Shown here: piece by piece, positions 1-64,000 of the stretch
How positions within the stretch are numbered: position 1 is the stretch's first letter
Layout of the letters: every line of letters begins with the position of its first letter
Source of the DNA: Streptomyces flavofungini
Lineage (GTDB): Bacteria; Actinomycetota; Actinomycetes; Streptomycetales; Streptomycetaceae
Direction: 5' to 3'
Assembly: GCF_030388665.1 (NCBI RefSeq)
Contig: NZ_CP128846.1
Coordinates: 9,024,001-9,088,000, forward strand
Length of the DNA: 64,000 nt
Notes under the pieces: generated by a model
The model's input: only the letters and a program-made list of their open reading frames with translations
What the model was told of the DNA's origin: nothing
Database searches by the model: none
Position numbers and translations under genes: made by a program

Positions 1-244
1 CGCACAGCTCGACCTCGGGGTGCCGCCGCAGCTGACTGAGGACTCCCTCGCGGCTGATCGGATCAGTGGCGGTGACGCTGACCCGGACCCGCGTCGACGT
101 GGCCACGGAGGGCACGGCGGAAGCAGCGGGCGCGGAGGAAGCAGCGGGCGCGGAGGCCAAAGCGGGGGCGGGGGACGGCGGGGACACGGGCGGGACGGCG
201 GACGTGGACGACACGGCGGACGCGGACGGGAGCGGCGCGGGCAA
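1..244 (-). CDS. Response regulator N-terminus (partial, runs off left edge)
   Basis: The reverse strand reads an open frame that enters a receiver-like first beta strand (residues STRVRVSVTATDPISREGV, then a stretch ending HPEVELC at the window edge), the usual opening of actinobacterial LuxR-type response regulators. Before it lies a low-complexity Ala/Pro/Ser segment of about 45 residues whose codons almost all end in G or C, so it looks coding. Three in-frame stops lie just upstream. The TTG at 244 has a GAGGAAG four bases ahead and is my preferred start; GTG at 115 or 106 is possible but lacks a ribosome site. The phosphoacceptor Asp and any HTH lie outside the window. Confidence 0.55.
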   Translation of the reverse strand, partial: MPAPLPSASAVSSTSAVPPVSPPSPAPALASAPAASSAPAASAVPSVATSTRVRVSVTATDPISREGVLSQLRRHPEVELC

Positions 245-339
245 GGGACTTCCTCACTTCTACGACTACGACTGCGGCTTCGGCGGTGCGCCCGGGCGCC
301 GCCGACACGGGGGATCGGCGGCGTCCGGAGTTCATGGGG

Positions 340-1080
340 TCAGGAGCAGGCCTTGTAGAAGTGCTTCCAGCCCTTGTCCGGCATGGACGGCGGCTCGGCC
401 GGGGTTCCGACCTCGCCGTACTTCACCTGCTCCTCGTACCTGTACTTGCCCGGGCCGCTGCTGCGCTTCGACAGCCGCACCTGCCGGTCCCAGGACCCGT
501 CACCGGAGTTGTTGAGGACCGCGATGTCCGGGTACGCGTCGTCGTTGTAGTTGGCGACCCGCAGCTGCTTGGCCTCGCCGTGGTCACCGATGTCGGAGTG
601 CCGGGCCCGCGCGGAGCCCAGGTCGGTCCGCTTGAGTGGGCCGGGGCGGTACTGGGCGAGGCGCGCCTTCGCGGGGTCGTCGATGCCGGAAGGCTTGACG
701 ATGTTGACGACCATGTCCAGCTTGCCGTCCTTCTGGAAGTCGGCGACGGCGGCGGTCGCGACCTCGCCCGGCTTCGCGCCGAGCAGCTTGTTGACCGACT
801 TCTTCGCGCCGAACGAGCCGCTCGCGGTGCCCCACTGGATCGTCATCCTGGTGCCGGTGTGACCGGGATTCGAGATCTTGTCCGGGCGGCCGTCACCGTC
901 GAGGTCGCCCACCAGCGTCGTGGCACCCGCCAGACACGCGGCGGCCGCGGCCGCCTTGCCGGACTGTCCCGCACCGCCCGACGCCGACCCCGCGGCCGCA
1001 CTGGCCTGGAAGCCGCCGACGGTCAGGGTGAGGGCGACGACCGCGACGGGCGCGGCGATCAAACGTGAGCACATACGCAT
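340..1080 (-). CDS. Secreted FG-GAP/VCBS-repeat protein
   Basis: A 246-residue exported protein with an N-terminal signal peptide (about residues 1-29, positively charged start, hydrophobic core, Ala-rich cleavage region). The mature part carries three Asp-rich FG-GAP/VCBS-type calcium-loop motifs (VGDLDGDGRPDKI, AVADFQKDGKLDMVV, VANYNDDAYPDIAV), which in this family form beta-propeller blades. Three blades are fewer than a full seven-blade propeller, so it may be a partial propeller or oligomerise. ATG at 1080 is preceded by GGGAG at good spacing. No enzymatic residues are recognisable. It stands alone between a response regulator gene and an MMPL gene on the same strand. Confidence 0.7.
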   Translation of the reverse strand: MRMCSRLIAAPVAVVALTLTVGGFQASAAAGSASGGAGQSGKAAAAAACLAGATTLVGDLDGDGRPDKISNPGHTGTRMTIQWGTASGSFGAKKSVNKLLGAKPGEVATAAVADFQKDGKLDMVVNIVKPSGIDDPAKARLAQYRPGPLKRTDLGSARARHSDIGDHGEAKQLRVANYNDDAYPDIAVLNNSGDGSWDRQVRLSKRSSGPGKYRYEEQVKYGEVGTPAEPPSMPDKGWKHFYKACS

Positions 1081-1316
1081 CTACGAACTCCCATGTCGTC
1101 ACTGCTGAGCCACGCCCACCCAGCCGGCTCCCAGGGCGCCGCACGCGGGGCCGGTCCCGGTGGGCGTGGTGAGCTCTTGGGCGAGCATGGAACGAGCCTG
1201 TCGGGTGATCCGCCCCAACCGCCAGGTAAATGGGGCAGTTCGGGACACTGGAACGGAGAAAGAGGCTCTGACCTGCGGGAACGTAAGGTGCCTGGAACGC
1301 GAGGGTGGGACGCCTG

Positions 1317-1354
1317 GGGCCCTCGGGGGCGGGGAGACGGGGTCCCGAGGGCCC
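1317..1354 (-). terminator. Hairpin terminator downstream of the MMPL gene
   Basis: Perfect 11-bp inverted repeat GGGCCCTCGGG / CCCGAGGGCCC (1317-1327 and 1344-1354) around a 16-nt loop, starting 12 nt beyond the MMPL stop codon. No T-tract follows, as is common in Streptomyces. The rest of the 1081-1366 gap holds no gene that I can support. Confidence 0.6.
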
Positions 1355-1366
1355 TGCGGGCCGCGT

Positions 1367-3730
1367 CTAGTTGTGTGCGTAGGGCGTCTTCGCCGTCGCC
1401 TCGGATCCGGTCCCGGACTCGGTCTCGGAGTTGGCCCCGGACTCGGTCCCGGACCCGGTCTCGGACTCGGAGTTGGTCCCAGACCCAGACCCAGACCCGG
1501 CCCCGATCGCGGTCGACGGCGAGGGCACGGGCGCGGATGCGGGGCCTGCCTCGCTGAGGCCGTACCGCCCGTGGAACCTCCGCAGGAAGCCGGGCGCGTA
1601 CCAGGCGGAGCGGCCGAGCAGCCGCATCGCGGCGGGGACGAGCACACCGCGTACGGCGACCGCGTCGATGAGGATGGCGAGGCCACTGCCCAGGCCGAAC
1701 ATCTGCATGAAGCTCAACTCGGCCGTGCCGAAGGCGAGGAAGCTCACGGCGAGCAGGCAGGCCGCCGCGCTGACGATGCGGCCGGTGTGCCCGAGGCCGT
1801 CCGTGACGGCGGTCTCGTTGTCGGCGCCCTGGTCGTGAAGCTCCTTGATGCGGCTGGTGACGAAGACCTCGTAGTCCATCGAGAGGCCGAAGGCGATGCA
1901 GAACATCAGCACGGTCATCGCCAGCTCCATGGGCTGGGCGGTGAAGCCGAGCAGACCGGAGAGGTTGCCGTCCTGGAAGATCCAGGTCATCACGCCGAGG
2001 GTCGCCCCCAGGCTGAGCGTGTTGAGGACCAGGGCCCGCAGCGGCTGCACGACGCTGCCGGTGAACAGGAACAGCAGGACGAAGGTGGTGAGCACGACCA
2101 GGCCGACGGCGACGGGGAGCAGGCCGCCGATGGAGTGCTTGGAGTCGACGAGTTCGGCGTCGACACCGCCCACGAGGGGGTCGGAACCGGCGGGCGGGGC
2201 GAGCGTCCGCACGTTCTTGACGAGGCTCTGGGCCGCGTCCGACTTCGGTTCCAGGTCGCTCACCACGTTGATCCGCTGGGCGTCGGCACGGCCGAGGGCC
2301 GCGTTGGCGGGGCTGTCGACCTCGGCCCGCCCGCCGGCGTACGTGCCCGTGCTGGTCTCGACGCGCGCGACACCGTCGAGAGCGGACAGCTCGGTCGCGT
2401 ACGCCGCCAGCGGGGCCTTGGCCACGGGCCGGTCGATGACGATGTGCACGGCCGCGTCGTCGTTGCCGTCGAAGTTCGCCGCCAGGGCCGCGGAGACCTG
2501 GCGGCTCTTGGCGTCCTCGGGCAGCACCCGCTCGTCCGGCGTGCCGAAGGCGATGCCGAGCAGCGGGCTCGCCGCGAGCAGCAGGACCGCGAGGACGGGC
2601 AGCGCGGTGAGCGCGGGCCGGCGCATGACGGTGCGGGCAAGGCGCCCCCACAGCGGCGCCCGCCCGTCGGAGCGCCGCGCCTTCGGCCACGGCAGCTTCC
2701 CGCTGTTGACCCGGTGCCCCAGGGCCGCGAGCAGCGCGGGCATCACGAACAGGGAGCCGAGGGCCGCGATGGCGACGACACCGACCCCGGCGTAGCCGAA
2801 CGAGCGCAGGAAGTACTGCGGGAACACCAGGAGCGCCGCGAGGGCGGCCGCCACGGTCGCGGCCGAGAACGCGACGGTGCGGCCCGCGGTGTGCACCGTC
2901 CTGCGGACGGCGTCGTCCACGCTGGCGCCCGCCGCGAGTTGCTCCCGGAAGCGGCTGATCATCAGCAGGGCGTAGTCGATGGCGAGGCCGAGGCCGAGGG
3001 CCGTGGTGAGGTTCGTGGCGGTGTTGGAGACGTCGGTGATGCCCCCGAGGATGCTGAGCTGGGCGAACGAGCCCGCGATGGCGAAGACGGCGATGGCGAG
3101 CGGCAGCAGGGCCGCGACCACACTGCCGAAGACGAACAGCAGCAGCACCAGGGTCAGCGGGATGGCGATGGCTTCGGCAAGCAGAAGATCGTCGACCACC
3201 TGGGTCGACATGTCGGCGCTGACCGCGGCGCCGCCCCCGGCGCGCACACTGAGCCCGTCCTTGTAAGGACCGCTGTAGTCGTCGATGACGCTCTTGGCGT
3301 TCTTCTCGAACTCTGTGGCATCACCCTTCACATGGGCGAGCACCATGGCCTCGCGACCGTCCTCGGACCGGAGCGTGGGGCTCTTGGTGTCCCAGTACGA
3401 GACCACGTTCTCCAGGTGCGCGTTCTTCCTGAGGTCGGCCACAAGGGCCCGGCCGTTGTCCCGGGCGGCCGGGGCGTCGATCCGGCCCTCGTCGGCGCGG
3501 ACCAGCAGGAGCAGGTTCGTCTCGCCGCCGAACTTGTCCTCGATGACCTTCTCGGCCCGGGTGGACTCGGAAGCGGGGTCGTCGAAGCCGCCGCCCTTCA
3601 GTTTGGTGAACGCGCCGCTGCCGACGGCACCCATGAGGGCCACGGCCACGACGGCGATGACAAGGATCAGCCGGGAGCGGCGGATCGCCAGTTCGGCCAG
3701 GCGGTCAAACACGCGAGGTCTCCTTCGCAT
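1367..3730 (-). CDS. MMPL-family RND exporter
   Basis: A 787-residue inner-membrane transporter with the duplicated MMPL layout: one N-terminal transmembrane helix, an extracytoplasmic domain, five helices, a second helix/domain and a further helix bundle. Each half contains the family Asp-Tyr signature in transmembrane helix 4 (GLAIDYALLMISRFREQ and GLSMDYEVFVTSRIKE), the proton-relay position. Such proteins export lipids or hydrophobic small molecules by proton motive force. The last about 50 residues are a low-complexity Gly/Ser/Thr/Glu tail encoded by short tandem repeats and are unlikely to be part of the transporter core. It is divergent from a TetR-type regulator, the usual arrangement for a drug-responsive exporter. 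Substrate unknown. Confidence 0.9.
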   Translation of the reverse strand: MRRRPRVFDRLAELAIRRSRLILVIAVVAVALMGAVGSGAFTKLKGGGFDDPASESTRAEKVIEDKFGGETNLLLLVRADEGRIDAPAARDNGRALVADLRKNAHLENVVSYWDTKSPTLRSEDGREAMVLAHVKGDATEFEKNAKSVIDDYSGPYKDGLSVRAGGGAAVSADMSTQVVDDLLLAEAIAIPLTLVLLLFVFGSVVAALLPLAIAVFAIAGSFAQLSILGGITDVSNTATNLTTALGLGLAIDYALLMISRFREQLAAGASVDDAVRRTVHTAGRTVAFSAATVAAALAALLVFPQYFLRSFGYAGVGVVAIAALGSLFVMPALLAALGHRVNSGKLPWPKARRSDGRAPLWGRLARTVMRRPALTALPVLAVLLLAASPLLGIAFGTPDERVLPEDAKSRQVSAALAANFDGNDDAAVHIVIDRPVAKAPLAAYATELSALDGVARVETSTGTYAGGRAEVDSPANAALGRADAQRINVVSDLEPKSDAAQSLVKNVRTLAPPAGSDPLVGGVDAELVDSKHSIGGLLPVAVGLVVLTTFVLLFLFTGSVVQPLRALVLNTLSLGATLGVMTWIFQDGNLSGLLGFTAQPMELAMTVLMFCIAFGLSMDYEVFVTSRIKELHDQGADNETAVTDGLGHTGRIVSAAACLLAVSFLAFGTAELSFMQMFGLGSGLAILIDAVAVRGVLVPAAMRLLGRSAWYAPGFLRRFHGRYGLSEAGPASAPVPSPSTAIGAGSGSGSGTNSESETGSGTESGANSETESGTGSEATAKTPYAHN
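1405..1505. repeat. Hexanucleotide-like degenerate tandem repeats
   Basis: The plus strand runs through repeated variants of GGACTCGGTCCC / CAGACC-type hexamers, including three perfect copies of CCAGAC. They encode the Ser/Gly/Thr/Glu tail of the MMPL protein on the reverse strand. The reading frame is kept, so copy-number change would alter tail length without destroying the gene. Confidence 0.6.
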
Positions 3731-3925
3731 AGGTGCGGTGACGCCGACGAGAGTCGACAGAAGCCAACCAAAGAGCCCGAAGCGGGCCAGAGCTGAGAGG
3801 GAAGTGGGACGGGACGCCCCGCGCGGGCTCCCCGTCAGCGGCAGCGAGTGGCCTGATGTCCAACCCCTCGCGCCGCGAACGACGTTAGCGAGGACACAGA
3901 AAATTTGGCAGTGTTAGATTTTCCT

Positions 3926-3944
3926 CACACCTCGCACTGGTGTG
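3926..3944. promoter_or_regulatory. Candidate TetR operator between MMPL and tetR
   Basis: Inverted repeat CACACC-N7-GGTGTG in the 250-bp divergent intergenic region, 37 bp upstream of the regulator ATG. Its position and symmetry suit a TetR dimer that controls both the regulator and the exporter. This is inference from position; there is no experimental motif. Confidence 0.4.
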
Positions 3945-3980
3945 CTACCCGCCGCGTGCCCCTCGTCGTACGGTCGCCCC

Positions 3981-4742
3981 ATGTCCGCAGACACATCCCC
4001 GGTGGCCCCGCCCACGCTGCGCCAGCGACGCCGGGCCGCCGCCACCCAGGAGATCCTCGAAGCCGCCGAGCGCCACATCACCGAGCACGGTCCGCACGCC
4101 ATGTCCCTGCGCGCGATAGCCCGCAGCCTCGGCATGACCGTGCAGGCGCTCTACCACTACTTCCCGAACCGGGACGCCCTCGTCACGGCGCTCATCGCCA
4201 AGGCTTACGACGACATGGCCGCCGCCGTGCAGGAAGCCGTCGACACCGCCGGTGACGACGCGGACCCGCCGCGCCTCGTCGTGGCGGCCGAGGGCTACCG
4301 CCGCTGGGCCATCGCCCACCCCGAGAGGTTCCAACTCCTCTACGGGGCACCCCTGCGCGACTACGCCGCACCCGCGGAGGGCCCCACCACCCAGGCCGTG
4401 CGCCGCATGAGCGCGATCTTCCAGGCCGCGATGTTCGACGGCTTCACCTGGGAGCAACTCGCTGCGGCCGACACCCCCGCGCTCTCGCCGTCACTCCAGG
4501 CCTTCCTGGGCCGCCTGCCTCCCGACGGCCTCGGCGACCTGCCGCCCCAGGCGGCCTCCCTCCTTCTGAGCGGCTGGGGGCACATGACCGGCCTCGTCCT
4601 TCTCGAAGTGTTCGGACACACGGCCTTCCTGGCCGACCACCAGGCAGAGGTCTTCCGGCTTTCCATGCGCAATCTGCTCGCCGACGTCCATCGCCGGATT
4701 CCGGCCGCGGGCGGGTCCAAGGGGCTTTCCGAGGGGAATTGA
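3981..4742 (+). CDS. TetR/AcrR-family transcriptional regulator
   Basis: A 253-residue regulator. The N-terminal HTH occupies about residues 12-65 (RQRRRAAATQEILEAAERHI, then LRAIARSLGMTVQALYHYFPNRDALV, the recognition-helix pattern of the family). The C-terminal ligand domain resembles the WHG/TetR_C_13 type (RRWAIAHPERFQLLYGAP). I chose the ATG at 3981 because the HTH begins soon after it; an in-frame ATG at 3942 would overlap the candidate operator. It is divergent from the MMPL exporter, so it probably represses that gene and itself and is released by an exported compound. Confidence 0.85.
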   Translation: MSADTSPVAPPTLRQRRRAAATQEILEAAERHITEHGPHAMSLRAIARSLGMTVQALYHYFPNRDALVTALIAKAYDDMAAAVQEAVDTAGDDADPPRLVVAAEGYRRWAIAHPERFQLLYGAPLRDYAAPAEGPTTQAVRRMSAIFQAAMFDGFTWEQLAAADTPALSPSLQAFLGRLPPDGLGDLPPQAASLLLSGWGHMTGLVLLEVFGHTAFLADHQAEVFRLSMRNLLADVHRRIPAAGGSKGLSEGN

Positions 4743-5089
4743 CGGCCCGCTCCTCATGGTTCGCGCAACGCTCACTGGTATTCCTGCACGCATAAGGTCC
4801 GGTGATGGAATCGAGAAGTATGCGTGTGGGCGGTACGGATCGGTTCGGCGTCAGGGTTCTCGGACCGCATCGAGCTCTCTCGGCTGGGGATGAAGTGCGT
4901 TCCGCATTCAGAGTTCCGGCTATCGAGGGTGGCTGGGCCGACATCCGGCCCAGGAGCCTGCGCGGGGCGATGGCCGACCAGGGGGAGCGAATGCGGGCCT
5001 CGGCAGGTCACCTTGCCTGTATTTAACGGCACATGTCGCATCCTGGTGGCGGGCCAAGTCCTGCGTGCCTGGTCGCGCCCGACCTGCGG
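4743..5089. other. Non-coding gap
   Basis: About 350 bp between the TetR gene and decayed genes. I see no frame with convincing codon bias, no family motif and no strong hairpin. Short open frames here read as random Arg/Gly-rich sequence. Confidence 0.5.
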
Positions 5090-5340
5090 TCAGGCGGGCC
5101 GGGGCGCCGCGAAGGGGTAGGCGGCGAGGGCCGCGCGAACGGATGCGAGGGTGTCCCGGGCGTACTCCTGCGGGACCCGACGCGCAGGGCGTCGCGGGGC
5201 GTGGCGAAGCGGGCGACTGCCTCGTCATGGAGGGACAGCATCTTGCGCGCGTAGGCCGGCAACTCCTGGACCGCCGGGGCGAGTCCCAGATTCCGCCCGG
5301 TGGCGGCGAAGCCGCGATCGCGAGCCAGAGCCACGTCTAC
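5090..5340 (-). pseudogene. LysR-type regulator remnant
   Basis: The reverse strand reads the end of a LysR HTH and its linker helix (DLGVDVALARDRGF, then ELPAYARKMLSLHDEAVARF), then changes frame to VPQEYARDTLASVRAALAAY and stops at 5090. LysR proteins normally have LRVGVPQEY-like sequence at the start of the effector domain. Restoring one G in the GGG run (plus strand CCC at 5176-5178) gives exactly this. Nearly all of the effector domain and the first HTH helices are missing, so even after repair it is a fragment of about 85 residues. Confidence 0.45.
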
Positions 5341-5682
5341 GCCAAGGTCTCGCACCGCCTGTGGCCGCGCCGGGGCCTCGGCCTCGTCGCCCTCGGCGCC
5401 TGGCTGACCCTCGCCCTCAGCCTGTGCCGGGCCTCGAGCGTTCCCCTGGCAGCCCTCTCGGTGGACCCGGACACGATGGAGCCCGTCACCCGGGTGCTCG
5501 GAGACATCGGCACACTCATCACCTGCATCACCTGCATCACCTGCATCGCCTGGCCCCTGCCGGGCTGGGGCCAGGCTCTGACCGCCCCGGGCCGTCGACT
5601 GCGCGCCCACCGCCAGCACCGACGGCTGCGCCCCCTGAACGACGCCCCGCACGCGTGCGCACCCACCATCGAACTCCCCTGC
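5326..5682 (+). pseudogene. MAB_1171c-type membrane protein remnant
   Basis: The frame reads a basic residue pair followed by two hydrophobic helices (RRGLGLVALGAWLTLALSL and LGDIGTLITCITCITCIAW) and then RRLRAHRQHRRLRPLND with a following IELP, which parallels the end of the membrane part of MAB_1171c-family proteins (RRLRPLW...IEL). Those proteins often sit beside XRE regulators in Streptomyces. Start and C-terminal half are gone, and a tandem 9-bp repeat has expanded inside the second helix. Treated as a decayed gene. Confidence 0.4.
5518..5544. repeat. Three tandem copies of ATCACCTGC
   Basis: Perfect 9-bp direct repeat, three copies, inside a predicted membrane helix of the MAB_1171c-like remnant; it adds Ile-Thr-Cys triplets. 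Typical slippage product. Confidence 0.8.
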
Positions 5683-5796
5683 TGTGCGGACGGGTTCTGG
5701 CACGGTCTTGGCCGTCCTACATCGGGCGCAGCCCTCAGGTCGCAGCAGCCCTGGCCGCGAGCCGAGCGGCCGTCCAGTCCGGCGGACGGAGCGACG

Positions 5797-6402
5797 TCAT
5801 GCGGTGGCGTCGAGCGGCGGGTGCTCGAGCACACGCGGCTTGTACTCGACCAGTTGGATGCGGCCGTCGAACGTGCGGTGCTCGGTCATCTCGAGGGCAA
5901 CGTCCGGATAGCCGTCGTAGATGCGTTCCTCACCCGTGGCCCCGGTGATCACCGGGAACATGACGACCCGGAAACGGTCGACGAGTCCGGCCCTCAGCAG
6001 GGACCGGCACAGGGCGAGGCTGCCGATCGTGCTGAGGAGCCCCGAGCCGTTCGACTTCATCGCGCGGACCGCCTCGACGGCGTCTTCGCGGACGAGCGTG
6101 GAGTTCGCCCACGTCAGCGGCTCCTCGAGGGAGGAGGAGAACACCACCTTGGGAGCCTGCGTGAGCTCGTCGACGGACGCCTCTTCCTCGGGCCTGAACT
6201 CGTCCTGCCCGTCCGGGACCTCACCGCCGGCGAAGCCCGACATCAGGCGGTAGGTGTTCGCTCCCATCAGATAGGTGACCTCGGGCTGCTCACCGAGCCA
6301 TGCGAGGTACTCCGGACCCTCGAGGCCCCAGAACCCGGGCCATCCCTTTCCCGACGCATGGCCGTCGAGGGAGGTGATGAAGTCGACGAGAAGCTCCGAC
6401 AT
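5797..6402 (-). CDS. Dihydrofolate-reductase/RibD C-terminal family reductase
   Basis: A 201-residue protein of the DHFR-like fold used by the RibD C-terminal family. It opens with the family pattern (LLVDFITSLDGHASG) and has YLMGANTYRLMSGF and KVVFSSSLEEPLTW, followed by GSGLLSTIGSLALCRSLLRAGLVDRFRV-type sequence where the NADPH loop lies and the segment VMFPVITGATGEERI. These proteins reduce pterin- or pyrimidine-like substrates with NADPH; for stand-alone members the substrate is usually unknown. ATG at 6402 follows a GGAAAGGA site. Its 3' neighbours are pseudogenes. Confidence 0.85.
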   Translation of the reverse strand: MSELLVDFITSLDGHASGKGWPGFWGLEGPEYLAWLGEQPEVTYLMGANTYRLMSGFAGGEVPDGQDEFRPEEEASVDELTQAPKVVFSSSLEEPLTWANSTLVREDAVEAVRAMKSNGSGLLSTIGSLALCRSLLRAGLVDRFRVVMFPVITGATGEERIYDGYPDVALEMTEHRTFDGRIQLVEYKPRVLEHPPLDATA

Positions 6403-6515
6403 GGCGATGTCCTTTCCTAGGTGTCACAAGCTTGGACGGTCCGGGAGCCACGAACTCATCGGCCGCGCCGCGGCGCGCCGACGACTCACCGCCGTACGTG
6501 GTGTGCAGCGCCGCG

Positions 6516-7000
6516 GGCGGCTCGCTCTGGCTGATCGCCGTCGTCGTGGCGGTGTGGTGCGCGCTGATCGTGCTGCCCCGGCCACGGGGTGCCGGATCCC
6601 GTCGGGGGCAAGGCCGTCACGAACCTGCGGAACTGGAGCCTGACCCTGCTCGGTGTCGCGCTCACCGTCCAGGGCCGCGACGTGTACCTCGCTTCGATCG
6701 GCGCTTTCACCCTCGGCAACCGGAGCCTGGGGGAGGAACAGACGCCCCTCGCCGTCGCAGCGGCGTCCATGCTGCTCATCCTGACCCTGACCGGCGTCCG
6801 GATGGACGTGGGGACGTTCCGCAGCGAGCTTCTGCCCGGGCGCGGCAGGCTGCGCCTGCTGCCGGTGGTGTAGCAGACGCGCTACCTGTCCATCCAGGTC
6901 GCCCGGGTCCTCGCGCAGACCGCGGCCATCACGACGATCATGCAGTTCTTCGCGGACAACGGCGGTACGCCCTGGGTGTTCTCCGGCGTAAGCCCTTGAG
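6516..7000 (+). pseudogene. Decayed membrane protein
   Basis: One frame gives a clear transmembrane helix (GGSLWLIAVVVAVWCALIV), then near 6590 the coding pattern moves to another frame (NLRNWSLTLLGVALTVQG ... LAVAAASMLLILTLTGV), which hits an in-frame TAG at 6871-6873 and continues (RYLSIQVARVLAQTAAITTI) to TGA at 7000. Three hydrophobic segments with consistent G/C-ending codons argue that this was once a gene. I do not recognise the family. Confidence 0.4.
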
Positions 7001-7212
7001 CCCCGCATCTGCCCGGAGGCGATATGCGGCGACCGCGCGCGCCGGGCCCCGGGGCGCAGGAGGGGGTTTTAGGGCGGGCTCCTATGCTGGGCGCCCACAG
7101 GCGGTGGTGCTCGCGTCGACGGGCGGTGCCGGGCGGGCGTGGATGCCGGATGGGGGAGTGGCCGATGCCAGGGCCGAGCATGTCGCCGAGCGCGGCGTAC
7201 AAGGGAGTTCCG

Positions 7213-8358
7213 GTGGGACGCCGTGCGGTGGTCCGCGGGGCGGCGCTCCTCGTGCCCGCCCTGGCAGGCGTCACCGCATGCGGGCCGCAGAAGGCGGAGC
7301 ACCGCTCGGACAGCGAACTGCACGACCGGATCCACGACGTGGTCACCGCCGAGCTGCCGAAGGGGCCCGGCGTCACCGTCCTCGCCGCGAGCGGGTCCGG
7401 CATCGTGTACAGCGAGAGCTTCGGATTCGCCGACCGCGCGCGCGGCATCCGGTGCGGACGCGGCACGGTGTACGACATCGCCTCCAACACCAAGCAGTTC
7501 ACCGCGGCTGCCGTCCTGAAGCTGGAGTCGGAAGGCCGCGTCCACGTACGCGACCACCTCGGCGACCTGCTGGCGGGACTTCCCCCGCACATACGGCCCC
7601 TGACGGTCCACCAGCTCCTCTCCCACACCTCGGGCCTGCCCGAGTTCCTTCCCGACCGCTACGGCGACGACTACGCACCCCTGTCCCGCGCGGAGATGCT
7701 CCAGGCCCTGAACCGCACGGAGCTGCGCTCCCGGCCGGGCCGCGCCTTCCACTACTCCAATCTGGGATACAGCCTGCTCACCGCGGTCATCGAGGAACGC
7801 TCGGGGCTGACGTACGAGCAGTTCCTCGCCGACCGCCTCTTCCGCCCTGCGGGCCTGGAGCACACCGGCTACGTCAGACCGAGGTGGGCGCGGCGCGACA
7901 TCGCCGTCGAGTACGACGAGCGGGGCAAGCCCGCGGGCCGACCGAACGACCAGCCCTGGGCGCCCGACGGACCGCACTGGAACCTGCGGGGCAACGGCGG
8001 CATGCTCTCCACGGCGACAGACCTCTTGCGCTGGCACGTCGCCCTGAACGGCCACGAGGTCCTCTCCGCCGACGCGCGCCGCAAGATGTTCACCCCGCAC
8101 GCGTCCGCGACCGAGGACGCCGAGGACGGACCCGCGTACGGCTACGGCTGGGCCCTGGAGCCCGGCACGGGCGAACACCGCATCGCCTGGCACACCGGGC
8201 AGAGCCAGGTCGGCGGCTCCTACTCGGAGATCGTCCGCTCCGTCGACGGGCGGGCCCTGGTGGTGATGGCCACCAACTACAGCACCAGAAAGGGGACATG
8301 GGGAATCGCCGATCTCGAACTGGCCCGCGGGATCGTCGACCTCGTCCTGGAGGACTGA
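7213..8358 (+). CDS. Serine beta-lactamase-like hydrolase (class C / DD-peptidase fold), Tat lipoprotein
   Basis: A 381-residue exported serine hydrolase. GTG at 7213 follows AAGGGAG (7201-7207) at good spacing and places a twin-arginine lipoprotein signal at the N-terminus (GRRAVVRGAALLVPALAGVTAC, with the lipobox Cys at residue 23). The catalytic S-x-x-K is SNTK (Ser91, Lys94); the YSN motif (HYSNLGYSLL) supplies the base; a late HTG (WHTGQSQVGGSY) matches the third motif. Substrate could be D-Ala-D-Ala peptides, beta-lactams or esters; the fold alone does not decide. It stands as a single gene. Confidence 0.85.
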   Translation: MGRRAVVRGAALLVPALAGVTACGPQKAEHRSDSELHDRIHDVVTAELPKGPGVTVLAASGSGIVYSESFGFADRARGIRCGRGTVYDIASNTKQFTAAAVLKLESEGRVHVRDHLGDLLAGLPPHIRPLTVHQLLSHTSGLPEFLPDRYGDDYAPLSRAEMLQALNRTELRSRPGRAFHYSNLGYSLLTAVIEERSGLTYEQFLADRLFRPAGLEHTGYVRPRWARRDIAVEYDERGKPAGRPNDQPWAPDGPHWNLRGNGGMLSTATDLLRWHVALNGHEVLSADARRKMFTPHASATEDAEDGPAYGYGWALEPGTGEHRIAWHTGQSQVGGSYSEIVRSVDGRALVVMATNYSTRKGTWGIADLELARGIVDLVLED

Positions 8359-8800
8359 CCACAGCCACCAGGATCGTGAAGTCGGCTACGGAGCACGGGG
8401 GTTGGGGGAGGGCAGGTCAAGATCCACAGGGTTTCGGGTCTGTCCCGAAGAGCGGCACGTTCGAACTGGTGCCCAATGATGGTCGCAGCCGGGGCCCCGG
8501 TCCCTCGGCGGCATGCCCCGAGGTGCACGAGTCGCCGCGCGCGGGCCACCGTTTCCCTTGCCGGAGGGCGGAAGGGGAGCGTCCGGCATCGATGCCCGAA
8601 GGGGCAGGAGCGGACGGAGCGTGCCCGAGGCGGTGTGCCTCGTACCTCGCTGTGCGTGTAACAGGGATGTATTGGCGGGCGGTCGGGATGAACGCGGCTT
8701 CGAGTCGGGCGGCTCATGCAGGTCAGCAACGCCCGCTCGCACCGGCTCGTACGACTCGGAGCGAGCGGCCGACATCCCGACCGACACCGAGGAAGAAACG
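8359..8800. other. Intergenic gap before the DUF4232-type lipoprotein
   Basis: About 440 bp without a supported gene. Short open frames here have no family signal. The last part must contain the promoter of the downstream lipoprotein, whose ribosome site GAGGAAG is at 8789-8796. Confidence 0.45.
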
Positions 8801-9477
8801 ATGCGCGTTCACAAGCTCACCTTCGCCGCCCTGGCCGTTGCCGCGACCCTCTCGCTCTCGGCGTGCAACGACGGTGACGACTCGGCAGGGGACTCCCCGT
8901 CGGCCGAGTCCACCGCTTCGTCCTCGTCCGGCGGTTCGGGTTCGGGCGGCTCGGGCCAGGACGGCGGGAAGGACTCCGGCGGGAAGGGCTCGTCCGAGGA
9001 GGGCTCCGGCGGGCAGGGCGCGGCCACCGGCGGCGGCTCCGACACGAGCGCCAGGGTCGGCAAGTGCCGCACCGACGAGCTGGACATCTCCGCGTCGGAC
9101 AGCACGGTCGACGGCGACACCGAGGGCACGGTCGCGGTGACGTTCAGGAACGGTGCCGGCAAGGACTGTTCCCTGACCGGATTCGCGGCGTCGACCTGAA
9201 GACCAGCGAGGGCGATCTCTCCGCGACCCGCACGGGCCGGTCAAGCCCGATGACGCTCAAGGACGGCGAGTCGGTGTCCTTCGGTGTCACCTACCCGGTC
9301 AACGACTCGGGCGGTTCCGGTGTCAGCGTCTCGGCGATCGTGGTGACGCCCCCCGGGGAGACGAAGTCGTTCTCGATGGAGTGGCCCGGCGCCTCGACCC
9401 TTCCGGTCACCGAGGGCGGCGGTTCCTCGGTGAAGGTCGGCCCGATGGGCGGCGCCGGTCAGGGCGGAGCGAACTGA
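8801..9477 (+). pseudogene. DUF4232-type lipoprotein interrupted by one frameshift
   Basis: ATG at 8801 begins a lipoprotein signal (ALAVAATLSLSAC, lipobox Cys at residue 20), a Ser/Gly-rich linker and then the DUF4232 opening (RVGKCRTDELDISASD ... VAVTFRNGAGKDCSLTGF). Frame 1 stops at 9199, while the rest of the domain (VDLKTSEGDLSATRTG ... GESVSFGVTYPV ... MEWPG) continues in the next frame to 9477. Adding one G to the GG at 9187-9188 joins them into a normal DUF4232 protein of about 225 residues. It may be a true mutation or an assembly error. These are cell-surface proteins of unknown function. Confidence 0.75.
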
Positions 9478-10275
9478 CCGGCTCGTCGAGCCGGGGGGGG
9501 CGTCAAGGCGGCGCGGGATGCCGGGAGGTGGGCGGGGCGCGGTGTATCGCGGGCGTATCGAAGAACGCGTACGCCGACGCACGGGTCTCCTGGCTGCCCT
9601 GAGGGCACGGACCGCGGTGGTCCGTGCCGAGGGCCTGGTGCCCCGGCTCCGGAAGGTGAGAGTGAAACGGAGCACGTCGTGCCGTATCGGAACGTTCGTC
9701 CGTCGCTGAGGGGGGCGGCCTTGCCGCCGGTGTCGCCCTGCTGATGGTGGCCCGGGCCGGGCCCGCCACCGCCGCCCCCGCGCGGGGCGGGAGCGTGCAG
9801 GCTCAAGGGGCCGCACGGCCACGGCTATCCCCCCCGACGCCGAGGGCGTGCCGCGTGACGTGGACCGTGCGACGCCAGCGTGACGGGCGGGGCCGGAGGG
9901 GCGGTCTCCACCAGCCCGGCGCCGTGGACCTCGACATCAGCAAGGCCATGGCGAGCGTCTTCTGCCCGACGTCCTCCTGGCTCCGCGAACCAGCTCGACG
10001 TGGCAACTCCACGACCGAGCCCTGCGAATCGACCCTGCGATCCGGCCCCGCGAACTCGGCACGTGGCGGTACCTCGTGGGCCCGACTGGCTGGTACCCGC
10101 ATCCGCTTCCCGCTTCAATGGAGCAGGGGGCGGGCTCCGGGACCGCCAGTCGGGCAGTCGGCGGTCCGCCGCGGAGTGTGCCCCGCGCCATCCGCACCGC
10201 CCCGCGCACCACCGACGACCCGCAGCACCCGCCAAGGCCCCGCCGCACCCGCTCGCCTCGATCGGGGGAAACCAC
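9478..10275. other. Gene-poor gap with a signal-peptide-like remnant
   Basis: About 800 bp without an intact gene. A GTG at 9662 behind GGAAGGTGAG starts MKRSTSCRIGTFVRR and stops at once; one frame over, GLAAGVALLMVARAGPATAAPARG looks like a signal-peptide core and cleavage region. This could be the front of a lost secreted protein. Nothing recognisable follows until the oxidoreductase start at 10276. Confidence 0.35.
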
Positions 10276-11256
10276 GTGAAGGCCATCGTGCAGGACGTCT
10301 ACGGCTCGGCGGACACGCTCCACGTACGCGACGTCGAGCGTCCTTCCCCGGGCGAGGGCCAGGTGCTGGTACGCGTACACGCCGCGGGCGTCGGCCCGGA
10401 CGTCCTGCACGTGATGACCGGACTGCCCCTGATGGCCCGCGCGTTCTTCGGGCTGCGCAGGCCGAGGAACCCCGTTCGGGGCTGGGACGGCGCCGGACGC
10501 GTCGAGTCGGTCGGCGCGAAGGTGACGGGCGTCGAACCCGGCGACGCGGTGTACGGGCACCTGGACGGCTCCTTCGCCGAGTACGCGCTCGCCAAGGCCG
10601 AGCGCATCGCGCCCAAGCCCGGGAACATCAACTTCGTGCAGGCCGCCGCCGTCCCGGTGTCGGCCGTCACCGCCTTGCAGGCGCTGCACGCCAAGGCGGG
10701 CCTGCGGGCCGGCCAGCGGGTCCTGGTCATCGGCGCCTCGGGCGGCGTCGGCAGCTTCGCCGTCCAGCTCGCCGTCGCCCACGGCGCGGAGGTCACCGGT
10801 GTCTGCGGGGGCCGCGCGGCCGCGTTCGTCCGCTCCCTCGGTGCCACGGCCGTCCTCGACCACACCCGCCAGGAGATCACCGAGACCCCGCACCGGTACG
10901 ACGTCGTCGTCGACGCCGCAGGCAACCGCCCGCTGCCCCTGTTGCGCCGCGCCCTCACTCCCCACGGCACCCTCGTGCGCGTCGGCGGCGAGGGCGGAAG
11001 CCGCTGGTTCGGCGACACCGGGACCCAGCTGCGGATGGCCCTGCTGACCCGCTTCGCGCGGCACGACCTCCTCGGTCTGTGGACGGTCGTGCGCCGAGCG
11101 GACCTGGTGACCCTCACGTCGCTGATCGAGAGCGGCGCGATCACGCCGAGCGTCGACAGCGCCTACCCCCTGGCCGAGGCCCGGGCGGCCGTCCGCCGAC
11201 TGGAGCGGGGCCATCCCCGGGGCAAGGTCGTCCTGACCGTGTCCCCCGGGGCCTGA
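10276..11256 (+). CDS. MDR-family NAD(P)H-dependent alcohol dehydrogenase / quinone oxidoreductase
   Basis: A 326-residue medium-chain dehydrogenase/reductase. The GroES-like N-terminal domain has the usual opening (MKAIVQDVYGSADTLHVRDV) and GWDGAGRVESVG; the Rossmann domain has VLVIGASGGVGSFAVQLA, the NADPH-binding AxxGGVG pattern. No zinc-binding Cys/His set is visible, which fits the quinone-reductase-like subfamily rather than zinc alcohol dehydrogenases. GTG at 10276 is preceded by GGGGGAA. Likely reduces an activated carbonyl or quinone with NADPH; substrate unknown. It ends 31 bp before a convergent gene. Confidence 0.85.
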   Translation: MKAIVQDVYGSADTLHVRDVERPSPGEGQVLVRVHAAGVGPDVLHVMTGLPLMARAFFGLRRPRNPVRGWDGAGRVESVGAKVTGVEPGDAVYGHLDGSFAEYALAKAERIAPKPGNINFVQAAAVPVSAVTALQALHAKAGLRAGQRVLVIGASGGVGSFAVQLAVAHGAEVTGVCGGRAAAFVRSLGATAVLDHTRQEITETPHRYDVVVDAAGNRPLPLLRRALTPHGTLVRVGGEGGSRWFGDTGTQLRMALLTRFARHDLLGLWTVVRRADLVTLTSLIESGAITPSVDSAYPLAEARAAVRRLERGHPRGKVVLTVSPGA

Positions 11257-11287
11257 CCGGTGCGCCGGCCCTGACGCGGGCGGGAGC

Positions 11288-11557
11288 TCAGGCGAACGGG
11301 TCGCCCGCCACCCCGCTCAGACGGACCAGTCCGGGGCTGCCCTCGCCGCCGTTGTCGGTGACGCGCGCGTACAGCGTGTAGGCCGAGCCGGTCTCCTCGG
11401 CCCGGGCGCGCACCCACGTGAGGACTTCCTCCACGTCGGCGCCGGTCACCTCGTACTCGTCCGACGCCCCCGGCGACGCCTCCCAGAAGTACGCCCGGTA
11501 GGTCGCGTCGTCGTGCTCCCAGGTGGTGTCTCGCGGATCCACTGCTCGTACGTGCAT
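11288..11557 (-). CDS. Small conserved hypothetical protein
   Basis: An 89-residue soluble, acidic protein (TWEHDDATYRAYFWEAS, then EVTGADVEEVLTWVRARAEE) with mixed alpha/beta character and no signal or membrane segment. Similar short proteins of unknown function are common in Streptomyces. Codon bias is normal for the window. It ends with SGVAGDPFA. No conserved catalytic residues are evident. It is downstream of, but not overlapping, the GNAT gene reading in the same direction from the other side of an 92-bp gap. Confidence 0.6.
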   Translation of the reverse strand: MHVRAVDPRDTTWEHDDATYRAYFWEASPGASDEYEVTGADVEEVLTWVRARAEETGSAYTLYARVTDNGGEGSPGLVRLSGVAGDPFA

Positions 11558-11649
11558 GGGGCAACCGTATCGGCAGGGGCGCGCGGCCGGTCCGCCGACG
11601 TGGGACGGTCGCCCGCCGGCGGGGAGCCGAAGCCCTCGACGGCGGGCCG

Positions 11650-12192
11650 CTAGACCTTCGGATCCGCCTGCCTCTCCTCGGCGAGGAGCCCGAGCGGCAC
11701 CTCGTCCAGGACTTCACCCCTCACCCAGGCCGAGGAGCGCAGCACGCCCTCGCGGACGAAGCCGTTGCGCTCGGCGGCGCGGAGCATCACGGCGTTGTCG
11801 GCCAGCGTCTCGATCCGCACCCGCCGCGGACCGCGCACGACGAAGCCGTAGTGGCAGAGGACCCTGACCGCGTCGGTGCCGTAGCCCTTGCCGCGCAGGG
11901 ACGGCAGCAGGCCCACGCCGATGTGCGCGGAGCGGTTGTGGGTGTCGATGTCCCACAGCCACGCGCAGCCGGCCGGCGTGCCGCCGTCCAGCTCCACCAC
12001 CGAGAACGCGGCGTACCGGTCCTGCTTGTCGTCCACGACGACCCTGGACTCCTTGGAGCCCGGCATGACCGGCCGCCACGGCCGGCCGTCGGACCGCGAG
12101 TGGTTCTCCACGTCGTCATGGAGCTCGGCCTGGAGAATCGGGATGTCGTCCTCATGGCGGGCCCTCAGCCCGACTTTGCCGCCCTTGAGCAT
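11650..12192 (-). CDS. GNAT-family N-acetyltransferase (RimJ/RimL type)
   Basis: A 180-residue acetyltransferase. The fold markers are present: N-terminal VGLRARHEDDIPILQAELHDD, central CAWLWDIDTHNRSAHIGVGLLPSLRGKGYGTDAV, in which the RGKGYG loop binds the pyrophosphate of acetyl-CoA, and the C-terminal VRIETLADNAVMLRAAERNGF common to the RimJ/RimL group. I chose ATG at 12192 because AGGAAGC lies just upstream; an upstream in-frame ATG at 12228 has none. Substrate unknown; relatives acetylate N-termini of proteins or small amines. Confidence 0.85.
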   Translation of the reverse strand: MLKGGKVGLRARHEDDIPILQAELHDDVENHSRSDGRPWRPVMPGSKESRVVVDDKQDRYAAFSVVELDGGTPAGCAWLWDIDTHNRSAHIGVGLLPSLRGKGYGTDAVRVLCHYGFVVRGPRRVRIETLADNAVMLRAAERNGFVREGVLRSSAWVRGEVLDEVPLGLLAEERQADPKV

Positions 12193-12279
12193 GGGAGCTT
12201 CCTGTCCGGACGCGCCGTCCAGCTGCAAACGAATCAGCGGTCCGTCGCGGCCGGTGCGGTGGGCGGCGGTGCCACTGCG

Positions 12280-12684
12280 CTACGGCCGTACCGCCACCGC
12301 GTCGATCTCGAAGAGCATGCCCGGGAGCGCGAGCGCGGCGACGCCGCTGAGGGTCTGGGCGGGCAGCCGGTCGCCGAAGCGCGCGTGCAGCGCCTTGCCG
12401 AGGGCCTCCAGCTTCTCCTGGTCGTGGTCGACGATGAAGCTGCCGAGCCGGACCACGTGCTCGTAGCCGAGACCGACTCCCTCCAGCGCCGACTGGAGCC
12501 GGTCGAGGGCGAGTTCCACCTGCGTGGCGAAATCGCCGGGGACGGGGGCGCCGGTGCTGTCGGATGCGTACTGCCCGGCGATGAAGACGAGTTCGCCGGG
12601 CGCCGACACGGCGTGGCTGTAGCCGAAGGGGGTCGGGTCGTGGAGGGCGGCCGGGTTGGTGATGGTGCGGTGATCGTTCGTCAT
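12280..12684 (-). CDS. RidA/YjgF-family protein
   Basis: A 134-residue protein with the Rid fold: FGYSHAVSAPGELVFIAGQYA at the start, DFATQVELALDRLQSALEGVGLGYEHVVRLGSFIVD in the middle and the closing LPGMLFEIDAVAV. RidA proteins deaminate reactive enamine/imine intermediates, protecting PLP enzymes; the key Arg of canonical RidA (R-x-C-x-E-V near the C-terminus) is not present here (the end reads FEIDAVAV), so it belongs to a divergent Rid subgroup whose reaction is uncertain. Start ATG at 12684. Neighbours do not suggest a pathway. Confidence 0.8.
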   Translation of the reverse strand: MTNDHRTITNPAALHDPTPFGYSHAVSAPGELVFIAGQYASDSTGAPVPGDFATQVELALDRLQSALEGVGLGYEHVVRLGSFIVDHDQEKLEALGKALHARFGDRLPAQTLSGVAALALPGMLFEIDAVAVRP

Positions 12685-12891
12685 GTCCGGTCGAACACCC
12701 GTGCAGGTCGCTTCATTCCGGCCGCGTGCCAGGAGTCCCGGCACGACAGCGCTGACACCCGATGGCGCTGACATCCGGCAGGGCTGTCCGTGGGGGCTGC
12801 CGGATCCGAAGTGGGCGTGAATGCGCCCCGCCCCATGGACCTCGCCCGGGGGCATGGTGCACGGTGACTGTACTTTGACAACCGCGGGGTC

Positions 12892-13119
12892 ATGATGAGT
12901 GGTGTTGTGGAGCGAGTTGAGGTCGCCCGGACGTTCGAGCGGTGCGAGGAATCGCGCCTTGTGGTCCGACGGGCGTTCGACCGGGCCCGTCACATGCAGG
13001 CGAAGGCCACGGAGATGCGGTTGCGGACCGAGCAGATGCGCTGGGACGGGCCCCCTGGGGCGGGCCTGCGGGGTCGTGTCACGGGGGAGCGGCGTCGTCG
13101 GGGTGGTAGCGGGCCTTGA
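12892..13119 (+). CDS. Possible small helical protein
   Basis: A 75-residue open frame whose central part (TFERCEESRLVVRRAFDRARHMQAKATEMRLRTEQMRW) reads as a long amphipathic alpha helix with mostly G/C-ending codons. Similar short coiled proteins accompany PAS/ANTAR regulators in Streptomyces, but no such partner is here. The C-terminal 25 residues are Arg/Gly-rich and less convincing. No strong ribosome site precedes ATG at 12892. Low-confidence gene. Confidence 0.35.
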   Translation: MMSGVVERVEVARTFERCEESRLVVRRAFDRARHMQAKATEMRLRTEQMRWDGPPGAGLRGRVTGERRRRGGSGP

Positions 13120-13167
13120 TGGGGGCGCGTTCGCCCTCGCGGACCTGCCCGAACCAGCCTGCTGGCC

Positions 13168-13548
13168 CTACGCCTTCCCGGCTGAGCCGCGCCCCGGCAG
13201 CCGCTCCGTGACCCGGTCGAACAGCTCGGTCAGCGGCTCCGCGACGTACCGGCCGAACTCGGTGAGGCCGTAGGTGACGTGTGGCGGAGTGGTCGGCTCG
13301 ACCTCCCGCCGGAGCAGTCCGTCCTGGACCAGCGCGCGCAGCGTCTGGGCGAGCATCTTCTCGCTGATGCCCTGGATGCCGTCGCGCAGCTCGTAAAACC
13401 GGAGGTCCTTGCCCCGCAGGGATATCAGCACCCAGACGCCCCACCTGCTGGTCACGTGGTCGACCACGTCGCGCGCGGGGCAGTCGGTGTGAAACACGTC
13501 ATAGCGAGTGCCCGGCTCGGCCTGTGTGGACTGCGCGCCTTCCTCCAT
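13168..13548 (-). CDS. HxlR-family transcriptional regulator
   Basis: A 126-residue winged-helix regulator. The family opening is present (DCPARDVVDHVTSRWGVWVLISL, with the single conserved Cys used for redox or electrophile sensing in several HxlR proteins), followed by FYELRDGIQGISEKMLAQTLRALVQDGLLRREVEP and the wing YGLTEFGRYV. It is divergent from an NmrA-like NAD(P)-binding gene, the standard HxlR arrangement, and probably regulates that gene through the palindrome in between. Confidence 0.9.
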   Translation of the reverse strand: MEEGAQSTQAEPGTRYDVFHTDCPARDVVDHVTSRWGVWVLISLRGKDLRFYELRDGIQGISEKMLAQTLRALVQDGLLRREVEPTTPPHVTYGLTEFGRYVAEPLTELFDRVTERLPGRGSAGKA

Positions 13549-13574
13549 GTCGGGAGCTTACCTCTGGGTATGTC

Positions 13575-13589
13575 CTTACGAAGAGTAAG
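13575..13589. promoter_or_regulatory. Candidate HxlR operator
   Basis: Perfect inverted repeat CTTAC-GAAGA-GTAAG in the 92-bp divergent region between hxlR and the NmrA-like gene. Its AT-rich arms stand out from the surrounding sequence and suit a winged-helix dimer. Function is inferred from position only. Confidence 0.5.
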
Positions 13590-13640
13590 CCCGGCTTCTA
13601 GCGTCAACTGCCGTACCGCACAACGGACTAGGAGCTCAAC

Positions 13641-14477
13641 ATGATCGTGGTGACCGGGGCTACCGGGAATGTGGGTCGGCCTTTGACGCAGGCGCTGGTG
13701 GAGGCGGGCGAGCAGGTGACGGCGGTGTCGCGGCACGCGACGGCGGTGGACGGCATCCGGCACGTGGTGGCCGACCTGGCCGAACCGGCGAGCCTCGCGC
13801 CCGTCCTTGACGGGGCGAAGGCGCTGTTCCTCCTCCTGTCCGGCAACCTGCACGCCCCCGACTCCCGCCCGGCCGACCTCGTCGACCTGGCCGTGGCCCG
13901 TGGGGTCCGCCGGGTCGTCCTGCTGTCCTCGCAGGGCGTGTCGACCAGGCCGCTCGGGCCCACCCGGGTCGCGATGCGCGCGCTGGAGGACGCGGTGCGC
14001 GCCTCCGGCCTTGACTGGGCCGTGGTGCGGCCGGGCGGCTTCGCCTCCAACGCCTTCGCCTGGGCGGAGTCCGTCCGCACGCGGGGCATGGTCGCCGCGC
14101 CCTTCGGTGACGTCGGGGTGCCGGTCGTCGACCCGGCGGACATCGGCGAGGTCGCGGCGGCCTGCCTCCTCGACGACCGGCACAACGGCGGGGTGTACGA
14201 GCTGACCGGGCCGGAGGTGATCTCGCCGCGTCGGCAGGCCGAGGCGATCGCCACCGCGCTCGGCTCGCCCGTGCGCTTCCACGAGCTGACCCGCGCCGAG
14301 GCGAAGGCTCAGATGACCCGGTTCGTACCGGCGGAACTCGCCGACGACACCCTCGACATCATCTCCGCCCCGAACCCGGACGAACTGCGGATCAGCCCGG
14401 ACGTGCAGCGCGTCCTCGGCCGCGCCCCGCGCCCCTTCAGCGACTGGGTCGCCCGCAACGTCGCGGCTTTCCGCTGA
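13641..14477 (+). CDS. NmrA-like / atypical SDR NAD(P)-binding protein
   Basis: A 278-residue protein with the atypical SDR nucleotide motif at the very N-terminus (MIVVTGATGNVGRPL), followed by VVLLSSQGVS and a C-terminal half resembling NmrA/NAD(P)H azoreductase-like proteins (VRPGGFASNAF, YELTGPEVISPRRQAEAIA). Members sense NADP+ or reduce quinones; catalytic Tyr-x-x-x-Lys is not evident, favouring a sensor or non-classical reductase role. AGGAG lies seven bases ahead of ATG 13641. Divergent from, and probably controlled by, the HxlR regulator. Confidence 0.85.
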   Translation: MIVVTGATGNVGRPLTQALVEAGEQVTAVSRHATAVDGIRHVVADLAEPASLAPVLDGAKALFLLLSGNLHAPDSRPADLVDLAVARGVRRVVLLSSQGVSTRPLGPTRVAMRALEDAVRASGLDWAVVRPGGFASNAFAWAESVRTRGMVAAPFGDVGVPVVDPADIGEVAAACLLDDRHNGGVYELTGPEVISPRRQAEAIATALGSPVRFHELTRAEAKAQMTRFVPAELADDTLDIISAPNPDELRISPDVQRVLGRAPRPFSDWVARNVAAFR

Positions 14478-14510
14478 GGGCGACGGCCGCCGGGGGGAAA
14501 CTCCCCGGCC

Positions 14511-14547
14511 GCCGCTCCGGCCCGGCGTGCCGCTGGGCCGGAGCGGC
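14511..14547. terminator. Bidirectional hairpin terminator
   Basis: Perfect 13-bp stem GCCGCTCCGGCCC / GGGCCGGAGCGGC (14511-14523 and 14535-14547) with an 11-nt loop, placed between the convergent NmrA-like gene and the STAND/WD40 gene, so it can serve both. Confidence 0.7.
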
Positions 14548-14616
14548 GGGACCACCCGGCTCTGCCTCCCTCGGGGCGAGGCTCCGCTCAGATCTGCCCC
14601 CGGAACAACGCCGCAC

Positions 14617-17600
14617 TCAGCACGTGGCCCGGTAGGACAGATCCGGCAGGTACGTCCGCCAGTCCCGCCGCGACAGGCCCGAACCCGCCCGCTCGCACAC
14701 CGCGGCGACCAGAGATGCGGGGTCGAGCGAATACTTCTGCAAGGGCACGTGGGAACCGCCCGCATACAGCGTCCTGTCGTCGGCGCTGAAGGCCAGCGAC
14801 GTGATCGTGTCGCCGGGCGTCGGCAGGGGCGAGCCGAGCGGCTGGCTGGAGGGGACGTCCCACAGCTGGAGGACGCCGGAGCGGGTGGCGACCGCGAGCG
14901 TGGCGTTGTCGTGGGAGAAGGCGAGCGCGGTGACCCCGTCGCCGTCGGCCGTGGGCGGAGCGTCGGAGTCCGCGGCGGTCAGGACGGCGCGGCGGGTGGT
15001 TCCGGTGCCGTTCCAGACGGTCACCCGGCCGTAGGCGTCGCCCGCGGCCAGGTACTGCCCGCCGGGGCTGAAGGCCAGTTCGCTGGTCAGGGTGCCGCTC
15101 AGTGACGTGCGCACGGTCCTGCCGGAGCGGGGGTCGGCGATGGCCTGCCAGGAGGCGACCCTCGCCGCGTCCCGTCGTACCGCGAGTGTCCCCGAGATGT
15201 CCTTGAGGGTCCTGACCTTCTCGGGACGGCCGCCGGAGCGCAGGTCCCACACCTCGGTGGTCTCCTGCATCGAGGTGCGGGCCAGGTACAGGCGGGAGCC
15301 GTCGGCGCTCAGCACGAGACCGTCCAGGCCGCTCCCGCCCATCTCGTCCGCTTCCAGTACGACCGACGCGTGCTCCCTGCCCTTTCGGACGTCCCAGACC
15401 GTGACACGCTCCCGCGTCGACGCACCGGGATCACCCAGCTGCCGTGCCCGCCCGTAGGCGAAGTACCGGCCGTCGGCGCTGAACGCCATGAGGTCGGAGC
15501 ACTCCTCGGCCTGCTCGGGGTCGGTCATCTCGGCCGCACTCAGCTCCTGGGTTGCCACGTCATCAGGGTCCGCGGCCACGGGGCTGTCCTCGGAACCCCG
15601 CGGGCATGGCTCGACCTTCGGTTCGAAGACGGTCCGGCCGCTACGGGTGTCCACCAGCCGCAGCTCCTTGGCGCCCTTCGCGTGGCGGACGACGGCCTGA
15701 GTGCGGCCGTCCGCGGCCAACCGCCCCGGGGAGAAGTACTCCTTGCGCCAGGGCGCCTCGACCGCGGACCTGACGCTCAGCGAGTGCAGCACCGTCCTCG
15801 TCTCGTTGAAGTAGCGCACGGCTCCCGCGTCCAGGTCGAGTTCGAACCCCCAGAACGCGTCGCCGACGGTGGCCCGGCGCAACACCGGCGTGCCCGGCGC
15901 GGCCAGCCGCCACATCGCCACCCCGTCCGCCGTGGACGCCATCACGAACGTGTTGTCCTTGCTGAAACGGACGTCCTGCAGGCCTTTGCTCAGCACCCGT
16001 GGCGCCTCCCGGCCGCTGCGCAGATCCCAGCGGCGGATGTCACGGCCGGTGACACGTGCCAAGTGCCTGCTGTCCGGGGTGAAGACGAACGAGGCGCCGC
16101 GGCACTCGAACCGCTTCTTGTCCTTGGCCATCCAGGCTGGGCTGAGGCGGGAGCGCCGGGCGATGTCCCAGATCTCCAGCGGACCTTCCTCATCGCAGCG
16201 GGCCAGCAGGCGGTTGTCCGCGCTGAGCGCGAAGCTCTGCGACTTCTCAGAATGCCGCTGTCTCAAGGTCAGCACGGCACGGCCGGTGCGCACGTCGAAG
16301 ACCTTGCTGGACGAGGCCTCGGGGCCCTCTGCTTCATCCGGACTGTCCCCGCTCTCCAGCTGATCCGCCCTCCCCGCGCCCGCCGGCGCATCCGCCCCGC
16401 CCGCGCCCCGAGGGCTGTCCGGCCCGCCCACGCCCCACGGCACCCCCATGTCATCGGGGCCGTCCGGCGGATCGGAGCCGTCCACGTCCCATACCGTCAG
16501 GGCCACACGCTTGCCGTCGGGGGAGAAGGTGACGTTCGGCCCGTTGGTCGCGGGCAGGCGGCTGCGCACACGTCCGGCGCGGACGTCCCACAGCACCGTG
16601 GACTCCAGCGTGCTCACGGCCAGCGTCCGGCCGTCCGGGCTCACCGTCACCTCCGGATCCTGCGCGGCCAGCTTGCCGAGCCCCGGATACGAGCGCGCTC
16701 TCGGCCGCAGCTCCCGCATGTCCCAGGTGCGCACACGCTTCGCGCCCACCCCCACCAGCGTCCGCCCGTCGGCGGTCAGCTCCGTCGCCACCGCTTCCGA
16801 TTCGGCGCCGGGCCGGGAGAAGGACGACTCCTCCTTCTGCGCCATGGCGCCGAGGAGCGCCGCACGGGTCTCGGTGGACTCCGCGAGCCGCCAGGCGGCG
16901 ACGCTCAGCCGCATCGCGGTGACCGGGTCGTGACCACGCATGGTGGCAGCGGCCGCGGCGATGCGGCGGGCCTCGGCCTCGACGTGCCGGCGCTCACTCG
17001 TACGGCTCTCCCGCCACGCCACCGCGCCCGCCACCACCGACAGCGCCACCAGCACGGCCAGCGCCCCCGACAGGACACGTCGACGCCGCCGCGCACGCGA
17101 ACGGGCGCGGCGGCTCGCCGTGAGGAAGGACAGCTCCGGCCCGGTCAGGTCCGCGCACCCGTCCCCGTCGGCGGGGAAGTGCTCCGCCGCCGTGGTCAGC
17201 CGGGCGCCCCGGTACAACGCGCCCGGGTCGTGCGCCAGCTCCTCCCAGGTACGCGCCGCCTCCGTCAGGTGACGGTGGGCGCGCAGCCGGTCCCGGTGGG
17301 CGTCCACCCAGGCTCCCAGGCGGGGCCAGGATGTGATCAGCGCCTCGTGGGCGAGGTCGACGGTGTCGTCGTCGAGGGTGATGAGCCGGGCCCGGGCCAA
17401 CAGGTCCACCACGGCGTCGACCTCGTCGCGGTCACCGAAGTCGAGTTCCGCGCGCGGGATCGGGCGCCGGGTGTCCTGCGCCCCCTCACCCGGGGCGATG
17501 AGGCGCAGCAGGATCAGCCGGGCCAGCTCCTTGCGGCCGTCCGAGAGCCGTGCGTGGACGTCCTCGGCGGTGCGGGCGATCGCGCCGTGCACGCCGCCCG

Positions 17601-18645
17601 TGTCCTCGTACCCCTGCAATGTCAGTGTCCGGCCGCGCCGTCGCCGCCAGGTCTCCCGCAGCGCGTGCGACAGCAGCGGCAGCGCCCCCGGCTCACTCCC
17701 GGCCTCCCGCACGAGGCGGGCGGTCAACTCACGTTCCACGATGAGCCCCGAGACCTGCGCGGGCTTCACGACCGCCTCCCGAAGCTCGGCGGCCGACATC
17801 GCCGTGACCAGCAGGCTCGCTTCCGACAACACGTCCGCCAGAGGCCGGTGTTCGGCGCAGCGGCCGTAGAAGTCGGCCCGCACACCGAGCACCACCCGCA
17901 GCCGGGTGCCAGGACTCCTCGCCGCCAGCAGCCCGTCGACGAACGCGGCCCGCTCCTGCGGATCCCGGCACAGCGTGAACACCTCCTCGAACTGATCCAC
18001 GATCAGCCAGGTGTCACCGTCCCCCTCGGCGGGCGTGAGCACTGATGTGTGCGTACGCAAAGGATGCTGGCCCGGCGTGAGGATCCGCAGGGCCGCGGGA
18101 CGCTCCGCCGCGTCGTCGACGCGCCGGAGCCGGGGTATCAGCCCCGCCCGCAGAAGCGACGACTTGCCGCTCCCGGAGGGGCCGAGGACGACGGTGAAAC
18201 GGGACTCGCGCACACGCCGCACCAAGTCCTCGGTCAACCGCTCCCGCCCGAAGAACAGCCCCTCGTCACCGGGCTCGTAGCGCGTCAGACCCCGGTACGG
18301 CGACTGCCCGCCGCCGTCCTCGCCCTCGCCCAGCGACTCCTCGACCAGCTCCCGCGACACCTCGTGCCAGCGACGCTCCCACTCCTCGGAGTCGGCCCCG
18401 CAGGCTCGCGCGTACGCGACCACCACCGCCAGCGACGGCAGTCTGTCCCCCGCGGCCGCCTGCGAGAGCGCCGTCACCGAGTAGCCCACCTGCTGCGCCA
18501 TCACCCGGTACGAGGGTGCCCCCGCCTCCTGCCGCACCTTGCGCAACCCCACCGCGAACCGGGCCACCGGCCCGTCCGCCGGATCGAGCGGCTTTTCCCG
18601 ACGCCCCACCCACGCCCCCCGTATTCCGTTGATCAACCGTGCCAA
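14617..18645 (-). CDS. XRE-HTH / STAND NTPase / WD40-repeat protein
   Basis: A 1,342-residue multidomain protein. Residues about 26-95 form an XRE-type HTH (FAVGLRKVRQEAGAPSYRVMA). A linker leads to SPYRGLTRYEPGDEGLFFGRE and the nSTAND1 NTPase: P-loop GPSGSGKSS (155-163), Walker B WLIVDQFEEV (213-222), and the family LAHEALITSWPRL at 431-443. One transmembrane helix lies near 523-545. The rest is a WD40 beta-propeller (for example FSPDGKRVALTVWDV, FSHDNATLAVAT), interrupted near 730-790 by an Asp/Pro/Gly/Ala-rich insert. Such proteins are thought to be signal-activated switches that oligomerise. TTG 18645 is the longest start; GTG 18612 has the better ribosome site. Trigger and output are unknown. 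Confidence 0.85.
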   Translation of the reverse strand: MARLINGIRGAWVGRREKPLDPADGPVARFAVGLRKVRQEAGAPSYRVMAQQVGYSVTALSQAAAGDRLPSLAVVVAYARACGADSEEWERRWHEVSRELVEESLGEGEDGGGQSPYRGLTRYEPGDEGLFFGRERLTEDLVRRVRESRFTVVLGPSGSGKSSLLRAGLIPRLRRVDDAAERPAALRILTPGQHPLRTHTSVLTPAEGDGDTWLIVDQFEEVFTLCRDPQERAAFVDGLLAARSPGTRLRVVLGVRADFYGRCAEHRPLADVLSEASLLVTAMSAAELREAVVKPAQVSGLIVERELTARLVREAGSEPGALPLLSHALRETWRRRRGRTLTLQGYEDTGGVHGAIARTAEDVHARLSDGRKELARLILLRLIAPGEGAQDTRRPIPRAELDFGDRDEVDAVVDLLARARLITLDDDTVDLAHEALITSWPRLGAWVDAHRDRLRAHRHLTEAARTWEELAHDPGALYRGARLTTAAEHFPADGDGCADLTGPELSFLTASRRARSRARRRRRVLSGALAVLVALSVVAGAVAWRESRTSERRHVEAEARRIAAAAATMRGHDPVTAMRLSVAAWRLAESTETRAALLGAMAQKEESSFSRPGAESEAVATELTADGRTLVGVGAKRVRTWDMRELRPRARSYPGLGKLAAQDPEVTVSPDGRTLAVSTLESTVLWDVRAGRVRSRLPATNGPNVTFSPDGKRVALTVWDVDGSDPPDGPDDMGVPWGVGGPDSPRGAGGADAPAGAGRADQLESGDSPDEAEGPEASSSKVFDVRTGRAVLTLRQRHSEKSQSFALSADNRLLARCDEEGPLEIWDIARRSRLSPAWMAKDKKRFECRGASFVFTPDSRHLARVTGRDIRRWDLRSGREAPRVLSKGLQDVRFSKDNTFVMASTADGVAMWRLAAPGTPVLRRATVGDAFWGFELDLDAGAVRYFNETRTVLHSLSVRSAVEAPWRKEYFSPGRLAADGRTQAVVRHAKGAKELRLVDTRSGRTVFEPKVEPCPRGSEDSPVAADPDDVATQELSAAEMTDPEQAEECSDLMAFSADGRYFAYGRARQLGDPGASTRERVTVWDVRKGREHASVVLEADEMGGSGLDGLVLSADGSRLYLARTSMQETTEVWDLRSGGRPEKVRTLKDISGTLAVRRDAARVASWQAIADPRSGRTVRTSLSGTLTSELAFSPGGQYLAAGDAYGRVTVWNGTGTTRRAVLTAADSDAPPTADGDGVTALAFSHDNATLAVATRSGVLQLWDVPSSQPLGSPLPTPGDTITSLAFSADDRTLYAGGSHVPLQKYSLDPASLVAAVCERAGSGLSRRDWRTYLPDLSYRATC

Positions 18646-18894
18646 CCTACGAGCCGCCCGCCGCCTGCAGCAAGCAATGCGGCGGCTCCGCGCGGGTCGC
18701 GCGACGCCACCGGTCGGCCCCGCCGGGATTGTTCACCAGCACGGAAGCGGGGTGCTGAACAACGCCGCACCCTGTGAACTCTTCGTCATCAGCACGGCCA
18801 AGGCCCGCTTCGGCGCGGGGCCTGCCGCGCTGTCGATCCGCGGGTTCCGCAGGCCTCTGCGCGGAGGCCGGCCCGCGGCAGGGAGGGACGAGAC

Positions 18895-19401
18895 ATGACT
18901 GCATCGACGAAGGCCCGCACCCGCTGGCGCACGACGTTCACGAGCATCGGCGTCACCGGAGCGTTCGCGGGCCTCGTGCTCGGCGGCGCGTCGTCCGCCG
19001 GCGCGTCCGGCGCGGCATCGGACGACAAGACCGTCGGCGCGTCGGCCGCCGCCGCGCCGAGGGGCTTCCACGCCACCTCCAGCAGCACCAAGGCCAAGAT
19101 CAGCGGGACGTACCAGTACTGGTACGCGGGCAAGGACGCAGGCGGCCGCGCCTTCTACGACGGCAAGTTCTCCGGTGCCACGGCCCAGGACCGCGCGCCG
19201 GGTGACGGCTACGAGGCCGTCCTGGCCCTCAAGTACGACGAGTTCAAGGGCGGCGGCTGGCGGACGGTCAAGAACCGTGTGGCCGTCGTCAACAGCACCA
19301 AGTCGTGGTCGTTCAAGGCCAAGGACAAGGTCACCGCGTACGCCTGCGACCGCAAGGTGGGCACGAAGAAGCTCCTGAACTGCAAGCCCTGGAGGTTCTG
19401 A
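18895..19401 (+). CDS. Small secreted protein of unknown function
   Basis: A 168-residue exported protein: basic start, hydrophobic core (TSIGVTGAFAGLVLGGASSA) and Ala-rich cleavage zone, then a basic mature domain (GTYQYWYAGKDAGGRAFYDGKF ... YEAVLALKYDEFKGGGWRTVKN ... KVTAYACDRKVGTKKLLNCKPWRF) with two cysteines near the C-terminus that may pair. It is predicted to be beta-rich. GGGAGG lies seven bases before ATG 18895. A very strong terminator follows the stop. I do not recognise a named family. Confidence 0.75.
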   Translation: MTASTKARTRWRTTFTSIGVTGAFAGLVLGGASSAGASGAASDDKTVGASAAAAPRGFHATSSSTKAKISGTYQYWYAGKDAGGRAFYDGKFSGATAQDRAPGDGYEAVLALKYDEFKGGGWRTVKNRVAVVNSTKSWSFKAKDKVTAYACDRKVGTKKLLNCKPWRF

Positions 19402-19780
19402 CCAGCGTCGCGCATGGGTCTTTGCTGTACAGGGGACAGCAAAGACCCATGCGCACCTCCGCCCCGAACGGGGACTGGCGCTGAGGCAGCACGATGAACG
19501 CCGTGCCCCGGGCCAGGTCGATGCTGGAGCGAGGCGGCGCCCCGTCGCTCTCGTCGTCCTGCACCAGCAGCTCCACCCGCCGCTGCTCCAACTCGACGGT
19601 CTTGTTTCCGTTCACGACTGCCGTGAACTCGTCGAAGGCCGTGTTCGACAGCGACCGCCCAGCGCGCCTGCGCAGCCACGGGATCAACCCCAGCCCCGTG
19701 AACCAGCGCCACACGCTCTCCACCAGGGCGAACAGGACGAGCTGACACACGAACGCCGGGAACGACAGAAGCCAGATCGT
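19331..19780 (-). CDS. DUF6191-like membrane protein with an extended C-terminus
   Basis: The first about 100 residues match the DUF6191 pattern of Streptomyces: a single N-terminal membrane helix (WLLSFPAFVCQLVLFALVE), a basic stretch, FDEFTAVVNGNKTVELEQRRVELLV and DDESDGAPPRSSIDLARGTAFIVLP, where the family usually ends. Here the frame has no stop and continues for about 48 residues through the neighbouring terminator hairpin and into the antisense of the secreted protein's 3' end. The start is GTG 19780. The tail (CCPLYSKDPC, then Ser/Arg-rich) looks accidental, so I think an ancestral stop was lost. Confidence 0.55.
   Translation of the reverse strand, partial: TIWLLSFPAFVCQLVLFALVESVWRWFTGLGLIPWLRRRAGRSLSNTAFDEFTAVVNGNKTVELEQRRVELLVQDDESDGAPPRSSIDLARGTAFIVLPQRQSPFGAEVRMGLCCPLYSKDPCATLVRTSRACSSGASSCPPCGRRRTR
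19410..19454. terminator. Strong convergent terminator, 19-bp perfect stem
   Basis: Arms 19410-19428 and 19436-19454 are perfectly complementary over 19 bp (GCGCATGGGTCTTTGCTGT and its complement) around the 7-nt loop ACAGGGG. It begins 8 nt past the stop of the secreted-protein gene and lies within the extended end of the convergent DUF6191-like gene. Confidence 0.85.
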
Positions 19781-20216
19781 CACGGACGACCCCTGGCGTA
19801 CGTCTTCCGGCAGGGATGCCTGCCTCCCTCGCGAGCAGCGCACCCGATCCGGAGCGTCCGTGACAGTGGCCGCCCGGCTTCCTCGACTGCCGTGACTGCC
19901 GTGACTGCTGTTTCGCCCGCCGCCGTTGGACTCGCCTCGCTGCTGGTCATGAGATCACTGTTCCGGATGTGCGGGGCGCAGGCATCGGACCAGCGAATGA
20001 TCCGCTTCCCCCGCGCGGCGGAGGCTCCGCCGCAGACATCCCCCATGGCCGGATCCTGTCAGGACATGACCAGCACGCCACCACCGGTGACGCAGTTGAC
20101 CAGCGAGTCTTACCCCGTGCCCCGGTCCGTGGGCACGAAGCCCGCATCACCTCGCACCGCACAAGGAATGTCGCCATGGCCCAGCGCGAGCCCCAGCCCG
20201 CCACCACCCCGCCACC
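19781..20216. other. Gap without a supported gene
   Basis: About 435 bp between the DUF6191-like gene and the decayed quinone reductase. Repeats of CTGCCGTGACTGCCGTGACTGC type occur at about 19887-19907. No coding pattern or family motif is visible. Confidence 0.45.
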
Positions 20217-20804
20217 ATGCGGGCCGTGTCCCAGGGCCGGGCCGGAACCCCCGACGTCCTGTAGGTCGTCCGGACCGGGCGGCCGGAGCCGGGCCGGGGC
20301 GAGATCCTGGTCCGCGTACAAGCGGCGGGCGTGAACCCGGCCGACTGGAAGACCCGCGCGCGGGGGATGTTCGCCACCGGGGCGACGCCTCCCTTCACCC
20401 TCGGGTTCGACGTGGCAGGAGTCGTCGAGTCGGCGGGCCCGGGGGTGACGATCTTCCAGCCCGGCGACGAGGTGTTCGGGATGCCCCGCTTCCCGCACCC
20501 GGCGGGCGCCTACGCCGAGTACGTCACGGCACCCGCCCGGCACTTCGCGCCGCGCCCGCGCGGCCTGGACGCCGTTCAGGCGGGCGCCCTGCCGCTGGCC
20601 GCGCTCACCGCGTGGCAGGCCCTGGTCGACACCGCCCGGCTCCGGGCGGGACAGCGCGTACTGATCCATTCCGCGGCCGGTGGCGTCGGCCACCTGGCCG
20701 TACAGGTCGACACGGTGTTCCCGCTCGAACAGGCCGCCCAGGCGCACGCGTTGGGCGAGACGGGCCGCAGCACGGGAAAGATCGTCCTGGAGGTCGGGAG
20801 GTAG
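20217..20804 (+). pseudogene. MDR quinone reductase, amber-interrupted and internally deleted
   Basis: From ATG 20217 the frame reads a typical MDR start (MRAVSQGRAGTPDVL), hits TAG at 20262-20264 where relatives have Glu or Gln, and continues in the same frame with GEILVRVQAAGVNPADWKTRA, LGFDVAGVVESAGPG and VLIHSAAGGVGHLAVQ. Immediately after the Rossmann glycine loop it jumps to the last part of the protein (QAAQAHALGETGRSTGKIVLEV). Compared with a normal length of about 310 residues, roughly 110 residues of the nucleotide-binding domain are missing. It cannot bind NADPH normally and is a pseudogene. Confidence 0.8.
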
Positions 20805-20843
20805 GAAGCAATCGGTGGGGGAGGGCCGGGGTCGACGCCTAGC

Positions 20844-21623
20844 ATGAGCCCCATGCGTGAGTTCTTCACAGCTGAGCAACGGCGGTTGTCGTTCCTCGAC
20901 TTCGGCGGTTCGGGTCTTCCGGTGCTGGCGTTCCACGGGAACTTCAACGAGGCGGCGGTGTTCGCCCCCCTGGCACGGGCGCTGGCGCCGCGGTGGCGAG
21001 TGATCGCACTGGACCAGCGCGGGCACGGCGAGTCCGATCGCGCCGAGAGCTACGGACGGGCCGACTTCGTCGCCGACATCGCGGCCTTCCACCGCCACCT
21101 GGGACTCGGCCCGGTGGCGATCCTCGGTCACTCCCTCGGCGGCGTGAACGCCTATCAGTACGCCGCCCGGCACACGGACCGGGTCACATCCCTCATCGTC
21201 GAGGACGTCGGCGCCGTGGTGGACATCGACCCGACGTACACGGCACGACTGCCGCGCAGGGCGCCGTCCCGCGAAGCGCTGGCTGAGGCCATCGGCTGGA
21301 CGGCACCCTATTTCGAGTGCTCACTGCGCCAGTTCGACGACGGCTGGGGATACTCCTTCGGCATCGACGACACCGTGCTCACGCAGAAGGCCCTCACCGG
21401 CGATCACTGGAGCGACTGGGAGTCGGTGACCTGCCCGACCCTCCTGATCCGAGGAACGGACAGCGAGGTACTGACCCAGGACCACGCCCAGGAAATGATC
21501 GCCCGCCGGGCAGGCCGCGCACAGCTCGCCGAGATCCCCGCCGGACACGTCGTGCACCACGACGCTCCCGCCCAGTTCGCCGCCGCCGTACGCGCGTTCC
21601 TGTCTGCGCGGACCGCGGCGTAA
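20844..21623 (+). CDS. Alpha/beta-fold hydrolase
   Basis: A 259-residue hydrolase of the epoxide-hydrolase/haloperoxidase-like type. The oxyanion region is LAFHGNFNEA, the nucleophile elbow is GHSLGG (VAILGHSLGGVNAYQYA), a later acidic residue follows LLIRGTDSEVL, and the catalytic His lies in IPAGHVVHHDAP. The conserved DQRGHGESD loop is present. Substrate is unknown. ATG at 20844 or 20853 could be used. It follows the decayed quinone reductase and precedes a VOC gene on the same strand with a 42-bp gap. Confidence 0.85.
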   Translation: MSPMREFFTAEQRRLSFLDFGGSGLPVLAFHGNFNEAAVFAPLARALAPRWRVIALDQRGHGESDRAESYGRADFVADIAAFHRHLGLGPVAILGHSLGGVNAYQYAARHTDRVTSLIVEDVGAVVDIDPTYTARLPRRAPSREALAEAIGWTAPYFECSLRQFDDGWGYSFGIDDTVLTQKALTGDHWSDWESVTCPTLLIRGTDSEVLTQDHAQEMIARRAGRAQLAEIPAGHVVHHDAPAQFAAAVRAFLSARTAA

Positions 21624-21665
21624 AGCCGTTGTCGGCGCTCGGACGGCCCCTGTTATCGTGCGCCG

Positions 21666-22094
21666 ATGCCAACGATCAAGAAGTTCCAAGTCACCTTCGA
21701 CTGCGCGGAACCCGAGCGCCTGGCCCGTTTCTGGTGCGAGGTCTTGGGGTACGTCGTACCACCGCCACCGGAGGGCTTCGTCACCTGGGACGACTACTGG
21801 CAGTCCCGGCCCGCCGAGGAGCGGGACGCCTGGTTCGCGTGCAGCGACCCCTCGGGCGTGGGTCCGCGGCTCCACTTCCAGCGCGTCCCCGAAGGCAAGG
21901 CCGCCAAGAACCGGGTGCACCTCGATGTACGGGTCGGCACCGGACTCGTGGGGGAGGAGCGCCTCGCCGCCCTGGAGGCCGAACGCGCCCGACTGGTCCC
22001 GCTCGGCGCGGTCCATGTGCGCACGCTGTACGACGGCAACGACTCGTGCATCCCGATGCTGGACATCGAGGGCAACGAATTCTGCATCGACTGA
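21666..22094 (+). CDS. VOC (glyoxalase-like) family protein
   Basis: A 142-residue vicinal-oxygen-chelate protein of the short, single-polypeptide glyoxalase-like group common in actinomycetes: opening FQVTFDCAEPERLARFWCEVLGY, central LHFQRVPEGKAAKNRVHLDV, and closing IPMLDIEGNEFCID. Conserved positions that can carry metal ligands (His in NRVHLDV, Glu in EGNEFC) are present. Reaction unknown; relatives include glyoxalases, dioxygenases and antibiotic-binding proteins. It is probably cotranscribed with the upstream alpha/beta hydrolase. Confidence 0.85.
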   Translation: MPTIKKFQVTFDCAEPERLARFWCEVLGYVVPPPPEGFVTWDDYWQSRPAEERDAWFACSDPSGVGPRLHFQRVPEGKAAKNRVHLDVRVGTGLVGEERLAALEAERARLVPLGAVHVRTLYDGNDSCIPMLDIEGNEFCID

Positions 22095-22135
22095 GCTTGT
22101 CGCCGCCTCGTGGCCCCGCGGCCGCGCGGTCGAGC

Positions 22136-22168
22136 GGGCGGTACGGGCGGTACGGGCGGTACGGGCAG
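22136..22168. repeat. Tandem GGGCGGTAC repeat
   Basis: Three perfect 9-bp copies plus a partial fourth in the convergent gap between the VOC and TetR genes. Confidence 0.75.
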
Positions 22169-22265
22169 TGTGGATATCGTCGCTGACGTCGTGCGGGAAC
22201 GCGGCGACGAGCGCGACCACCGCGCCACCACTGGCGGCCGACCCCGGATACGCGGCAGGCCGACC

Positions 22266-22805
22266 CTAGAGACCCAGCGGAGCGAGCACCGCGTCCACGA
22301 CCTGCAACCGCCGCTCCCGCGACCAGTCCTCCGACGCCTCGAACCCGGTGAAGACCAGCCCACCGACGAGGACATCGACGACGTCCGCATCACAGGGGCT
22401 GCCGACCAGGTGCCGCACCACCCCGTCCCACCAGCGGTTGAACTCCTCGAGCTCGGCGCGCACGACCGGCTCGGTCGGCGCCCCGAGCACGATCGCCAGC
22501 CAGATCCGCTGCGCCTCGGCCCCGGTGCCGAGCACCGCCCACTCCACCAGCGCGCGCAGAGGGCGTTCACTGTCGGCCAGCAGTTCGGTGATCTGGACCC
22601 GCCGGGCCTCGATCTCGTGGCGCACGGCGATCCGGATCAACTCGTCCCGGCTGCTGACGTAGTGCGTGACCTGCGAGGTGGAAGCACCGACGGCCGCGGC
22701 GACGGCGCGGATCGTCGCCTCGCGGAAACCACGCTCGGCGGCGATCTTCAGGACCGCGGCACCGATGTCGCGACGGCGGGCTGCGTGATCGACCTGACGG
22801 GGCAC
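22266..22805 (-). CDS. TetR-family transcriptional regulator
   Basis: A 179-residue TetR protein: HTH in residues about 8-55 (HAARRRDIGAAVLKIAAERGF, then IRAVAAAVGASTSQVTHYVSSRDELIRIAV), followed by an all-alpha ligand domain (RALVEWAVLGTGAEAQRIWLAIV, EEFNRWWDGVVRHLV). The only start that fits the HTH is GTG 22805; its ribosome site is weak. It is divergent from the flavin amine oxidase gene, with a palindrome between them, and probably represses that gene. Confidence 0.85.
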   Translation of the reverse strand: MPRQVDHAARRRDIGAAVLKIAAERGFREATIRAVAAAVGASTSQVTHYVSSRDELIRIAVRHEIEARRVQITELLADSERPLRALVEWAVLGTGAEAQRIWLAIVLGAPTEPVVRAELEEFNRWWDGVVRHLVGSPCDADVVDVLVGGLVFTGFEASEDWSRERRLQVVDAVLAPLGL

Positions 22806-22836
22806 CCGGCCACTGTTGCACGGCCCGCACCCTTCA

Positions 22837-22852
22837 TGCAACGCTCGTTGTA
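22837..22852. promoter_or_regulatory. Candidate TetR operator
   Basis: Near-perfect palindrome TGCAACGCTCGTTGTA (arms match 6 of 7 around a 2-nt centre) in the short divergent region between the TetR gene and the amine oxidase. A second TTGATGCAA-type element follows at about 22859. Assignment rests on symmetry and position. Confidence 0.5.
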
Positions 22853-22886
22853 AAACACTTGATGCAAAAAAGCGGGAGGGGTGGAG

Positions 22887-24214
22887 ATGCCTGATGTCGC
22901 CGTGGTCGGTGCCGGGTACGCGGGGCTGTGTGCCGCACGCGGACTCCGTACGGCCGGACTCGACGTCGTCGTGCTGGAAGCAACCGACCGCGTCGGCGGC
23001 CGCACCCTCACCGCACGGCTCCCCGGCGGCTGGGCCATCGATCTCGGCGGTCAGTGGATCGCCCCCGCCCACACCCGGTTCACCGCCCTGGCCCGCGCCT
23101 ACGACGCGGCCACCTTCACGGGCCACACGCAGGGCGACAACCTGCTCCTGACCAGGACCACGAGCCGCCGCTTCGCCGGACAACTCCCGCCGCTGCCCCC
23201 GCACGCGACCGCCGTCCTGGCGCCGGCGCTCTGGAAACTGGACCGCCTCAGCACCCGCGCACTCACCACCACCGAGGCGGAGCGCCTCGACTCGACCACC
23301 GTCGCCACGTGGTTGCGCCGCCGCCTGCCCGTGCCCCGGGCCCGCCGCCTCGCCGAAGCGGTCCTGGGCGCGGAGCTCTCGGTCGACGTCGCGAGCGTGT
23401 CCTTGCTCGCCCTGCTCACCGCCGTCCGCAGCACCGGCGGCGTCAGAGCCGGCGCGGAGGCCGAGACCGCAGGAGCCCTCTTCGTCGACGGCGCGGACGG
23501 CCCCGCCCGGTCCATCGCCGCCGAACTGGGCGACGCCGTCCGCCTCGACACCCCCGTGACCTCCCTCCACGACACCGGCGACGAAGTCCACGTCGCCGAC
23601 ATCCGAGCCGCCCGCGTGATCGTCGCCGTTCCGCCACCCCTGGCCGGCCGCATCCACTACACCCCGCCCATGCCCGCGCCCCGCGACCAGCTGACGCAGC
23701 GCATGCCGATGGGCGCGGCCCTCAAGACCTTCGCCGTGTACGACACCCCCTTCTGGCGCGCCGACGGCCTCTCCGGCCTCGCACTCGACCTCGACGGCCC
23801 CATGACCTTCGACGCCTCCCGCCCCGGCGGCCCCGGCCTGCTGTGCACCCTGGCCAACGGCCCCGCGGCCCACCACCTGACCCGCCTGCCCCCGCCCGAA
23901 CGCAAGGCGACGATCATCGAGTCTCTCGTGCGCGGATACGGACCACGAGCGGCGCACCCCACCGACTGGCACGAGAAGGACTGGAGCGACGCCCCGCACT
24001 CCCGAGGCGGATCAACGCCTACTTCCCGCCGGGAGTCCTCACCACCGTCGGCTCCGCCCTGCGCACCCCCGTGGGCCGCATCCACTGGGCCGGCAGCGAG
24101 ACCGCCACCCAGTGGTCCGGCTCCATCGAGGGCGCGATCCGCTCCGGCGAACGAGCCGCCGACGAAGTCCTCGCGGCGGAGCCGGCCTTCCAGGACCGCC
24201 TCAGGACACCGTGA
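22887..24214 (+). pseudogene. FAD-dependent amine oxidase with one frameshift
   Basis: From ATG 22887 (GGAGGGG upstream) the frame reads a flavin amine oxidase: dinucleotide motif [39 protein letters not shown], and substrate-domain sequence. Near 24009 the frame breaks; the conserved C-terminal FAD segment ([38 protein letters not shown]) continues one frame over to 24214. Restoring one G at the GG of 24009-24010 yields [10 protein letters not shown], exactly as expected, and a 443-residue oxidase. If the break is real, the FAD site is lost; if an assembly error, the enzyme is intact and oxidises an amine to imine with release of hydrogen peroxide. Confidence 0.8.
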
Positions 24215-24317
24215 CCGCCGCACCAGCGCACCCGGAGCACGCGGAACCGTCCCGGCGCGTCCCGCGTGAAAGGCTCTTGTGCTGTCAGCTGGTGGTGGAG
24301 TGACGGGAGGGGACGGG

Positions 24318-24878
24318 ATGAGAGCCCGTACGTGGATGAATGCGGCGGTATCGGCGTGCGTGGTCCTGGTGGCGAGTGCGTGCGGCCCCGAGGAGTCGCA
24401 GGGGGACGCGGACACGAAGCCGTCCCGGCCGTCCGCGTCCACCGGAGCGAAGGAGCCGTCGGTGACGCCCTCCGCGTCCGCCCCGGCCAAGAAGCCGTCG
24501 GCCACCCCGCCCGGCGACCGGCCCGCACCGAAGACGAAGCAGGGCGCGATCCGGCGGTACGAGCAGTACCTGCACGCCCTCGGCCGCGAGGACATCGACA
24601 CGGTCTGCGAGGTCGCAGGGCCCGCCGCGAAGAAGGCGGAGGAGGAGGGCGTCGGCCCGTGCACGTCGACGTACGTCACCGTGTTCAAGATGATCTCCCC
24701 CGCGCAGAAGAAGGCCCTGAGGACGGCGACGGTCGACCCGCAGCGCGTCCTCGTACGCACGCCCGCGAAGATCGAGATGCCGGTCGCGGCGGTGAGGTCC
24801 ACGGCCACCTTCTCCGAGAGCGACCTCGGCAGCTACACCCTGGAGTACCTCAAGAAGGACTGGTACATCACCGACTGA
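24318..24878 (+). CDS. Lipoprotein of unknown function
   Basis: A 186-residue lipoprotein. ATG 24318 follows GGGAGGGGACGGG and gives a signal with lipobox VLVASAC (Cys 18). A Pro/Ser/Thr/Lys-rich linker of about 50 residues leads to a folded domain (GAIRRYEQYLHALGREDIDTVCEVAGPAAKK ... GPCTSTYVTVFKMISP ... LEYLKKDWYITD) that resembles the helical-plus-sheet SnoaL/NTF2-like domains found in many exported Streptomyces proteins, with two Cys that may pair. Function unknown; acts at the outer face of the membrane. Confidence 0.7.
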   Translation: MRARTWMNAAVSACVVLVASACGPEESQGDADTKPSRPSASTGAKEPSVTPSASAPAKKPSATPPGDRPAPKTKQGAIRRYEQYLHALGREDIDTVCEVAGPAAKKAEEEGVGPCTSTYVTVFKMISPAQKKALRTATVDPQRVLVRTPAKIEMPVAAVRSTATFSESDLGSYTLEYLKKDWYITD

Positions 24879-24982
24879 ACCGACCGAACCGGCTGCTGAC
24901 CGAACTGACTGAAGGGGCCGCGCTGGCTGAACCGACCGAACGCGACGCGCCGTACGCGACGACGCGCGGCGCCGGTCCGGAG

Positions 24983-25090
24983 TCACGCCGGGGCGGGCAG
25001 GTCGATGCGCGCGAGCTCCGCCGGGTCGACCACGGCGGTGATCTCGGTGATGCGGCTGCTGGCGACCGTGAGGATGAGGAGGAAGTCCGT
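24983..25090 (-). pseudogene. C-terminal fragment of an ECF sigma factor (SnoaL-containing type)
   Basis: The reverse strand reads TDFLLILTVASSRITEITAVVDPAELARIDLPAPA and a TGA stop, which matches the extreme C-terminus of SigJ-like ECF sigma factors with a SnoaL-like domain (ITEI...VxDPxxLARxDLP). Only about 35 codons remain; the join to the next fragment is abrupt. Confidence 0.45.
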
Positions 25091-25177
25091 GCGATCAACC
25101 TCGAGATCGCCCTGGCGAACTTCCTCAACCGCATCAACAGCACCCTCAAGGAACCGGCAGGTCAGCTCTGGACCTGA
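25091..25177 (+). pseudogene. C-terminal fragment of an AhpD/carboxymuconolactone decarboxylase-like gene
   Basis: Reads AINLEIALANFLNRINSTLKEPAGQLWT then stop. This parallels the C-terminal helix of AhpD-like proteins (compare ITLLNALNRLNVIIRQPAG in the intact gene 130 bp downstream). SigJ-like sigma factors and AhpD-like genes are often neighbours in Streptomyces, so this and the previous entry look like the two ends of a deleted pair. Confidence 0.45.
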
Positions 25178-25306
25178 CGGTGGCCTGTCGAGCCGGTGTC
25201 ACATTCCGTGGGGCTGTCTCGTCGGATGGGCAGGGACGCACACGGTCCCGTGAACAGCCGCTCCGTTCCCGTGCGGGCGGACAGGCCTTGAAGTGGGGAG
25301 ATGTTG

Positions 25307-25780
25307 GTGAAGGCTCGTATCGACTTCCATGGCAACGCCATCGGCGCCAAGCACGTGAAGTACCTCGCGTCGGCAGGGCAGGCGCTCCTGACGACGTCGC
25401 TGCCGAGGGCGACCATGGAGCTGATGGCGCTGCGGATCAGCCAGATCAACGGCTGTGGCTTCTGCGCCGACATGCACACCAAGGACGCCGCCCACGCCGG
25501 CGAGACTCCGGTCCGTCTCAACCTGGTCGCGACGTGGCGCGAGGCGACGGTCTTCTCCGAGGCCGAGCGTGCCGCGCTGGAACTCGCGGAGCAGGGCACC
25601 CGGATCGCCGACGCCGCAGGCGGTGTCAGCGACGAGGCCTGGGAGGAAGCGGCCAAGCACTACGACGAGGACCAACTCGTCGCCCTGGTATCGGCGATCA
25701 CGCTCTTGAACGCCCTCAACCGCCTGAACGTGATCATTCGCCAGCCCGCGGGTGACTACCAGCCGGGCCAGTTCGGGTAA
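25307..25780 (+). CDS. AhpD-like / carboxymuconolactone decarboxylase family peroxidase
   Basis: A 157-residue all-alpha protein with the AhpD core: LRISQINGCGFCADMHTKDA contains the C-x-x-C thiol pair and following His used for peroxidase or disulfide-reductase chemistry. The end ITLLNALNRLNVIIRQPAG is typical. I prefer GTG 25307 because GTGGGGAG then sits at normal spacing; ATG 25301 would touch the ribosome site. It probably reduces peroxides using an unidentified thiol partner. The missing sigma-factor neighbour survives only as a fragment upstream. Confidence 0.85.
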   Translation: MKARIDFHGNAIGAKHVKYLASAGQALLTTSLPRATMELMALRISQINGCGFCADMHTKDAAHAGETPVRLNLVATWREATVFSEAERAALELAEQGTRIADAAGGVSDEAWEEAAKHYDEDQLVALVSAITLLNALNRLNVIIRQPAGDYQPGQFG

Positions 25781-26161
25781 CCGACAAGGCCCCCGGCTCC
25801 CTGCTGACAGGCGAGCCGGAACCAGTCATGGAGACAACGATGGCCGGACGCCCTCCCTCGGGCTCCGGCCATCGCCGTACGCAGAAATCCGGCGGGCCGC
25901 ACGACCACCGGCGGCACCGGACCATGACAAGGGTGACGTGACGATCGCTGCTCGTCCGGGACGCCCTCGCGCATCTGCGGCAGGCGCTTGCCCTCGCTCC
26001 AGGCCGTGTCCGCTCCGAACAGCGGTGGAGGTCATCGGGTTCGACGGAGCGGATGTCCTTGTGCAGCCGGTGGCTGTCGAAGGGAAGGACAGCGAGATCG
26101 GCCGGATCCCTCGGCATGAGGCTTCGACGCGTCGAGTGGGCACCGCTCCGCACTCTTCGAG
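25781..26161. other. Gap without a supported gene
   Basis: About 380 bp. Short frames on both strands lack family motifs. One reverse-strand frame (PADLAVLPFDSHRLHKDIRSVEPDDLHR) looks mildly protein-like but has no ribosome site or recognisable match, so it is left unannotated. Confidence 0.4.
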
Positions 26162-26350
26162 ATGGGCCAGGAAAACAACGCTGAGGAGGTCGGACGTTGG
26201 AATGAAGGTCAGCTTCATCTCTTCGCGAGGGCACGCGAGTTCCCGACCTTGCGATCCTTCCTGCTCGCTTTGAAACCCGGACTGGTAGTCACCGGAACCG
26301 TTGCGGCGGTAGAGGACTTCGGGGTCTTCGTCACAGGGCCGAACACCAAG
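26162..26350 (+). pseudogene. S1 RNA-binding-domain protein, truncated
   Basis: ATG 26162 starts GQENNAEEVGRWNEGQLHLFARAREFPTLRSFL, then LKPGLVVTGTVAAVEDFGVFV, the first two strands of an S1 domain. Right after GVFV the expected glycine turn and remaining three strands are absent and the sequence becomes unrelated (GPNTKVVPAK). The gene has lost everything after the first third of the S1 domain. Confidence 0.55.
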
Positions 26351-26969
26351 GTCGTTCCCGCGAAGACTGCGAAGCCCGGGCCGGAGAGCCATCGGTGTGC
26401 TGGGGGAGAGCCCGCTCGGTGATCCCTGGCCCCATGGGCAGAACCCGCCCGTCACCGTCCCGCACGTGCTTTTCGAGGAGCGTGAACGACTTCGGTGTGC
26501 CGCCCGGCTGCGGCTTGCCCTCCTTGTGGCCGACGACCTGGTATCCGGAGGCGAGGTAGTACGCGCTCAATCGGGAATTGCCCGCCAGGCAGTCCAGGCG
26601 TACGAGCGGTCGGCCGGCCTCGGCGACGCGACGTTCCGCGGCGCGCAGAAGGTGCCGCCCGGTCCCGGGCGGAACACGGCTGTGGTCCACCATCAGCCTG
26701 TGCACATAGCCGGCCGTCGGTGGCTGCGGCCCCCAGGCGGCCTCGTCCTCCCACCACAACTCCCAGGCGCCGACCGCACGGCCGGCCGCCTCCGCGAGCC
26801 ACACCTCGCCGCTCTCCATGATCCGCCGGAAGTGGTCCTCGCCCAGTTCACCGGGCTGCCACTGACCGGTGATGCCCTGGGCGATCATCCACCGGGCGGC
26901 GTCGTCGCGCAGTCGCACGAGAGCAGCGAGGTCACAGTCGTCCGCGAGACGGAAACGTAGATCGTTCAC
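26331..26969 (-). CDS. GNAT-family N-acetyltransferase
   Basis: A 212-residue frame. Residues 1-165 are a GNAT domain: FRLADDCDLAALVRLRDDAARW, AGYVHRLMVDHSRVPPGTGRHLL in the acetyl-CoA-binding region (the usual Q/RxxGxG/A loop reads VPPGTGR), and RLDCLAGNSRLSAYYLASGYQVVG. GTG 26969 has an AGGA nine bases upstream. After TLLEKHVRDG, where such proteins normally end, a 40-residue Arg/Ser-rich extension runs over the antisense of the S1 remnant and probably reflects a lost stop codon at the rearrangement border. Substrate unknown. Confidence 0.75.
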   Translation of the reverse strand: MNDLRFRLADDCDLAALVRLRDDAARWMIAQGITGQWQPGELGEDHFRRIMESGEVWLAEAAGRAVGAWELWWEDEAAWGPQPPTAGYVHRLMVDHSRVPPGTGRHLLRAAERRVAEAGRPLVRLDCLAGNSRLSAYYLASGYQVVGHKEGKPQPGGTPKSFTLLEKHVRDGDGRVLPMGPGITERALPQHTDGSPARASQSSRERPWCSAL

Positions 26970-27006
26970 GACGGGATCCTCGCACAGACGTCCAGCTCTG
27001 CCGCCC

Positions 27007-27666
27007 TCATGGCCGTTCGGGCTTGTGGGCGAGGAAGGTGGCGAAGGTCCGCTCAAACCCTTCGCGGGGTTCCTCGACCAGACGTGCTGTGAGGCCGAGC
27101 CCGGCCTGCTTCAGCAGCTCGGCAATCCGATCGGGCGGCAGCAGGTAGGACTCGTAGGTCACCGGATGGCCGCCGTACGCCTGCGTGGGACGCAGGTGCT
27201 GGTCGGGCCCGACGTGGCCGGCCAGCATCAGACAGCCGCCCGGCGCGAGAGCGCGGTGGAGCTCGCCGAACACCACGGGCAGCAGCGCCGGCGGGGTGTG
27301 GTGGGTGGAGTAGTACGCGAGGATGCCACCGAGCCGGTCGTCCTCGATCGGGAGCGAGGTCATCGAGCCGACGCTGAAGCCCCGATCCGGGTGGGCCCGA
27401 CGGGCCAGCTCGACCATGCCGGGCGACAGGTCCATGCCGAACGCAGGCACGCCCCGCTCGGCGAGGTAGGCCGTGATTCTGCCGGGCCCGCATCCCAGGT
27501 CGGCGACGGGCCCGAGTCCGGCCGTCCGCACCACCTCCGCAAAGACGTTCAGCATCCCCCGGGACAGCGGATCCAGCTCCGCCGGAGGCTTGACCTGCTC
27601 GACGTAGGCGGAGGCGACGGTGTCGTACGACTCCTGGACAGCGGCGAGGTAGGAGAGATCAGGCAT
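27007..27666 (-). CDS. Class I SAM-dependent methyltransferase
   Basis: A 219-residue methyltransferase. Motif I is VADLGCGPGRITAYLAERG, followed by the acidic FGMDLSPGMVELARR for ribose binding, SMTSLPIEDDRLGGILAYYS and ELHRALAPGGCLMLAG, all typical of the UbiE/Methyltransf_11 group. ATG 27666 is the start that fits the fold. The acceptor is unknown. It is 37 bp downstream of, and in the same orientation as, the GNAT gene, which is transcribed after it only if read-through occurs from the methyltransferase... the order on the reverse strand is TmrB-like gene, methyltransferase, GNAT. Confidence 0.85.
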   Translation of the reverse strand: MPDLSYLAAVQESYDTVASAYVEQVKPPAELDPLSRGMLNVFAEVVRTAGLGPVADLGCGPGRITAYLAERGVPAFGMDLSPGMVELARRAHPDRGFSVGSMTSLPIEDDRLGGILAYYSTHHTPPALLPVVFGELHRALAPGGCLMLAGHVGPDQHLRPTQAYGGHPVTYESYLLPPDRIAELLKQAGLGLTARLVEEPREGFERTFATFLAHKPERP

Positions 27667-27945
27667 GCGGGCGACTCTAATGAGGACCCCGCAGTCTGAC
27701 GACAGGCCGTGACAAGCCTCCTCCGCGCGAGAATCGACAAGCGCGCTGCTCGTACGACATCGGCAGCGACAGCCTCGCGAGCCCGGCCCACCGTTGGCCC
27801 CGCCTCGGCGGCCGCCGACGCGGGGCCGCGCACGAATTCCTGGGGGCGGCGGCCCCAAGCGCCTGAGCCGTCCATCACGCAAGCTCTCCCCGCATCCGGT
27901 GCTCGACAGGCAGCCGTTTCACCGACGTGGCCAGGCGGGCGAGCG

Positions 27946-28470
27946 TCAGCTCTTGACGGCCTCCGCGATCTGCTGAGCGGCCTGTTCGGGCGTGAGATAC
28001 GTGGTGTCGACGACCTCCGCCTCCGCGTGCAGCCACGTGCGGGCGGCCTCGGCGTAGGGCTCGAGGTACTGCAGGCGGAACGGGGAGTCGGGGCCGAGAA
28101 CGGTGTCGCCCGCGATGCGGGCGCGGAGGGTGTCCTGGTCTGCGTGGAGGACGAAGTGCCGCACGGGAATGGAGTGGTGGGCGAGGCCCGAGCTGATCTC
28201 GCGCCAGTACTCCTCGACCAGGACCGTCATGGGCATCACCAGCGTGCCGCCGGTGTAGTCGAGCACGTGACGGGCGGTTTCGACGACGAGCGGCCGCCAC
28301 GGCGGCCAGTGCTGGAAGTTGTCCGTCGATGGCAGTCCGGGTGTGATGTCCATGAGGGTCTCGCCGACCTTCTCGGCGTCGAACACCCGTGAATCCGGGA
28401 TCAGTTCCTGCACGAGCGCGCTGGTCGTCGTCTTGCCTGCGCCATGGGTTCCGTTGAGCCATACGATCAT
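27946..28470 (-). CDS. TmrB-like ATP-binding protein
   Basis: A 174-residue P-loop protein. MIVWLNGTHGAGKTTTSALV carries Walker A; FDAEKVGETLMDITPG and FQHWPPWRPLVVETARHVLDY, then LVMPMTVLVEEYWREI and HFVLHADQDTLRARI, follow the order seen in Bacillus subtilis TmrB, the ATP-binding tunicamycin-resistance protein, and in related Streptomyces proteins. TmrB acts by binding tunicamycin at the membrane; whether this homologue does so is inference. A nucleotide/nucleoside kinase role is the alternative. ATG 28470 is the first Met, immediately before the fold begins. Confidence 0.75.
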   Translation of the reverse strand: MIVWLNGTHGAGKTTTSALVQELIPDSRVFDAEKVGETLMDITPGLPSTDNFQHWPPWRPLVVETARHVLDYTGGTLVMPMTVLVEEYWREISSGLAHHSIPVRHFVLHADQDTLRARIAGDTVLGPDSPFRLQYLEPYAEAARTWLHAEAEVVDTTYLTPEQAAQQIAEAVKS

Positions 28471-29376
28471 GGGCTCGACGCTACCGGCTGTGCGGGCCGA
28501 GGGAGCGGGCACTCCGGAGGCGTTTCACGGCCGGTATCTCGGATCAGGCCGGGGGAGCCTCTGCGGTGGGCTTCGCACCTTCGGGGGCGACGAGCCGACG
28601 TAACGCAAGCGACGCTGCTGCCGGCCGCCCGCGACGGCGGAGCTCGGGCGGCGCTGCTCCGCATGCGGAGGCTCAGCGTGGACGTGTGGGGCGCCGCGAG
28701 CACACAGGCAGTTCGTACGACCTCGCTGGTCTGGCGCCGAACGCCGCAGGGGTGCCGGATCGTCAGGGATCTCCCCGCAGGGACTCTCGACCACAGGTTG
28801 CCGGAGCACGTTCCCCGCTGACCTGTGTGCGCAGGTGCTTGAACACCGCGGATCGCAGGAACGGGTGGGGGTGAGATCTGCTGAGACCCAGACTTCATCG
28901 CGAAAAGGAGGAGCCCTCGGGGGGATTGGGGACTCCCCGGGGGTTCCGAAGCAGGAGTCAGACATCAACCCGCTGGCGGAGGAACAGCCGTGTGATCAGA
29001 GCCCGAAGTGCTCGCGCACCCAGGGTGATACCCAACCTCACGGACAGCTTGCGAATCCGCCCCCCGCCGAGCGGGAGCTCGTTCCAGTGCCACCATGTGC
29101 CCACCTCACCTCATCTTGCATATGGGCCGGGCCGCCAGAGGAGCCGGCGGCCCCCAAATCGAGCTTTGGGCCTCGACAACGGACCGGCCTGCCCAACTGA
29201 TGAGGTAAGGCGCTTCCACGGCAGGCCCTGTCGCCCAACTCCACGAGCATGCACGTCACTTCACATCGGAACGCGGGCCGGGGCCGGCTCCCGGTGGCGG
29301 GCTTGGGGCGAATCCGGGCGCTGGCCCCGGGGGAGCTCATGCAAGGGGCAGGAGCGGCGCGCCCTGGCCCGACGGG
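28471..29376. other. 900-bp gene-poor stretch
   Basis: No intact gene. Frames on both strands are short and without recognisable motifs. One small hairpin, GGGCCGCC-N9-GGCGGCCC (29129-29153), is present. The lower GC and mixed codon pattern between about 28,900 and 29,200 suggest decayed foreign sequence, but I cannot name its source. Confidence 0.4.
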
Positions 29377-30633
29377 TCATGTTCCCGGGCGCCCGCGTGC
29401 CACGGTGTCCGCGAGGCGGGTGGCGCCGTGAAGGAGGTGTTCCAGCGGACCGCGGCGGAAAAAGCGCGACCATGCGGTGGCGAGCAGCACAGCGGCGGTG
29501 ATGAAGGCGGGGAGCAGGAACAGGGGCAGCCCGTCGAGGTCCTTGATGCCCAGGGCCCGGATCAGCACGATGTGCAGGACGTAGGCGGTCAGGGACATGG
29601 AGCCCACCGCGATCACGGGCCGGGCCCACGGTGTGAGGCGCGGCAGCCGGTCGAGGGCGGTGACGCAGGCGGTGAGCACGAGCAGGGCGATGCCGGTGTT
29701 GGCGATGACGGAGAGGGTGGTCTCGCTGTGCGGTGCGGCCACCCACAGCCAGGCGGTGCCCGAGGTCTCCGACACGCCGGCGACGTCGGACCACCACGAC
29801 GCCATCACGGGGCCGTCCCAGGTGGCGTCCGCGGCGAGGGCTGCGGGTACGCCCGGCACCAGCTGCAGCGCGAGCTAGGAGCCGCCGTGGCCGACCACGG
29901 CGAGCGCGGCTCCGGTGACGGCGAGCCGCGCCCGTACGGCGCGGGAGGCGAGGTCGAGGCGGGCCACGGCCATGCCGGCGAGAAGGAACGACAGCCAGGC
30001 CAGGGCCGGGTAGCTGCCGGTGACGAACAGGTCCAGGAAGCCGCCGGTGTCGCTGATGCGGGCCAGGGGGTCGTGGGCGACGAGCGTTTCGCCCCAGGTG
30101 GTGTCGTCGAGGGAGCGCAGCAGGAGGTAGCGGACCTGGGGCAGGGTGATCGCGGTGGCCACGGCGAGGGCCGCCAGGGCGCGCGGGCGCAGTCGGTAGA
30201 GCGGCAGGAGCAGGGCGAAGAACAGTCCGTAGTAGGCCAGGATCACCTCGACCGGGGTGCCGGTCATCGTCAGCGCGGTGCCGAGGGCGAGGAGGACCAC
30301 GGCACGTATCAGCACGTGCAGGACGGCCCGGCGGCCGGCGCGGCCGGTCCGTGGCGTGCTGCGGCCGGTGAGGAGGATGAGCGAGAAACCGGCGAGGAAG
30401 GCGAACAGGGCCGAGGAGCGGCCGTGGGACAGCTCCAGGAGGAAACCGATGACGCCCCCGGCGTCCTCGGGGGCGGGGCCGACGTGTGCGGCGTACATGC
30501 CGAAGACCGCCAGGCCGCGGGCGAGGTCCACGCCGAGCAGCCGGCCGGTCGTGGTGTGGCGGTCACGGTGGGCGAGGGCGGGCGCGTCGGTTGCCGGGGG
30601 AGCTGTCACGGACTGCCGTGGCTGCATCGTCAT
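29377..30633 (-). pseudogene. DUF418/acyltransferase-3-like membrane protein interrupted by an in-frame amber codon
   Basis: A polytopic membrane protein of about 418 codons: RLLGVDLARGLAVFGMYAAHVGP, SALFAFLAGFSLILLTGR, many hydrophobic helices, and in the last third LTPWARPVIAVGSMSLTAYVLHIVLIRAL, the DUF418-type ending. TAG at 29875-29877 interrupts the frame at codon 253; downstream sequence continues in the same frame (LALQLVPGVPAAL) and keeps family features and codon bias. A C-to-T change in CAG would explain the codon. The family is linked to membrane or envelope acyl-transfer but its function is unsettled. It is divergent from a two-component system. Confidence 0.8.
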
Positions 30634-30780
30634 GCCATCAGGCTCGAAGAAGAGCAGGTCATCTCGTATCCGTCGAGGTGCTGCCGGACCCCTGCCACCT
30701 GGCGGGAACCAGCCCCCCCCAGTCGACGGGTGTGGCGGTGCCGCATGCGGCGCCGGGCCGGTGCGCGATTACGCTCCGTT

Positions 30781-30900
30781 CAGAACGACGCAGGGGCAGA
30801 GCGACACGTGCACAGATCAGAACGACGCAGGGGCAAGAGCGACCCGTGCGCAGATCAGAACGACGCAGGGGCAAGAGCGACCCGTGCGCAGAACGACGCA
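30781..30900. repeat. Direct repeats of 37-38 bp upstream of the response regulator
   Basis: Three tandem copies beginning CAGAACGACGCAGGGGCA at 30781, 30818 and 30856, and a fourth partial copy (CAGAACGACGCA) at 30889-30900. Copies 2 and 3 are nearly identical, copy 1 differs at a few bases. They lie between the divergent DUF418-like gene and the response regulator GTG at 30935, so they may be binding sites for that regulator. Confidence 0.85.
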
Positions 30901-30934
30901 CCCGCGCGACGACGGGCAGCGGGACGGGGCAGAT

Positions 30935-31627
30935 GTGATCCGGGTAGTGGTGGTGGACGACGAGGCTCTGGTCCGCTCAGGCCTCGAGCTGATCCTCAGC
31001 GCGGCGAACGACACCGAGGTCGCCGCCACCGCGACCGGCGCTCAGGCCGTCCAGACCATCGCCCGGGTGCGGCCCGACGTCGTGCTGCTTGACATCCGCA
31101 TGCCCGACACTGACGGTCTGACCGTGCTGCGGGAGCTACGGCTCTTCGATGTCCCGCCCGTCGTGGCCATGCTCACCACCTTCGACTCCGACGAGTACAT
31201 CCTGACCGCGCTGCGCTCCGGCGCCGCAGGATTCATCCTCAAGGACACCGCACCCGACCAACTCGCCCAGCTGGTCCGCACGCTGGCCTGCGGGGGAGTG
31301 GTCCTCTCGCCCAAGGCGTCGTCCGCGCTCGTCGACGGCGCGCACGGCGCGGCCGAGGACGATCCGCAGGTGCGGCGGGTAGGCCTGCTGACCGACCGCG
31401 AACGCACGGTCCTCAAGCTCATCGCCGAGGGCCTGTCGAACGCCGACATCGCCGCCCGTCTGCACCTGAGCGCCGGCACCGTCAAGGACCACGCCAGCTC
31501 GATCCTGGGCAAGCTGCGGGTGTCGGGCCGCGTACAAGCGGCACTGCTCGCCCAACGCGCCGGCCTGCTCACTGCCGGGACCACCGAACGACAGCGCCCG
31601 CCCCACGACACTGCGCCACGGCCATGA
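30935..31627 (+). CDS. LuxR-family response regulator
   Basis: A 230-residue NarL/FixJ-type regulator. Receiver residues: acidic pair in VVVDDEALVRSGLEL, phosphoacceptor Asp in DVVLLDIRMPDTDGL, Thr in VAMLTTF and Lys in GFILKD. The C-terminal HTH is LTDRERTVLKLIAEGLSNADIAARLHLSAGTVKDHASSIL. GTG 30935 has GGACGGGG upstream. The stop overlaps the start of the kinase gene by ATGA, so the pair is translationally coupled. Direct repeats just upstream suggest autoregulation or control of the divergent DUF418-like gene. Confidence 0.92.
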   Translation: MIRVVVVDDEALVRSGLELILSAANDTEVAATATGAQAVQTIARVRPDVVLLDIRMPDTDGLTVLRELRLFDVPPVVAMLTTFDSDEYILTALRSGAAGFILKDTAPDQLAQLVRTLACGGVVLSPKASSALVDGAHGAAEDDPQVRRVGLLTDRERTVLKLIAEGLSNADIAARLHLSAGTVKDHASSILGKLRVSGRVQAALLAQRAGLLTAGTTERQRPPHDTAPRP

Positions 31628-32766
31628 GCCCCGCGGACGACAGGACGCCGTCGCGCGCCGACAGGGCCCGTCGGCTCTCCGTGACCTGGGCGACACCCGT
31701 GATCGTGCTGTTGGCGGTGGCCGACGTGTGGTGGAACGCCGAGGACACCGGGGCGTACGAGACCACGTGCGCCGCACTGGCCTGCGCGGCGCTGGCGCTG
31801 CGTCGCCGCTTCCCGCTGACGGTGTTCCTCACCGGGGTGCCCGCCACCTTGTTCCTCCCCCTCATGGTGGTGCCGTTCGCGAGCCTGTACGCCTTGGCGG
31901 CGACGTCCCGCAGCCGCCCGCTCCTCGCCGCGTGCGCGCTGATCTCGGCAACCGCCGACGCCGCTCCCTGGCCACTGGGCGTCTATGCCGACGACGGTGC
32001 GACCCGCACCCTCGTCGACTTCGCCTACCTCATCGCCACCGCTGCCGCCCCGGTCTTCCTCGGCCAGCTCGTCCAGGCCCGCCAGGACGCGGCGGAGCGC
32101 CTGCGCGAGGTGGAGGAGGCCCGGGACCACGAGCGGCAGCTGCACGCGCAGAACATGCTGGCCCGCGAGCGCGCCCAACTCGCCCGGGAGATGCACGACG
32201 TGGTGTCGCACCAGGTCAGCCTGATCGCCATCCAGGCCGGTGCCCTCCAGGTCAGCGCCACCGAGCCCAGGGCGAAGGCCGCGGCGCACACCATCCGGGA
32301 GCTGAGCGTGACCACTCTGGACGAGCTGCGGCACATGGTGCTGCTCCTGCGCATGTTCGGCGGCGACGCCTCCGAACTCGCCCCCCAGCCCACCCTGGCC
32401 GACCTGCGAAGGCTCGTGGACGGCAGCGGCGTGCACAGCACCCTCAGCGGCGAACTGCCGGCCGACCTCCCCGCTCCCGTGCAGCGCACCTTGTACCGCA
32501 CGGTCCAGGAAGCCCTCACCAACGCCCGCAAACACGCCCCCGGCTCCCGCGTCACCGTTCAGCTGTGGCACGACAGGGACCACATCGGCGTCACCGTCAC
32601 CAACACACCTCCCTCCCGGCCCGCCACCCCCTTGCCCGGCGCCCACCTCGGACTCATCGGGCTGCGCGAACGCGCCGACCTCCTGCACGGGCGCTTCGAG
32701 TCCGCCCCCACCACCGAGGGCGGATTCACCGTCCGCCTCACCCTCCCGTACGGCACGGATGCATGA
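31624..32766 (+). CDS. Sensor histidine kinase (HisKA_3 type)
   Basis: A 380-residue membrane kinase with four or five hydrophobic segments in residues about 20-145 and little extracellular sequence, followed by a coiled linker and the dimerisation box LAREMHDVVSHQVSLIAIQAG containing the phosphorylated His. The ATP-binding domain has the N box (EALTNARKHAP) and G box (LGLIGLRERADLL). This is the classic NarL-type partner of the preceding regulator. The mostly intramembrane sensor suggests that it detects membrane or envelope stress. The stimulus is unknown. Confidence 0.92.
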   Translation: MSPADDRTPSRADRARRLSVTWATPVIVLLAVADVWWNAEDTGAYETTCAALACAALALRRRFPLTVFLTGVPATLFLPLMVVPFASLYALAATSRSRPLLAACALISATADAAPWPLGVYADDGATRTLVDFAYLIATAAAPVFLGQLVQARQDAAERLREVEEARDHERQLHAQNMLARERAQLAREMHDVVSHQVSLIAIQAGALQVSATEPRAKAAAHTIRELSVTTLDELRHMVLLLRMFGGDASELAPQPTLADLRRLVDGSGVHSTLSGELPADLPAPVQRTLYRTVQEALTNARKHAPGSRVTVQLWHDRDHIGVTVTNTPPSRPATPLPGAHLGLIGLRERADLLHGRFESAPTTEGGFTVRLTLPYGTDA

Positions 32767-32842
32767 GTCTCCGACCAGCACACGTCCCACCCGCACAGAC
32801 GGCCTGCCGGACCGATCGGGCGATGCGGAGTTCGGCCGCCGC

Positions 32843-33196
32843 TCAGTAGCCGGGCGGGATCCGGTCCTGAGGCCCGTCGGCCGCCCCTGCCGCGCCGTCG
32901 TCCGTCCGAACCCGCTTGGCCACGGCCGGACCGGCCGAGTCCGAGACCAGCTCCGCGATGCGCAGCGTGCACTCCCACTGCGTCAGCTTGCCTGTGATGA
33001 CTACCAGGTAGGTCTCCTGGTCAACGAAGCGGTACACACGTCGCCGCTTCTCGACGATCTTCTTGCTCGGTACGTACGTGCAGAGGGCTTCACGAAGTGC
33101 CTCCAACGCCTGGACCTTCGATTCCAGCCCCTGACAGAGGAACTCGGTCCTGTACACGTCGCTGGAGTACTGCACGATCACGGCCCACTTGCCCAT
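32843..33196 (-). CDS. Small hypothetical protein
   Basis: A 117-residue soluble protein: MGKWAVIVQYSSDVYRTEFL, a helical stretch with VQALEALREALCTYVPSKK, beta strands RRRVYRFVDQETYLVVITGKL and a charged C-terminal tail. GAGGGGGG precedes ATG 33196 closely. The alternating strand/helix pattern suggests a small alpha/beta fold. I recognise no named family. Codon bias is somewhat less extreme than in neighbours. Confidence 0.6.
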   Translation of the reverse strand: MGKWAVIVQYSSDVYRTEFLCQGLESKVQALEALREALCTYVPSKKIVEKRRRVYRFVDQETYLVVITGKLTQWECTLRIAELVSDSAGPAVAKRVRTDDGAAGAADGPQDRIPPGY

Positions 33197-33691
33197 ACGC
33201 CCCCCCCTCGGCGGCGCTGCCAGTCAGCCACAGCTCAGCCTCCGGAGCAAGAGTGGGACAGGCGGCTGGGCGCGGCCGGGCCGTCATCGCGAGGACTTCG
33301 GTCCCGACTGCCTGAGCATCAGCGCTGGTGACGGAGAGGCCGGGCTTCGACAGCGTCGGCGGCCGCCGGGGCGTCACTGCCTTGCGGGCCAGCCTTGCAT
33401 GGTGATGGGCCTTGATGTTGCACGGCAGTGGGCCGAGGGAGGCCGGATCCAGCGTCCTGCCCGGAAACCGGTTCGGACTGCTGCCGCGCGAGCTTGAACA
33501 CCGCCACCGTCCCCACGTGATCGGTTCTGCGCTGCCCCTTCTACCGGCGGTGGGCGGTATTGGTTCCCGCCGAGTGCCCTAAGCAAGCAGTCACGTTGGG
33601 TGACTGCTTCGAGGTCGGCGTCAACGGGTCAGCTGTGCTGACGCCCAGGCCAGTAGGATCGGCGGCTGTTCGATGATGGTGGGGGCAAGGT
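33197..33691. other. 500-bp gap with a hairpin
   Basis: No supported gene. A perfect 10-bp inverted repeat AAGCAGTCAC-GTTGG-GTGACTGCTT (33585-33609) lies about 80 bp before the barstar-domain gene and could be a terminator for leftward decayed sequence or an operator. Base composition is lower in GC than the average of the window. Confidence 0.45.
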
Positions 33692-34483
33692 ATGGGCGCT
33701 GTTGGGGCTGGCTGCTCTTTGACCAGCGATGATGACGAGAGCGAATTCTGGGGACATGCCCAAGAGGCCACCGGGCTTTTCGTGCCACTGGGGGACGGAT
33801 CACGGAGAGTTGAGTTGCTCGGGTGTTCGCCTCAAGGCGGCCTGCGAGTGTGTATTGACCGCATGGGCAGTAAGCGAGCGCTGGCCGGCAACGCCAATCT
33901 CGCGTTCTTGGACTCATCGGGCGCCAGCATGGGGCAGTACTTCGTCAACGACGTGACGCCAGAGGCCGTGCGGCCCTCGACGAGAGGGGCGGGCCTGGTC
34001 GATCTGACCGTGCGCCTGTGGTGCGACAACGCGCTTCCCCAGTCCGAATGGCCGTGGGAACTCATCCGCGCCGAACAGATGAACCGGACCGGGCTGTGGC
34101 ATTTCCTCGGCCCGACTGGCCGCCGCGGTTGGCTGTCCGTGGCTCTGACGCGTCACAGCTTTCGATCCTTGCCGGATCGACCTTCCGGAGCCACGTTTCA
34201 CCTGGACGGTGAGCACATCGTGGACGCGGACACCTTTTACTGCGCTCTTGGCGAGGCGGTGAACGGGCCAGGCGGCTATTTCGGGTGGAACCTTGACGCT
34301 CTGGATGACTGCCTGCGCGGCCGCTGGGGTGCCGAGTCACCCTTCACGCTGGAATGGCATTCCTCCAGCGTCGCTACGTCGTCCCTTCCTCAGCGCCACG
34401 GTCCGAGCAAAGAGGGTGTGTCGTTGTTCGAAGTCGTCCTGGAGCTTTTCCGTGATCACAGCATTGACGTCATCTTTCGCTGA
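33692..34483 (+). CDS. Barstar-domain protein (orphan)
   Basis: A 263-residue protein. The N-terminal about 165 residues are an uncharacterised domain (ESEFWGHAQEATGLFVPLG ... FLDSSGASMGQYFVNDVTP). The C-terminal 95 residues are a barstar fold: FHLDGEHIVDADTFYCALGEAV, GYFGWNLDALDDCLRG, SLFEVVLELFRDHSIDVIF. Barstar binds and blocks barnase-like RNases; N-terminally extended versions occur as immunity proteins for secreted polymorphic toxins. No barnase-like gene is next to it. Many codons end in A or T, unlike neighbours, which suggests recent transfer. Confidence 0.8.
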   Translation: MGAVGAGCSLTSDDDESEFWGHAQEATGLFVPLGDGSRRVELLGCSPQGGLRVCIDRMGSKRALAGNANLAFLDSSGASMGQYFVNDVTPEAVRPSTRGAGLVDLTVRLWCDNALPQSEWPWELIRAEQMNRTGLWHFLGPTGRRGWLSVALTRHSFRSLPDRPSGATFHLDGEHIVDADTFYCALGEAVNGPGGYFGWNLDALDDCLRGRWGAESPFTLEWHSSSVATSSLPQRHGPSKEGVSLFEVVLELFRDHSIDVIFR

Positions 34484-34500
34484 GTAGGGCACCAGGCCAG

Positions 34501-35078
34501 CTATTCGGGGCTGGCCGGTGCCGAGTGCTTCTTCAGACGGCTGGCCACGTAGCTGGCTCGGTCGCCGCCGTTGACGTGATGCCATTCGTATGCGGTCTGG
34601 TCTGCGAGGCCGAGCAGATCAGCGACGAGTTTCCAGTGGATGGTGTCGACCATGGCGAGGATTGCGCCATTGCGTGCGAGTCGGGCTTCGGGAATGGCGT
34701 GTGCGGCCAGGCGCCGGGCGAGTGTGCTCGCCGAGAACGGTCCCGGTCGCTCATGATCGACCGGTCCTCGCAGTTGGCCAGAGCAGATACGGCCAGGTGC
34801 TTGGGAGCGAGCTGGTGGGCTGCGCCCCACGTCAGGAAACGCCGGATTTCGCCTTGCCGGACGCGGTGTGCGGCCACCCAGCGGTCCACCAGCGGCTGCA
34901 GGCAGGTGCCGAGCGAGCAATCGGCAATCTTTAGCGAGCGTTTAACTTGGCCACAGTCGATGCAGCTCCGCCGTCGACTGTCCCGCCAACACCGTTGGCA
35001 TAGGGGGCGTCCAGCCTTGCGCGACACAATTCGGTTTCGCTGTCCGCAGGATGCACACGTTGTCGAGTCAGCAGGCAC
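34501..35078 (-). pseudogene. Zinc-ribbon integrase-like protein remnant
   Basis: From GTG 35078 the frame reads paired Cys motifs (CASCGQRNRIV, CQRCW, CIDCGQVKR) and VRQGEIRRFLTWGAAHQLAPK, then breaks near 34770; another frame gives STLARRLAAHAIPEARLARNGAILAM and VADLLGLADQTAYEW to 34501. This order (zinc ribbons, EIRRFL helix, then RNGALL...LADLLGL) matches the ends of a recombinase/integrase-like family common in Streptomyces, with the several hundred residues of catalytic domain between them missing. The upstream frame stops 3 nt before this start, so the two were once coupled. Confidence 0.55.
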
Positions 35079-35081
35079 AAC

Positions 35082-35330
35082 TCAGCTTTCGGCATCGAAG
35101 AAGTCCGGTGACAGCATCGGAGTATCCGGAAGAACCGGCCGCAGCCGAGTTACCGGTCCAGGCTCCGGCACTGCGGGTTCTTCCGGCGTGATCGGGACCA
35201 CGAGTTCCTCGAATGTGCACTCCAGGATCTGATACAGAGCCACAAGCACACAGCTGGCCACCTCGGGTGGTTGATCCGCTTGGGGTGCCACGTACCGGAA
35301 GCAGACACGAATCCGCTGATCACCAGGGTC
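35082..35330 (-). pseudogene. C-terminal part of an unknown gene coupled to the integrase remnant
   Basis: Reads RIRVCFRYVAPQADQPPEVASCVLVALYQILECTFEELVVPI followed by a Pro-rich tail and TGA at 35082, three bases before the GTG of the next remnant. Codon pattern looks coding. Upstream of about 35330 the sequence belongs to a HAD remnant on the other strand, so only the C-terminal about 80 residues are left. Family unknown; could be the partner of the integrase-like gene. Confidence 0.35.
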
Positions 35331-35519
35331 AATCCCGCTCGCGGCCCCCGGCTGATGGCGCTGCCATGCGAGCTGGTGTGGGCCACCACATGGTTGTCCG
35401 ACGCGAACGAATGCCTCGCGCTGTGGCTGGGCTTGCCGGAACTGCCCGTCGTTGCCTGGCCCGAGCCGTCCGACGAAGGCGAGCAGGGCGGGGTCCACTG
35501 GAAGACCCGCGACCTCCTC
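35328..35519 (+). pseudogene. HAD-domain protein fragment
   Basis: Reads NPARGPRLMALPCELVWATTW, then NECLALWLGLPELPVVAWPEP and GGVHWKTRDLL, the middle of a Streptomyces HAD-like protein family (WLNPxHGPRLLALPxDLVWATTW...LPELPFVxWPEP...WKTRHLV). The first Asp-rich phosphatase motif and the C-terminal acidic motif are missing. Both ends are abrupt junctions. Confidence 0.55.
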
Positions 35520-35673
35520 CGCTGTGCAGCCAGACCGCTGACAGGTCCCAGCCGGTCACCTCGGCCTTGGCCAGCAGGGATCCGGCCAGGTCGGCCTCGC
35601 GGAGCCGGACGCCGCGCAGGTCGGCGCCCGGAAGACCGGCGTAGGACCAGCCGCCGCCGTCCACCGTCAGCGC
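35517..35673 (-). pseudogene. Pentapeptide-repeat protein fragment
   Basis: The reverse strand reads WSYAGLPGADLRGVRLREAD and LAGSLLAKAEVTGWDLSAVW, consecutive A(D/N)LxG-type pentapeptides forming two to three coils of the beta-helix. About 50 residues remain, bordered by other remnants. Confidence 0.5.
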
Positions 35674-36081
35674 ACCCCGACTGCACGAGTCGAACTGTCG
35701 GCGCGGCTGCGGACCGCGCTCGCGCACTTTGACGCCGTGGTCCGCGGGGCCGCTGCGCTCGCCCTCGGCACACGGGATGCGGCCGACGCGATCCCGACGC
35801 TGATCGGGGATGATCGCGGCGGGCAGGAACGACACGGACGCGGCCGACGCGTCGAGCGTGCCGGCGAGCGACACCGCGCGGGCGGAGCCGATCGCGCCCG
35901 CGCTCGTCGAGCGCCTCGCCCGCGCCACCGCTGGGGCGTCCGCACGCGGACGCCTGCCCAGGCCTTCGCGGGCATCGCGGGAACCACGGCCGCACGGACC
36001 CTCGCGGCGCTGTCGCACCACGAGCACCGCGCCGTCGCGCTGACCGCGACGTACTTCCTGCGGCTGCGTGAGGCGCGGTGA
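35668..36081 (+). pseudogene. HEAT-repeat protein remnant with frame changes
   Basis: Reads VELSARLRTALAHFDAVVRG and AALALGTRDAADAIPTLIG, a HEAT/PBS-lyase-type repeat. At a GGGG run near 35807 the coding pattern shifts frame (MIAAGRNDTDAADASSV ... PIAPALVERLARATAGA) and later returns (AGIAGTTAARTLAALSHHEH) to stop at 36081. At least two indels; non-functional as sequenced. Confidence 0.5.
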
Positions 36082-36448
36082 CGGCCCTCGCCGGAGCGCC
36101 GCGCGGGGCCCGCCCCGTGCGCGGCTCGCGGGAAAGCGGTCCCTTCGCCCTCTCCCAGGCATCCGGTGAAGCCGGACGGCGAATGCCCGCGGCCGGGGCA
36201 CCTCGGTTCACCGCTCCTTCGGCCCAACGCCGTGCGGGGATTCGCCAGGAGGAGGGCGCGTGATGATCGCACTTTCCGCCGCCGCGACGCGGCCGATTCC
36301 CGGAAATACCACTCACGGGTACGTGTTCTCCCACGGGCGCCTCAACAGACACGGAAGTGGATACGCTTTGAGCGTCCTGGCTGGTGAACCGGCCTGAGAC
36401 AGGCGCCATTCGGTCGTTCCGGGCGATGTCGAATCGAGGGGGCCGTCC
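36082..36448. other. Upstream region of the peptide-transporter operon
   Basis: About 370 bp with no supported gene. It must hold the promoter of the transporter operon; GAGGGGG at 36436-36442 is the ribosome site of its first gene. No convincing operator is seen. Confidence 0.4.
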
Positions 36449-37429
36449 GTGCTTCGCTGCTGCGCTCGGCGACTGAGCACCACCTTCGTGCTCGTCCTTG
36501 TGGCGATCGCCTGCACGTACTTCCTCGCCGCGCTGAGCCTGGACCCCCGGTCCAACTACGCCGACCGCAACCCGCCGCCGTCCCCGGCGGAGGTCGAGGC
36601 CGTCCTGAACGCCTACAACCTCAACCCCGACACCCCGGCCGTCGAACGGTTCGCGCGGTGGGTCCGGGGAGCCGTCCAGGGAGACCTGGGGCGCCAGGTG
36701 TCCGGCGCCGACGTGGGCCCGGAATTCCTGCGCCGGGCCATGACGAGCGTCCGACTCGTCCTGGTCGCCGCCGTCGTCGGTTCGGTCGGCGGAATCCTGC
36801 TCGGGGCCTGGAGCGCCACCCTGCGCGAGCGCCGGGGCGACCGGGCCCTGACCCTGGCCTCCTTCGCCGTCCTCTCCACTCCGGTCTTCGTCATCGCGCT
36901 CGCGCTGCAATTGGCGGCGAGGAACATCAACGAGGCGGTGGGAAGCAGCGTCCTCGAATACACCGGGGAGTACGCGCCGGAGGCGACGGGAACTTGGGAC
37001 AGACTCCTCAGCAGAGCCCAGCACCTCGTGCTCCCCAGCCTCACGCTGATCGCGTTCCACATCGCGCTGTTCAGCCTCTACCAGCGCAACACGATGCTCG
37101 ACGTGCTGCACGAGGATTTCGTGCGCACGGCCCGGGCCAAAGGACTCTCCCGGCGCACGGCCCTGCGCCGGCACGCGCTGCGCGTCGCGGTCCTCCCACT
37201 GCTGCCGCTGCTCACATACAACGCGGTGCTGACCCTCACCGGAGCCCTCTTCATCGAGAAGATCTTCGGCTGGCACGGGATGGGGGAATGGCTCGTCGAC
37301 GCCGTGCTCGCCCAGGACGTGAACGTGGTGGCGGCGGTCGGGATCTTCACCGCGGCGCTGGTCCTCGCCGCCGCCCTGATCGCCGACGTCCTGCACCTCG
37401 CTCTCGATCCGAGGAGCAGGATCCCATGA
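36449..37429 (+). CDS. Oligopeptide-type ABC transporter permease (DppB/OppB-like)
   Basis: A 326-residue inner-membrane permease: N-terminal helix LSTTFVLVLVAIACTYFLAAL, a short external loop instead of the usual longer one, and the BPD_transp_1 core with the EAA-type loop FVRTARAKGLSRRTALRRHALRVAVLPLL that contacts the ATPase. It ends with a final helix and DPRSRIP, as DppB proteins do. GTG 36449 follows GAGGGGG. Its stop overlaps the ATG of the next gene by ATGA. Works with the fused permease-ATPase and the lipoprotein to import peptides or peptide-like compounds. Confidence 0.9.
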   Translation: MLRCCARRLSTTFVLVLVAIACTYFLAALSLDPRSNYADRNPPPSPAEVEAVLNAYNLNPDTPAVERFARWVRGAVQGDLGRQVSGADVGPEFLRRAMTSVRLVLVAAVVGSVGGILLGAWSATLRERRGDRALTLASFAVLSTPVFVIALALQLAARNINEAVGSSVLEYTGEYAPEATGTWDRLLSRAQHLVLPSLTLIAFHIALFSLYQRNTMLDVLHEDFVRTARAKGLSRRTALRRHALRVAVLPLLPLLTYNAVLTLTGALFIEKIFGWHGMGEWLVDAVLAQDVNVVAAVGIFTAALVLAAALIADVLHLALDPRSRIP

Positions 37430-40400
37430 GCACGCCCGACCCAGGGGCCCTGCTGAGAGAGGCCCGGGCGCGGACGCCCGGGTACGCGGACCGCCGCGCC
37501 GCGCGGGTCCTGACCGCGCTGCGGAAGCACCCGGCGGCAGTCGTCGGCACGATGCTGCTCCTCGCCCTCGCCGCACTGGCCTTCTGCGCGCCCCTGTTCC
37601 ATCCCTGGGACCCCGACGATCTCGACGCCTCGGCCCTGCGCCGGCCCCCGAGCGGCAGCCACCCCCTCGGCACGGACGGCGCGGGAGCGGACCTCCTCGC
37701 CCTGGTCCTGCGCGGAACGCAGAGGTCCCTGACCGTCGGTCTGCTCACCGCGCTCCTCTCCACCGCGATCGCGATCGTCATCGGCACCGTCGCGGGCTAC
37801 GCCGGGGGCTGGACGGACCGCGTGGCGCTCGGGGGCATCCACGTCTTCCTGGTACTGCCCGGGTTCCTCCTGGTCGCTGTCCTGTCGCCGGTCATCGAGG
37901 ACACCACGTGGCTGCTGCTCGTGGTGTTCCTCTCGCTCTTCAGCTGGATGGTCAGCGCGCGTGCCGTACGCACCAGCACCCGGTCCCTGAAGCAGCGCGA
38001 CTTCGTGCGGGCAGCCCGCCACCTCGGGCTGCCCGCACGGACGGTGATCCGCCGCCATGTGGTGCCCTCGCTGGCCTCCTTTCTGATCATCGATGCGACA
38101 CTGCAGTTCGGCTCCGCCGTGATCGCCGAAGCGGGCCTCGCCTACCTGGGCCTCGGGGTGCGTCCCCCGGAGGTGTCCCTCGGGTCGCTCATCGCCTCGG
38201 GAACACCGAACGTGATGGCGTACCCCTGGCTCTTCTACGCCCCGGCGGGGTGTCTGCTGCTGCTGTGCCTGTCGTTGTTCCTGATCGGTGACGGCCTGCG
38301 CGACGCGCTCGCTCCGGAGGCCTCGGGGGCGCGGCTCACGCGAGGTCCGAAAGGGCGCGCCACAGCCGTGGGCGGCGGGCCCACGGTGAGGGAGCGGCCA
38401 CGCGGGCACGTCCCGCCGGTACTGGAGGTGCGGGACCTTCATGTCCGCCTGCCGAGTCCCGGCGGGACCGTCCACGCGGTGCGGGGAGTCTCCTTCCACG
38501 TACGCCCCGGCGAAGTCCTGGCCCTCGTAGGCGAATCCGGAGCCGGTAAGTCGGTCACCGCGTCCGCTGTACTGGGCCTGCTCCCCGAGCACGCGGAAGT
38601 GCGCGGTTCCGTGCGCCTGCGCGGGCAGGAGCTCCTGTCCCTGGAAGAGAGCGGCCTGTGCCGGGTCCGCGGCAAGGACCTGTCCATCGTCTTCCAGCAC
38701 TCGCTCTCCTCGCTGACTCCCGTGTACTCCGTCGGGTACCAGATCGCGGAGGCCCTGCGCGTCCACCAGCGGCTGTCGCGGGCGGCGGCGCGGCGGCGGG
38801 CCGTCGAACTCCTGGACACGGTCGGCATCCGCGAGCCCGCCCAGCGGGTCGACTCCTACCCGCACGAGCTCTCCGGCGGCATGCGCCAGCGCGTCGCCCT
38901 CGCCATGGCCCTCGCCAACGACCCCGCGGTCATCGTGGCCGACGAACCCACGACCGCGCTCGATGTGACCACGCAGGCCCAGATCCTGGACCTGATCGGC
39001 AAGGCGCGCACGGCCACGGGCGCGGCCGTCGTCATCATCACGCACGACCTGGCGGCGGTGGCGGGCCTGGCCGACCGCATCCACATCATGTACGCGGGAC
39101 GCTTCGTCGAGGAAGGCCCCGTGGACGACGTCTACGAACGGCCCCGGATGCCCTACACCATCGGACTGCTCGGCGCGCTGCCCCGACTCGACGTCGACCA
39201 GGGCCCCCTGACGCCCATCGAGGGAAGCCCGCCCAACGCGCTGCTCGTGCCGCGGGGCTGCCCGTTCGTCCCGCGATGCGCGCTGGCCGTCGAGGCCTGT
39301 CGCGAGCAGGAGCCCCCTCTGGAGACACGGCACCGCGTCGGCCATCCGACGGCGTGTCTGCGCAGCGAGGAGACCGCGATACCGCGGCACCACGGTCCAC
39401 CCGCCGCGAAGGCGCGCACGCGCCCCGCCGCGACGGGGGCCGAGGCGAGCCCGGAGCGGCCCACGCGCGCGCAGCGGCCCGTCGTCCTGCGGATGGACCG
39501 GGTGGTGCACCACTTCCCGGCCCGCCGATCCCCGCTGGGACAGCCCAGGACGGGCCTGGTGCGGGCGGTGGACGGCGTCAGCCTGGACGTCAGGCAGGGC
39601 GAGACGCTCGTCCTCGTCGGTGAGTCGGGAAGCGGCAAGACCACCCTGCTGAGCCGGGTCGTGGAGCCACCGCCGACGCACGGGCGCCACACGGGCGGCA
39701 CGGTGCTGGTCGCCGGTCGGGACATCCGCCGTACCAAGCCAGGAAGAGGGCGACCGCCGTTCCGGGAAGCGCAGATGGTGTTCCAGGACCCCGTCGCGGC
39801 CCTTGACCCGCGCATGACCGTCGAGGACATCCTTACCGAGCCCCTGACGGCGTACGGCTGCGCGCGTGACGCGAGCACCCGCAGGGTCGCCGGGCTGCTC
39901 GACCTCGTCGGCCTCGGCCCGGAGCACCGCGACCGGTTCCCCGCACAGCTCTCCGGCGGTCAGGCCCAGCGGGTCTCCATCGCACGGGCGTTGGCCCCGC
40001 GGCCGCGGCTCCTGCTGCTGGACGAGCCCGTCGCCTCGCTCGACGTCTCCGCACGGGCGACCGTGCTCAACCTGCTGCGCCGCCTGAAGGCGGAGTTGGG
40101 GCTCAGCAGCCTCCTGGTCACCCACGACCTGGCCGTCGCGGCCTACCTCGCTGACCGTGTCGCGGTGATGCACCTCGGACGCGTCGTCGAGGACGGTGAC
40201 GCCGCCACCGTGCTCGCCCGGCCCGGCCACCCCTACACCCAGGTCCTGCTCTCGGCGGTGCCCCGGCCCGAGCCCAGGCTGGAGCGGACCAGGGCCCGTC
40301 TTCCGCTGATCGACGAGCCACCGGGGCTCGCGGACGCCGGGTGCCACTTCCGGCCCCGCTGCCCCCGCCACGCCGACCTGACCGCCGAGCAGCAACGACG

Positions 40401-40491
40401 CTGCGCGACCGAAGACCCGATGCCCTCGGCGTGGGGAGAGGACCACACCGTGGCCTGTCACTTCGCGGGCCCTCACGAGGCCCGGGGCTGA
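37426..40491 (+). CDS. Fused ABC transporter: permease (DppC-like) + two ATPase domains (DppD-like, DppF-like)
   Basis: A 1,021-residue single chain. Residues 1-295 are a DppC-type permease (LGTDGAGADLLALVLRG, EAA loop FVRAARHLGLPARTVIRRHV). Residues about 330-650 are the first ABC ATPase: Walker A GESGAGKS (369-376), LSGGM (482-486), Walker B VIVADEP, H-loop H540, and a Cys-containing oligopeptide C-terminal extension (GCPFVPRC). Residues about 685-1021 are the second: GESGSGKT (732-739), LSGGQ (842-846), LLLLDEP, H900, again a Cys-containing end. These are normally three genes. Linkers (about 296-328 and 650-685) are Arg/Pro/Ala-rich. No stop or frame change separates the parts. Confidence 0.9.
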   Translation: MSTPDPGALLREARARTPGYADRRAARVLTALRKHPAAVVGTMLLLALAALAFCAPLFHPWDPDDLDASALRRPPSGSHPLGTDGAGADLLALVLRGTQRSLTVGLLTALLSTAIAIVIGTVAGYAGGWTDRVALGGIHVFLVLPGFLLVAVLSPVIEDTTWLLLVVFLSLFSWMVSARAVRTSTRSLKQRDFVRAARHLGLPARTVIRRHVVPSLASFLIIDATLQFGSAVIAEAGLAYLGLGVRPPEVSLGSLIASGTPNVMAYPWLFYAPAGCLLLLCLSLFLIGDGLRDALAPEASGARLTRGPKGRATAVGGGPTVRERPRGHVPPVLEVRDLHVRLPSPGGTVHAVRGVSFHVRPGEVLALVGESGAGKSVTASAVLGLLPEHAEVRGSVRLRGQELLSLEESGLCRVRGKDLSIVFQHSLSSLTPVYSVGYQIAEALRVHQRLSRAAARRRAVELLDTVGIREPAQRVDSYPHELSGGMRQRVALAMALANDPAVIVADEPTTALDVTTQAQILDLIGKARTATGAAVVIITHDLAAVAGLADRIHIMYAGRFVEEGPVDDVYERPRMPYTIGLLGALPRLDVDQGPLTPIEGSPPNALLVPRGCPFVPRCALAVEACREQEPPLETRHRVGHPTACLRSEETAIPRHHGPPAAKARTRPAATGAEASPERPTRAQRPVVLRMDRVVHHFPARRSPLGQPRTGLVRAVDGVSLDVRQGETLVLVGESGSGKTTLLSRVVEPPPTHGRHTGGTVLVAGRDIRRTKPGRGRPPFREAQMVFQDPVAALDPRMTVEDILTEPLTAYGCARDASTRRVAGLLDLVGLGPEHRDRFPAQLSGGQAQRVSIARALAPRPRLLLLDEPVASLDVSARATVLNLLRRLKAELGLSSLLVTHDLAVAAYLADRVAVMHLGRVVEDGDAATVLARPGHPYTQVLLSAVPRPEPRLERTRARLPLIDEPPGLADAGCHFRPRCPRHADLTAEQQRRCATEDPMPSAWGEDHTVACHFAGPHEARG

Positions 40492-40579
40492 GGGCCGCCA
40501 GCAGCAGCCGCCGACCTCCGGACAGCGCGCCCGGCCCGGAGCGGTGGAACCGAACGGCACGCGCACAGGAGGCGACGCC

Positions 40580-42259
40580 ATGCACCCCGTCCGTAAGGTC
40601 CTCACCACGGTGGTCGCAGCCGCTGTCTGCGCCTCGCTGGGCACCGCGTGCTCGACCCAGGAGGACGAACCCTCGTCGAAGCCACCGGGCGCGAGTCAGG
40701 TCAACCCCGTGGACCGGGCCGGCCTGAAGAAGGGGGGCACGCTCAGCTGGCCGCTGACCGTGATCCAGGAGAACCTCAACATCCGCCATCTCGACGGCGG
40801 CCACGTCGACACGCGGCGCGTCATGGAGTCGATGATGCCCGTCATCATGAAGAGCGATGACCGCGGCCGGGTGGCACCGGACCCCGACTACCTCGCGTCC
40901 GCCGTGTCCCGCGTGCGATCCGGCCGACAGCAGGTCACGTACCGCATCAACAAGGAGGCACGCTGGAGCGACGGATCCCCGCTCACCTACCGGGACTTCG
41001 AGGCGAACTGGAGAGCGCAGAACGGCAGGGACGCGGCCTTCCACGCGGTGTCCCACACCGGCTACGAACTGATCACGAAGGTGTCCAGGGGAGCCGGGGG
41101 AGACCGGGAGGTCATCGTGGACTTCGCCAGGCCGTTCGGGGAGTGGCGCTCGCTGTTCACGCCGCTTTACCCGGCGTCCGTCATCCGCACCCCCCAGGGC
41201 TTCAACAACGGATACCGGGGCGGAGCGAAGGTCACGGCCGGGCCGTTCACGTTCGCCCACCGGGACGAGACCGCGAAGACGCTGACCGTGGTGCGTGACG
41301 ACGCCTGGTGGGGGGACCGCCCGCTGCTCGACAAGATCGTGTTCCGGGCCCTCGACCCGGGCGCTCACGCCGGGGCCTTCGCCAATGGAGAGGCCGACTT
41401 CTTCGACGTCGGGGTGAAGGCGGCCGCGTACCGAGCCGCGCGGGACACGCCCCACGCGCAGATCCGCAGGGCCGGAAGCCCGACCCACCACCAGCTGACG
41501 ATGAACGGGCAGAGCCCCTTGCTGAAGGACGCCCGTGTCCGGCGGGCGCTGGCGCGGGCCATCGACCGCCGGCGGATCACCCAGGTCGCGCTCCAGGGCG
41601 TCGCGGCCGACGCGCGCCCCCTCGGCAACCACTTCCTCCTTCCCCAACAGGACGGCTACCGCGACAACTCGGGTCAGGTCGGCACCTACGATCCCGCGGC
41701 GGCCCGCACGGCACTCGACGAGGCCGGGTGGCACCTCGACGGCAGCGTCCGCAAGAAGGCCGGGAAGGAACTCGCCCTCGATTACCTGGCCGTGAGCGGC
41801 AACGACGAGCTGCAGAACGAAGGGCGGGTCGTCCAGGCCATGCTCCGCGACGTGGGCGCGCGGGTGAAACTCACGTTCGTTCCGGAGAAGGCGCTCTTCG
41901 AACGGCACATCATCCCGGGGAAGTTCGACCTGACGGTCTTCAACTGGACCAAGAGGCCCTTCCCCGTGTCGGTCAGCCGCAGCATCTACGTGAAGCCCAA
42001 GGGGAAGGACATCCAGCTGAACTTCGCACGGACCGGGACGCCGCGGATCGACGCGCTGCTCGACGAGGCGGCGACCGCGACGGACCAGGGCGAGGCCCTC
42101 GACCTCATCAACCGGGCCGACCGCCTGATCTGGCGGGAGGCGGCCGCCATCCCCCTCTACCAGGAGCCGGGTGTCGTCGCCTCGCGACAAGACCTCGCCA
42201 ACCTGGGCGCCCAGGGCTACGCCTCCGTCGTCTACCAGGACATCGGCTTCACCCGCTGA
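40580..42259 (+). CDS. Peptide-type ABC transporter substrate-binding lipoprotein (SBP_bac_5)
   Basis: A 559-residue lipoprotein. ATG 40580 has a perfect AGGAGG at 40567-40572. Signal with lipobox (VCASLGTAC, Cys 24). The mature protein is a family 5 solute-binding protein: KKGGTLSWPLTVIQENLNI, VTYRINKEARWSDGSPLTYRDFEANW, then RRALARAIDRRRITQVALQG and the C-terminal lobe ending EAAAIPLYQEPGVVA. It captures a peptide or similar ligand and delivers it to the permease genes directly upstream. Length and layout are normal. It ends 10 bp from the convergent ligase gene. Confidence 0.9.
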   Translation: MHPVRKVLTTVVAAAVCASLGTACSTQEDEPSSKPPGASQVNPVDRAGLKKGGTLSWPLTVIQENLNIRHLDGGHVDTRRVMESMMPVIMKSDDRGRVAPDPDYLASAVSRVRSGRQQVTYRINKEARWSDGSPLTYRDFEANWRAQNGRDAAFHAVSHTGYELITKVSRGAGGDREVIVDFARPFGEWRSLFTPLYPASVIRTPQGFNNGYRGGAKVTAGPFTFAHRDETAKTLTVVRDDAWWGDRPLLDKIVFRALDPGAHAGAFANGEADFFDVGVKAAAYRAARDTPHAQIRRAGSPTHHQLTMNGQSPLLKDARVRRALARAIDRRRITQVALQGVAADARPLGNHFLLPQQDGYRDNSGQVGTYDPAAARTALDEAGWHLDGSVRKKAGKELALDYLAVSGNDELQNEGRVVQAMLRDVGARVKLTFVPEKALFERHIIPGKFDLTVFNWTKRPFPVSVSRSIYVKPKGKDIQLNFARTGTPRIDALLDEAATATDQGEALDLINRADRLIWREAAAIPLYQEPGVVASRQDLANLGAQGYASVVYQDIGFTR

Positions 42260-42269
42260 CGGGCCGCGG

Positions 42270-44189
42270 TCACCGATAGAGGTTCTCGAACACGTCGCGG
42301 AACCGGGTCTGGACGACGTGGCGCGCGACCTTCATCGAGACGGTCAACTCCCCTTCGTCCAGCGTCAGGTCGCGCTCCAGGACCGTGAACGCCTGGGCGC
42401 GGTAGTACTCCTGCAAGGTGGCGTTCGCGCGGTCCAGCACCCGCGTCAGCTCGCCCAGCAGGACCGGCTCCCGCAGCAGGTGGGCCATGTCGGGGGGCAG
42501 GTGACGTTCGGCCGCCCACTTCCGGGCGTACCGTTCGTTGAGCGTCAGCAGGACCACCAGGTGCGGTTTGCCTTCCCCGTAGGCGACCGCCTGGGAGATC
42601 AGCGGATGCCTGCGCAGTTCGCTCTCGACGGGGTGGGGCGTCACCGCTACGCCGTGGGAGAGCTGGATCAGTTCCTTCTTGCGTCCGGTGAGCGTCAGGT
42701 ATCCGTCCGCGTCGATCGTGCCGAGGTCCCCGGTGTGCAGCCAGCCGTCGCGGACGACACCGAACGCGTCCTCGTGGTAGCCCCAGTAGCCGTGGAAGAC
42801 GTTGGCGCCGCGGATCAGGACCTCCCCGTCCGGCGCGATGGCGACGTCGACCCCGGGCAGGGGCCTGCCCACGGTCCCCAGCCGGTAGGCCTCGGGGGTG
42901 TTGGTGGTGGCCGCCCCCGCCGTCTCCGTCATGCCGTAGCACTCGACGAGGGGAACGCCGCAGCCCAGGAAGAAGGAGAGGACTTCCCGGGACACCGGAG
43001 CGCCCGATACCGTCACCCGTCGCAGCGCGCCCCCGAAGTGCTCGCGGACCTGGGCGAACAGGGACTTCTCCGTCGCGTCGAACCACTCTTGGAAGCGGGG
43101 CGGCAGGCATTCGCCGCGCCTGACGCGCTCGCGCGCGTCGAGGCCGGCCCGGGCCGCCTCCAGAATCAGGGCGGTGTCCTCCTCGGGCCAGGACGCGAGG
43201 ATCGCGCTGTGGATCTGCTCCAGGGCCAGGGGCACGAGCGGCAGGATCTGCGGCCGGGCGGCGCGGATCTCGTCCACGAGGCTGTCGTCGGGGCCGCCGC
43301 GTCGGAAGACGAGCGTGTACCGCGACCACCAGGCCAGGACCTGCATCAGCATCGCGATGGTGTGCGGGCCCGTGACGACGAAGACGGTGCCGTTGGTGTG
43401 GTCCTCGGTGGCATCGGGGGCGCGCGGCGGCTTGGGGTGGGCCCGCAGGACGCTGACGTAGTTGCCGTGGCTGAGGGCGCAGCCCTTCTTGGGGCCCGTG
43501 GTGCCCGACGTGTAGATGATGACCAGCAGGTCGTCCGCGCGCACCGCGTCCGCGTGTCGGGCCAGGTCCGCCGCGCTGACCTCGACCCGTCCCCGGGCCC
43601 GGAGTTCGTCGAGGGTGAGCGTGCGCGCCCGATGGCCGACGGGGGCGGGGCGTTCGACGCGGGCAGGGGCCGGGCCCGGGCGCGCGGGGGCGGCCGGGGC
43701 GTCCATCAGCACGGCGTGGCGCAGGCGGGGCAGGCGGTCGCGCGCGGCTTCGACCTTCGCCAGCTGCTCCGCGTCCTCGCACACCACCACCCGGGCGTCG
43801 CAGTCGCCGAGGACGTGGACGATCTCCTCGGGCACCGTGGAGGGCAGCAGGGACACCACGACGAGGCCCGCCGTCGCGGCCGCGAGGAGCGTCGTCGTCC
43901 ACTCGGGCCGCAGCCCGCTGAGCACCGCCACGCGATCGCCCGGAGCCAGCCCCAGCGCCAGCAGGCCGCGGGCCGTGCTCTCGCTCGTGTCCCAGGCCTC
44001 GGCATAGGTCATGTGGTGCCGCTCGCCGGTGGCGTCGCGCCAGCGCAGGGCCGGGGCCTTGGGCCACAGCTCCGCGTTGTGGCGGGCGAGGTGAGCCAGC
44101 GTCATCCCGCGCGCGGCCGGGGCGTCCCCGCCGTCCCCGCACGAGTCCTGGCCGCCCCGGGCGATCGGGGTGTTGGCGTGGAGGTTCAT
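42270..44189 (-). CDS. AMP-dependent long-chain acyl-CoA/acyl-ACP ligase
   Basis: A 639-residue ANL-superfamily ligase of the long-chain acyl-CoA synthetase (FadD15-like) group. P-loop YTSGTTGPKKG at 226-236, adenine-binding YGMTETAG, hinge and A8 region LHTGDLGTIDADGYLTLTGRKKELI. It activates a carboxylic acid as acyl-adenylate and passes it to CoA or an ACP thiol. The C-terminal catalytic Lys position of typical members is followed by TVSMKVARHVV. It is coupled to the upstream regulator by an ATGA overlap. Near a type II-like synthase operon it may load a starter acid; that role is inference. Confidence 0.88.
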   Translation of the reverse strand: MNLHANTPIARGGQDSCGDGGDAPAARGMTLAHLARHNAELWPKAPALRWRDATGERHHMTYAEAWDTSESTARGLLALGLAPGDRVAVLSGLRPEWTTTLLAAATAGLVVVSLLPSTVPEEIVHVLGDCDARVVVCEDAEQLAKVEAARDRLPRLRHAVLMDAPAAPARPGPAPARVERPAPVGHRARTLTLDELRARGRVEVSAADLARHADAVRADDLLVIIYTSGTTGPKKGCALSHGNYVSVLRAHPKPPRAPDATEDHTNGTVFVVTGPHTIAMLMQVLAWWSRYTLVFRRGGPDDSLVDEIRAARPQILPLVPLALEQIHSAILASWPEEDTALILEAARAGLDARERVRRGECLPPRFQEWFDATEKSLFAQVREHFGGALRRVTVSGAPVSREVLSFFLGCGVPLVECYGMTETAGAATTNTPEAYRLGTVGRPLPGVDVAIAPDGEVLIRGANVFHGYWGYHEDAFGVVRDGWLHTGDLGTIDADGYLTLTGRKKELIQLSHGVAVTPHPVESELRRHPLISQAVAYGEGKPHLVVLLTLNERYARKWAAERHLPPDMAHLLREPVLLGELTRVLDRANATLQEYYRAQAFTVLERDLTLDEGELTVSMKVARHVVQTRFRDVFENLYR

Positions 44190-44809
44190 ACCGCTCCTTC
44201 GTCGAGGTCGGCGTGGAGCAAGTAGCCCCGGTGCCGCAGGGTCCTGATCACCAGGCCGAGAGGGGCGAGGCGACGGCGCGTGCGTGAGACCCTCACGTCC
44301 AGGGCGTTGCGCCGACCGGTCTCGTCGTCCGGCCAGAGGCCCGCGGCCAGTACGTCCCGGCTGACCACCGACCCGTAGGACTCGATGAGGGGTCGGGCGA
44401 TCGCCGCCTCGCCCGCCGCCAGCGGCAGGTGCCGCCCGGCGAAGCGCAGCACGTCGTGCGCGTCGATCACCGGTTTGCGCAAGGAGGCCCTGGCCCGCAA
44501 GGTGTCGCAGCGCACCCGTAGTTCCCGCTCGTCGACCGGCAGCCGGACCCAGTCCTCCAGCGGATCCAGGGTGGTCGGAGGCTCCTCACCGGGGAGCACC
44601 AGGAGAAGCCGGGGCGCCTTGCGCAGGCGCAGCTCGTCAACCACGGCGGCCTGCTCCGGCCAGCGCAGCGCCGGAATACCACCCGTCGTGCGGCTCAGGC
44701 CGCGGCGCCCGGCCGGGGCGGGCGCCGCGGTGTGAGGCGATCGCCCGGGCGGGGTGGCCGGCCGGCCGGGCCGTGGAGGGTGGGGGAGCGGTGCGGGGGT
44801 ACGGATCAT
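44186..44809 (-). CDS. OmpR/PhoB-type winged-helix regulator without a functional receiver
   Basis: A 207-residue regulator. The C-terminal domain is Trans_reg_C: LPLAAGEAAIARPLIESYGSVV, LWPDDETGRRNALDVRVSRTRRRL and LVIRTLRHRGYLL (wing). The N-terminal part (RLLLVLPGEEPPTTLDPLEDWVRLPVDERELRVR) resembles a shortened receiver but has no acidic triad or phosphoacceptor Asp, so phosphorylation control is unlikely. ATG 44809 follows AGGAAG. Preceded by a Pro/Arg-rich segment of about 40 residues. Its stop overlaps the start of the ligase gene, so it and the ligase are one operon. Confidence 0.8.
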   Translation of the reverse strand: MIRTPAPLPHPPRPGRPATPPGRSPHTAAPAPAGRRGLSRTTGGIPALRWPEQAAVVDELRLRKAPRLLLVLPGEEPPTTLDPLEDWVRLPVDERELRVRCDTLRARASLRKPVIDAHDVLRFAGRHLPLAAGEAAIARPLIESYGSVVSRDVLAAGLWPDDETGRRNALDVRVSRTRRRLAPLGLVIRTLRHRGYLLHADLDEGAV

Positions 44810-44878
44810 GGGTAGGTCTTCCTGTGCCGCTGGGGGACGTGTGCTCTTCGCGGGGGCGGATCGCCGGACGGGGTGTTC

Positions 44879-44990
44879 GTTCACGGTGGGGCTTCCACGG
44901 GGGTGTTCACGGCGGGGCGTTCACGGGGACGCTCGTGGCGCGGCGGTCACGGCGGGGGCGGCCGCCGTGAGGTGTCCACGGCGGGCGGAA
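44879..44990. repeat. Imperfect GTTCACGG(C/T)GGGG repeats upstream of the winged-helix regulator
   Basis: Copies of a GTTCACGGYGGGGC-like word start at 44879, 44905 and 44919, with a related GGTCACGGCGGGG at 44945. They fill the gap between the HATPase gene and the regulator gene (44810-45035) and may be regulator binding sites or simple slippage repeats. Confidence 0.5.
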
Positions 44991-45035
44991 GCCTGGCCTC
45001 GCGGCGCCCGGCCGTGCGGGGGCGCGCTGACGGCG

Positions 45036-45674
45036 TCAGGAGCCGGGGAAGTCCAGCGTGAACCAGGTGCTGGTCCCCTTCCGGGTCCTGCGGCAGCCCC
45101 AGGCCGAAGCCATCGCCTCCACCAGCAGCAGGCCCCGGCCGTTCTCGGCGAGCCCGTCCACGGGGGCGTCTGATCGCGCGGGGCAGCCGGAGACTGCGGG
45201 CGTGCCCGTGCTCCCCGCGTCGTCGACCGTGACGAGGAGCCACTCGTGCCCTTGGCGGACGCTGACCTCGACCGTCTCCGTGCCCTCCGCGCCCCGCGGC
45301 CTCTTCGGCGTGTGCTTGACGGCGTTGGACAGCAGTTCGCAGAACAGGAGCTCCACGGTGTCCGCCTGGTCGGCCCACCCCCACTCGATCAGGGAGCGGC
45401 GCACCCGGTGGCGGGCGCCGGGCACCGCGCCGACGACGGCGGGCAGCCTGAGCCGCAGGGCCCGGAAGCCCGTGGGCCGCCCCGTTCCCCGGCCGTCGGG
45501 GGCGGCCTCGGTGTGGCGTGCGGATGCCTCCGCGGCGGCCGCCGGGGGCGCCGAGCCGGGGGAGCGCCCGCCCCGCCTGTGCTCGGCCCGGGCGTCGGGT
45601 GCGGGCCTGGCCTCCGGTGCCCCGGTGCTGATGCTGCTGCTGACGTTGCCGACGTGGTCGACGAACGGAGTCAT
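45036..45674 (-). CDS. HATPase_c anti-sigma-factor-like ATP-binding protein
   Basis: A 212-residue protein. The first about 70 residues are low-complexity; the rest is an SpoIIAB/RsbW-type ATPase: RHRVRRSLIEWGWADQADTVELLFCELLSNAVKHT (N box) and GRGLLLVEAMASAWGCRR (G2 box), ending STWFTLDFPGS. Such proteins in Streptomyces bind sigma or anti-sigma antagonists and phosphorylate them. ATG 45674 follows GAGGAGG. No cognate sigma factor or STAS protein is adjacent. It is divergent from the LAL regulator across a 299-bp gap in which I see no gene. Confidence 0.85.
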   Translation of the reverse strand: MTPFVDHVGNVSSSISTGAPEARPAPDARAEHRRGGRSPGSAPPAAAAEASARHTEAAPDGRGTGRPTGFRALRLRLPAVVGAVPGARHRVRRSLIEWGWADQADTVELLFCELLSNAVKHTPKRPRGAEGTETVEVSVRQGHEWLLVTVDDAGSTGTPAVSGCPARSDAPVDGLAENGRGLLLVEAMASAWGCRRTRKGTSTWFTLDFPGS

Positions 45675-45973
45675 CTCTGCCTCCTCGGTTCCGCTGGGCC
45701 GAGTTGTGAGGGATCGCGCCTGTCGACATCCAGAGGACCGCGCGGATAGATAGGGGTTCAATGCGGGGCGTCACCTAAAGGACGGCGAGTGGCACGCATT
45801 CCGAGGGCGCTCGCGTACGGAGCCGTCAGGCGCCAGGGAGCGCGCGGCTGCTCGAATCCGCTTCCGTGCGCCCGGAATCGGGCCTCACGGGTGGGGCGCC
45901 GCTGGCTAAGCTGGACGTCTGACCAGTGGCCGGGCAGATGCGCCCGGCCACATCCTGCAGAGGACGAGAACCG

Positions 45974-48883
45974 GTGGTTCAGGCGGTGAGTTCCGCGGAC
46001 GTCCCGTGGATGCGGAAGAACGGCTTCGCTCTGGTCGGCCGTGAGCGGGAGCTCGAAGACCTCGTCACGTTCCTGCGGAACCTGCCCTCCGTGGTCATGG
46101 TCGAGGGCGAGGCCGGCTCCGGGAAGTCACGCCTGGTCCGCGAAGCGGAACACCTCCTGACCACCTCCGGTACGCGGGTGGCGACGGGACTGTGCCACCC
46201 CCTGCGCGAGCCGTTCCCCTACGGCCCCGTCCTCGAAGCCCTCGGCAGGGTCGCCGAGCACCTCCCCGCCGACTGCCTCCTGCCTCCCGAGACCGCGACG
46301 CTGGCCACGTACCTGCCGGGCCTGGCCGCCCGGATCGACGACTCCCGGCAGCCGGCCACGGCCATGCCCGAGCGCCTCCGGCTGGTCCTCGGCATCCGGG
46401 CTGTCCTGCGGGCGGCCGGTCCCGTGGTGCTGGTCATCGAGGACATGCACTGGGCCGACGAGGCCACGCGTGAACTGCTGCTCCTCATCGCCCGGGAACC
46501 GCCGAGCGGCCTCGGCCTCGTCCTGACCTACCGGGCGGAGGACCTGCCGCCCGCCGAACCGGTGCTCGGCAGCGCCTACCGAAGGCCGATCGGCGTGGCG
46601 GGCGGCGAGATCCGGCTCCAGGCGCTGACCGCGGACGAGGTCACGGCCCTGGCGACGGGCGTCGTCGGACGCGTGGCAGGCCACTCCCTGGGGCGGGTGC
46701 TCTACCGGCGCAGCGCCGGACTCCCCTTGGTGGTGGAGGAGGACCTGCTCACGCTCTTGGACCGGCGCAGGCGGAGCGCCTCCCAAGGCCTCGAACAGGA
46801 GATGGAGTTCCTGGGCAGGTCCCCTGCGCCGCGCTCCCTGCGCGAAGCCGTCCACGAGCGGCTGGCCGAACTGCCCGAACCGGCCGCCCGCCTCGTGGAG
46901 GCGGCGGCCGTCCTCGCGGTCCCCGCGGCCCAGGACGTCCTCGCGCAGGTGGCCGGGCTCGAGGCCGAGCAGGCCACCGCCGCGCTCACCCAGGCCCTGC
47001 ACCGCTCGCTCCTGCACGAGCCGGAGTCCGCGACCTACGCCTTCCGCCACGTGCTCGCGCAGCAGGCCGTGTACGGAGACCTGCCCGGCCCCAGACGCCT
47101 GAGCCTGCACCAGCGGGCCCACAGCGCCCTGCGCGGACAGCGGCAGCCCGCGCTCGTCCAGATCGCCCACCACTCCAAGGCGCTGGGGGACAAGGAGGCC
47201 TGGCTGCGCGAGGCGGAGGAGGCGGCCGGGGAAGCGGTCAGCGTGGGCGACGACGGCATCGCCTCGCAGCTCCTGCACGGCATCCTCGGTGAGAAGGGCG
47301 TGCTGCCGGAGGTGCGGTCACGCGTCGCCCTCGCCCTGTGCGACATCGCGCACAAGTTCACGCGCTTCGGGCACCACCTGGCCATCATGCGGCGGCTCGT
47401 GGACGACCCCACCCTCCCCGTCCAGACCCGCGGCCGGGTGCGGCTGACGCTCGCCGCGGTGCTCATGAACCACGCCGGCGACGTGGCCTCGTACCGCGAG
47501 TTGATGACGGCACTGGAAGAACTCGAGCCGTGGCCCGCGCTCGCGGCGTCCGGCATGCTCAGCGCGATCTTCTACGAGCGGACGCAGACACCCGCGGAGA
47601 TCGACCGCTGGGTGGTCCGGGCCGAGGAGGCGCTCCGGGGCTGTGAGGACGAGGGCCGCCTCGCCGAACTCGAGTCCGCGAAGCTGTTCTTGATGGCGCG
47701 GAACGGCCACACCCGCCTCTGGGAGACGGTTGACGCCCTGCCGCGCTCCTGCACGCATCCCGAGGTGCGAAGACAGCGCCTCATCGGCCTGTACAACGTC
47801 GGGGCGAACTCCCTGAACCGGGGGGAGGACGGGCGCGCGGGAGCGCTCCTGCGCGAGGTGGCCCGGCTCACGGCCGACGGTGTCAACCCGTCCCTGGAGT
47901 GCTTCGCCCGGACGCAGCTGTTGCGATGGGACTGGTTCGCGGGCTCGTGGTCCCGTCTGGAGGAGGGCTTCGAGGAACTGAACACGTCCTGCCCCGACAT
48001 GGCGATCGCCCAGCGGGAACAGGCCCTCGTCTGCGGCAGCGTGGCGGTGGCCAAGGGACAGTGGGGCACGGCGATGGAGCACCTGGACTTCGCCCGCCAC
48101 GCCGGCCAGCGCATCGGCGGAACGGTGTGCGCGCTGCATTCGGCGGCCGCGACCGCCGAGGTCCATCTCGCCCGTGACGAGCCGGACAAGGCGTGGGACG
48201 TGCTCGAACCGGCGATCCGGCTGCTGCGCTCCGCCGGTCTCTGGTACAAGCCACTGGGAACGATCCAGGCGGCCGTCCGCGCGGGGCTGGCCACCGGCCG
48301 CTGTGAGGAGGCGCGGAGCCTGGTGGAGGAGGCCCTGGCGGCGCGGGTCGGCCACATCGCCCCGGCCGCCGACGCCGAACTCTGCGTCGCTCGCGGGGAA
48401 CTGGAACAGGACAGCGATCCGAAGAGCGCGGCCCGGTGGTTCGAGGAGGCCCGCGACAAGTGGCGGACCATCGGCCGGCCCTACCCCGCGGCCCGGGCCG
48501 CCGAACTGCTCGCCCGGTGCCGCGGCGGTGCGGGTGCACCGCTGGAACCCGCCGCGCTCGACGAACCGCTCGCCACGTACAGCAGGCTGGGGGCCACCGC
48601 GGACGTCGCCCGGTGCCGCCACGCCTTGCGGCAGGCGGGTGTCAAACGCCCCGCCACCCCCGGGCGGCGCGGCTACGGCGAGGACCTCTCGCCGCGCGAG
48701 GTCGAGGTGGCCCGGCTGCTCGCCGAAGGCGCCAGCAACCGTGACATCGCCCAGGCGCTCTGCCTCTCGGTGCGCACGGTCGAGCATCACGTCGCCCGGA
48801 CGCTGAAGAAGCTCCGGGTCGACACCCGCGCCGAGGTGTCCGTGGCCCTCGACGCCCACCTCGGCGACGGCCGGCCCGGCTGA
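45974..48883 (+). CDS. LAL-type LuxR regulator with AAA ATPase domain
   Basis: A 969-residue large ATP-binding LuxR regulator. VGRERELEDLVTFLRNLPSVV leads to Walker A GEAGSGKS (about 45-52); Walker B is VVLVIEDMHWADEATREL. A long helical TPR-like middle region follows, then the LuxR HTH LSPREVEVARLLAEGASNRDIAQALCLSVRTVEHHVARTL near the C-terminus. LAL proteins activate secondary-metabolite genes in Streptomyces. GTG 45974 has GAGGACGAG upstream and lies nearer to the fold than ATG 45926. Placed between the transporter/ligase block and the synthase operon, it is a likely pathway activator (inference). Confidence 0.9.
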   Translation: MVQAVSSADVPWMRKNGFALVGRERELEDLVTFLRNLPSVVMVEGEAGSGKSRLVREAEHLLTTSGTRVATGLCHPLREPFPYGPVLEALGRVAEHLPADCLLPPETATLATYLPGLAARIDDSRQPATAMPERLRLVLGIRAVLRAAGPVVLVIEDMHWADEATRELLLLIAREPPSGLGLVLTYRAEDLPPAEPVLGSAYRRPIGVAGGEIRLQALTADEVTALATGVVGRVAGHSLGRVLYRRSAGLPLVVEEDLLTLLDRRRRSASQGLEQEMEFLGRSPAPRSLREAVHERLAELPEPAARLVEAAAVLAVPAAQDVLAQVAGLEAEQATAALTQALHRSLLHEPESATYAFRHVLAQQAVYGDLPGPRRLSLHQRAHSALRGQRQPALVQIAHHSKALGDKEAWLREAEEAAGEAVSVGDDGIASQLLHGILGEKGVLPEVRSRVALALCDIAHKFTRFGHHLAIMRRLVDDPTLPVQTRGRVRLTLAAVLMNHAGDVASYRELMTALEELEPWPALAASGMLSAIFYERTQTPAEIDRWVVRAEEALRGCEDEGRLAELESAKLFLMARNGHTRLWETVDALPRSCTHPEVRRQRLIGLYNVGANSLNRGEDGRAGALLREVARLTADGVNPSLECFARTQLLRWDWFAGSWSRLEEGFEELNTSCPDMAIAQREQALVCGSVAVAKGQWGTAMEHLDFARHAGQRIGGTVCALHSAAATAEVHLARDEPDKAWDVLEPAIRLLRSAGLWYKPLGTIQAAVRAGLATGRCEEARSLVEEALAARVGHIAPAADAELCVARGELEQDSDPKSAARWFEEARDKWRTIGRPYPAARAAELLARCRGGAGAPLEPAALDEPLATYSRLGATADVARCRHALRQAGVKRPATPGRRGYGEDLSPREVEVARLLAEGASNRDIAQALCLSVRTVEHHVARTLKKLRVDTRAEVSVALDAHLGDGRPG

Positions 48884-48936
48884 GTCCCGGTCACCACGGC
48901 GGCCCGGCTCGCCGGAGCGGGCGGTGGGGACACGAA

Positions 48937-48972
48937 GCGGCCTCCGCCGGAGCCTTCTCCGGCAGAGGCCGC
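48937..48972. terminator. Convergent hairpin terminator
   Basis: Arms 48937-48952 and 48957-48972 pair at 15 of 16 positions (GCGGCCTCCGCCGGAG with its complement) around a CCTT loop, between the convergent LAL gene and the small secreted-protein gene. Confidence 0.75.
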
Positions 48973-48988
48973 GCTCGATCCGTGCGCG

Positions 48989-49351
48989 CTACGCGCGGGC
49001 GTAGATCCGCTTGGCGTGCCACTCGCCGTCAACGAGCGTCGCCTCCACCCGCGCCTGGACGCCCACACGCATGGGGCCGTAGTACTCGGCGCCGTACCGG
49101 AGGCTGAAGCGCATCTGCCCCTGCGCCGTCGCGAGCTCCAGGTAGTCGTCCTTGAACGCGGTGATCTTGCCGGAGAACCACCTGACCTGGGCCTGGTTCA
49201 CGGCCGTGCCGGCGGCCGGGGCGCTGACTGACGTCACCCGCGGGTGCTCGGCCGCGGCCGCCTGCGCCGTCGACGTGAAGGCCCCCAGGACGCCGACCAG
49301 TCCGATGACGACCGACGCGAGCTTGACCAGCATGTTCTGGGATCTCCTCAT
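48989..49351 (-). CDS. Small secreted beta-rich protein (paralogue A, DUF5666-like)
   Basis: A 120-residue exported protein. ATG 49351 follows AAGGAG. Signal peptide about residues 1-32 (LASVVIGLVGVLGAFTSTAQA). The mature domain (VRWFSGKITAFKDDYLELATAQGQMRFSLRYGAEYYGPMRVGVQARVEATLVDGEWHAKRIYA) alternates short strands as in DUF5666/OB-like small barrels: G-K-I-T-A, L-E-L-A-T, G-x-x-V-x-A-T-x-x-D-G-x-x-x-A-x-x-I. It is clearly paralogous to the gene at 49563-49898. Function unknown. Confidence 0.75.
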   Translation of the reverse strand: MRRSQNMLVKLASVVIGLVGVLGAFTSTAQAAAAEHPRVTSVSAPAAGTAVNQAQVRWFSGKITAFKDDYLELATAQGQMRFSLRYGAEYYGPMRVGVQARVEATLVDGEWHAKRIYARA

Positions 49352-49462
49352 GACGCACTCCTTGATGTCGATTGATGTCGATTTCCCGACGCCCCGAAAC
49401 ATATCCTTCCGCTGTTTGAGGGGGGTGGTATGTTTCGCTCTCCTTTCGGTGTTCGGGAAATT

Positions 49463-49489
49463 CATTACCTGGCTGCTCGCCAGGTAATG
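49463..49489. promoter_or_regulatory. Perfect hairpin upstream of paralogue A
   Basis: 11-bp inverted repeat CATTACCTGGC-TGCTC-GCCAGGTAATG. It lies in the 211-bp gap between the two paralogues, about 110 bp upstream of the ATG at 49351. It may be an operator or part of a double terminator. Confidence 0.5.
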
Positions 49490-49493
49490 GGAA

Positions 49494-49525
49494 AGCCCGG
49501 GATCCGCTTGCGCGGGTCCCGGGCT
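49494..49525 (-). terminator. Terminator of paralogue B
   Basis: Arms 49494-49507 and 49512-49525 (AGCCCGGGATCCGC / GCGGGTCCCGGGCT) pair at 13 positions plus one G-U, with a 4-nt loop, 38 bp beyond the stop of the gene at 49563. Confidence 0.7.
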
Positions 49526-49562
49526 CCAGTGACGGCTCCGCACGGCGGCCCGCCGCACCGGC

Positions 49563-49898
49563 CTACCAGGTGGCGATCACCCGGGCGGTGTGGACACCGT
49601 CCTTGAGGGTGGCCGTGACGTCCGCCTGGGCGCCGACCGTCAGGCGGCCGATCCAGTAGGCGTCAGCGGTGATCAGCACGGTCACCACCGTGCCGCCCGT
49701 GGCGACCTTGACGTGGTCCTCCGCCACGGCCGTGAGCTTCCCCTGGAAGTGCACGTACTGACCCTGGGAAGCGGCGCTGGCGGCGGAGGCGGGCGCCGGA
49801 GCGGCCGCCTGCGCGGGACCCGCGACCGCGACGCCCACCGCGCCCACGAGAGCGGCGGCGACGAGGAAGCGGCTGACCTTGCTGGAGGTGTCGCGCAT
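49563..49898 (-). CDS. Small secreted beta-rich protein (paralogue B, DUF5666-like)
   Basis: A 111-residue exported protein. ATG 49898 follows AAGGA. Signal peptide FLVAAALVGAVGVAVAGPAQA. Mature domain YVHFQGKLTAVAEDHVKVATGGTVVTVLITADAYWIGRLTVGAQADVTATLKDGVHTARVIA, which matches paralogue A position for position (G-K-L/I-T-A; V-K-V/L-E-L A-T; G-x-Q-A-x-V-x-A-T-L; D-G; A-x-x-I). Mature domain is only about 65 residues. No catalytic residues visible; a binding or cell-surface role is possible. Confidence 0.75.
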   Translation of the reverse strand: MRDTSSKVSRFLVAAALVGAVGVAVAGPAQAAAPAPASAASAASQGQYVHFQGKLTAVAEDHVKVATGGTVVTVLITADAYWIGRLTVGAQADVTATLKDGVHTARVIATW

Positions 49899-50072
49899 GG
49901 GTGTCCTTCTTTCTGTATTCATGAGGGGAATCGCGAAGGGGCTTTTCTTTTCGCCCCTCGGTCAGGTTAGTTATCGCCCATTGGTCCCGTGGAATTCTGT
50001 CCCGTACCTTGCGTCGGTGTCCGGAAGACAGAAGGCGTCGGGAATTCCGCGCGTCTCGCGGGCCGCGCGCGT

Positions 50073-51644
50073 TCACGGAGCGCGACGGACAGGCGAGCGG
50101 GAGAGACGACGGCTCAACAGGCAGCAGAGCAGCAGGACACCGATGGGCAGCGTCATCGTGGTGCGCCAGGCACTGAGGAACGTGTGCTGGAAGGCGGCGT
50201 CGGCGAAGTCGGTGAAGCGGGCGGTCTCGTACGGGGAAAGACCGGCGGGGGCCGGTGGCCGCGCGAGGCCGTCGCCGGCGCGGGACAGCAGGGAGTCGGT
50301 GAAGGGTGCGCGCAGCCGTGCGGGAAGGTCCTTCGCGGCGTCGTGGGCGTGCGCCGGTAGTTCGGCGGCCAGCCGCAGGCGCAGGAAGGAGCCGACGGCG
50401 ACCCCGCCCAGGACGCCGCCGAGCTGGCGGGCGGTGTTGAGCACGCCGGACGCGCCGGACGCGAGGGCCGGGGCGACGTGGTGCAGGGCGAGGGCCGTGA
50501 CGGGGGCGAGGGTGCAGCCGATGCCCGCGTCGGCGATCAGCATCGGAGGGAGCAGCTGCCAGGCGTTCATGCCGGGGCGGGCCCACAGGACGGTGAGGGC
50601 GAGCCCCGCCGCGTAGAGGAGCAGCCCGAAGGTGAGGAGCCGCCCGGTGCGCGCGCCCACGCTCCAGCGTCCCACCACGACGGCGACGACACCGACGGCC
50701 AGCGCCGAGGGAGCGGTGATCGTCGCGGCAGCGAGCGGCTCGTGCCCCAGGACGCTCTGGAGGTAGAGCAGCAGCGGCAGAACGGTGCCGAGCACGGCGA
50801 AGTGCACCCCGGCGCCGATGGCGGACGCCCCGGCGAACGCGGGAGCGCGGTACAGAGCCCGCGGCACCAAGGGCTCGCCGCGCGCCCGCCGTTGCTGCGC
50901 GACGAGGCAGACCAACAGGGCCACCCCCACACCCACCCAGGCCCCGGAGGCGGCCGACACCGCGCCGCCCGGGCGGCCGCACTCCAAGAGCCCATAGCAG
51001 AACGCGCCCAGGCCGGACGTCACCAAGAGCGTGCCGGTGACGTCCCAGCGATGCGGTACGCGCGGGCGGTGATCCGGGACGAACACGGCCGCGAGGACGA
51101 AGGCGACGGCGCCGACGGGCAGATGGGCCAGGAAGATCCACTCCCAGCCCGCGAGGGCGATCAGAGCGCCACCGGCCAGGGGGCCCGCCACGGCGGAGAG
51201 ACCGATCACCCCGCCCCAGACGCCGAACGCCGCGCCGCGCCGGCGCGGTGGGAACAGCACCGTGATGAACGCGCTCGTCTGCGGCGTCAGCAGGGCGGCG
51301 CCCAGGCCCTGGACCACGCGCAGCGCGGTCAGCTCGTGGATGCTGTCGGACGTCGCGCACCCGGCGGCCGCGAGCGTGAAGACCGTCAGGCCGACCAAGT
51401 ACAGCCGCTTGGGGCCGAAGCGGTCGCCCAGCCGCCCCGCCGTGATGAGCAGCGCGGCGTACGTCAGGACGTGGGCGTTCACCACCCACAGCGCCTCGGC
51501 GAGACCGGCGTCGAACTCGCTGATCATGACGGGGACGGCGGCGTTGACCATCGTCGTGTCCATGGTGATCGCGAAGAAGCCCACGCACAGCACGGCGAGG
51601 ATCAGCCACGGCCGACGGGGAGACGCAGGGGGCATGGGTGCCAC
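50073..51644 (-). CDS. MFS exporter, DHA2 (14-helix EmrB/QacA) family
   Basis: A 523-residue drug:proton antiporter. Helix 1 has MDTTMVNAAVPVM (DHA2 signature), motif A is GRLGDRFGPKRLYLVG, and motif C in helix 5 is GLSAVAGPLAGGAL (antiporter motif GxxxGPxxGG). Fourteen helices are expected from the hydrophobic pattern, with a large loop before the last helix. GTG 51644 or ATG 51635 starts it. It is the last gene of the synthase operon, so it probably exports the product and gives self-resistance (inference). Confidence 0.9.
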   Translation of the reverse strand: MAPMPPASPRRPWLILAVLCVGFFAITMDTTMVNAAVPVMISEFDAGLAEALWVVNAHVLTYAALLITAGRLGDRFGPKRLYLVGLTVFTLAAAGCATSDSIHELTALRVVQGLGAALLTPQTSAFITVLFPPRRRGAAFGVWGGVIGLSAVAGPLAGGALIALAGWEWIFLAHLPVGAVAFVLAAVFVPDHRPRVPHRWDVTGTLLVTSGLGAFCYGLLECGRPGGAVSAASGAWVGVGVALLVCLVAQQRRARGEPLVPRALYRAPAFAGASAIGAGVHFAVLGTVLPLLLYLQSVLGHEPLAAATITAPSALAVGVVAVVVGRWSVGARTGRLLTFGLLLYAAGLALTVLWARPGMNAWQLLPPMLIADAGIGCTLAPVTALALHHVAPALASGASGVLNTARQLGGVLGGVAVGSFLRLRLAAELPAHAHDAAKDLPARLRAPFTDSLLSRAGDGLARPPAPAGLSPYETARFTDFADAAFQHTFLSAWRTTMTLPIGVLLLCCLLSRRLSRSPVRRAP

Positions 51645-51683
51645 GATCCTTCGGAAGGGAGGCGGGAGCGTTGGTCGGGGCGT

Positions 51684-52433
51684 TCACCGGGCGCTGTAGC
51701 CGCCGTCGACGACGAGTTCGGCGCCGGTGACGTAGGAGGCGGCGGGCGAGGCGAGGAAGCCGACCGCGGCCGCCACTTCCTGCGGGCGGGCGACACGGCG
51801 CAGCGGCGTCGCGTCGATGGCCCGTTCCACGAACAGCGCCGGGGCGGTGCCGGTCATGGCCGTGGCGACCATGCCGGGGTAGACGGCGTTCACCCGGATC
51901 CCGCCGGGCGCGAGCTCGACGGCCGCGGCGGTCGTCATGGAGCGCACGGCGCCCTTGGCCGCGTGGTACGCGAACGAGGCGCCGGAGCCCACGAGCGCGT
52001 ACACCGAGGCGACGTTGACGATCGCGCCGCCGCCCGCGGAGCGCAGGCACGGGGCGACGGCCTTCATGCCGAGGAACGTGCCCCGCTGGCAGACGCGGAC
52101 CACGCGCACCCACTCCTGTTCGCCCGTGCCCTCCAGCGGCTGGTGCGCCAGCGCTCCGGCGTTGTTGACCAGCACGGTCAGTCGGCCGAAGCGGCGGCGG
52201 GCCAGCCGCGTCACGCGGTCCCACGCCTCGGGCTGGGTGACGTCGAGCGCGCAGCCCAGCGCCCGGCCGGGCCCGCCCGCCGTGTTGAGCTCCACCGCGG
52301 CCCGGTGGCAGGCGTCGCCGTCCAGGTCGGTCACCAGCACCCCCATGCCGTGCGCGAGGAAGTGCTCGGTGACGGCCCGGCCGATGCCGCCCAGCGCGCC
52401 CGTGACGAGGGCGACCTGGCTGCCCGCGGTCAC
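51684..52433 (-). CDS. Short-chain dehydrogenase/reductase
   Basis: A 249-residue classical SDR: cofactor motif VALVTGALGGIGRAV, LVTDLDGD (an acidic residue after strand 2, favouring NAD+), NNAGALAHQP, active-site Ser-Tyr-Lys in VNVASVYALVGSGASFAYHAAKGAV, and closing VVDGGYSAR. Its GTG start overlaps the stop of the AcpS-like gene by GTGA, so they are coupled. A dehydrogenase acting on a tailored intermediate is more likely than a second ketoreductase, because a FabG is also present in the operon. Substrate unknown. Confidence 0.88.
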   Translation of the reverse strand: MTAGSQVALVTGALGGIGRAVTEHFLAHGMGVLVTDLDGDACHRAAVELNTAGGPGRALGCALDVTQPEAWDRVTRLARRRFGRLTVLVNNAGALAHQPLEGTGEQEWVRVVRVCQRGTFLGMKAVAPCLRSAGGGAIVNVASVYALVGSGASFAYHAAKGAVRSMTTAAAVELAPGGIRVNAVYPGMVATAMTGTAPALFVERAIDATPLRRVARPQEVAAAVGFLASPAASYVTGAELVVDGGYSAR

Positions 52434-52807
52434 CGCCCGCCCGCCTTCGGCACCGGCAGCCAGGCGAGCGCCGCCGCGTGGCCCCTGGCGTGCGTCAGGG
52501 AGACACGGGGGTGCGGCAGGGCCCGCGTCCCCAGGAGCTCCCCGAGGGCGCCGCCGAGCCGGATCACCGGTCCGCTGCCGGGCGCCCGGAGCACACCGAC
52601 CGCCCGGCAGAACCCGGGGTCGGCCGCCACGTCCAGGAGCGACGCGACGGCGAGCTTGGCGGCCTTCCGCGCCGCCAGGTGCTCGTGCGCGCGGCGGAAG
52701 CCGCGGCTGAAGGAGATCTCCTCGGGGGTGAGCCAGTCGTGCCAGCACGCGGAGTCCGCGGCGGCGATCCGCTCGGGCGGGAGCAGGACGAGGGCGTGTG
52801 CCGCCAT
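52430..52807 (-). CDS. AcpS-fold protein lacking metal-ligand residues
   Basis: A 125-residue protein whose pattern follows holo-ACP synthase: LTPEEISFSRGFRRAHEHLAARKAAKLAVASLL, CRAVGVLRAPGSGPVIRLGG, HPRVSLTHARGHAAALAWLP. In active AcpS the first strand carries G-x-D and the helix carries A-A-K-E; here the first strand is LVLLPPERI and the helix reads AAKLAV, so both magnesium ligands are missing. It probably cannot transfer phosphopantetheine and may bind ACP in another role. The ATG overlaps the ketosynthase stop by one base and the stop overlaps the SDR start. Confidence 0.7.
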   Translation of the reverse strand: MAAHALVLLPPERIAAADSACWHDWLTPEEISFSRGFRRAHEHLAARKAAKLAVASLLDVAADPGFCRAVGVLRAPGSGPVIRLGGALGELLGTRALPHPRVSLTHARGHAAALAWLPVPKAGGR

Positions 52808-55290
52808 CACCGCACCGCCGTCTTCGCCGCCGGGCCGTCGTACGGCGCGAGCACGAGGGAGGCGTACGTGCCGCCCCAGTTGGCCGCCGTGACCAGACAC
52901 GCCCTGCCGGCGTCGGCGCTCGTACGGAGGTAGGCGTCGACGGGCCCCGGCGTGGACGGCGACGACGGCGTGGAGGCTGACGGCGCGGGGACATCGGGGC
53001 TCCAGCCGCTGCGCACGGTCTCGATCGCGCACACCGCGGACATCATGGAGGTGGTGCTGTGCACGTGCCCGACGTACGGGCTGAGGTTGCTCAGCCTGAC
53101 CTGCCCGGGTTGCCACACCCGGGTCACGGCGGCGGCCTCGGCGGTGTCGATGGCGGCCGTGCCGCGCGCGTCCCCGTACACGGTGCCGATGTCGTCGGCG
53201 GTCAGACCCGCGTGGTCGAGGGCGCGGGTGAAGCTCTCGGCCCAGGCCCGCCCGGAGGGGTCGTTCCCGGCGACGCGGTAGGCGTCGGAAGTCACCGCGT
53301 GGCCCTTGACCTCGGCGAGGATCGTCGCCCCGCGCTCCAGGGCGTGTTCCAGGGACTCCACGACGAGCGCGGCGCCGCCCGTGCCCAGCACGGTGCCGCC
53401 GGCCGGGGCGGTGTAGGGGCGGGGGGCGTCGTCGGAGAGCAGGCCCAGGCGGTCGAAGCCGCCGTGGAGCAGGGGGGTGAGCTCGTCGGCGCTGACCGCG
53501 AGCATGACGTCGGCCTCCCCGCGCCGCACGAGGTCGGCGGCGTAGCCCAGGCCGCTGAGGCCGGAGACGCAGCCGGTGGCCAGGGTCGACAGCGGGCCGC
53601 GGATCCGCAGGGCGAGGCAGGCGTGACCGGCCGCCGCGTTCATCACCGAGTTGGGGAAGAGGCGGGGGTTGACCCGGTGCGGGCCCACGGTGCCGATGGT
53701 CTCGCTGAGCTGGGCGACGGTCTGCATGGGCCCGCTGAAGGTGCCGAAGACCATGCCGACGCGTTCGGCGTTGGCCTTGCTGATGCGCAGACCGGCGTCG
53801 CCGACGGCGAGACGGCTGGCGGCGAGCGTGAGCAGGCCGATCTGGTCGAGGCGGCGCGCGTAGGCCGGGTCGACGTGACGTCGGCACGCGGCGCTGTCGA
53901 GCTCCGCGACCCGGCGGGTGCGGGACAGGGACACATCGGTGAGGCGGGCGTCCCCGACCGCGCTGGCACCCGCGCGCAGCGCGTCGAGGAAGTCCCGTCG
54001 GCCGCTGCCCAGCGCGGTGACGGGCCCCGCTCCGGTGATGACCACGCGGTGGTCGGGGACGTCCGCAGGAGGCACGGGACGACGGCCGAGGACGAGGGAG
54101 CAGTTGTTGCCGCCGAAGGCGAAGGAGTTGGAGACGACGACGTCCAGGAGGTGCGGGCGGGCGTGGTTGGCGACGATGTCGCGGGGGACGTCGGCGGGCT
54201 CGGTGACGTTGACGGTGGGCGGCAGGATCCCGTCGCGCAGCGCCAGGACGCAGATGGCCGCCTCCATGGCACCGGCGGCCCCGAGCATGTGGCCCACCTG
54301 GGACTTGGTGCTGCTCATGGGGGCCGGGGCCGCGGGCGAGAAGAGGTCGGCCACCGCCTTGGTCTCGGCCTTGTCGTTGGTCGGGGTGCCCGTGCCGTGA
54401 CCGTTGACGTAGTCGACGTCCTCGGGGGCCAGGGAGGCCTGGGCGAGGCTGCGGCGCATGGCCCGGTAGGCGCCGTTGCCTGCCGGGTCGGGGGCCGTGG
54501 CGTGGTAGCCGTCGCTGGTGGTCGCGTAGCCGAGGACGTAGCCGAGGGTGGGGGCGCGGCGCTCCCGGGCGAGGGACTCCGCCTCCAGGACGAGGAAGGC
54601 GGCTCCCTCGCCGAGGCTGGTGCCGGTGCTGCGCGAGTACGGCGCACAGGGCTCGGTGTCCAGGGCGTTGAGGCTGTCGAACCCGGCGAGGGAGAGGATG
54701 TCGAGCACGTCCACACCACCGGCGATCATGACGTCCGCCCGGCCTTCGCGGATGGCGTCCACCGCGTACCCGATCGAGTTGGACCCGGCCGCGCAGGCGT
54801 TGGACAGCACCACCTTCGGTCCCCGGAGCCGGAAGGCCACGCTGATCGCGTCCGCCGAGGTGTACAGCGGATAGCTGGTGAGCTGGTGGCGCGCGCCCGC
54901 GGTGGGGCCGTCCCTGAGGATGTCCCAGTGGAACCGCTCTCCGTGTTCGAGGCCGCCGACGGAGGTGCCGACGGCCACACCCACCCGGTAGGCGTCGTGG
55001 TCGGCCAGGCGCAGGTCCGCGCCCTCGACGGCCTCGCTCACGGCGGCCAGCGCGAGGCGCGTGGCGCGGTCGGGCCGGATGCCGGTGCGGGGCACGTCGG
55101 CGGGCACCGACCGCACCTCGCCCGCGTAGCGGCAGCTGAGCGTGGAGACATCGAGGCGCTGGGCCTTGCCGATGCCGCTGGCGCCGCTCCGCACGGCCCG
55201 CCAGACCTGTTCCGCGCCCGTGCCGAGCGCGCAACTGATGCCGATTCCGGTGACGGCGACGCTCTCTTGGCGCCGTTGGCTGGGGCTCAA
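52807..55290 (-). CDS. Tandem beta-ketoacyl synthase fusion (KS-KS)
   Basis: An 827-residue protein with two FabF-like ketosynthase domains in one chain. Domain 1 (about 10-405) has a full Cys-His-His triad: Cys166 in SNACAAGS, His298 in GHGTGTP, His334 in SQVGHMLGAAG. Domain 2 (about 413-817) keeps Cys574 (ATGCVSG) and His742 (YVGHVHS) but the first His motif has become GDARGTA (707-711). The layout resembles a KS-alpha/KS-beta pair of type II systems joined covalently, although classical KS-beta loses Cys rather than His. TTG 55290 has AGGAGA at seven bases. It extends an acyl chain by decarboxylative Claisen condensation on ACP. Confidence 0.88.
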   Translation of the reverse strand: MSPSQRRQESVAVTGIGISCALGTGAEQVWRAVRSGASGIGKAQRLDVSTLSCRYAGEVRSVPADVPRTGIRPDRATRLALAAVSEAVEGADLRLADHDAYRVGVAVGTSVGGLEHGERFHWDILRDGPTAGARHQLTSYPLYTSADAISVAFRLRGPKVVLSNACAAGSNSIGYAVDAIREGRADVMIAGGVDVLDILSLAGFDSLNALDTEPCAPYSRSTGTSLGEGAAFLVLEAESLARERRAPTLGYVLGYATTSDGYHATAPDPAGNGAYRAMRRSLAQASLAPEDVDYVNGHGTGTPTNDKAETKAVADLFSPAAPAPMSSTKSQVGHMLGAAGAMEAAICVLALRDGILPPTVNVTEPADVPRDIVANHARPHLLDVVVSNSFAFGGNNCSLVLGRRPVPPADVPDHRVVITGAGPVTALGSGRRDFLDALRAGASAVGDARLTDVSLSRTRRVAELDSAACRRHVDPAYARRLDQIGLLTLAASRLAVGDAGLRISKANAERVGMVFGTFSGPMQTVAQLSETIGTVGPHRVNPRLFPNSVMNAAAGHACLALRIRGPLSTLATGCVSGLSGLGYAADLVRRGEADVMLAVSADELTPLLHGGFDRLGLLSDDAPRPYTAPAGGTVLGTGGAALVVESLEHALERGATILAEVKGHAVTSDAYRVAGNDPSGRAWAESFTRALDHAGLTADDIGTVYGDARGTAAIDTAEAAAVTRVWQPGQVRLSNLSPYVGHVHSTTSMMSAVCAIETVRSGWSPDVPAPSASTPSSPSTPGPVDAYLRTSADAGRACLVTAANWGGTYASLVLAPYDGPAAKTAVR

Positions 55291-55348
55291 GGGTTTCTCC
55301 TGTTCGCTGCTGCCACTGACATGGGGATGAGGCTGTGTGCTGACGGGC

Positions 55349-56368
55349 TCAGTCGAGCGGGACGCCGAGACTGGTCGCCGTCAGGAAGGGCGCGGACACG
55401 GTGCGCACCGCCGCTCCGCTGCCCTCCAGGTGGAAGTCCTGGCCCGAGGCGGCCACGCCCTGGTCGACGGCGGCGGTACCGATGAAGCGGCCGAGTCGGG
55501 GGGACCACACGCAGTGCGTGACGGTTCCCACGGCGGCGTCCTCGACCGCGACGGCGGTGCCTCGGGCGGGCGCCGCCTCCAGGCCGGGACCGGCGATCCA
55601 GCACACGGGCGAGCGGTGCGCGTGGCGGCGCCGCCCGTCCAGGGCCTTCCGCCCGGTGTGGTCCAGATCGGGGTCGAGCATCCACTGCAGACCGATGTCG
55701 TACGGGGTGACCGGACCGCCGGTGTGCTCGCTCTCGTGGTTGGCGAAGCGGACTTCCATGCGGCAGATGTCGAGCGCTTCCCTGCCGCATTCCACGGCGC
55801 CCCGCGCGATGAGCTCGGCGCGCAGGGACGCCGCCTGGTCGGCGGGGACGAGGAACTTGTAGCCGTACTCGCCGGTGACGCCGGTTCGGGAGAGCATCAC
55901 CGGCGTCTGGGCCCAGGTGACGGCGGTGCAGCTGCGGTAGGACAGCGAGGCGATGGGGAAGTCGAGGTACTGCTGCGCGATCTTGAAAGAGGTGGGGCCT
56001 TCGATGCCGAGCACCGTGAACCGGGTGCCGATGTCCTCGACGGTGACACCGGTACGGCCGTCGGCGGCCGCCAGCAGGTGGGCGGTGGCGGCGGGGGCCT
56101 GGTCCGGCCAGATCTCCAGGAGGTAGTCGGTGCCGCGGCAGTGGATGAGCGCTTCGGCGACGATGGTGCCGTCCTCGCGCAGGAGCAGCGACGAGGTGCT
56201 CTGGCCTTCGAGGAGGAAGTCGACGCCGCGCGTGCCGACCCGTCCCAGGAAGGCCGTGGCCTCGGGCCCGGTGACCGTCAGCAGGCCCGCGCCGTCGTAG
56301 TCGACGAGACCGGCGCCCTGGCGCAGGGCCGCGTACTCCTTGTCGGTGGTGGTGCGGTGAGTGGTCAT
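55349..56368 (-). CDS. GcvT-like folate-binding-fold protein
   Basis: A 339-residue protein of the glycine-cleavage T / YgfZ fold: YAALRQGAGLVDYDGAGLLTVTGPEATAFL, a central half (VEDIGTRFTVLGIEGPTSF ... LSRTGVTGEYGYKFLVP), ALDICRMEVRFANHESEHTGGPVTPYDIGLQWML and a C-terminal barrel (GTAVAVEDAAVGTVTHCVWSP). T-proteins move a one-carbon unit to tetrahydrofolate; the stretch equivalent to the catalytic Asp region reads TIVAEALIH, so ordinary T-protein chemistry is doubtful. ATG 56368 has GGAG upstream. There are no glycine-cleavage partners here; it lies within the ACP-dependent operon, so an ACP-bound substrate is possible. Confidence 0.85.
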   Translation of the reverse strand: MTTHRTTTDKEYAALRQGAGLVDYDGAGLLTVTGPEATAFLGRVGTRGVDFLLEGQSTSSLLLREDGTIVAEALIHCRGTDYLLEIWPDQAPAATAHLLAAADGRTGVTVEDIGTRFTVLGIEGPTSFKIAQQYLDFPIASLSYRSCTAVTWAQTPVMLSRTGVTGEYGYKFLVPADQAASLRAELIARGAVECGREALDICRMEVRFANHESEHTGGPVTPYDIGLQWMLDPDLDHTGRKALDGRRRHAHRSPVCWIAGPGLEAAPARGTAVAVEDAAVGTVTHCVWSPRLGRFIGTAAVDQGVAASGQDFHLEGSGAAVRTVSAPFLTATSLGVPLD

Positions 56369-56480
56369 GGTGTCGTCTCCAAAGGTGGCTCGACGGATGC
56401 TGGTGAGGGGAAGCACGGGGGAACGCCGGCAGGGGCGGCGAAGGTGGGGTGCGAAGGGGCGGGTGGGTGCGGAGGCCGTG

Positions 56481-56975
56481 TCACGGGGCGAGTTCGGTGA
56501 CGGCCAGGCGCGCGGTCATCACCAGCTCCCGGCCCACCGAGGCCTGCCCCGTGACGGAGATCAGACCGCCGAAGCGGGGTCCGCTGTGCGCGCGTACGGT
56601 GATCTGGTCGCCGGGGAGCACGGGTTTGAGGAACTTGGCCTGGCGGATCTCGGCGAGGTAGCCGACCCGGTCGGCGACGTCCGCCACCAGTTCGCCCGTG
56701 GCCGAGCGGGCGGCGGCGCTGCCGTAGATGACGGCGGCCAGTTGGGCCACGCATTCCACCAGGAGGACTCCTGGATAGAGCATGCGGCCGGGGAAGTGGC
56801 CGGCCAGGACGGCGTCGGAGGCGGTGACGTTCTTGATGGCCTCCGCGCTCGTGCCGGGGTCGAGCGCTGTGACGCGGTCGAGGAGGAAGAAGGGGTAGCG
56901 GTGCGGCAGCAGCCTGGCGATGTCGTCGGCGCCGAGCACGGCCTCGGTGGGCGGCGCGGAGGGCTGAGTGGTCAC
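56481..56975 (-). CDS. FabZ-type 3-hydroxyacyl-ACP dehydratase
   Basis: A 164-residue hotdog dehydratase: ARLLPHRYPFFLLDRVTALDPG, then the catalytic His60 in GHFPGRMLYPGV and Glu74 in LLVECVAQLAAV, and the closing strands KFLKPVLPGDQITVRAH. It removes water from 3-hydroxyacyl-ACP to give the trans-2-enoyl thioester. The GTG start overlaps the ACP stop by GTGA, so the two are translated together. With no enoyl reductase nearby, double bonds formed here would be retained. Confidence 0.9.
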   Translation of the reverse strand: MTTQPSAPPTEAVLGADDIARLLPHRYPFFLLDRVTALDPGTSAEAIKNVTASDAVLAGHFPGRMLYPGVLLVECVAQLAAVIYGSAAARSATGELVADVADRVGYLAEIRQAKFLKPVLPGDQITVRAHSGPRFGGLISVTGQASVGRELVMTARLAVTELAP

Positions 56976-57259
56976 GCGCGGGCGCCTTCGATGTGGTCGA
57001 CCAGGCGGTTCAGCGACAGCAGGCTGTGGGTGTCGTCGTCGGTGACGGTCACGCCGAAGGTGTCCTCCACCGCCATGGCCAGCTCGAGGGTGTCGATGGA
57101 GTCGAGTTCCAGGCCGCGGCCGAACAGCGGCTGGTCGTCGCCGATGGAGTTCGGGTCGACGTTCAGCGCGAGGCGTTCGACCAGCAGGGCCTTGACCCGC
57201 GTGCACAGCTCCTGCCGCGCGGCCGCTCGGCGGGTCGCCTCGTGAAGTGTCATCACCAT
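56972..57259 (-). CDS. Acyl carrier protein
   Basis: A 95-residue ACP: RVKALLVERLALNVDPNSIGDDQPLFGRGLELDSIDTLELAMAVEDTFGV. Ser54 in LDSID is the phosphopantetheine site (family motif DSL/DSI). Helices and acidic character are typical of a discrete type II ACP. AAGGGAGAA precedes ATG 57259. It carries the growing chain for the ketosynthase, FabG, FabZ and acyltransferase encoded beside it, and would be activated by the AcpS at 59187-59636. Confidence 0.92.
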   Translation of the reverse strand: MVMTLHEATRRAAARQELCTRVKALLVERLALNVDPNSIGDDQPLFGRGLELDSIDTLELAMAVEDTFGVTVTDDDTHSLLSLNRLVDHIEGARA

Positions 57260-57338
57260 GGTGTTCTCCCTTGGGGGTTGCTGGGGTGTGGGCCGCGACG
57301 GGGAACCGTCGCGCGGGGAATGCTGGTGGAGTCGCGGG

Positions 57339-58085
57339 CTAACAGATGAGGCCGCCGTCGACGACGAGGGAGGAGCCGGTGACGTAGGCGGCCGCGTCGC
57401 TGAGGAGGAACCGGACGGCGGACGCCACCTCTTGGGGCCGTCCGATGCGGCCGAGCGGCACGTGCCGCAGGTTCTCCGCGAGGCGGTCCGTGGGGATCTT
57501 CCGGGTCATCGAGGTGTCGATGAAGCCGGGCACCACGCAGTTCACGCGGACGCCGTGGGGGCCGAGTTCCTTGGCGAGCGCCTGGGTCAGGGCCATGGTT
57601 CCGGCCTTGGCGGCGGCGTAGTTGGCCTGCCCCACCGGGGGGCGTACGGCGCTCGTCGAACTCACGGTCACGATGGCTCCCGCGCGGCGCCGCGCCATCA
57701 GGCGGGCCGCCGCACGCATGCACAGGAACGCGCCGGTGAGGTTGGTGTCGATGACCTTGCGCCACTTGGCTTCGCCCATCATGAGGGCGTAGCCGTCCTC
57801 GGTGATGCCCGCGTTGCTGACGAAGGCGTCGAGACGGCCGTGGTCGTTCCTGATGGAGCGGAACATGTCCTCGATGGCGGCCGTGTCGGAGATGTCGGCC
57901 CGCAGGAGCCGGGCCTCGGGTTGGATCTCCCGTACCTGGGCCAGCGCCTCCGCGGCCTGCTCGGGCTTCCCGCGGTGGTTCATCAGGACTGTGGCCCCGT
58001 CACGGGCCAGCTCCAGTGCCACGGCCAGGCCGATGCCCCGGGTGGCACCGGTGACCAGGGCGACGCGTCCTTGAAGTTCGCTCAC
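57339..58085 (-). CDS. FabG-type 3-oxoacyl-ACP reductase
   Basis: A 248-residue SDR ketoreductase: VALVTGATRGIGLAVALELA, MNHRGK (basic residue after strand 2, favouring NADPH), NAGITEDGYALMMGEAKWRKVIDTNLTGAF, active-site Ser142-143, Tyr156 and Lys160 (GQANYAAAKAG), and C-terminal VTGSSLVVDGGLIC. The NAGITRD/LLMRM-type segment is characteristic of FabG, and here reads ITEDGYALMM. It reduces the 3-oxoacyl-ACP made by the ketosynthase. GTG 58085 lies one base beyond the acyltransferase stop. Confidence 0.9.
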   Translation of the reverse strand: MSELQGRVALVTGATRGIGLAVALELARDGATVLMNHRGKPEQAAEALAQVREIQPEARLLRADISDTAAIEDMFRSIRNDHGRLDAFVSNAGITEDGYALMMGEAKWRKVIDTNLTGAFLCMRAAARLMARRRAGAIVTVSSTSAVRPPVGQANYAAAKAGTMALTQALAKELGPHGVRVNCVVPGFIDTSMTRKIPTDRLAENLRHVPLGRIGRPQEVASAVRFLLSDAAAYVTGSSLVVDGGLIC

Positions 58086-58086
58086 G

Positions 58087-59190
58087 TCACTTGTTCCTTG
58101 CTTGAGAGGGCGTGGCGCTTGAGGAGGGTGCGGTGTTCGAAGGGGGTGAAGCGTCTGAAGGGGGTGGGGTGTTTGAGGAGGGCGCTGTGTGTGAGAGGCG
58201 AGCGGTGGTTGAGGAGAGAGCGGCGCTGGAGAGGGGAGCGGCGCACGGGCGGCCCGGCGCTCCGGGCGGCGCGAGCGTGTGGCGCGGCGCGTCCGCGGTC
58301 GTCAGGTGGCGTGCGGAGCGGGCCATCTCGCGGGCGAGGCCGTGCAGTACGCGCCCGGGCCCCGCTTCGATGTAGGTGTCCACGCCGAACGCGGTCAAGG
58401 TGTGCATGACGTCCTGCCAGCGCACGGGGGAGACGACCTGGGTCAGCAGGTCCTCGCGGTAGGCCTCGATGTCGGTGACCCGCAGCCCGGTGGTGCTGGA
58501 GACCAACGGGACGGCGGGCGGGGCGAGCGCGACGTCCGCGAGGTGCTCGACGAGGCGGTGCTGGGCGCTGTCCATCAGCGGCGAGTGGTAGGCCCCGCCG
58601 ACGGGCAGCACCCGGGCCCGCAGGGCGCCCGCGGCGCTCGCGGCGGCGGCGACCCGCCCGACCGCGTCCCGGCTCCCGGCGACCACGGTCTGGCGCGGTG
58701 AGTTCCAGTTGGCCACGACCGCGACCCCGTCGGCGGTCGAGGCGTCGGCGCACAGCCCGCGCACGACCTCCGGTGCGAGGCCGACGATCGCGGCCATGCC
58801 GCCCGGGCGCGCGGCGGCCGCGTCCGCCATCGCCCGGCCGCGCCGTGCGACCAGGGACAGCGCGGTGTTCTCGTCGAGGCATCCGCTCGCCACCAGCGCG
58901 GTGTACTCGCCCAGGCTGTGCCCGGCGACCACAGAGGGCGTCCAGCCGCGTCGGCGCAGGTGTTCCAGCGCGGCCAAGGACCATGTCAGGACGAGGACTT
59001 GGGCCACCTCGGGGTCGGTGAGCGCCCTGGCGTCGGCGCGCTTCATCAGCGCGCGCACCGGAAGCCCGGTGGCGTCCTCGGCCCGGCACGCCAGGGCGTC
59101 GGTCCAGGGGCCCCACCGCTCCATCTCGTAACCCATGCCGGGGTACTGGCTTCCCTGTCCGGGGAAGACGAAGGCCACGGTGGGGCTCAT
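58087..59190 (-). CDS. FabD-type malonyl/acyl-CoA:ACP transacylase with repetitive tail
   Basis: A 367-residue acyltransferase. Core: FVFPGQGSQYPGMG, nucleophile Ser92 in AGHSLGEYTALV, catalytic His202 in GGAYHSPLM, and VSPVRWQDVM ... YIEAGPGRVLHGL. The motif between them (NWNSPRQTVVAG) and the general FabD likeness suggest malonyl transfer onto the operon's ACP. From about residue 318 the protein continues into a 50-residue Ser/Pro/Thr/Ala tail of hexapeptide repeats not found in ordinary FabD. ATG 59190 overlaps the AcpS stop by ATGA. Confidence 0.88.
   Translation of the reverse strand: MSPTVAFVFPGQGSQYPGMGYEMERWGPWTDALACRAEDATGLPVRALMKRADARALTDPEVAQVLVLTWSLAALEHLRRRGWTPSVVAGHSLGEYTALVASGCLDENTALSLVARRGRAMADAAAARPGGMAAIVGLAPEVVRGLCADASTADGVAVVANWNSPRQTVVAGSRDAVGRVAAAASAAGALRARVLPVGGAYHSPLMDSAQHRLVEHLADVALAPPAVPLVSSTTGLRVTDIEAYREDLLTQVVSPVRWQDVMHTLTAFGVDTYIEAGPGRVLHGLAREMARSARHLTTADAPRHTLAPPGAPGRPCAAPLSSAALSSTTARLSHTAPSSNTPPPSDASPPSNTAPSSSATPSQARNK
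58100..58243. repeat. Eight 18-bp tandem repeats in the acyltransferase 3' end
   Basis: Degenerate 18-bp units of the form (T/C)TTGAGGAGGGTGCGGTG on the plus strand, eight in a row with frame kept, encoding hexapeptides such as APSSNT, APSSSA and SPPSNT in the acyltransferase tail on the reverse strand. Confidence 0.8.
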
Positions 59191-59636
59191 GAGCGCGGCC
59201 CCGCGGCCTGGGCCGCCGTCCACGCCAGGGCCATGCCGGACTCGAGGCGCGTCGACGCCCCGACGACGTCGAGCCGTTCGGCGCGGGCCCAGTCGCCGAG
59301 GGGGCCGCCCAGGCGCACGTGCCAGGGCTCCTCTGCGTCCCCTTCGAGGGGGATGCCGACGTGGATGTCCGCGAGGCGCCCTGTGGCGGGCAGGCCACCG
59401 GCCGCCTTGACGACGCTCTCCTTCACGCCGAAGAGGTGACCGAGGACCTCTACGAAGGTCCGGTCCGCGCCGGCGAGGTGCTGTGCGGCGTGCCGTTCCC
59501 CTGGCGTGAAGTACCGCCGCGCGAGGCCCTCCCCGCCGCGTGCCAGGGCGAGTTCCCAGCGGCGCAGGTCCACCAGGTCCACACCCGCTGATTGAAAGGA
59601 CGCCGGAATGCTCCCGGCTCCGTCTGGAATTCTCAT
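59187..59636 (-). CDS. Holo-ACP synthase (4'-phosphopantetheinyl transferase, AcpS type)
   Basis: A 149-residue AcpS. The first metal motif GVDLVDLRRWELAL includes Asp20 and the second, FGVKESVVKAAGG, includes Glu73, the two residues that hold magnesium. RRYFTPGERHAAQ is the usual intervening segment. It transfers phosphopantetheine from CoA to the Ser of the ACP. First gene of the minus-strand operon; its stop overlaps the acyltransferase start. A GGAG lies eight bases before ATG 59636. A dedicated AcpS suggests that the pathway ACP is not served by the primary enzyme. Confidence 0.88.
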   Translation of the reverse strand: MRIPDGAGSIPASFQSAGVDLVDLRRWELALARGGEGLARRYFTPGERHAAQHLAGADRTFVEVLGHLFGVKESVVKAAGGLPATGRLADIHVGIPLEGDAEEPWHVRLGGPLGDWARAERLDVVGASTRLESGMALAWTAAQAAGPRS

Positions 59637-59964
59637 TTCTTGGTCTCCGCCCGTTCGGAAGAGGCGAGTTCGGAGAAGGAATTGGTTTCCCCTACGGAAA
59701 TGGCTCGGATCGCCTCCGGGGAACTCCTCCAGGCGGCATGAACTTAAAGTCGGCGTCGAATGCCTGTCAAAGGAGGCGTCATACGCGCGTCAGATTCCGG
59801 GCCGTCACGGGCCGGCCGCCGAAAGGTGCGCGCCAGCCGTGAAACGTAGCGGACACCTTCGGGATCCGCGCGGGACTTCTGGGCTTGTCTGGGAGCGGAC
59901 GCAACAGCGCTGACCGCCGTGGGCCCGGAGCCCGGCGGCGGCTCAGGAGGAGATCGAGGAGACC
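59637..59964. promoter_or_regulatory. Divergent promoter region of the biosynthetic locus
   Basis: A 328-bp gap between the two divergent operons. It contains a short inverted repeat TTTCC-CCTAC-GGAAA at 59686-59700 near the AcpS start, which may be an operator. GAGGAG-type ribosome sites precede both first genes. No convincing -10/-35 pair can be chosen by eye. Confidence 0.45.
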
Positions 59965-60504
59965 ATGCCACGTCTCGTGCAGTCGGCCACGAACATCATG
60001 CGCGACGTCAGCGTAGAGGCCACGGCCCGGGTCCGCTGGGGGGAGTGCGACCTGCAGGGTCACGCGTACTACGCCAGTTACATTCCCTGGTTCGACCTCG
60101 GGCGGGAAAAATTCGCCCTGGACGTCGGCGCCGACTACCGCAAGTACCAGATCGCCACGACCGATCTGTACGTCCGCTACCACCAGCCCGCCAAGTACCT
60201 TGACGAGCTCGTGATCAGGACGTGGGCGGCCGCGCCCGGCACCCTCACCTATTACTACGAGATCTACCGGAAGCAGGGCGGTCTGCTCGTCGCCGAGGCG
60301 CGCACCATCCACGCTTTCGTCGACGCGGAGCGCGGGGTGCTGACAAAAATCCCCGACGACATGCATCACGCTTTCGTGGAATTCCTGGAGAAATACCGCG
60401 AGCGCAAGCGGAACGCGGCCCCCGCCGGGGCACCGGACGCGCGCTCCCGGTCCGAGCGGGACATCGCCACGAGTTCATCCCGAGAGATTGGAGAGACGTC
60501 ATGA
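59965..60504 (+). CDS. Hotdog-fold acyl thioesterase (4HBT/YbgC type)
   Basis: A 179-residue thioesterase: VRWGECDLQGHAYYASYIPWFDLGREKF contains the conserved Asp29 and His33 region of 4-hydroxybenzoyl-CoA thioesterase-like enzymes; LYVRYHQPAKYLDELVIRTWA and LTYYYEIYRKQGGLLVAEARTIHAFVDAE complete the fold. A 30-residue Arg/Ser-rich tail follows. It would hydrolyse the acyl-ACP or acyl-CoA to release the chain. First gene of the plus-strand operon; its stop overlaps the next start by ATGA. GAGGAG lies ahead of ATG 59965. Confidence 0.88.
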   Translation: MPRLVQSATNIMRDVSVEATARVRWGECDLQGHAYYASYIPWFDLGREKFALDVGADYRKYQIATTDLYVRYHQPAKYLDELVIRTWAAAPGTLTYYYEIYRKQGGLLVAEARTIHAFVDAERGVLTKIPDDMHHAFVEFLEKYRERKRNAAPAGAPDARSRSERDIATSSSREIGETS

Positions 60505-61901
60505 AGCACGGTGCGCTCGACCGCCTGCGCGCGCGGCTGCTGGGCGAGGTCGTGGGCCCCGCGGACGCCGGTTACGACACCGTGCGCCGGGTCTACAACG
60601 CCATGATCGACAAGCGGCCCGCGGTCATCGCCCGGTGCCTGGGAACGGCGGACGTCGTCGCGGCGGTGCGCTTCGCCCGCGAGGAGGGGCTCCTCATCGC
60701 CGTGCGCGGCGGCGGCCACAGCGTCGCCGGGCACGGGATGTGCGACGACGGACTCGTCATCGATCTGTCCCTCATGCGGGGCGTCCACGTCGACCCCCAG
60801 CGCCGGACCGTACGCGTACAGGGCGGAGCGCTGCTCGCAGACGTGGACCGCGAGACGCAGCTGCACGGCCTGGCGATCCCGACCGGGCAGATGTCGGAGA
60901 CCGGCATCGCCGGGCTCACCCTCAACGGCGGCGTCGGCATGATGCTCCACAAGTACGGCCTGACCTGTGACAACCTCCTGTCCGCCGACGTGGTCACCGT
61001 CGACGGCGGCCTGGTGACCGCCCGCGCCGACAGCCACCAGGAACTCTTCTGGGCGCTGCGCGGCGGCGGAGGCAATTTCGGCGTGGTGACCTCCTTCGAG
61101 TTCCAGGCGCACCCGGTCGGGCCGATGATGCTGGCGGGATTCCTCGCCCACCCCGTCGAACAGGCCGAGGAAGTCCTCACCTTTCTCAGGGACTTCAGCG
61201 CCACGAGCCCGTCGCACCTGAGCGCGGACGCGCTGTTCATCCACGCCCCCGAGGCGGACTTCGTGCCCGAGGAGTTCCAGGGCATGCCGATGGTGGCGCT
61301 GTTCGTGCGCTACTTCGGCCCCATGGAGGACGCGTGGGACACCGTACGGCCCCTGCGGGACTTCGGCAGTCCGCTGTACGACAGCCTCGGCCCGATGCCC
61401 CTGGTGGCCGTGCAGTCGATGCTGGACGCGTTCACCCCGGCGGGCAACCTGCACTACTGGACCAGTGAGTTCCTGCCCAGCTTCGACGCGGAGCAGATCG
61501 CGGCCGTCGCGGCCATCGGCGCCGACCTGCCGTCGTCGCTCACCACCATCAACGTCCACCCCTTCGACACGGCGGCCACGGCGGTCGCCGCGGACGCCAC
61601 CGCCTTCGCGCACCGGGAGGACAGCTGGCTCATCCACGTGATCTGTCAGTGGAAGGACCCCGCCGACTCCGACCGCTGCCGGGCGTGGGTGAAGAAGGCG
61701 AGCGTTCAGCTCAAGGCCTTCAGCCACGGCAACACCTACCTCAACACCACATCCGAGGACGACGAGACGGACCGCGTGCGGGCCTTCTGGGACGAGCCGC
61801 GCCTGGCGCGCCTCGCCCGGGTCAAGGCGATGTACGACCCGGACAACCTGCTGCGGTTCAACCACAACATCACCCCGGCTCCCCCACGGACCCCGCGGTG
61901 A
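60501..61901 (+). CDS. FAD-linked oxidase (berberine-bridge-enzyme type)
   Basis: A 466-residue flavoprotein. FAD domain: RGGGHSVAGHG with His73, the usual attachment point of the 8-alpha-histidyl FAD, and TGQMSETGIAGLTLNGGVGMM, which lacks the Cys used for a second covalent bond. GGGGNFGVVTSFEF is the conserved PCMH segment. The BBE C-terminal motif is present as NTYLNTTSEDDETDR and RLARVKAMYDPDNLLRFNHNI. Members oxidise alcohols, sugars or C-C bonds using oxygen. Within the operon it is a tailoring oxidase; overlaps both neighbours by 4 nt. Confidence 0.9.
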   Translation: MKHGALDRLRARLLGEVVGPADAGYDTVRRVYNAMIDKRPAVIARCLGTADVVAAVRFAREEGLLIAVRGGGHSVAGHGMCDDGLVIDLSLMRGVHVDPQRRTVRVQGGALLADVDRETQLHGLAIPTGQMSETGIAGLTLNGGVGMMLHKYGLTCDNLLSADVVTVDGGLVTARADSHQELFWALRGGGGNFGVVTSFEFQAHPVGPMMLAGFLAHPVEQAEEVLTFLRDFSATSPSHLSADALFIHAPEADFVPEEFQGMPMVALFVRYFGPMEDAWDTVRPLRDFGSPLYDSLGPMPLVAVQSMLDAFTPAGNLHYWTSEFLPSFDAEQIAAVAAIGADLPSSLTTINVHPFDTAATAVAADATAFAHREDSWLIHVICQWKDPADSDRCRAWVKKASVQLKAFSHGNTYLNTTSEDDETDRVRAFWDEPRLARLARVKAMYDPDNLLRFNHNITPAPPRTPR

Positions 61902-63418
61902 ACCGCCCCCGCCGCGCTCCGCGGCACCACCGCCCGGTCCACGTGGTGATCATCGGGGCGGGCATCAGCGGCCTCGGCCTGGGCATGGCCCTCAAGCGGG
62001 CGGGCCACCACGACTTCACGATCCTGGAGCGGGCCGACGACATCGGCGGGGTGTGGCGCGACAACACCTACCCCGGCGCTGCCTGCGACATCCCCGCCCC
62101 CCTGTACTCCTACTCGTTCGCGCCGCACACCTGGACCCGGCGCTACGCCGGACAGCGGGAGATCCTTGACTACCTGCGCGGCTGCGCGGACGCGTACGAC
62201 CTGAGCGACCATCTGCGCCTGGGCACCGAGGTCAGCGAGGCACGCTTCGACGAACCCACCCGCCGCTGGCACCTGCGCACGCGACAGGGCGACACCTACG
62301 AGGCGGACGTCCTGGTCCCGGCCTGCGGCCAGCTGAGCCACCCCTCCGCACCCCACCTGCCCGGCACCGAGCGCTTCACGGGACGGATCTTCCACTCGGC
62401 GCGCTGGGACCACGGCCTGGACCTGACCGGCCGCAGGGTCGCGGTGATCGGGACCGGCGCCAGCGCCCTGCAGATCGTGCCCGAGGTGGCGAAGCGAGCG
62501 GCGCACCTGACGGTGTTCCAACGCTCGGCGCCCTACGTGGTGCCCCGCTGGCAACGCGCCTACCGCCCCGGCGGCGGGCCCTTCGGCCGCGTCGGCGCCA
62601 AGGCGGCACGCCTGGGCTGGTGGCTGTTCAACGAGCTGACCGTGCCCGGCCTCACCCGAAGGTGGCGCACCCGCGGCTTCACGGCCTTCGGCTGCGCGGC
62701 CCAGCTGCGCCGGCAGGTCCACGACCCCGAGCTCCGCGAGCGCCTCACCCCCCGCGACGAAGTGGGCTGCAAGAGGATCGGCATCTCCAGCGACTACTAC
62801 CCCGCCTTCAACGCACCCCACGTCGAACTGGTCACCGACCCCATCGCGGAACTCACCGAGACGACCGTCCGCACCGGGAGCGGCGGCGAGCACCCGGTCG
62901 ACGTCATCATCCAGGCCACCGGCTTCGCGGCCACGGACTTCCTCGCGTCGCTGCACGTCACCGGGCGCCAGGGCCGCCCGCTGGCCCACCACTGGCACAG
63001 CGGCGCCAGGGCGTACCTGGGGATGACGGTGCCCGGCTTCCCCAACATGTTCCTCCTGTACGGACCGCACACCAACGTCGGTGCCGGCTCGGTCGTCTAC
63101 ATGGTCGAGAGCCAGATCCGCTACGTCCTGGACGCGCTGCGCGTCATCGGGCGCGGCACACGCCCGCTGCTCGACGTGCGCGCGGACGCCGAGGACACGT
63201 TCACCGCGGAGATGCGGCACCGCCTGAGGGCCACCGTCTGGTCGGCCTGCCGCAACTGGTACCGCGGCGGAAACGGCTCCGTCACCACCAACTGGCCCGG
63301 TCAGACGGCGGAGTACCGCCGCCGCACCCGCCGCGTGAACCTCGCGCACTACCAGCCGCGCGATCCCGCGGACCACCCGCGCGCACCACGGACGTCCGCC
63401 CGCTCGCGCACCCCCTGA
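61898..63418 (+). CDS. Baeyer-Villiger-type flavin monooxygenase
   Basis: A 506-residue class B flavoprotein monooxygenase. FAD motif VVIIGAGISGLGLGMALKRAG (17-37), the BVMO fingerprint F-x-G-x-x-x-H-x-x-x-W-D at 160-171 (FTGRIFHSARWD), and NADPH motif VAVIGTGASALQIVPEVA. GGVWRDNTYPGAACDIPAPLYSYSF is typical of BVMOs rather than N-hydroxylases. It can turn a ketone into an ester or lactone, or oxidise a heteroatom. GTG 61898 overlaps the preceding stop by GTGA. The C-terminal 20 residues are Arg/Pro-rich. The neighbouring esterase could act on its ester product. Confidence 0.9.
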   Translation: MNRPRRAPRHHRPVHVVIIGAGISGLGLGMALKRAGHHDFTILERADDIGGVWRDNTYPGAACDIPAPLYSYSFAPHTWTRRYAGQREILDYLRGCADAYDLSDHLRLGTEVSEARFDEPTRRWHLRTRQGDTYEADVLVPACGQLSHPSAPHLPGTERFTGRIFHSARWDHGLDLTGRRVAVIGTGASALQIVPEVAKRAAHLTVFQRSAPYVVPRWQRAYRPGGGPFGRVGAKAARLGWWLFNELTVPGLTRRWRTRGFTAFGCAAQLRRQVHDPELRERLTPRDEVGCKRIGISSDYYPAFNAPHVELVTDPIAELTETTVRTGSGGEHPVDVIIQATGFAATDFLASLHVTGRQGRPLAHHWHSGARAYLGMTVPGFPNMFLLYGPHTNVGAGSVVYMVESQIRYVLDALRVIGRGTRPLLDVRADAEDTFTAEMRHRLRATVWSACRNWYRGGNGSVTTNWPGQTAEYRRRTRRVNLAHYQPRDPADHPRAPRTSARSRTP

Positions 63419-63437
63419 CGCCGTAGGAGAAGTCCCC

Positions 63438-64000
63438 ATGTCCTTGCACCCGCAAGCCGAGGCGTTCCTGGAGCAGCTGGCCCGGCTGCGCATGCCTGCC
63501 TTCGAATCGGTCGACGTACCCACCATCCGGGAACTCATGGGCGGCCTGCGGCAGGCCCAAGGGGCGCCCGAGCCGATCACGTCGATCACCGACACCCAGG
63601 TGCCGGGCCCGGCGGGCAAGCTGCCGGTCCGCGTCTACCAGCCCTCCGCCCGCCCCGGCCCGCGCCCCCTCATGGTGTTCTTCCACGGCGGCGGCTGGGT
63701 CGCCGGGGACGTGGAGCTGGTGGACCGGCCGCTGCGGAAGCTGGCCAACGCCAGCGGCGCCGTCGTGGCCAGCGTGGAGTACCGGCGCGCCCCCGAGACA
63801 CAGTTCCCCGGCCCCGCCGAGGACGCGTACGCCGCGATCGGCGCCCTGGCCGAGCGCGCGGAGGAACTCGGCGCCGATCCCGCACGCCTGGTGGTCGCGG
63901 GGGAGAGCGCGGGAGGAAACCTGGCGGCGGCCGCGTGCCTGATGTCCAGGGACCGCGGCGGGCCCGCGATCGCCGCGCAGCTGCTGATCTGCCCGAGCCT
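63438..64000 (+). CDS. HSL-family alpha/beta hydrolase / esterase (partial, runs off right edge)
   Basis: Open to the window end with 187 codons visible. ATG 63438 follows TAGGAGA. The hormone-sensitive-lipase signature HGGGW (MVFFHGGGWVAGDVELVD) forms the oxyanion hole and the nucleophile elbow is GESAGG (LVVAGESAGGNLAAAACLM). VASVEYRRAPETQFPGPAEDAYAA is typical of the family. The catalytic Asp and His are beyond the edge. It lies 19 bp after the monooxygenase in the same direction, consistent with hydrolysis of an ester made by that enzyme. Confidence 0.9.
   Translation, partial: MSLHPQAEAFLEQLARLRMPAFESVDVPTIRELMGGLRQAQGAPEPITSITDTQVPGPAGKLPVRVYQPSARPGPRPLMVFFHGGGWVAGDVELVDRPLRKLANASGAVVASVEYRRAPETQFPGPAEDAYAAIGALAERAEELGADPARLVVAGESAGGNLAAAACLMSRDRGGPAIAAQLLICPS

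What the first reader, a model, noticed from the sequence alone, without database searches (positions are those of the whole stretch)
50073..64000. A compact, divergent type II-like synthase locus of unknown product
The sequence directly shows AcpS, acyltransferase, FabG, ACP, FabZ, a GcvT-like protein, a KS-KS fusion, a degenerate AcpS, an SDR and an MFS exporter on one strand, and thioesterase, BBE oxidase, BVMO and esterase on the other, largely joined by 1-4 nt overlaps. Family knowledge says this can run condensation, ketoreduction and dehydration; no enoyl reductase is seen, so an unsaturated chain is expected. The combination of a KS-KS fusion, GcvT-like protein and pseudo-AcpS matches no described pathway that I can name. 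Product and novelty are inference.
Basis: partly seen in the sequence, partly recalled or inferred. Interest (0 to 1): 0.85.

Follow-up and report, generated by a model that had tools for sequence, protein, structure and literature searches.

The report
Streptomyces polyene cluster related to granadaene
A Streptomyces gene cluster that should build a long chain of alternating double bonds, using the same core machinery as a known bacterial pigment but with a different set of finishing enzymes; its product is not known.

Summary
The 'KS-KS fusion' is a ketosynthase fused to its chain-length factor. 'Matches no described pathway' does not hold: AT-FabG-ACP-FabZ-GcvT-(KS-CLF) is the core of cyl (granadaene) operons, and one GcvT relative is named 'MtcH' (52% identical), which I recall as metatricycloene, a polyene from soil DNA. 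The locus lacks CylE, the ornithine N-acyltransferase reported as universal in cyl operons; its KS-CLF falls in a supported clade outside the CylE-bearing ones. Priestia megaterium plasmid pBM500 carries the same core, eight genes in the same order. The cluster runs 4.3 kb past the window (aldehyde dehydrogenase, aspartate decarboxylase, AsnB-like amidotransferase); all 17 genes recur in order in the six other Streptomyces loci with a closely related fusion. Most likely it makes a polyenoic acid, freed by the thioesterase, then oxidised and probably amidated. Two further results: AcpS and the 'degenerate AcpS' carry complementary halves of one active site in 9 of 9 pairs, suggesting a two-subunit phosphopantetheinyl transferase; and GcvT has an acid at the catalytic position in 128 of 129 rows of its own kind, but in 0 of 24 of the cyl-type clades. 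Product and enzyme roles are inference.

The parts
59187..59636 (-). AcpS-like PPTase subunit A (keeps GxD and KE..K; lacks the Arg and the S-L-T-H of full AcpS)
   Evidence: PF01648 4.5e-9 over residues 18-80 of 149; motif table
58087..59190 (-). malonyl-type acyltransferase (FabD/CylD-like), with a low-complexity C-terminal tail
   Evidence: PF00698 7.6e-43; TIGR00128 238.6 bits, below its cut-off of 260.9
57339..58085 (-). FabG-type ketoreductase
56972..57259 (-). acyl carrier protein (DSI serine motif)
   Evidence: PF00550 1.6e-10
56481..56975 (-). FabZ-type dehydratase
   Evidence: PF07977 1.6e-18; PRK00006 over cut-off
55349..56368 (-). GcvT-like folate-fold protein (CylF/MtcH type), Glu72 at the T-protein Asp96 position
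52807..55290 (-). KS-CLF fusion (CylI-type); KS half with intact Cys-His-Lys-His, CLF half without the first catalytic His
52430..52807 (-). AcpS-fold PPTase subunit B (keeps Arg and S-L-T-H, lacks GxD)
   Evidence: profile of 7 relatives vs S. coelicolor AcpS 1.1e-12; model pLDDT 89.5, AcpS fold
51684..52433 (-). SDR dehydrogenase/reductase (YxxxK)
   Evidence: conserved in six Streptomyces loci; pBM500 also has an SDR gene, elsewhere in the row, orthology not shown
50073..51638 (-). MFS exporter (DHA2 type)
   Evidence: PF07690 1.9e-52; TIGR00711 over cut-off
59965..60504 (+). 4HBT-type thioesterase, proposed chain release in place of CylE
   Evidence: PF13279 1.3e-16; homologue in pBM500
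60501..61901 (+). BBE-type flavin oxidase; nearest solved structure EncM
   Evidence: PF01565/PF08031; EncM 1.2e-101
61898..63418 (+). type I Baeyer-Villiger monooxygenase (FTGRIFHSARWD fingerprint)
63438..64000 (+). HSL-type (acetyl) esterase, continues to about 64403; followed outside the window by ALDH 64417-65835, PanD 65930-66352 and AsnB-like 66419-68263 (all +)

Best explanation
A polyene-making, highly reducing type II polyketide synthase cluster of 17 genes (MFS to AsnB-like), belonging to a CylE-less sister branch of the granadaene (cyl) operons, the branch to which the protein named MtcH is related. Proposed working: two AcpS-fold subunits (AcpS and the 'degenerate' one) together convert the ACP to its holo form; the AT loads malonyl; the fused KS-CLF elongates; FabG and FabZ reduce and dehydrate each cycle, with no enoyl reductase, giving a conjugated polyene; the thioesterase releases the free acid instead of CylE passing it to ornithine; the EncM-like oxidase, BVMO, esterase and ALDH oxidise and trim the chain (one coherent route: sec. 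alcohol or ketone end to ester to primary alcohol to acid); the AsnB-like enzyme, whose best solved match is a hydroxyamidotransferase, amidates a free carboxyl; PanD supplies beta-alanine as building block or for CoA; the MFS protein exports the product. SHOWN by computation: gene content, conserved order, KS with complete active site plus CLF without one, no CylE homologue and no recognised enoyl reductase in the cluster, complementary AcpS motifs, GcvT fold and conserved acid. INFERRED: every reaction, the order of tailoring, chain length and product.
For: Core order shared with cyl-type loci including Acidipropionibacterium thoenii L031, a species that PMC6920887 (passages) links to granadaene and a cyl-like cluster. 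KS1 active site intact in 36 of 36 aligned fusions, first catalytic His of KS2 absent in 36 of 36 (window plus 35 of the 37 loci taken, L038 and L040 fell below the filters). 17 genes in the same order in the six other Streptomyces loci with a 73-91% identical fusion, PanD and AsnB adjacent in all six. pBM500: PPTase, AT, FabG, ACP, FabZ, GcvT, KS-CLF and an AcpS-like second protein in the same order, plus TE, an SDR and MFS; 9 of its 11 proteins have a significant window counterpart. KS-CLF tree: window, L007-L013, L033 and 33 database rows (three of them copies of L011, L013 and L033) form one clade, SH-aLRT 99. GcvT relative named MtcH. AsnB-like protein matches 7ylz hydroxyamidotransferase over its whole length, 716 bits. 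CylE profile: hits 26 loci (the profile was built from these), not the extended window, L007-L013 or L033 at E <= 10.
Against: No product is known. The link mtc = metatricycloene is recall; the paper is not held, so its gene order was not compared. pBM500 lacks BBE, BVMO, EST, ALDH, PanD and AsnB, and its TE and SDR stand in other places, so tailoring is not part of the shared core; the window's SDR matches the pBM500 fabG better than its SDR. PanD is the only panD hit in this genome and may serve ordinary pantothenate synthesis. L013 has a DUF2269 gene where subunit B would stand. The second AcpS-like proteins of the window and of pBM500 do not match each other by BLASTP; they join only through L033. 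4 of 9 subunit B proteins still keep the KE Glu, so the split is not total. L021 lacks CylE yet lies inside the CylE-bearing Bacillota clade, and L124-L126, also without a recognised CylE, sit on a separate long branch, so CylE loss and clade do not coincide. 5 of 37 fusion loci show no recognised GcvT (L023, L028, L032, L036, L040).
Confidence: 0.75

Rival explanations
1. A granadaene operon proper, making an ornithine (rhamno-)polyene pigment.
For: Same six-gene core and order.
Against: No CylE homologue in the extended cluster by profile at E <= 10 or in the whole genome by one distant query (no positive control in that call); no ABC transporter or glycosyltransferase recognised among the 17 genes (the rest of the genome was not searched for them); separate KS-CLF clade.
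Confidence: 0.04
2. A cyclopentane-forming type II PKS of the cispentacin/coronafacic acid kind.
For: NCBIfam AmcF model scores 352.9 bits, over its cut-off of 325; FabZ hits the AmcE model.
Against: The AmcF score sums two KS halves (2 stretches) and fabF scores higher still (566.8); the AmcE hit of 74 bits is below its cut-off of 140; apart from these two no Amc model appears in the listed rows (at most 25 per protein).
Confidence: 0.05
3. Ordinary or remodelled fatty-acid synthesis.
For: AT, FabG, ACP, FabZ and AcpS families are fatty-acid-like.
Against: CLF without catalytic His fused to KS, no enoyl reductase or FabH recognised in the cluster, rare in the genus (2 of 199 genomes, own included), tied to tailoring genes.
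Confidence: 0.03
4. The AsnB-like enzyme makes a hydroxamate, as TsnB9 does for trichostatin A, so the product is a polyene hydroxamate.
For: Closest solved structure is the hydroxyamidotransferase 7ylz; a TsnB9-type enzyme acts on a free carboxylic acid (PMC13418202, passages). That 7ylz is TsnB9 is inferred from its name and a reference title there.
Against: No amidooxygenase (TsnB6/7 type) recognised among the 17 genes, though none was searched by sequence; Cys2 of the glutaminase domain is kept, which allows plain ammonia transfer.
Confidence: 0.15
5. The second AcpS-like gene is a decaying or regulatory relic, and AcpS or a housekeeping PPTase acts alone.
For: It lacks the GxD motif in 9 of 9; L013 has another gene in its place.
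Against: Its Arg and S-L-[TSA]-H, lost in the partner, are kept in 9 of 9; a gene of this kind follows KS-CLF from Streptomyces to Paenibacillus and Priestia.
Confidence: 0.3

Closest known systems
cyl operon (granadaene), Streptococcus agalactiae, Acidipropionibacterium (PMC6985545, PMC6920887)
   Same: AT, FabG, ACP, FabZ, GcvT-like and KS core in one operon; no enoyl reductase in the described pathway; PPTase gene included
   Different: No CylE, no CylA/B ABC transporter and no glycosyltransferase recognised among the 17 genes; GcvT with an acid at the catalytic position; two complementary AcpS halves, where the Bacillota cyl-type loci L014 and L021 have one full AcpS; operon TE-BBE-BVMO-EST-ALDH-PanD-AsnB; MFS export
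mtc cluster (MtcH, 'uncultured bacterium'; metatricycloene by recall)
   Same: GcvT-like MtcH 52% identical over 89% of the query
   Different: Rest of the mtc cluster not seen here; whether it has BBE, BVMO, PanD or AsnB genes is unknown to me
Priestia megaterium plasmid pBM500 locus (NC_014025)
   Same: PPTase, AT, FabG, ACP, FabZ, GcvT, KS-CLF and second AcpS-like gene in the same order; also a TE, an SDR and an MFS gene
   Different: No BBE, BVMO, esterase, ALDH, PanD or AsnB; TE and SDR precede the PPTase gene on the same strand, whereas in the window TE is divergent and SDR follows subunit B
Ishigamide highly reducing type II PKS (KS-CLF structure 6kxd)
   Same: KS plus CLF and polyene logic (PMC7949117, passages); beta-alanine amide in the product (recalled)
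   Different: KS and CLF are separate proteins (Iga11 and its CLF); window KS1 scores 188 bits against 6kxd and 268 against the best FabF; GcvT in the iga cluster not known to me

Membership tests
cyl (granadaene) operon | AT-FabG-ACP-FabZ-GcvT-(KS-CLF) core | tested here: met
cyl (granadaene) operon | CylE N-acyltransferase (stated universal in PMC6985545) | tested here: not met
   CylE profile does not hit the extended window, L007-L013 or L033 at E <= 10; whole-genome search empty (no positive control)
cyl (granadaene) operon | CylA ABC transporter in the operon | tested here: not met
   no ABC protein recognised among the 17 genes; MFS instead
mtc (metatricycloene) type cluster | GcvT-like protein of the MtcH family | tested here: met
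   P0228, 52% identity
mtc (metatricycloene) type cluster | same gene set and order as the mtc cosmid | not testable with these tools
   paper not held; the cosmid record was not met in any search made here
highly reducing type II PKS | active KS with inactive CLF partner, KR and DH, no ER | tested here: met
   by sequence only:
highly reducing type II PKS | polyene product | not testable with these tools
   no metabolite data
AcpS holo-ACP synthase (subunit A, 59187-59636) | GxD, R..KE..K and S-x-[ST]-H motifs in one chain | tested here: not met
   GxD and KE..K kept, Arg and S-x-H absent in 9 of 9
AcpS holo-ACP synthase (subunit B, 52430-52807) | AcpS fold | tested here: met
GcvT aminomethyltransferase | T-protein fold | tested here: met
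GcvT aminomethyltransferase | NCBIfam equivalog cut-off | tested here: not met
   TIGR00528 91.5 bits, cut-off 235.85
Type I BVMO | FxGxxxHxxxW[PD] fingerprint (recalled motif) | tested here: met
   FTGRIFHSARWD in the sequence
TsnB hydroxamate cassette | amidooxygenase partner (TsnB6/7) | tested here: inconclusive
   no such gene recognised among the 17, but TsnB6/7 were not searched by sequence

The most novel reading that the evidence does not exclude
In this CylE-less polyene class the carrier protein is activated by a PPTase split over two genes, each an AcpS paralogue holding half of the active site (a two-gene counterpart of Sfp), and the GcvT-like protein performs a real folate-dependent one-carbon step on the polyene or its release product, a role lost in the granadaene branch.
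Probability: 0.3. Interest if true: 0.75.

Novelty: new variant of a known kind. Interest (0 to 1): 0.5.

Why it matters
It connects an unexplained Streptomyces locus with a known pigment system and shows a branch that a survey anchored on CylE (PMC6985545) would not have listed. It bears on an open question stated there: what the GcvT-like protein CylF does. That paper predicts that it frees ammonia for ornithine. Here it is kept without CylE, and with a catalytic-type acid that 0 of 24 proteins of the cyl-type clades have at that position, so a role in the chain itself is more likely. The complementary AcpS pair is directly testable in vitro with three small proteins.

Tried and rejected
Considered and dropped: cyclopentane (cispentacin/coronafacic/sarkomycin) pathways (PMC10698177, part 1 of 8 read), because the AmcF score is a sum over two KS halves and the rest does not match; aryl polyene, because no aryl starter gene was recognised among the 17 genes; ordinary fatty-acid synthesis. 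Literature searches for sarkomycin, for GcvT with polyketide, for granadaene with Streptomyces, for AsnB/PanD/BVMO polyene clusters and for pBM500 gave no paper on this cluster among the listed titles; (ishigamide or beta-alanine) was badly framed and useless. The word metatricycloene occurs in none of the four held papers in which I looked for it. All 10 paper searches are spent, so 'metatricycloene' and split PPTases were never searched across the library; I make no claim that either point is absent from print.

Caveats on counts. The 24 'CylE-bearing' GcvT rows and the 26 'CylE' tree rows were labelled before one search showed that one of them, L021, has no CylE; read them as 'cyl-type clades'. 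10 of those 24 carry Asp one position earlier (Tm D95). The 129 rows of the other group include 119 database proteins chosen by similarity to the window (a few are copies of L007-L012 proteins), whose neighbourhoods were not seen. In one search I put in 44 of the 120 listed database proteins and left out L036; L038 had dropped out by the filter; the method was quick (SH-aLRT only). Catalytic Asp96 of the T-protein, the Sfp residue split, EncM Thr139, the BVMO fingerprint and all statements on metatricycloene and on the ishigamide product are recalled.

Contig co-occurrence: I matched contig lengths by hand-typed numbers; of the KS rows P0001-P0092 I left out P0037 (no contig) and the fragments P0086, P0087, P0089 and P0091. 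Of 54 KS rows on contigs of 10 kb or more, 27 share a length with a GcvT row and 16 with a BBE row; the lists are cut at 120, so these are lower bounds and rest on equal length meaning same contig.
Full report
WHAT IS THERE. The window is position 9024001-9088000 of a 9.11-Mb contig of a 9.36-Mb genome, close to the contig's end; the genus is Streptomyces by its nearest relatives. The cluster continues past 64000: the esterase ends at about 64403, then an aldehyde dehydrogenase, an aspartate decarboxylase (PanD) and an AsnB-like amidotransferase follow on the same strand to about 68263.

CONSERVATION. A protein-pattern scan of named genomes (507 relatives, best 80 kept) returned six Streptomyces loci with a closely related fusion (L007-L012; 73-91% identity). 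In all six the whole set MFS-SDR-PPT2-KSCLF-GcvT-FabZ-ACP-FabG-AT-AcpS | TE-BBE-BVMO-EST-ALDH-PanD-AsnB is present with the same relative order and strands (PanD and AsnB places). Three further Streptomyces loci of that scan with a 41-44% identical KS (L022, L039, L060) do not carry the set. It is rare: 2 of 199 Streptomyces genomes, own included, at E <= 1e-150; 11 of 296 genomes of the class at E <= 1e-100, own included, 9 of them at 38-45% identity.

THE SYNTHASE. In 36 aligned fusions (window plus 35 of 37 loci taken) KS1 keeps Cys, His, Lys and His in all 36; KS2 lacks the first catalytic His in all 36, so no KS2 keeps the full triad. KS2 of the window still has the Cys; two of the seven Streptomyces (L008, L009) have Gly there. 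So the fusion is KS plus chain-length factor. With FabG and FabZ and no recognised enoyl reductase this predicts a conjugated polyene (inference from the known logic of highly reducing type II PKSs).

RELATION TO CYL OPERONS. The core recurs in Agreia, Propionibacteriaceae (A. thoenii included), Actinomyces, Kitasatospora (AT not recognised there) and many Bacillota. PMC6985545 (abstract, passages and section 7 read) describes cyl operons with this core, calls CylE universal and labels operons by their cylE gene, and predicts that CylF (the GcvT-like protein) makes ammonia for ornithine. PMC6920887 (passages) ties the cluster to granadaene in Acidipropionibacterium. A CylE profile, built from loci held here, hits 26 of them and misses the extended window, L007-L013, L021, L033 and L036 at E <= 10. 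In a tree of 82 fusions the window, L007-L013, L033 and 33 database proteins (three are copies of L011, L013, L033; others are from Kribbella, Nocardia, Kibdelosporangium and a Priestia plasmid) form one clade with SH-aLRT 99, apart from the CylE-bearing clades. L021, CylE-less, lies inside the CylE-bearing Bacillota group, which looks like a loss there; L124-L126, with no CylE hit by single queries, sit on a separate long branch. A recognised GcvT is missing from 5 of the 37 fusion loci.

THE SHARED CORE. Plasmid pBM500 of Priestia megaterium QM B1551 carries SDR, thioesterase, PPTase, malonyltransferase, fabG, ACP, fabZ, GcvT-like, KS-CLF, a hypothetical protein and an MFS transporter in one row. 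From PPTase to the hypothetical protein the order is that of the window (eight genes); TE and SDR stand elsewhere. Best window matches: KS-CLF 40%, FabG 44%, FabZ 46%, ACP 47%, TE 41%, GcvT 31%, AT 30%, PPTase 35% over 80 residues, MFS 26%. The hypothetical protein matches the second AcpS-like protein of Paenibacillus shirakamiensis L033 (1.4e-15), which matches that of the window (1.5e-8); window and pBM500 do not match directly. The window's SDR is closest to the fabG of pBM500, so orthology of the SDR is not shown. The six tailoring genes from BBE to AsnB are absent there. BBE goes with the clade beyond Streptomyces: 16 of 54 KS rows on contigs of at least 10 kb share their contig length with a BBE row (see caveat).

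TWO HALVES OF A PPTase. Full AcpS proteins (L014, L021, L036) show GxD, R..KE..K and S/T-H. The first-gene AcpS keeps GxD and KE..K but has neither the Arg nor S-x-H in 9 of 9 loci (window, L007-L012, L033, pBM500); the second AcpS-like protein keeps Arg, Lys and S-L-[TSA]-H in 9 of 9 and lacks GxD in 9 of 9, though 4 of 9 still have the Glu of KE. The second protein has an AcpS fold. PMC3447402 (passages) states that CoA and ACP dock at the interface of two adjacent AcpS monomers, that Arg45, Arg53, Asn81 and His103 surround the 3'-phosphate while Asp8, Glu58, Lys62, Ser102 and His103 touch the 5'-phosphate, and that the two domains of Sfp resemble two adjacent AcpS monomers. The simplest reading is a two-gene, Sfp-like PPTase; that the residues lost in each half come from opposite monomers is recalled from Sfp, not tested. 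L013 is against generality: a DUF2269 gene stands where subunit B would be, and the contig begins after the place of subunit A.

TAILORING. BBE: best solved match EncM over nearly the whole length, with the GGGHS motif and the Thr of SET/SHT kept (meaning of these residues recalled). BVMO: type I fingerprint. Esterase: HSL type with HGGG and GESAG (sequence). AsnB-like: MCGIAG start (Cys2 kept); best solved match the hydroxyamidotransferase 7ylz, 716 bits against 150 for E. coli AsnB. A TsnB9-type enzyme acts on a free carboxylic acid (PMC13418202, passages); that 7ylz is TsnB9 is inferred. A thioesterase that frees the acid followed by such an enzyme makes a carboxamide (or, with a hydroxylamine donor, a hydroxamate) the likely end. 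The BBE-BVMO-EST-ALDH row fits oxidative trimming of the other end, as in methyl-ketone breakdown (recalled chemistry); this is a proposal. PanD keeps the Gly-Ser cleavage site; it is the only panD hit in this genome, whereas five of the six relatives with this cluster have two or more hits.

VERDICT. Real, conserved and biosynthetic; a new variant within a known class, not a class of its own. What is new here is the cluster's true extent, its place relative to cyl operons, and two testable mechanistic points (split PPTase, GcvT with a catalytic-type acid).

Noticed in passing
window 42270-45761 (-): An AMP-binding acyl ligase (42270-44189) with a Trans_reg_C protein and a HATPase protein upstream; the ligase and the Trans_reg_C gene recur near the cluster in 6 of 6 relatives, in L011 on its other side, so they may belong to it.
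   Followed up: partly
window 1367-3730 (-): MmpL3-like RND transporter whose homologues (52-54% identical) stand near the MFS gene of the cluster in L007-L011 but lie about 46 kb away here.
   Followed up: partly
window 45926-48883 (+): Large LuxR-family ATPase regulator (AAA_16, GerE) left of the cluster, found beside the cluster in L012 but in none of the other five relatives' stretches.
   Followed up: partly
window 58087-58300 (-): The acyltransferase ends in a Ser/Thr/Pro-rich low-complexity tail of about 50-60 residues outside the Pfam domain.
   Followed up: no
L087 2930-3352 (+): The cluster's PanD is the only aspartate decarboxylase hit in this genome; likewise in the genome of L007.
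   Followed up: partly
L124 7563-13900, L125, L126: Another GcvT plus KS-CLF variant in unnamed actinobacteria: no CylE hit by single queries; in L124 a protein with a FAD_binding_3 domain and an alpha/beta hydrolase follow the fusion.
   Followed up: partly
L131 11953-14322; L132 9974-12367: KS-KS fusions with no GcvT annotated in the stretch: on Streptomyces linear plasmid pSITFR-16a beside two more KS genes, and in Lachnospira eligens with ACP, FabG, FabZ and AT.
   Followed up: no
L021 8320-12826: Metabacillus malikii locus with GcvT directly after FabZ, full AcpS and no CylE, inside the CylE-bearing clade: apparent loss of CylE.
   Followed up: partly
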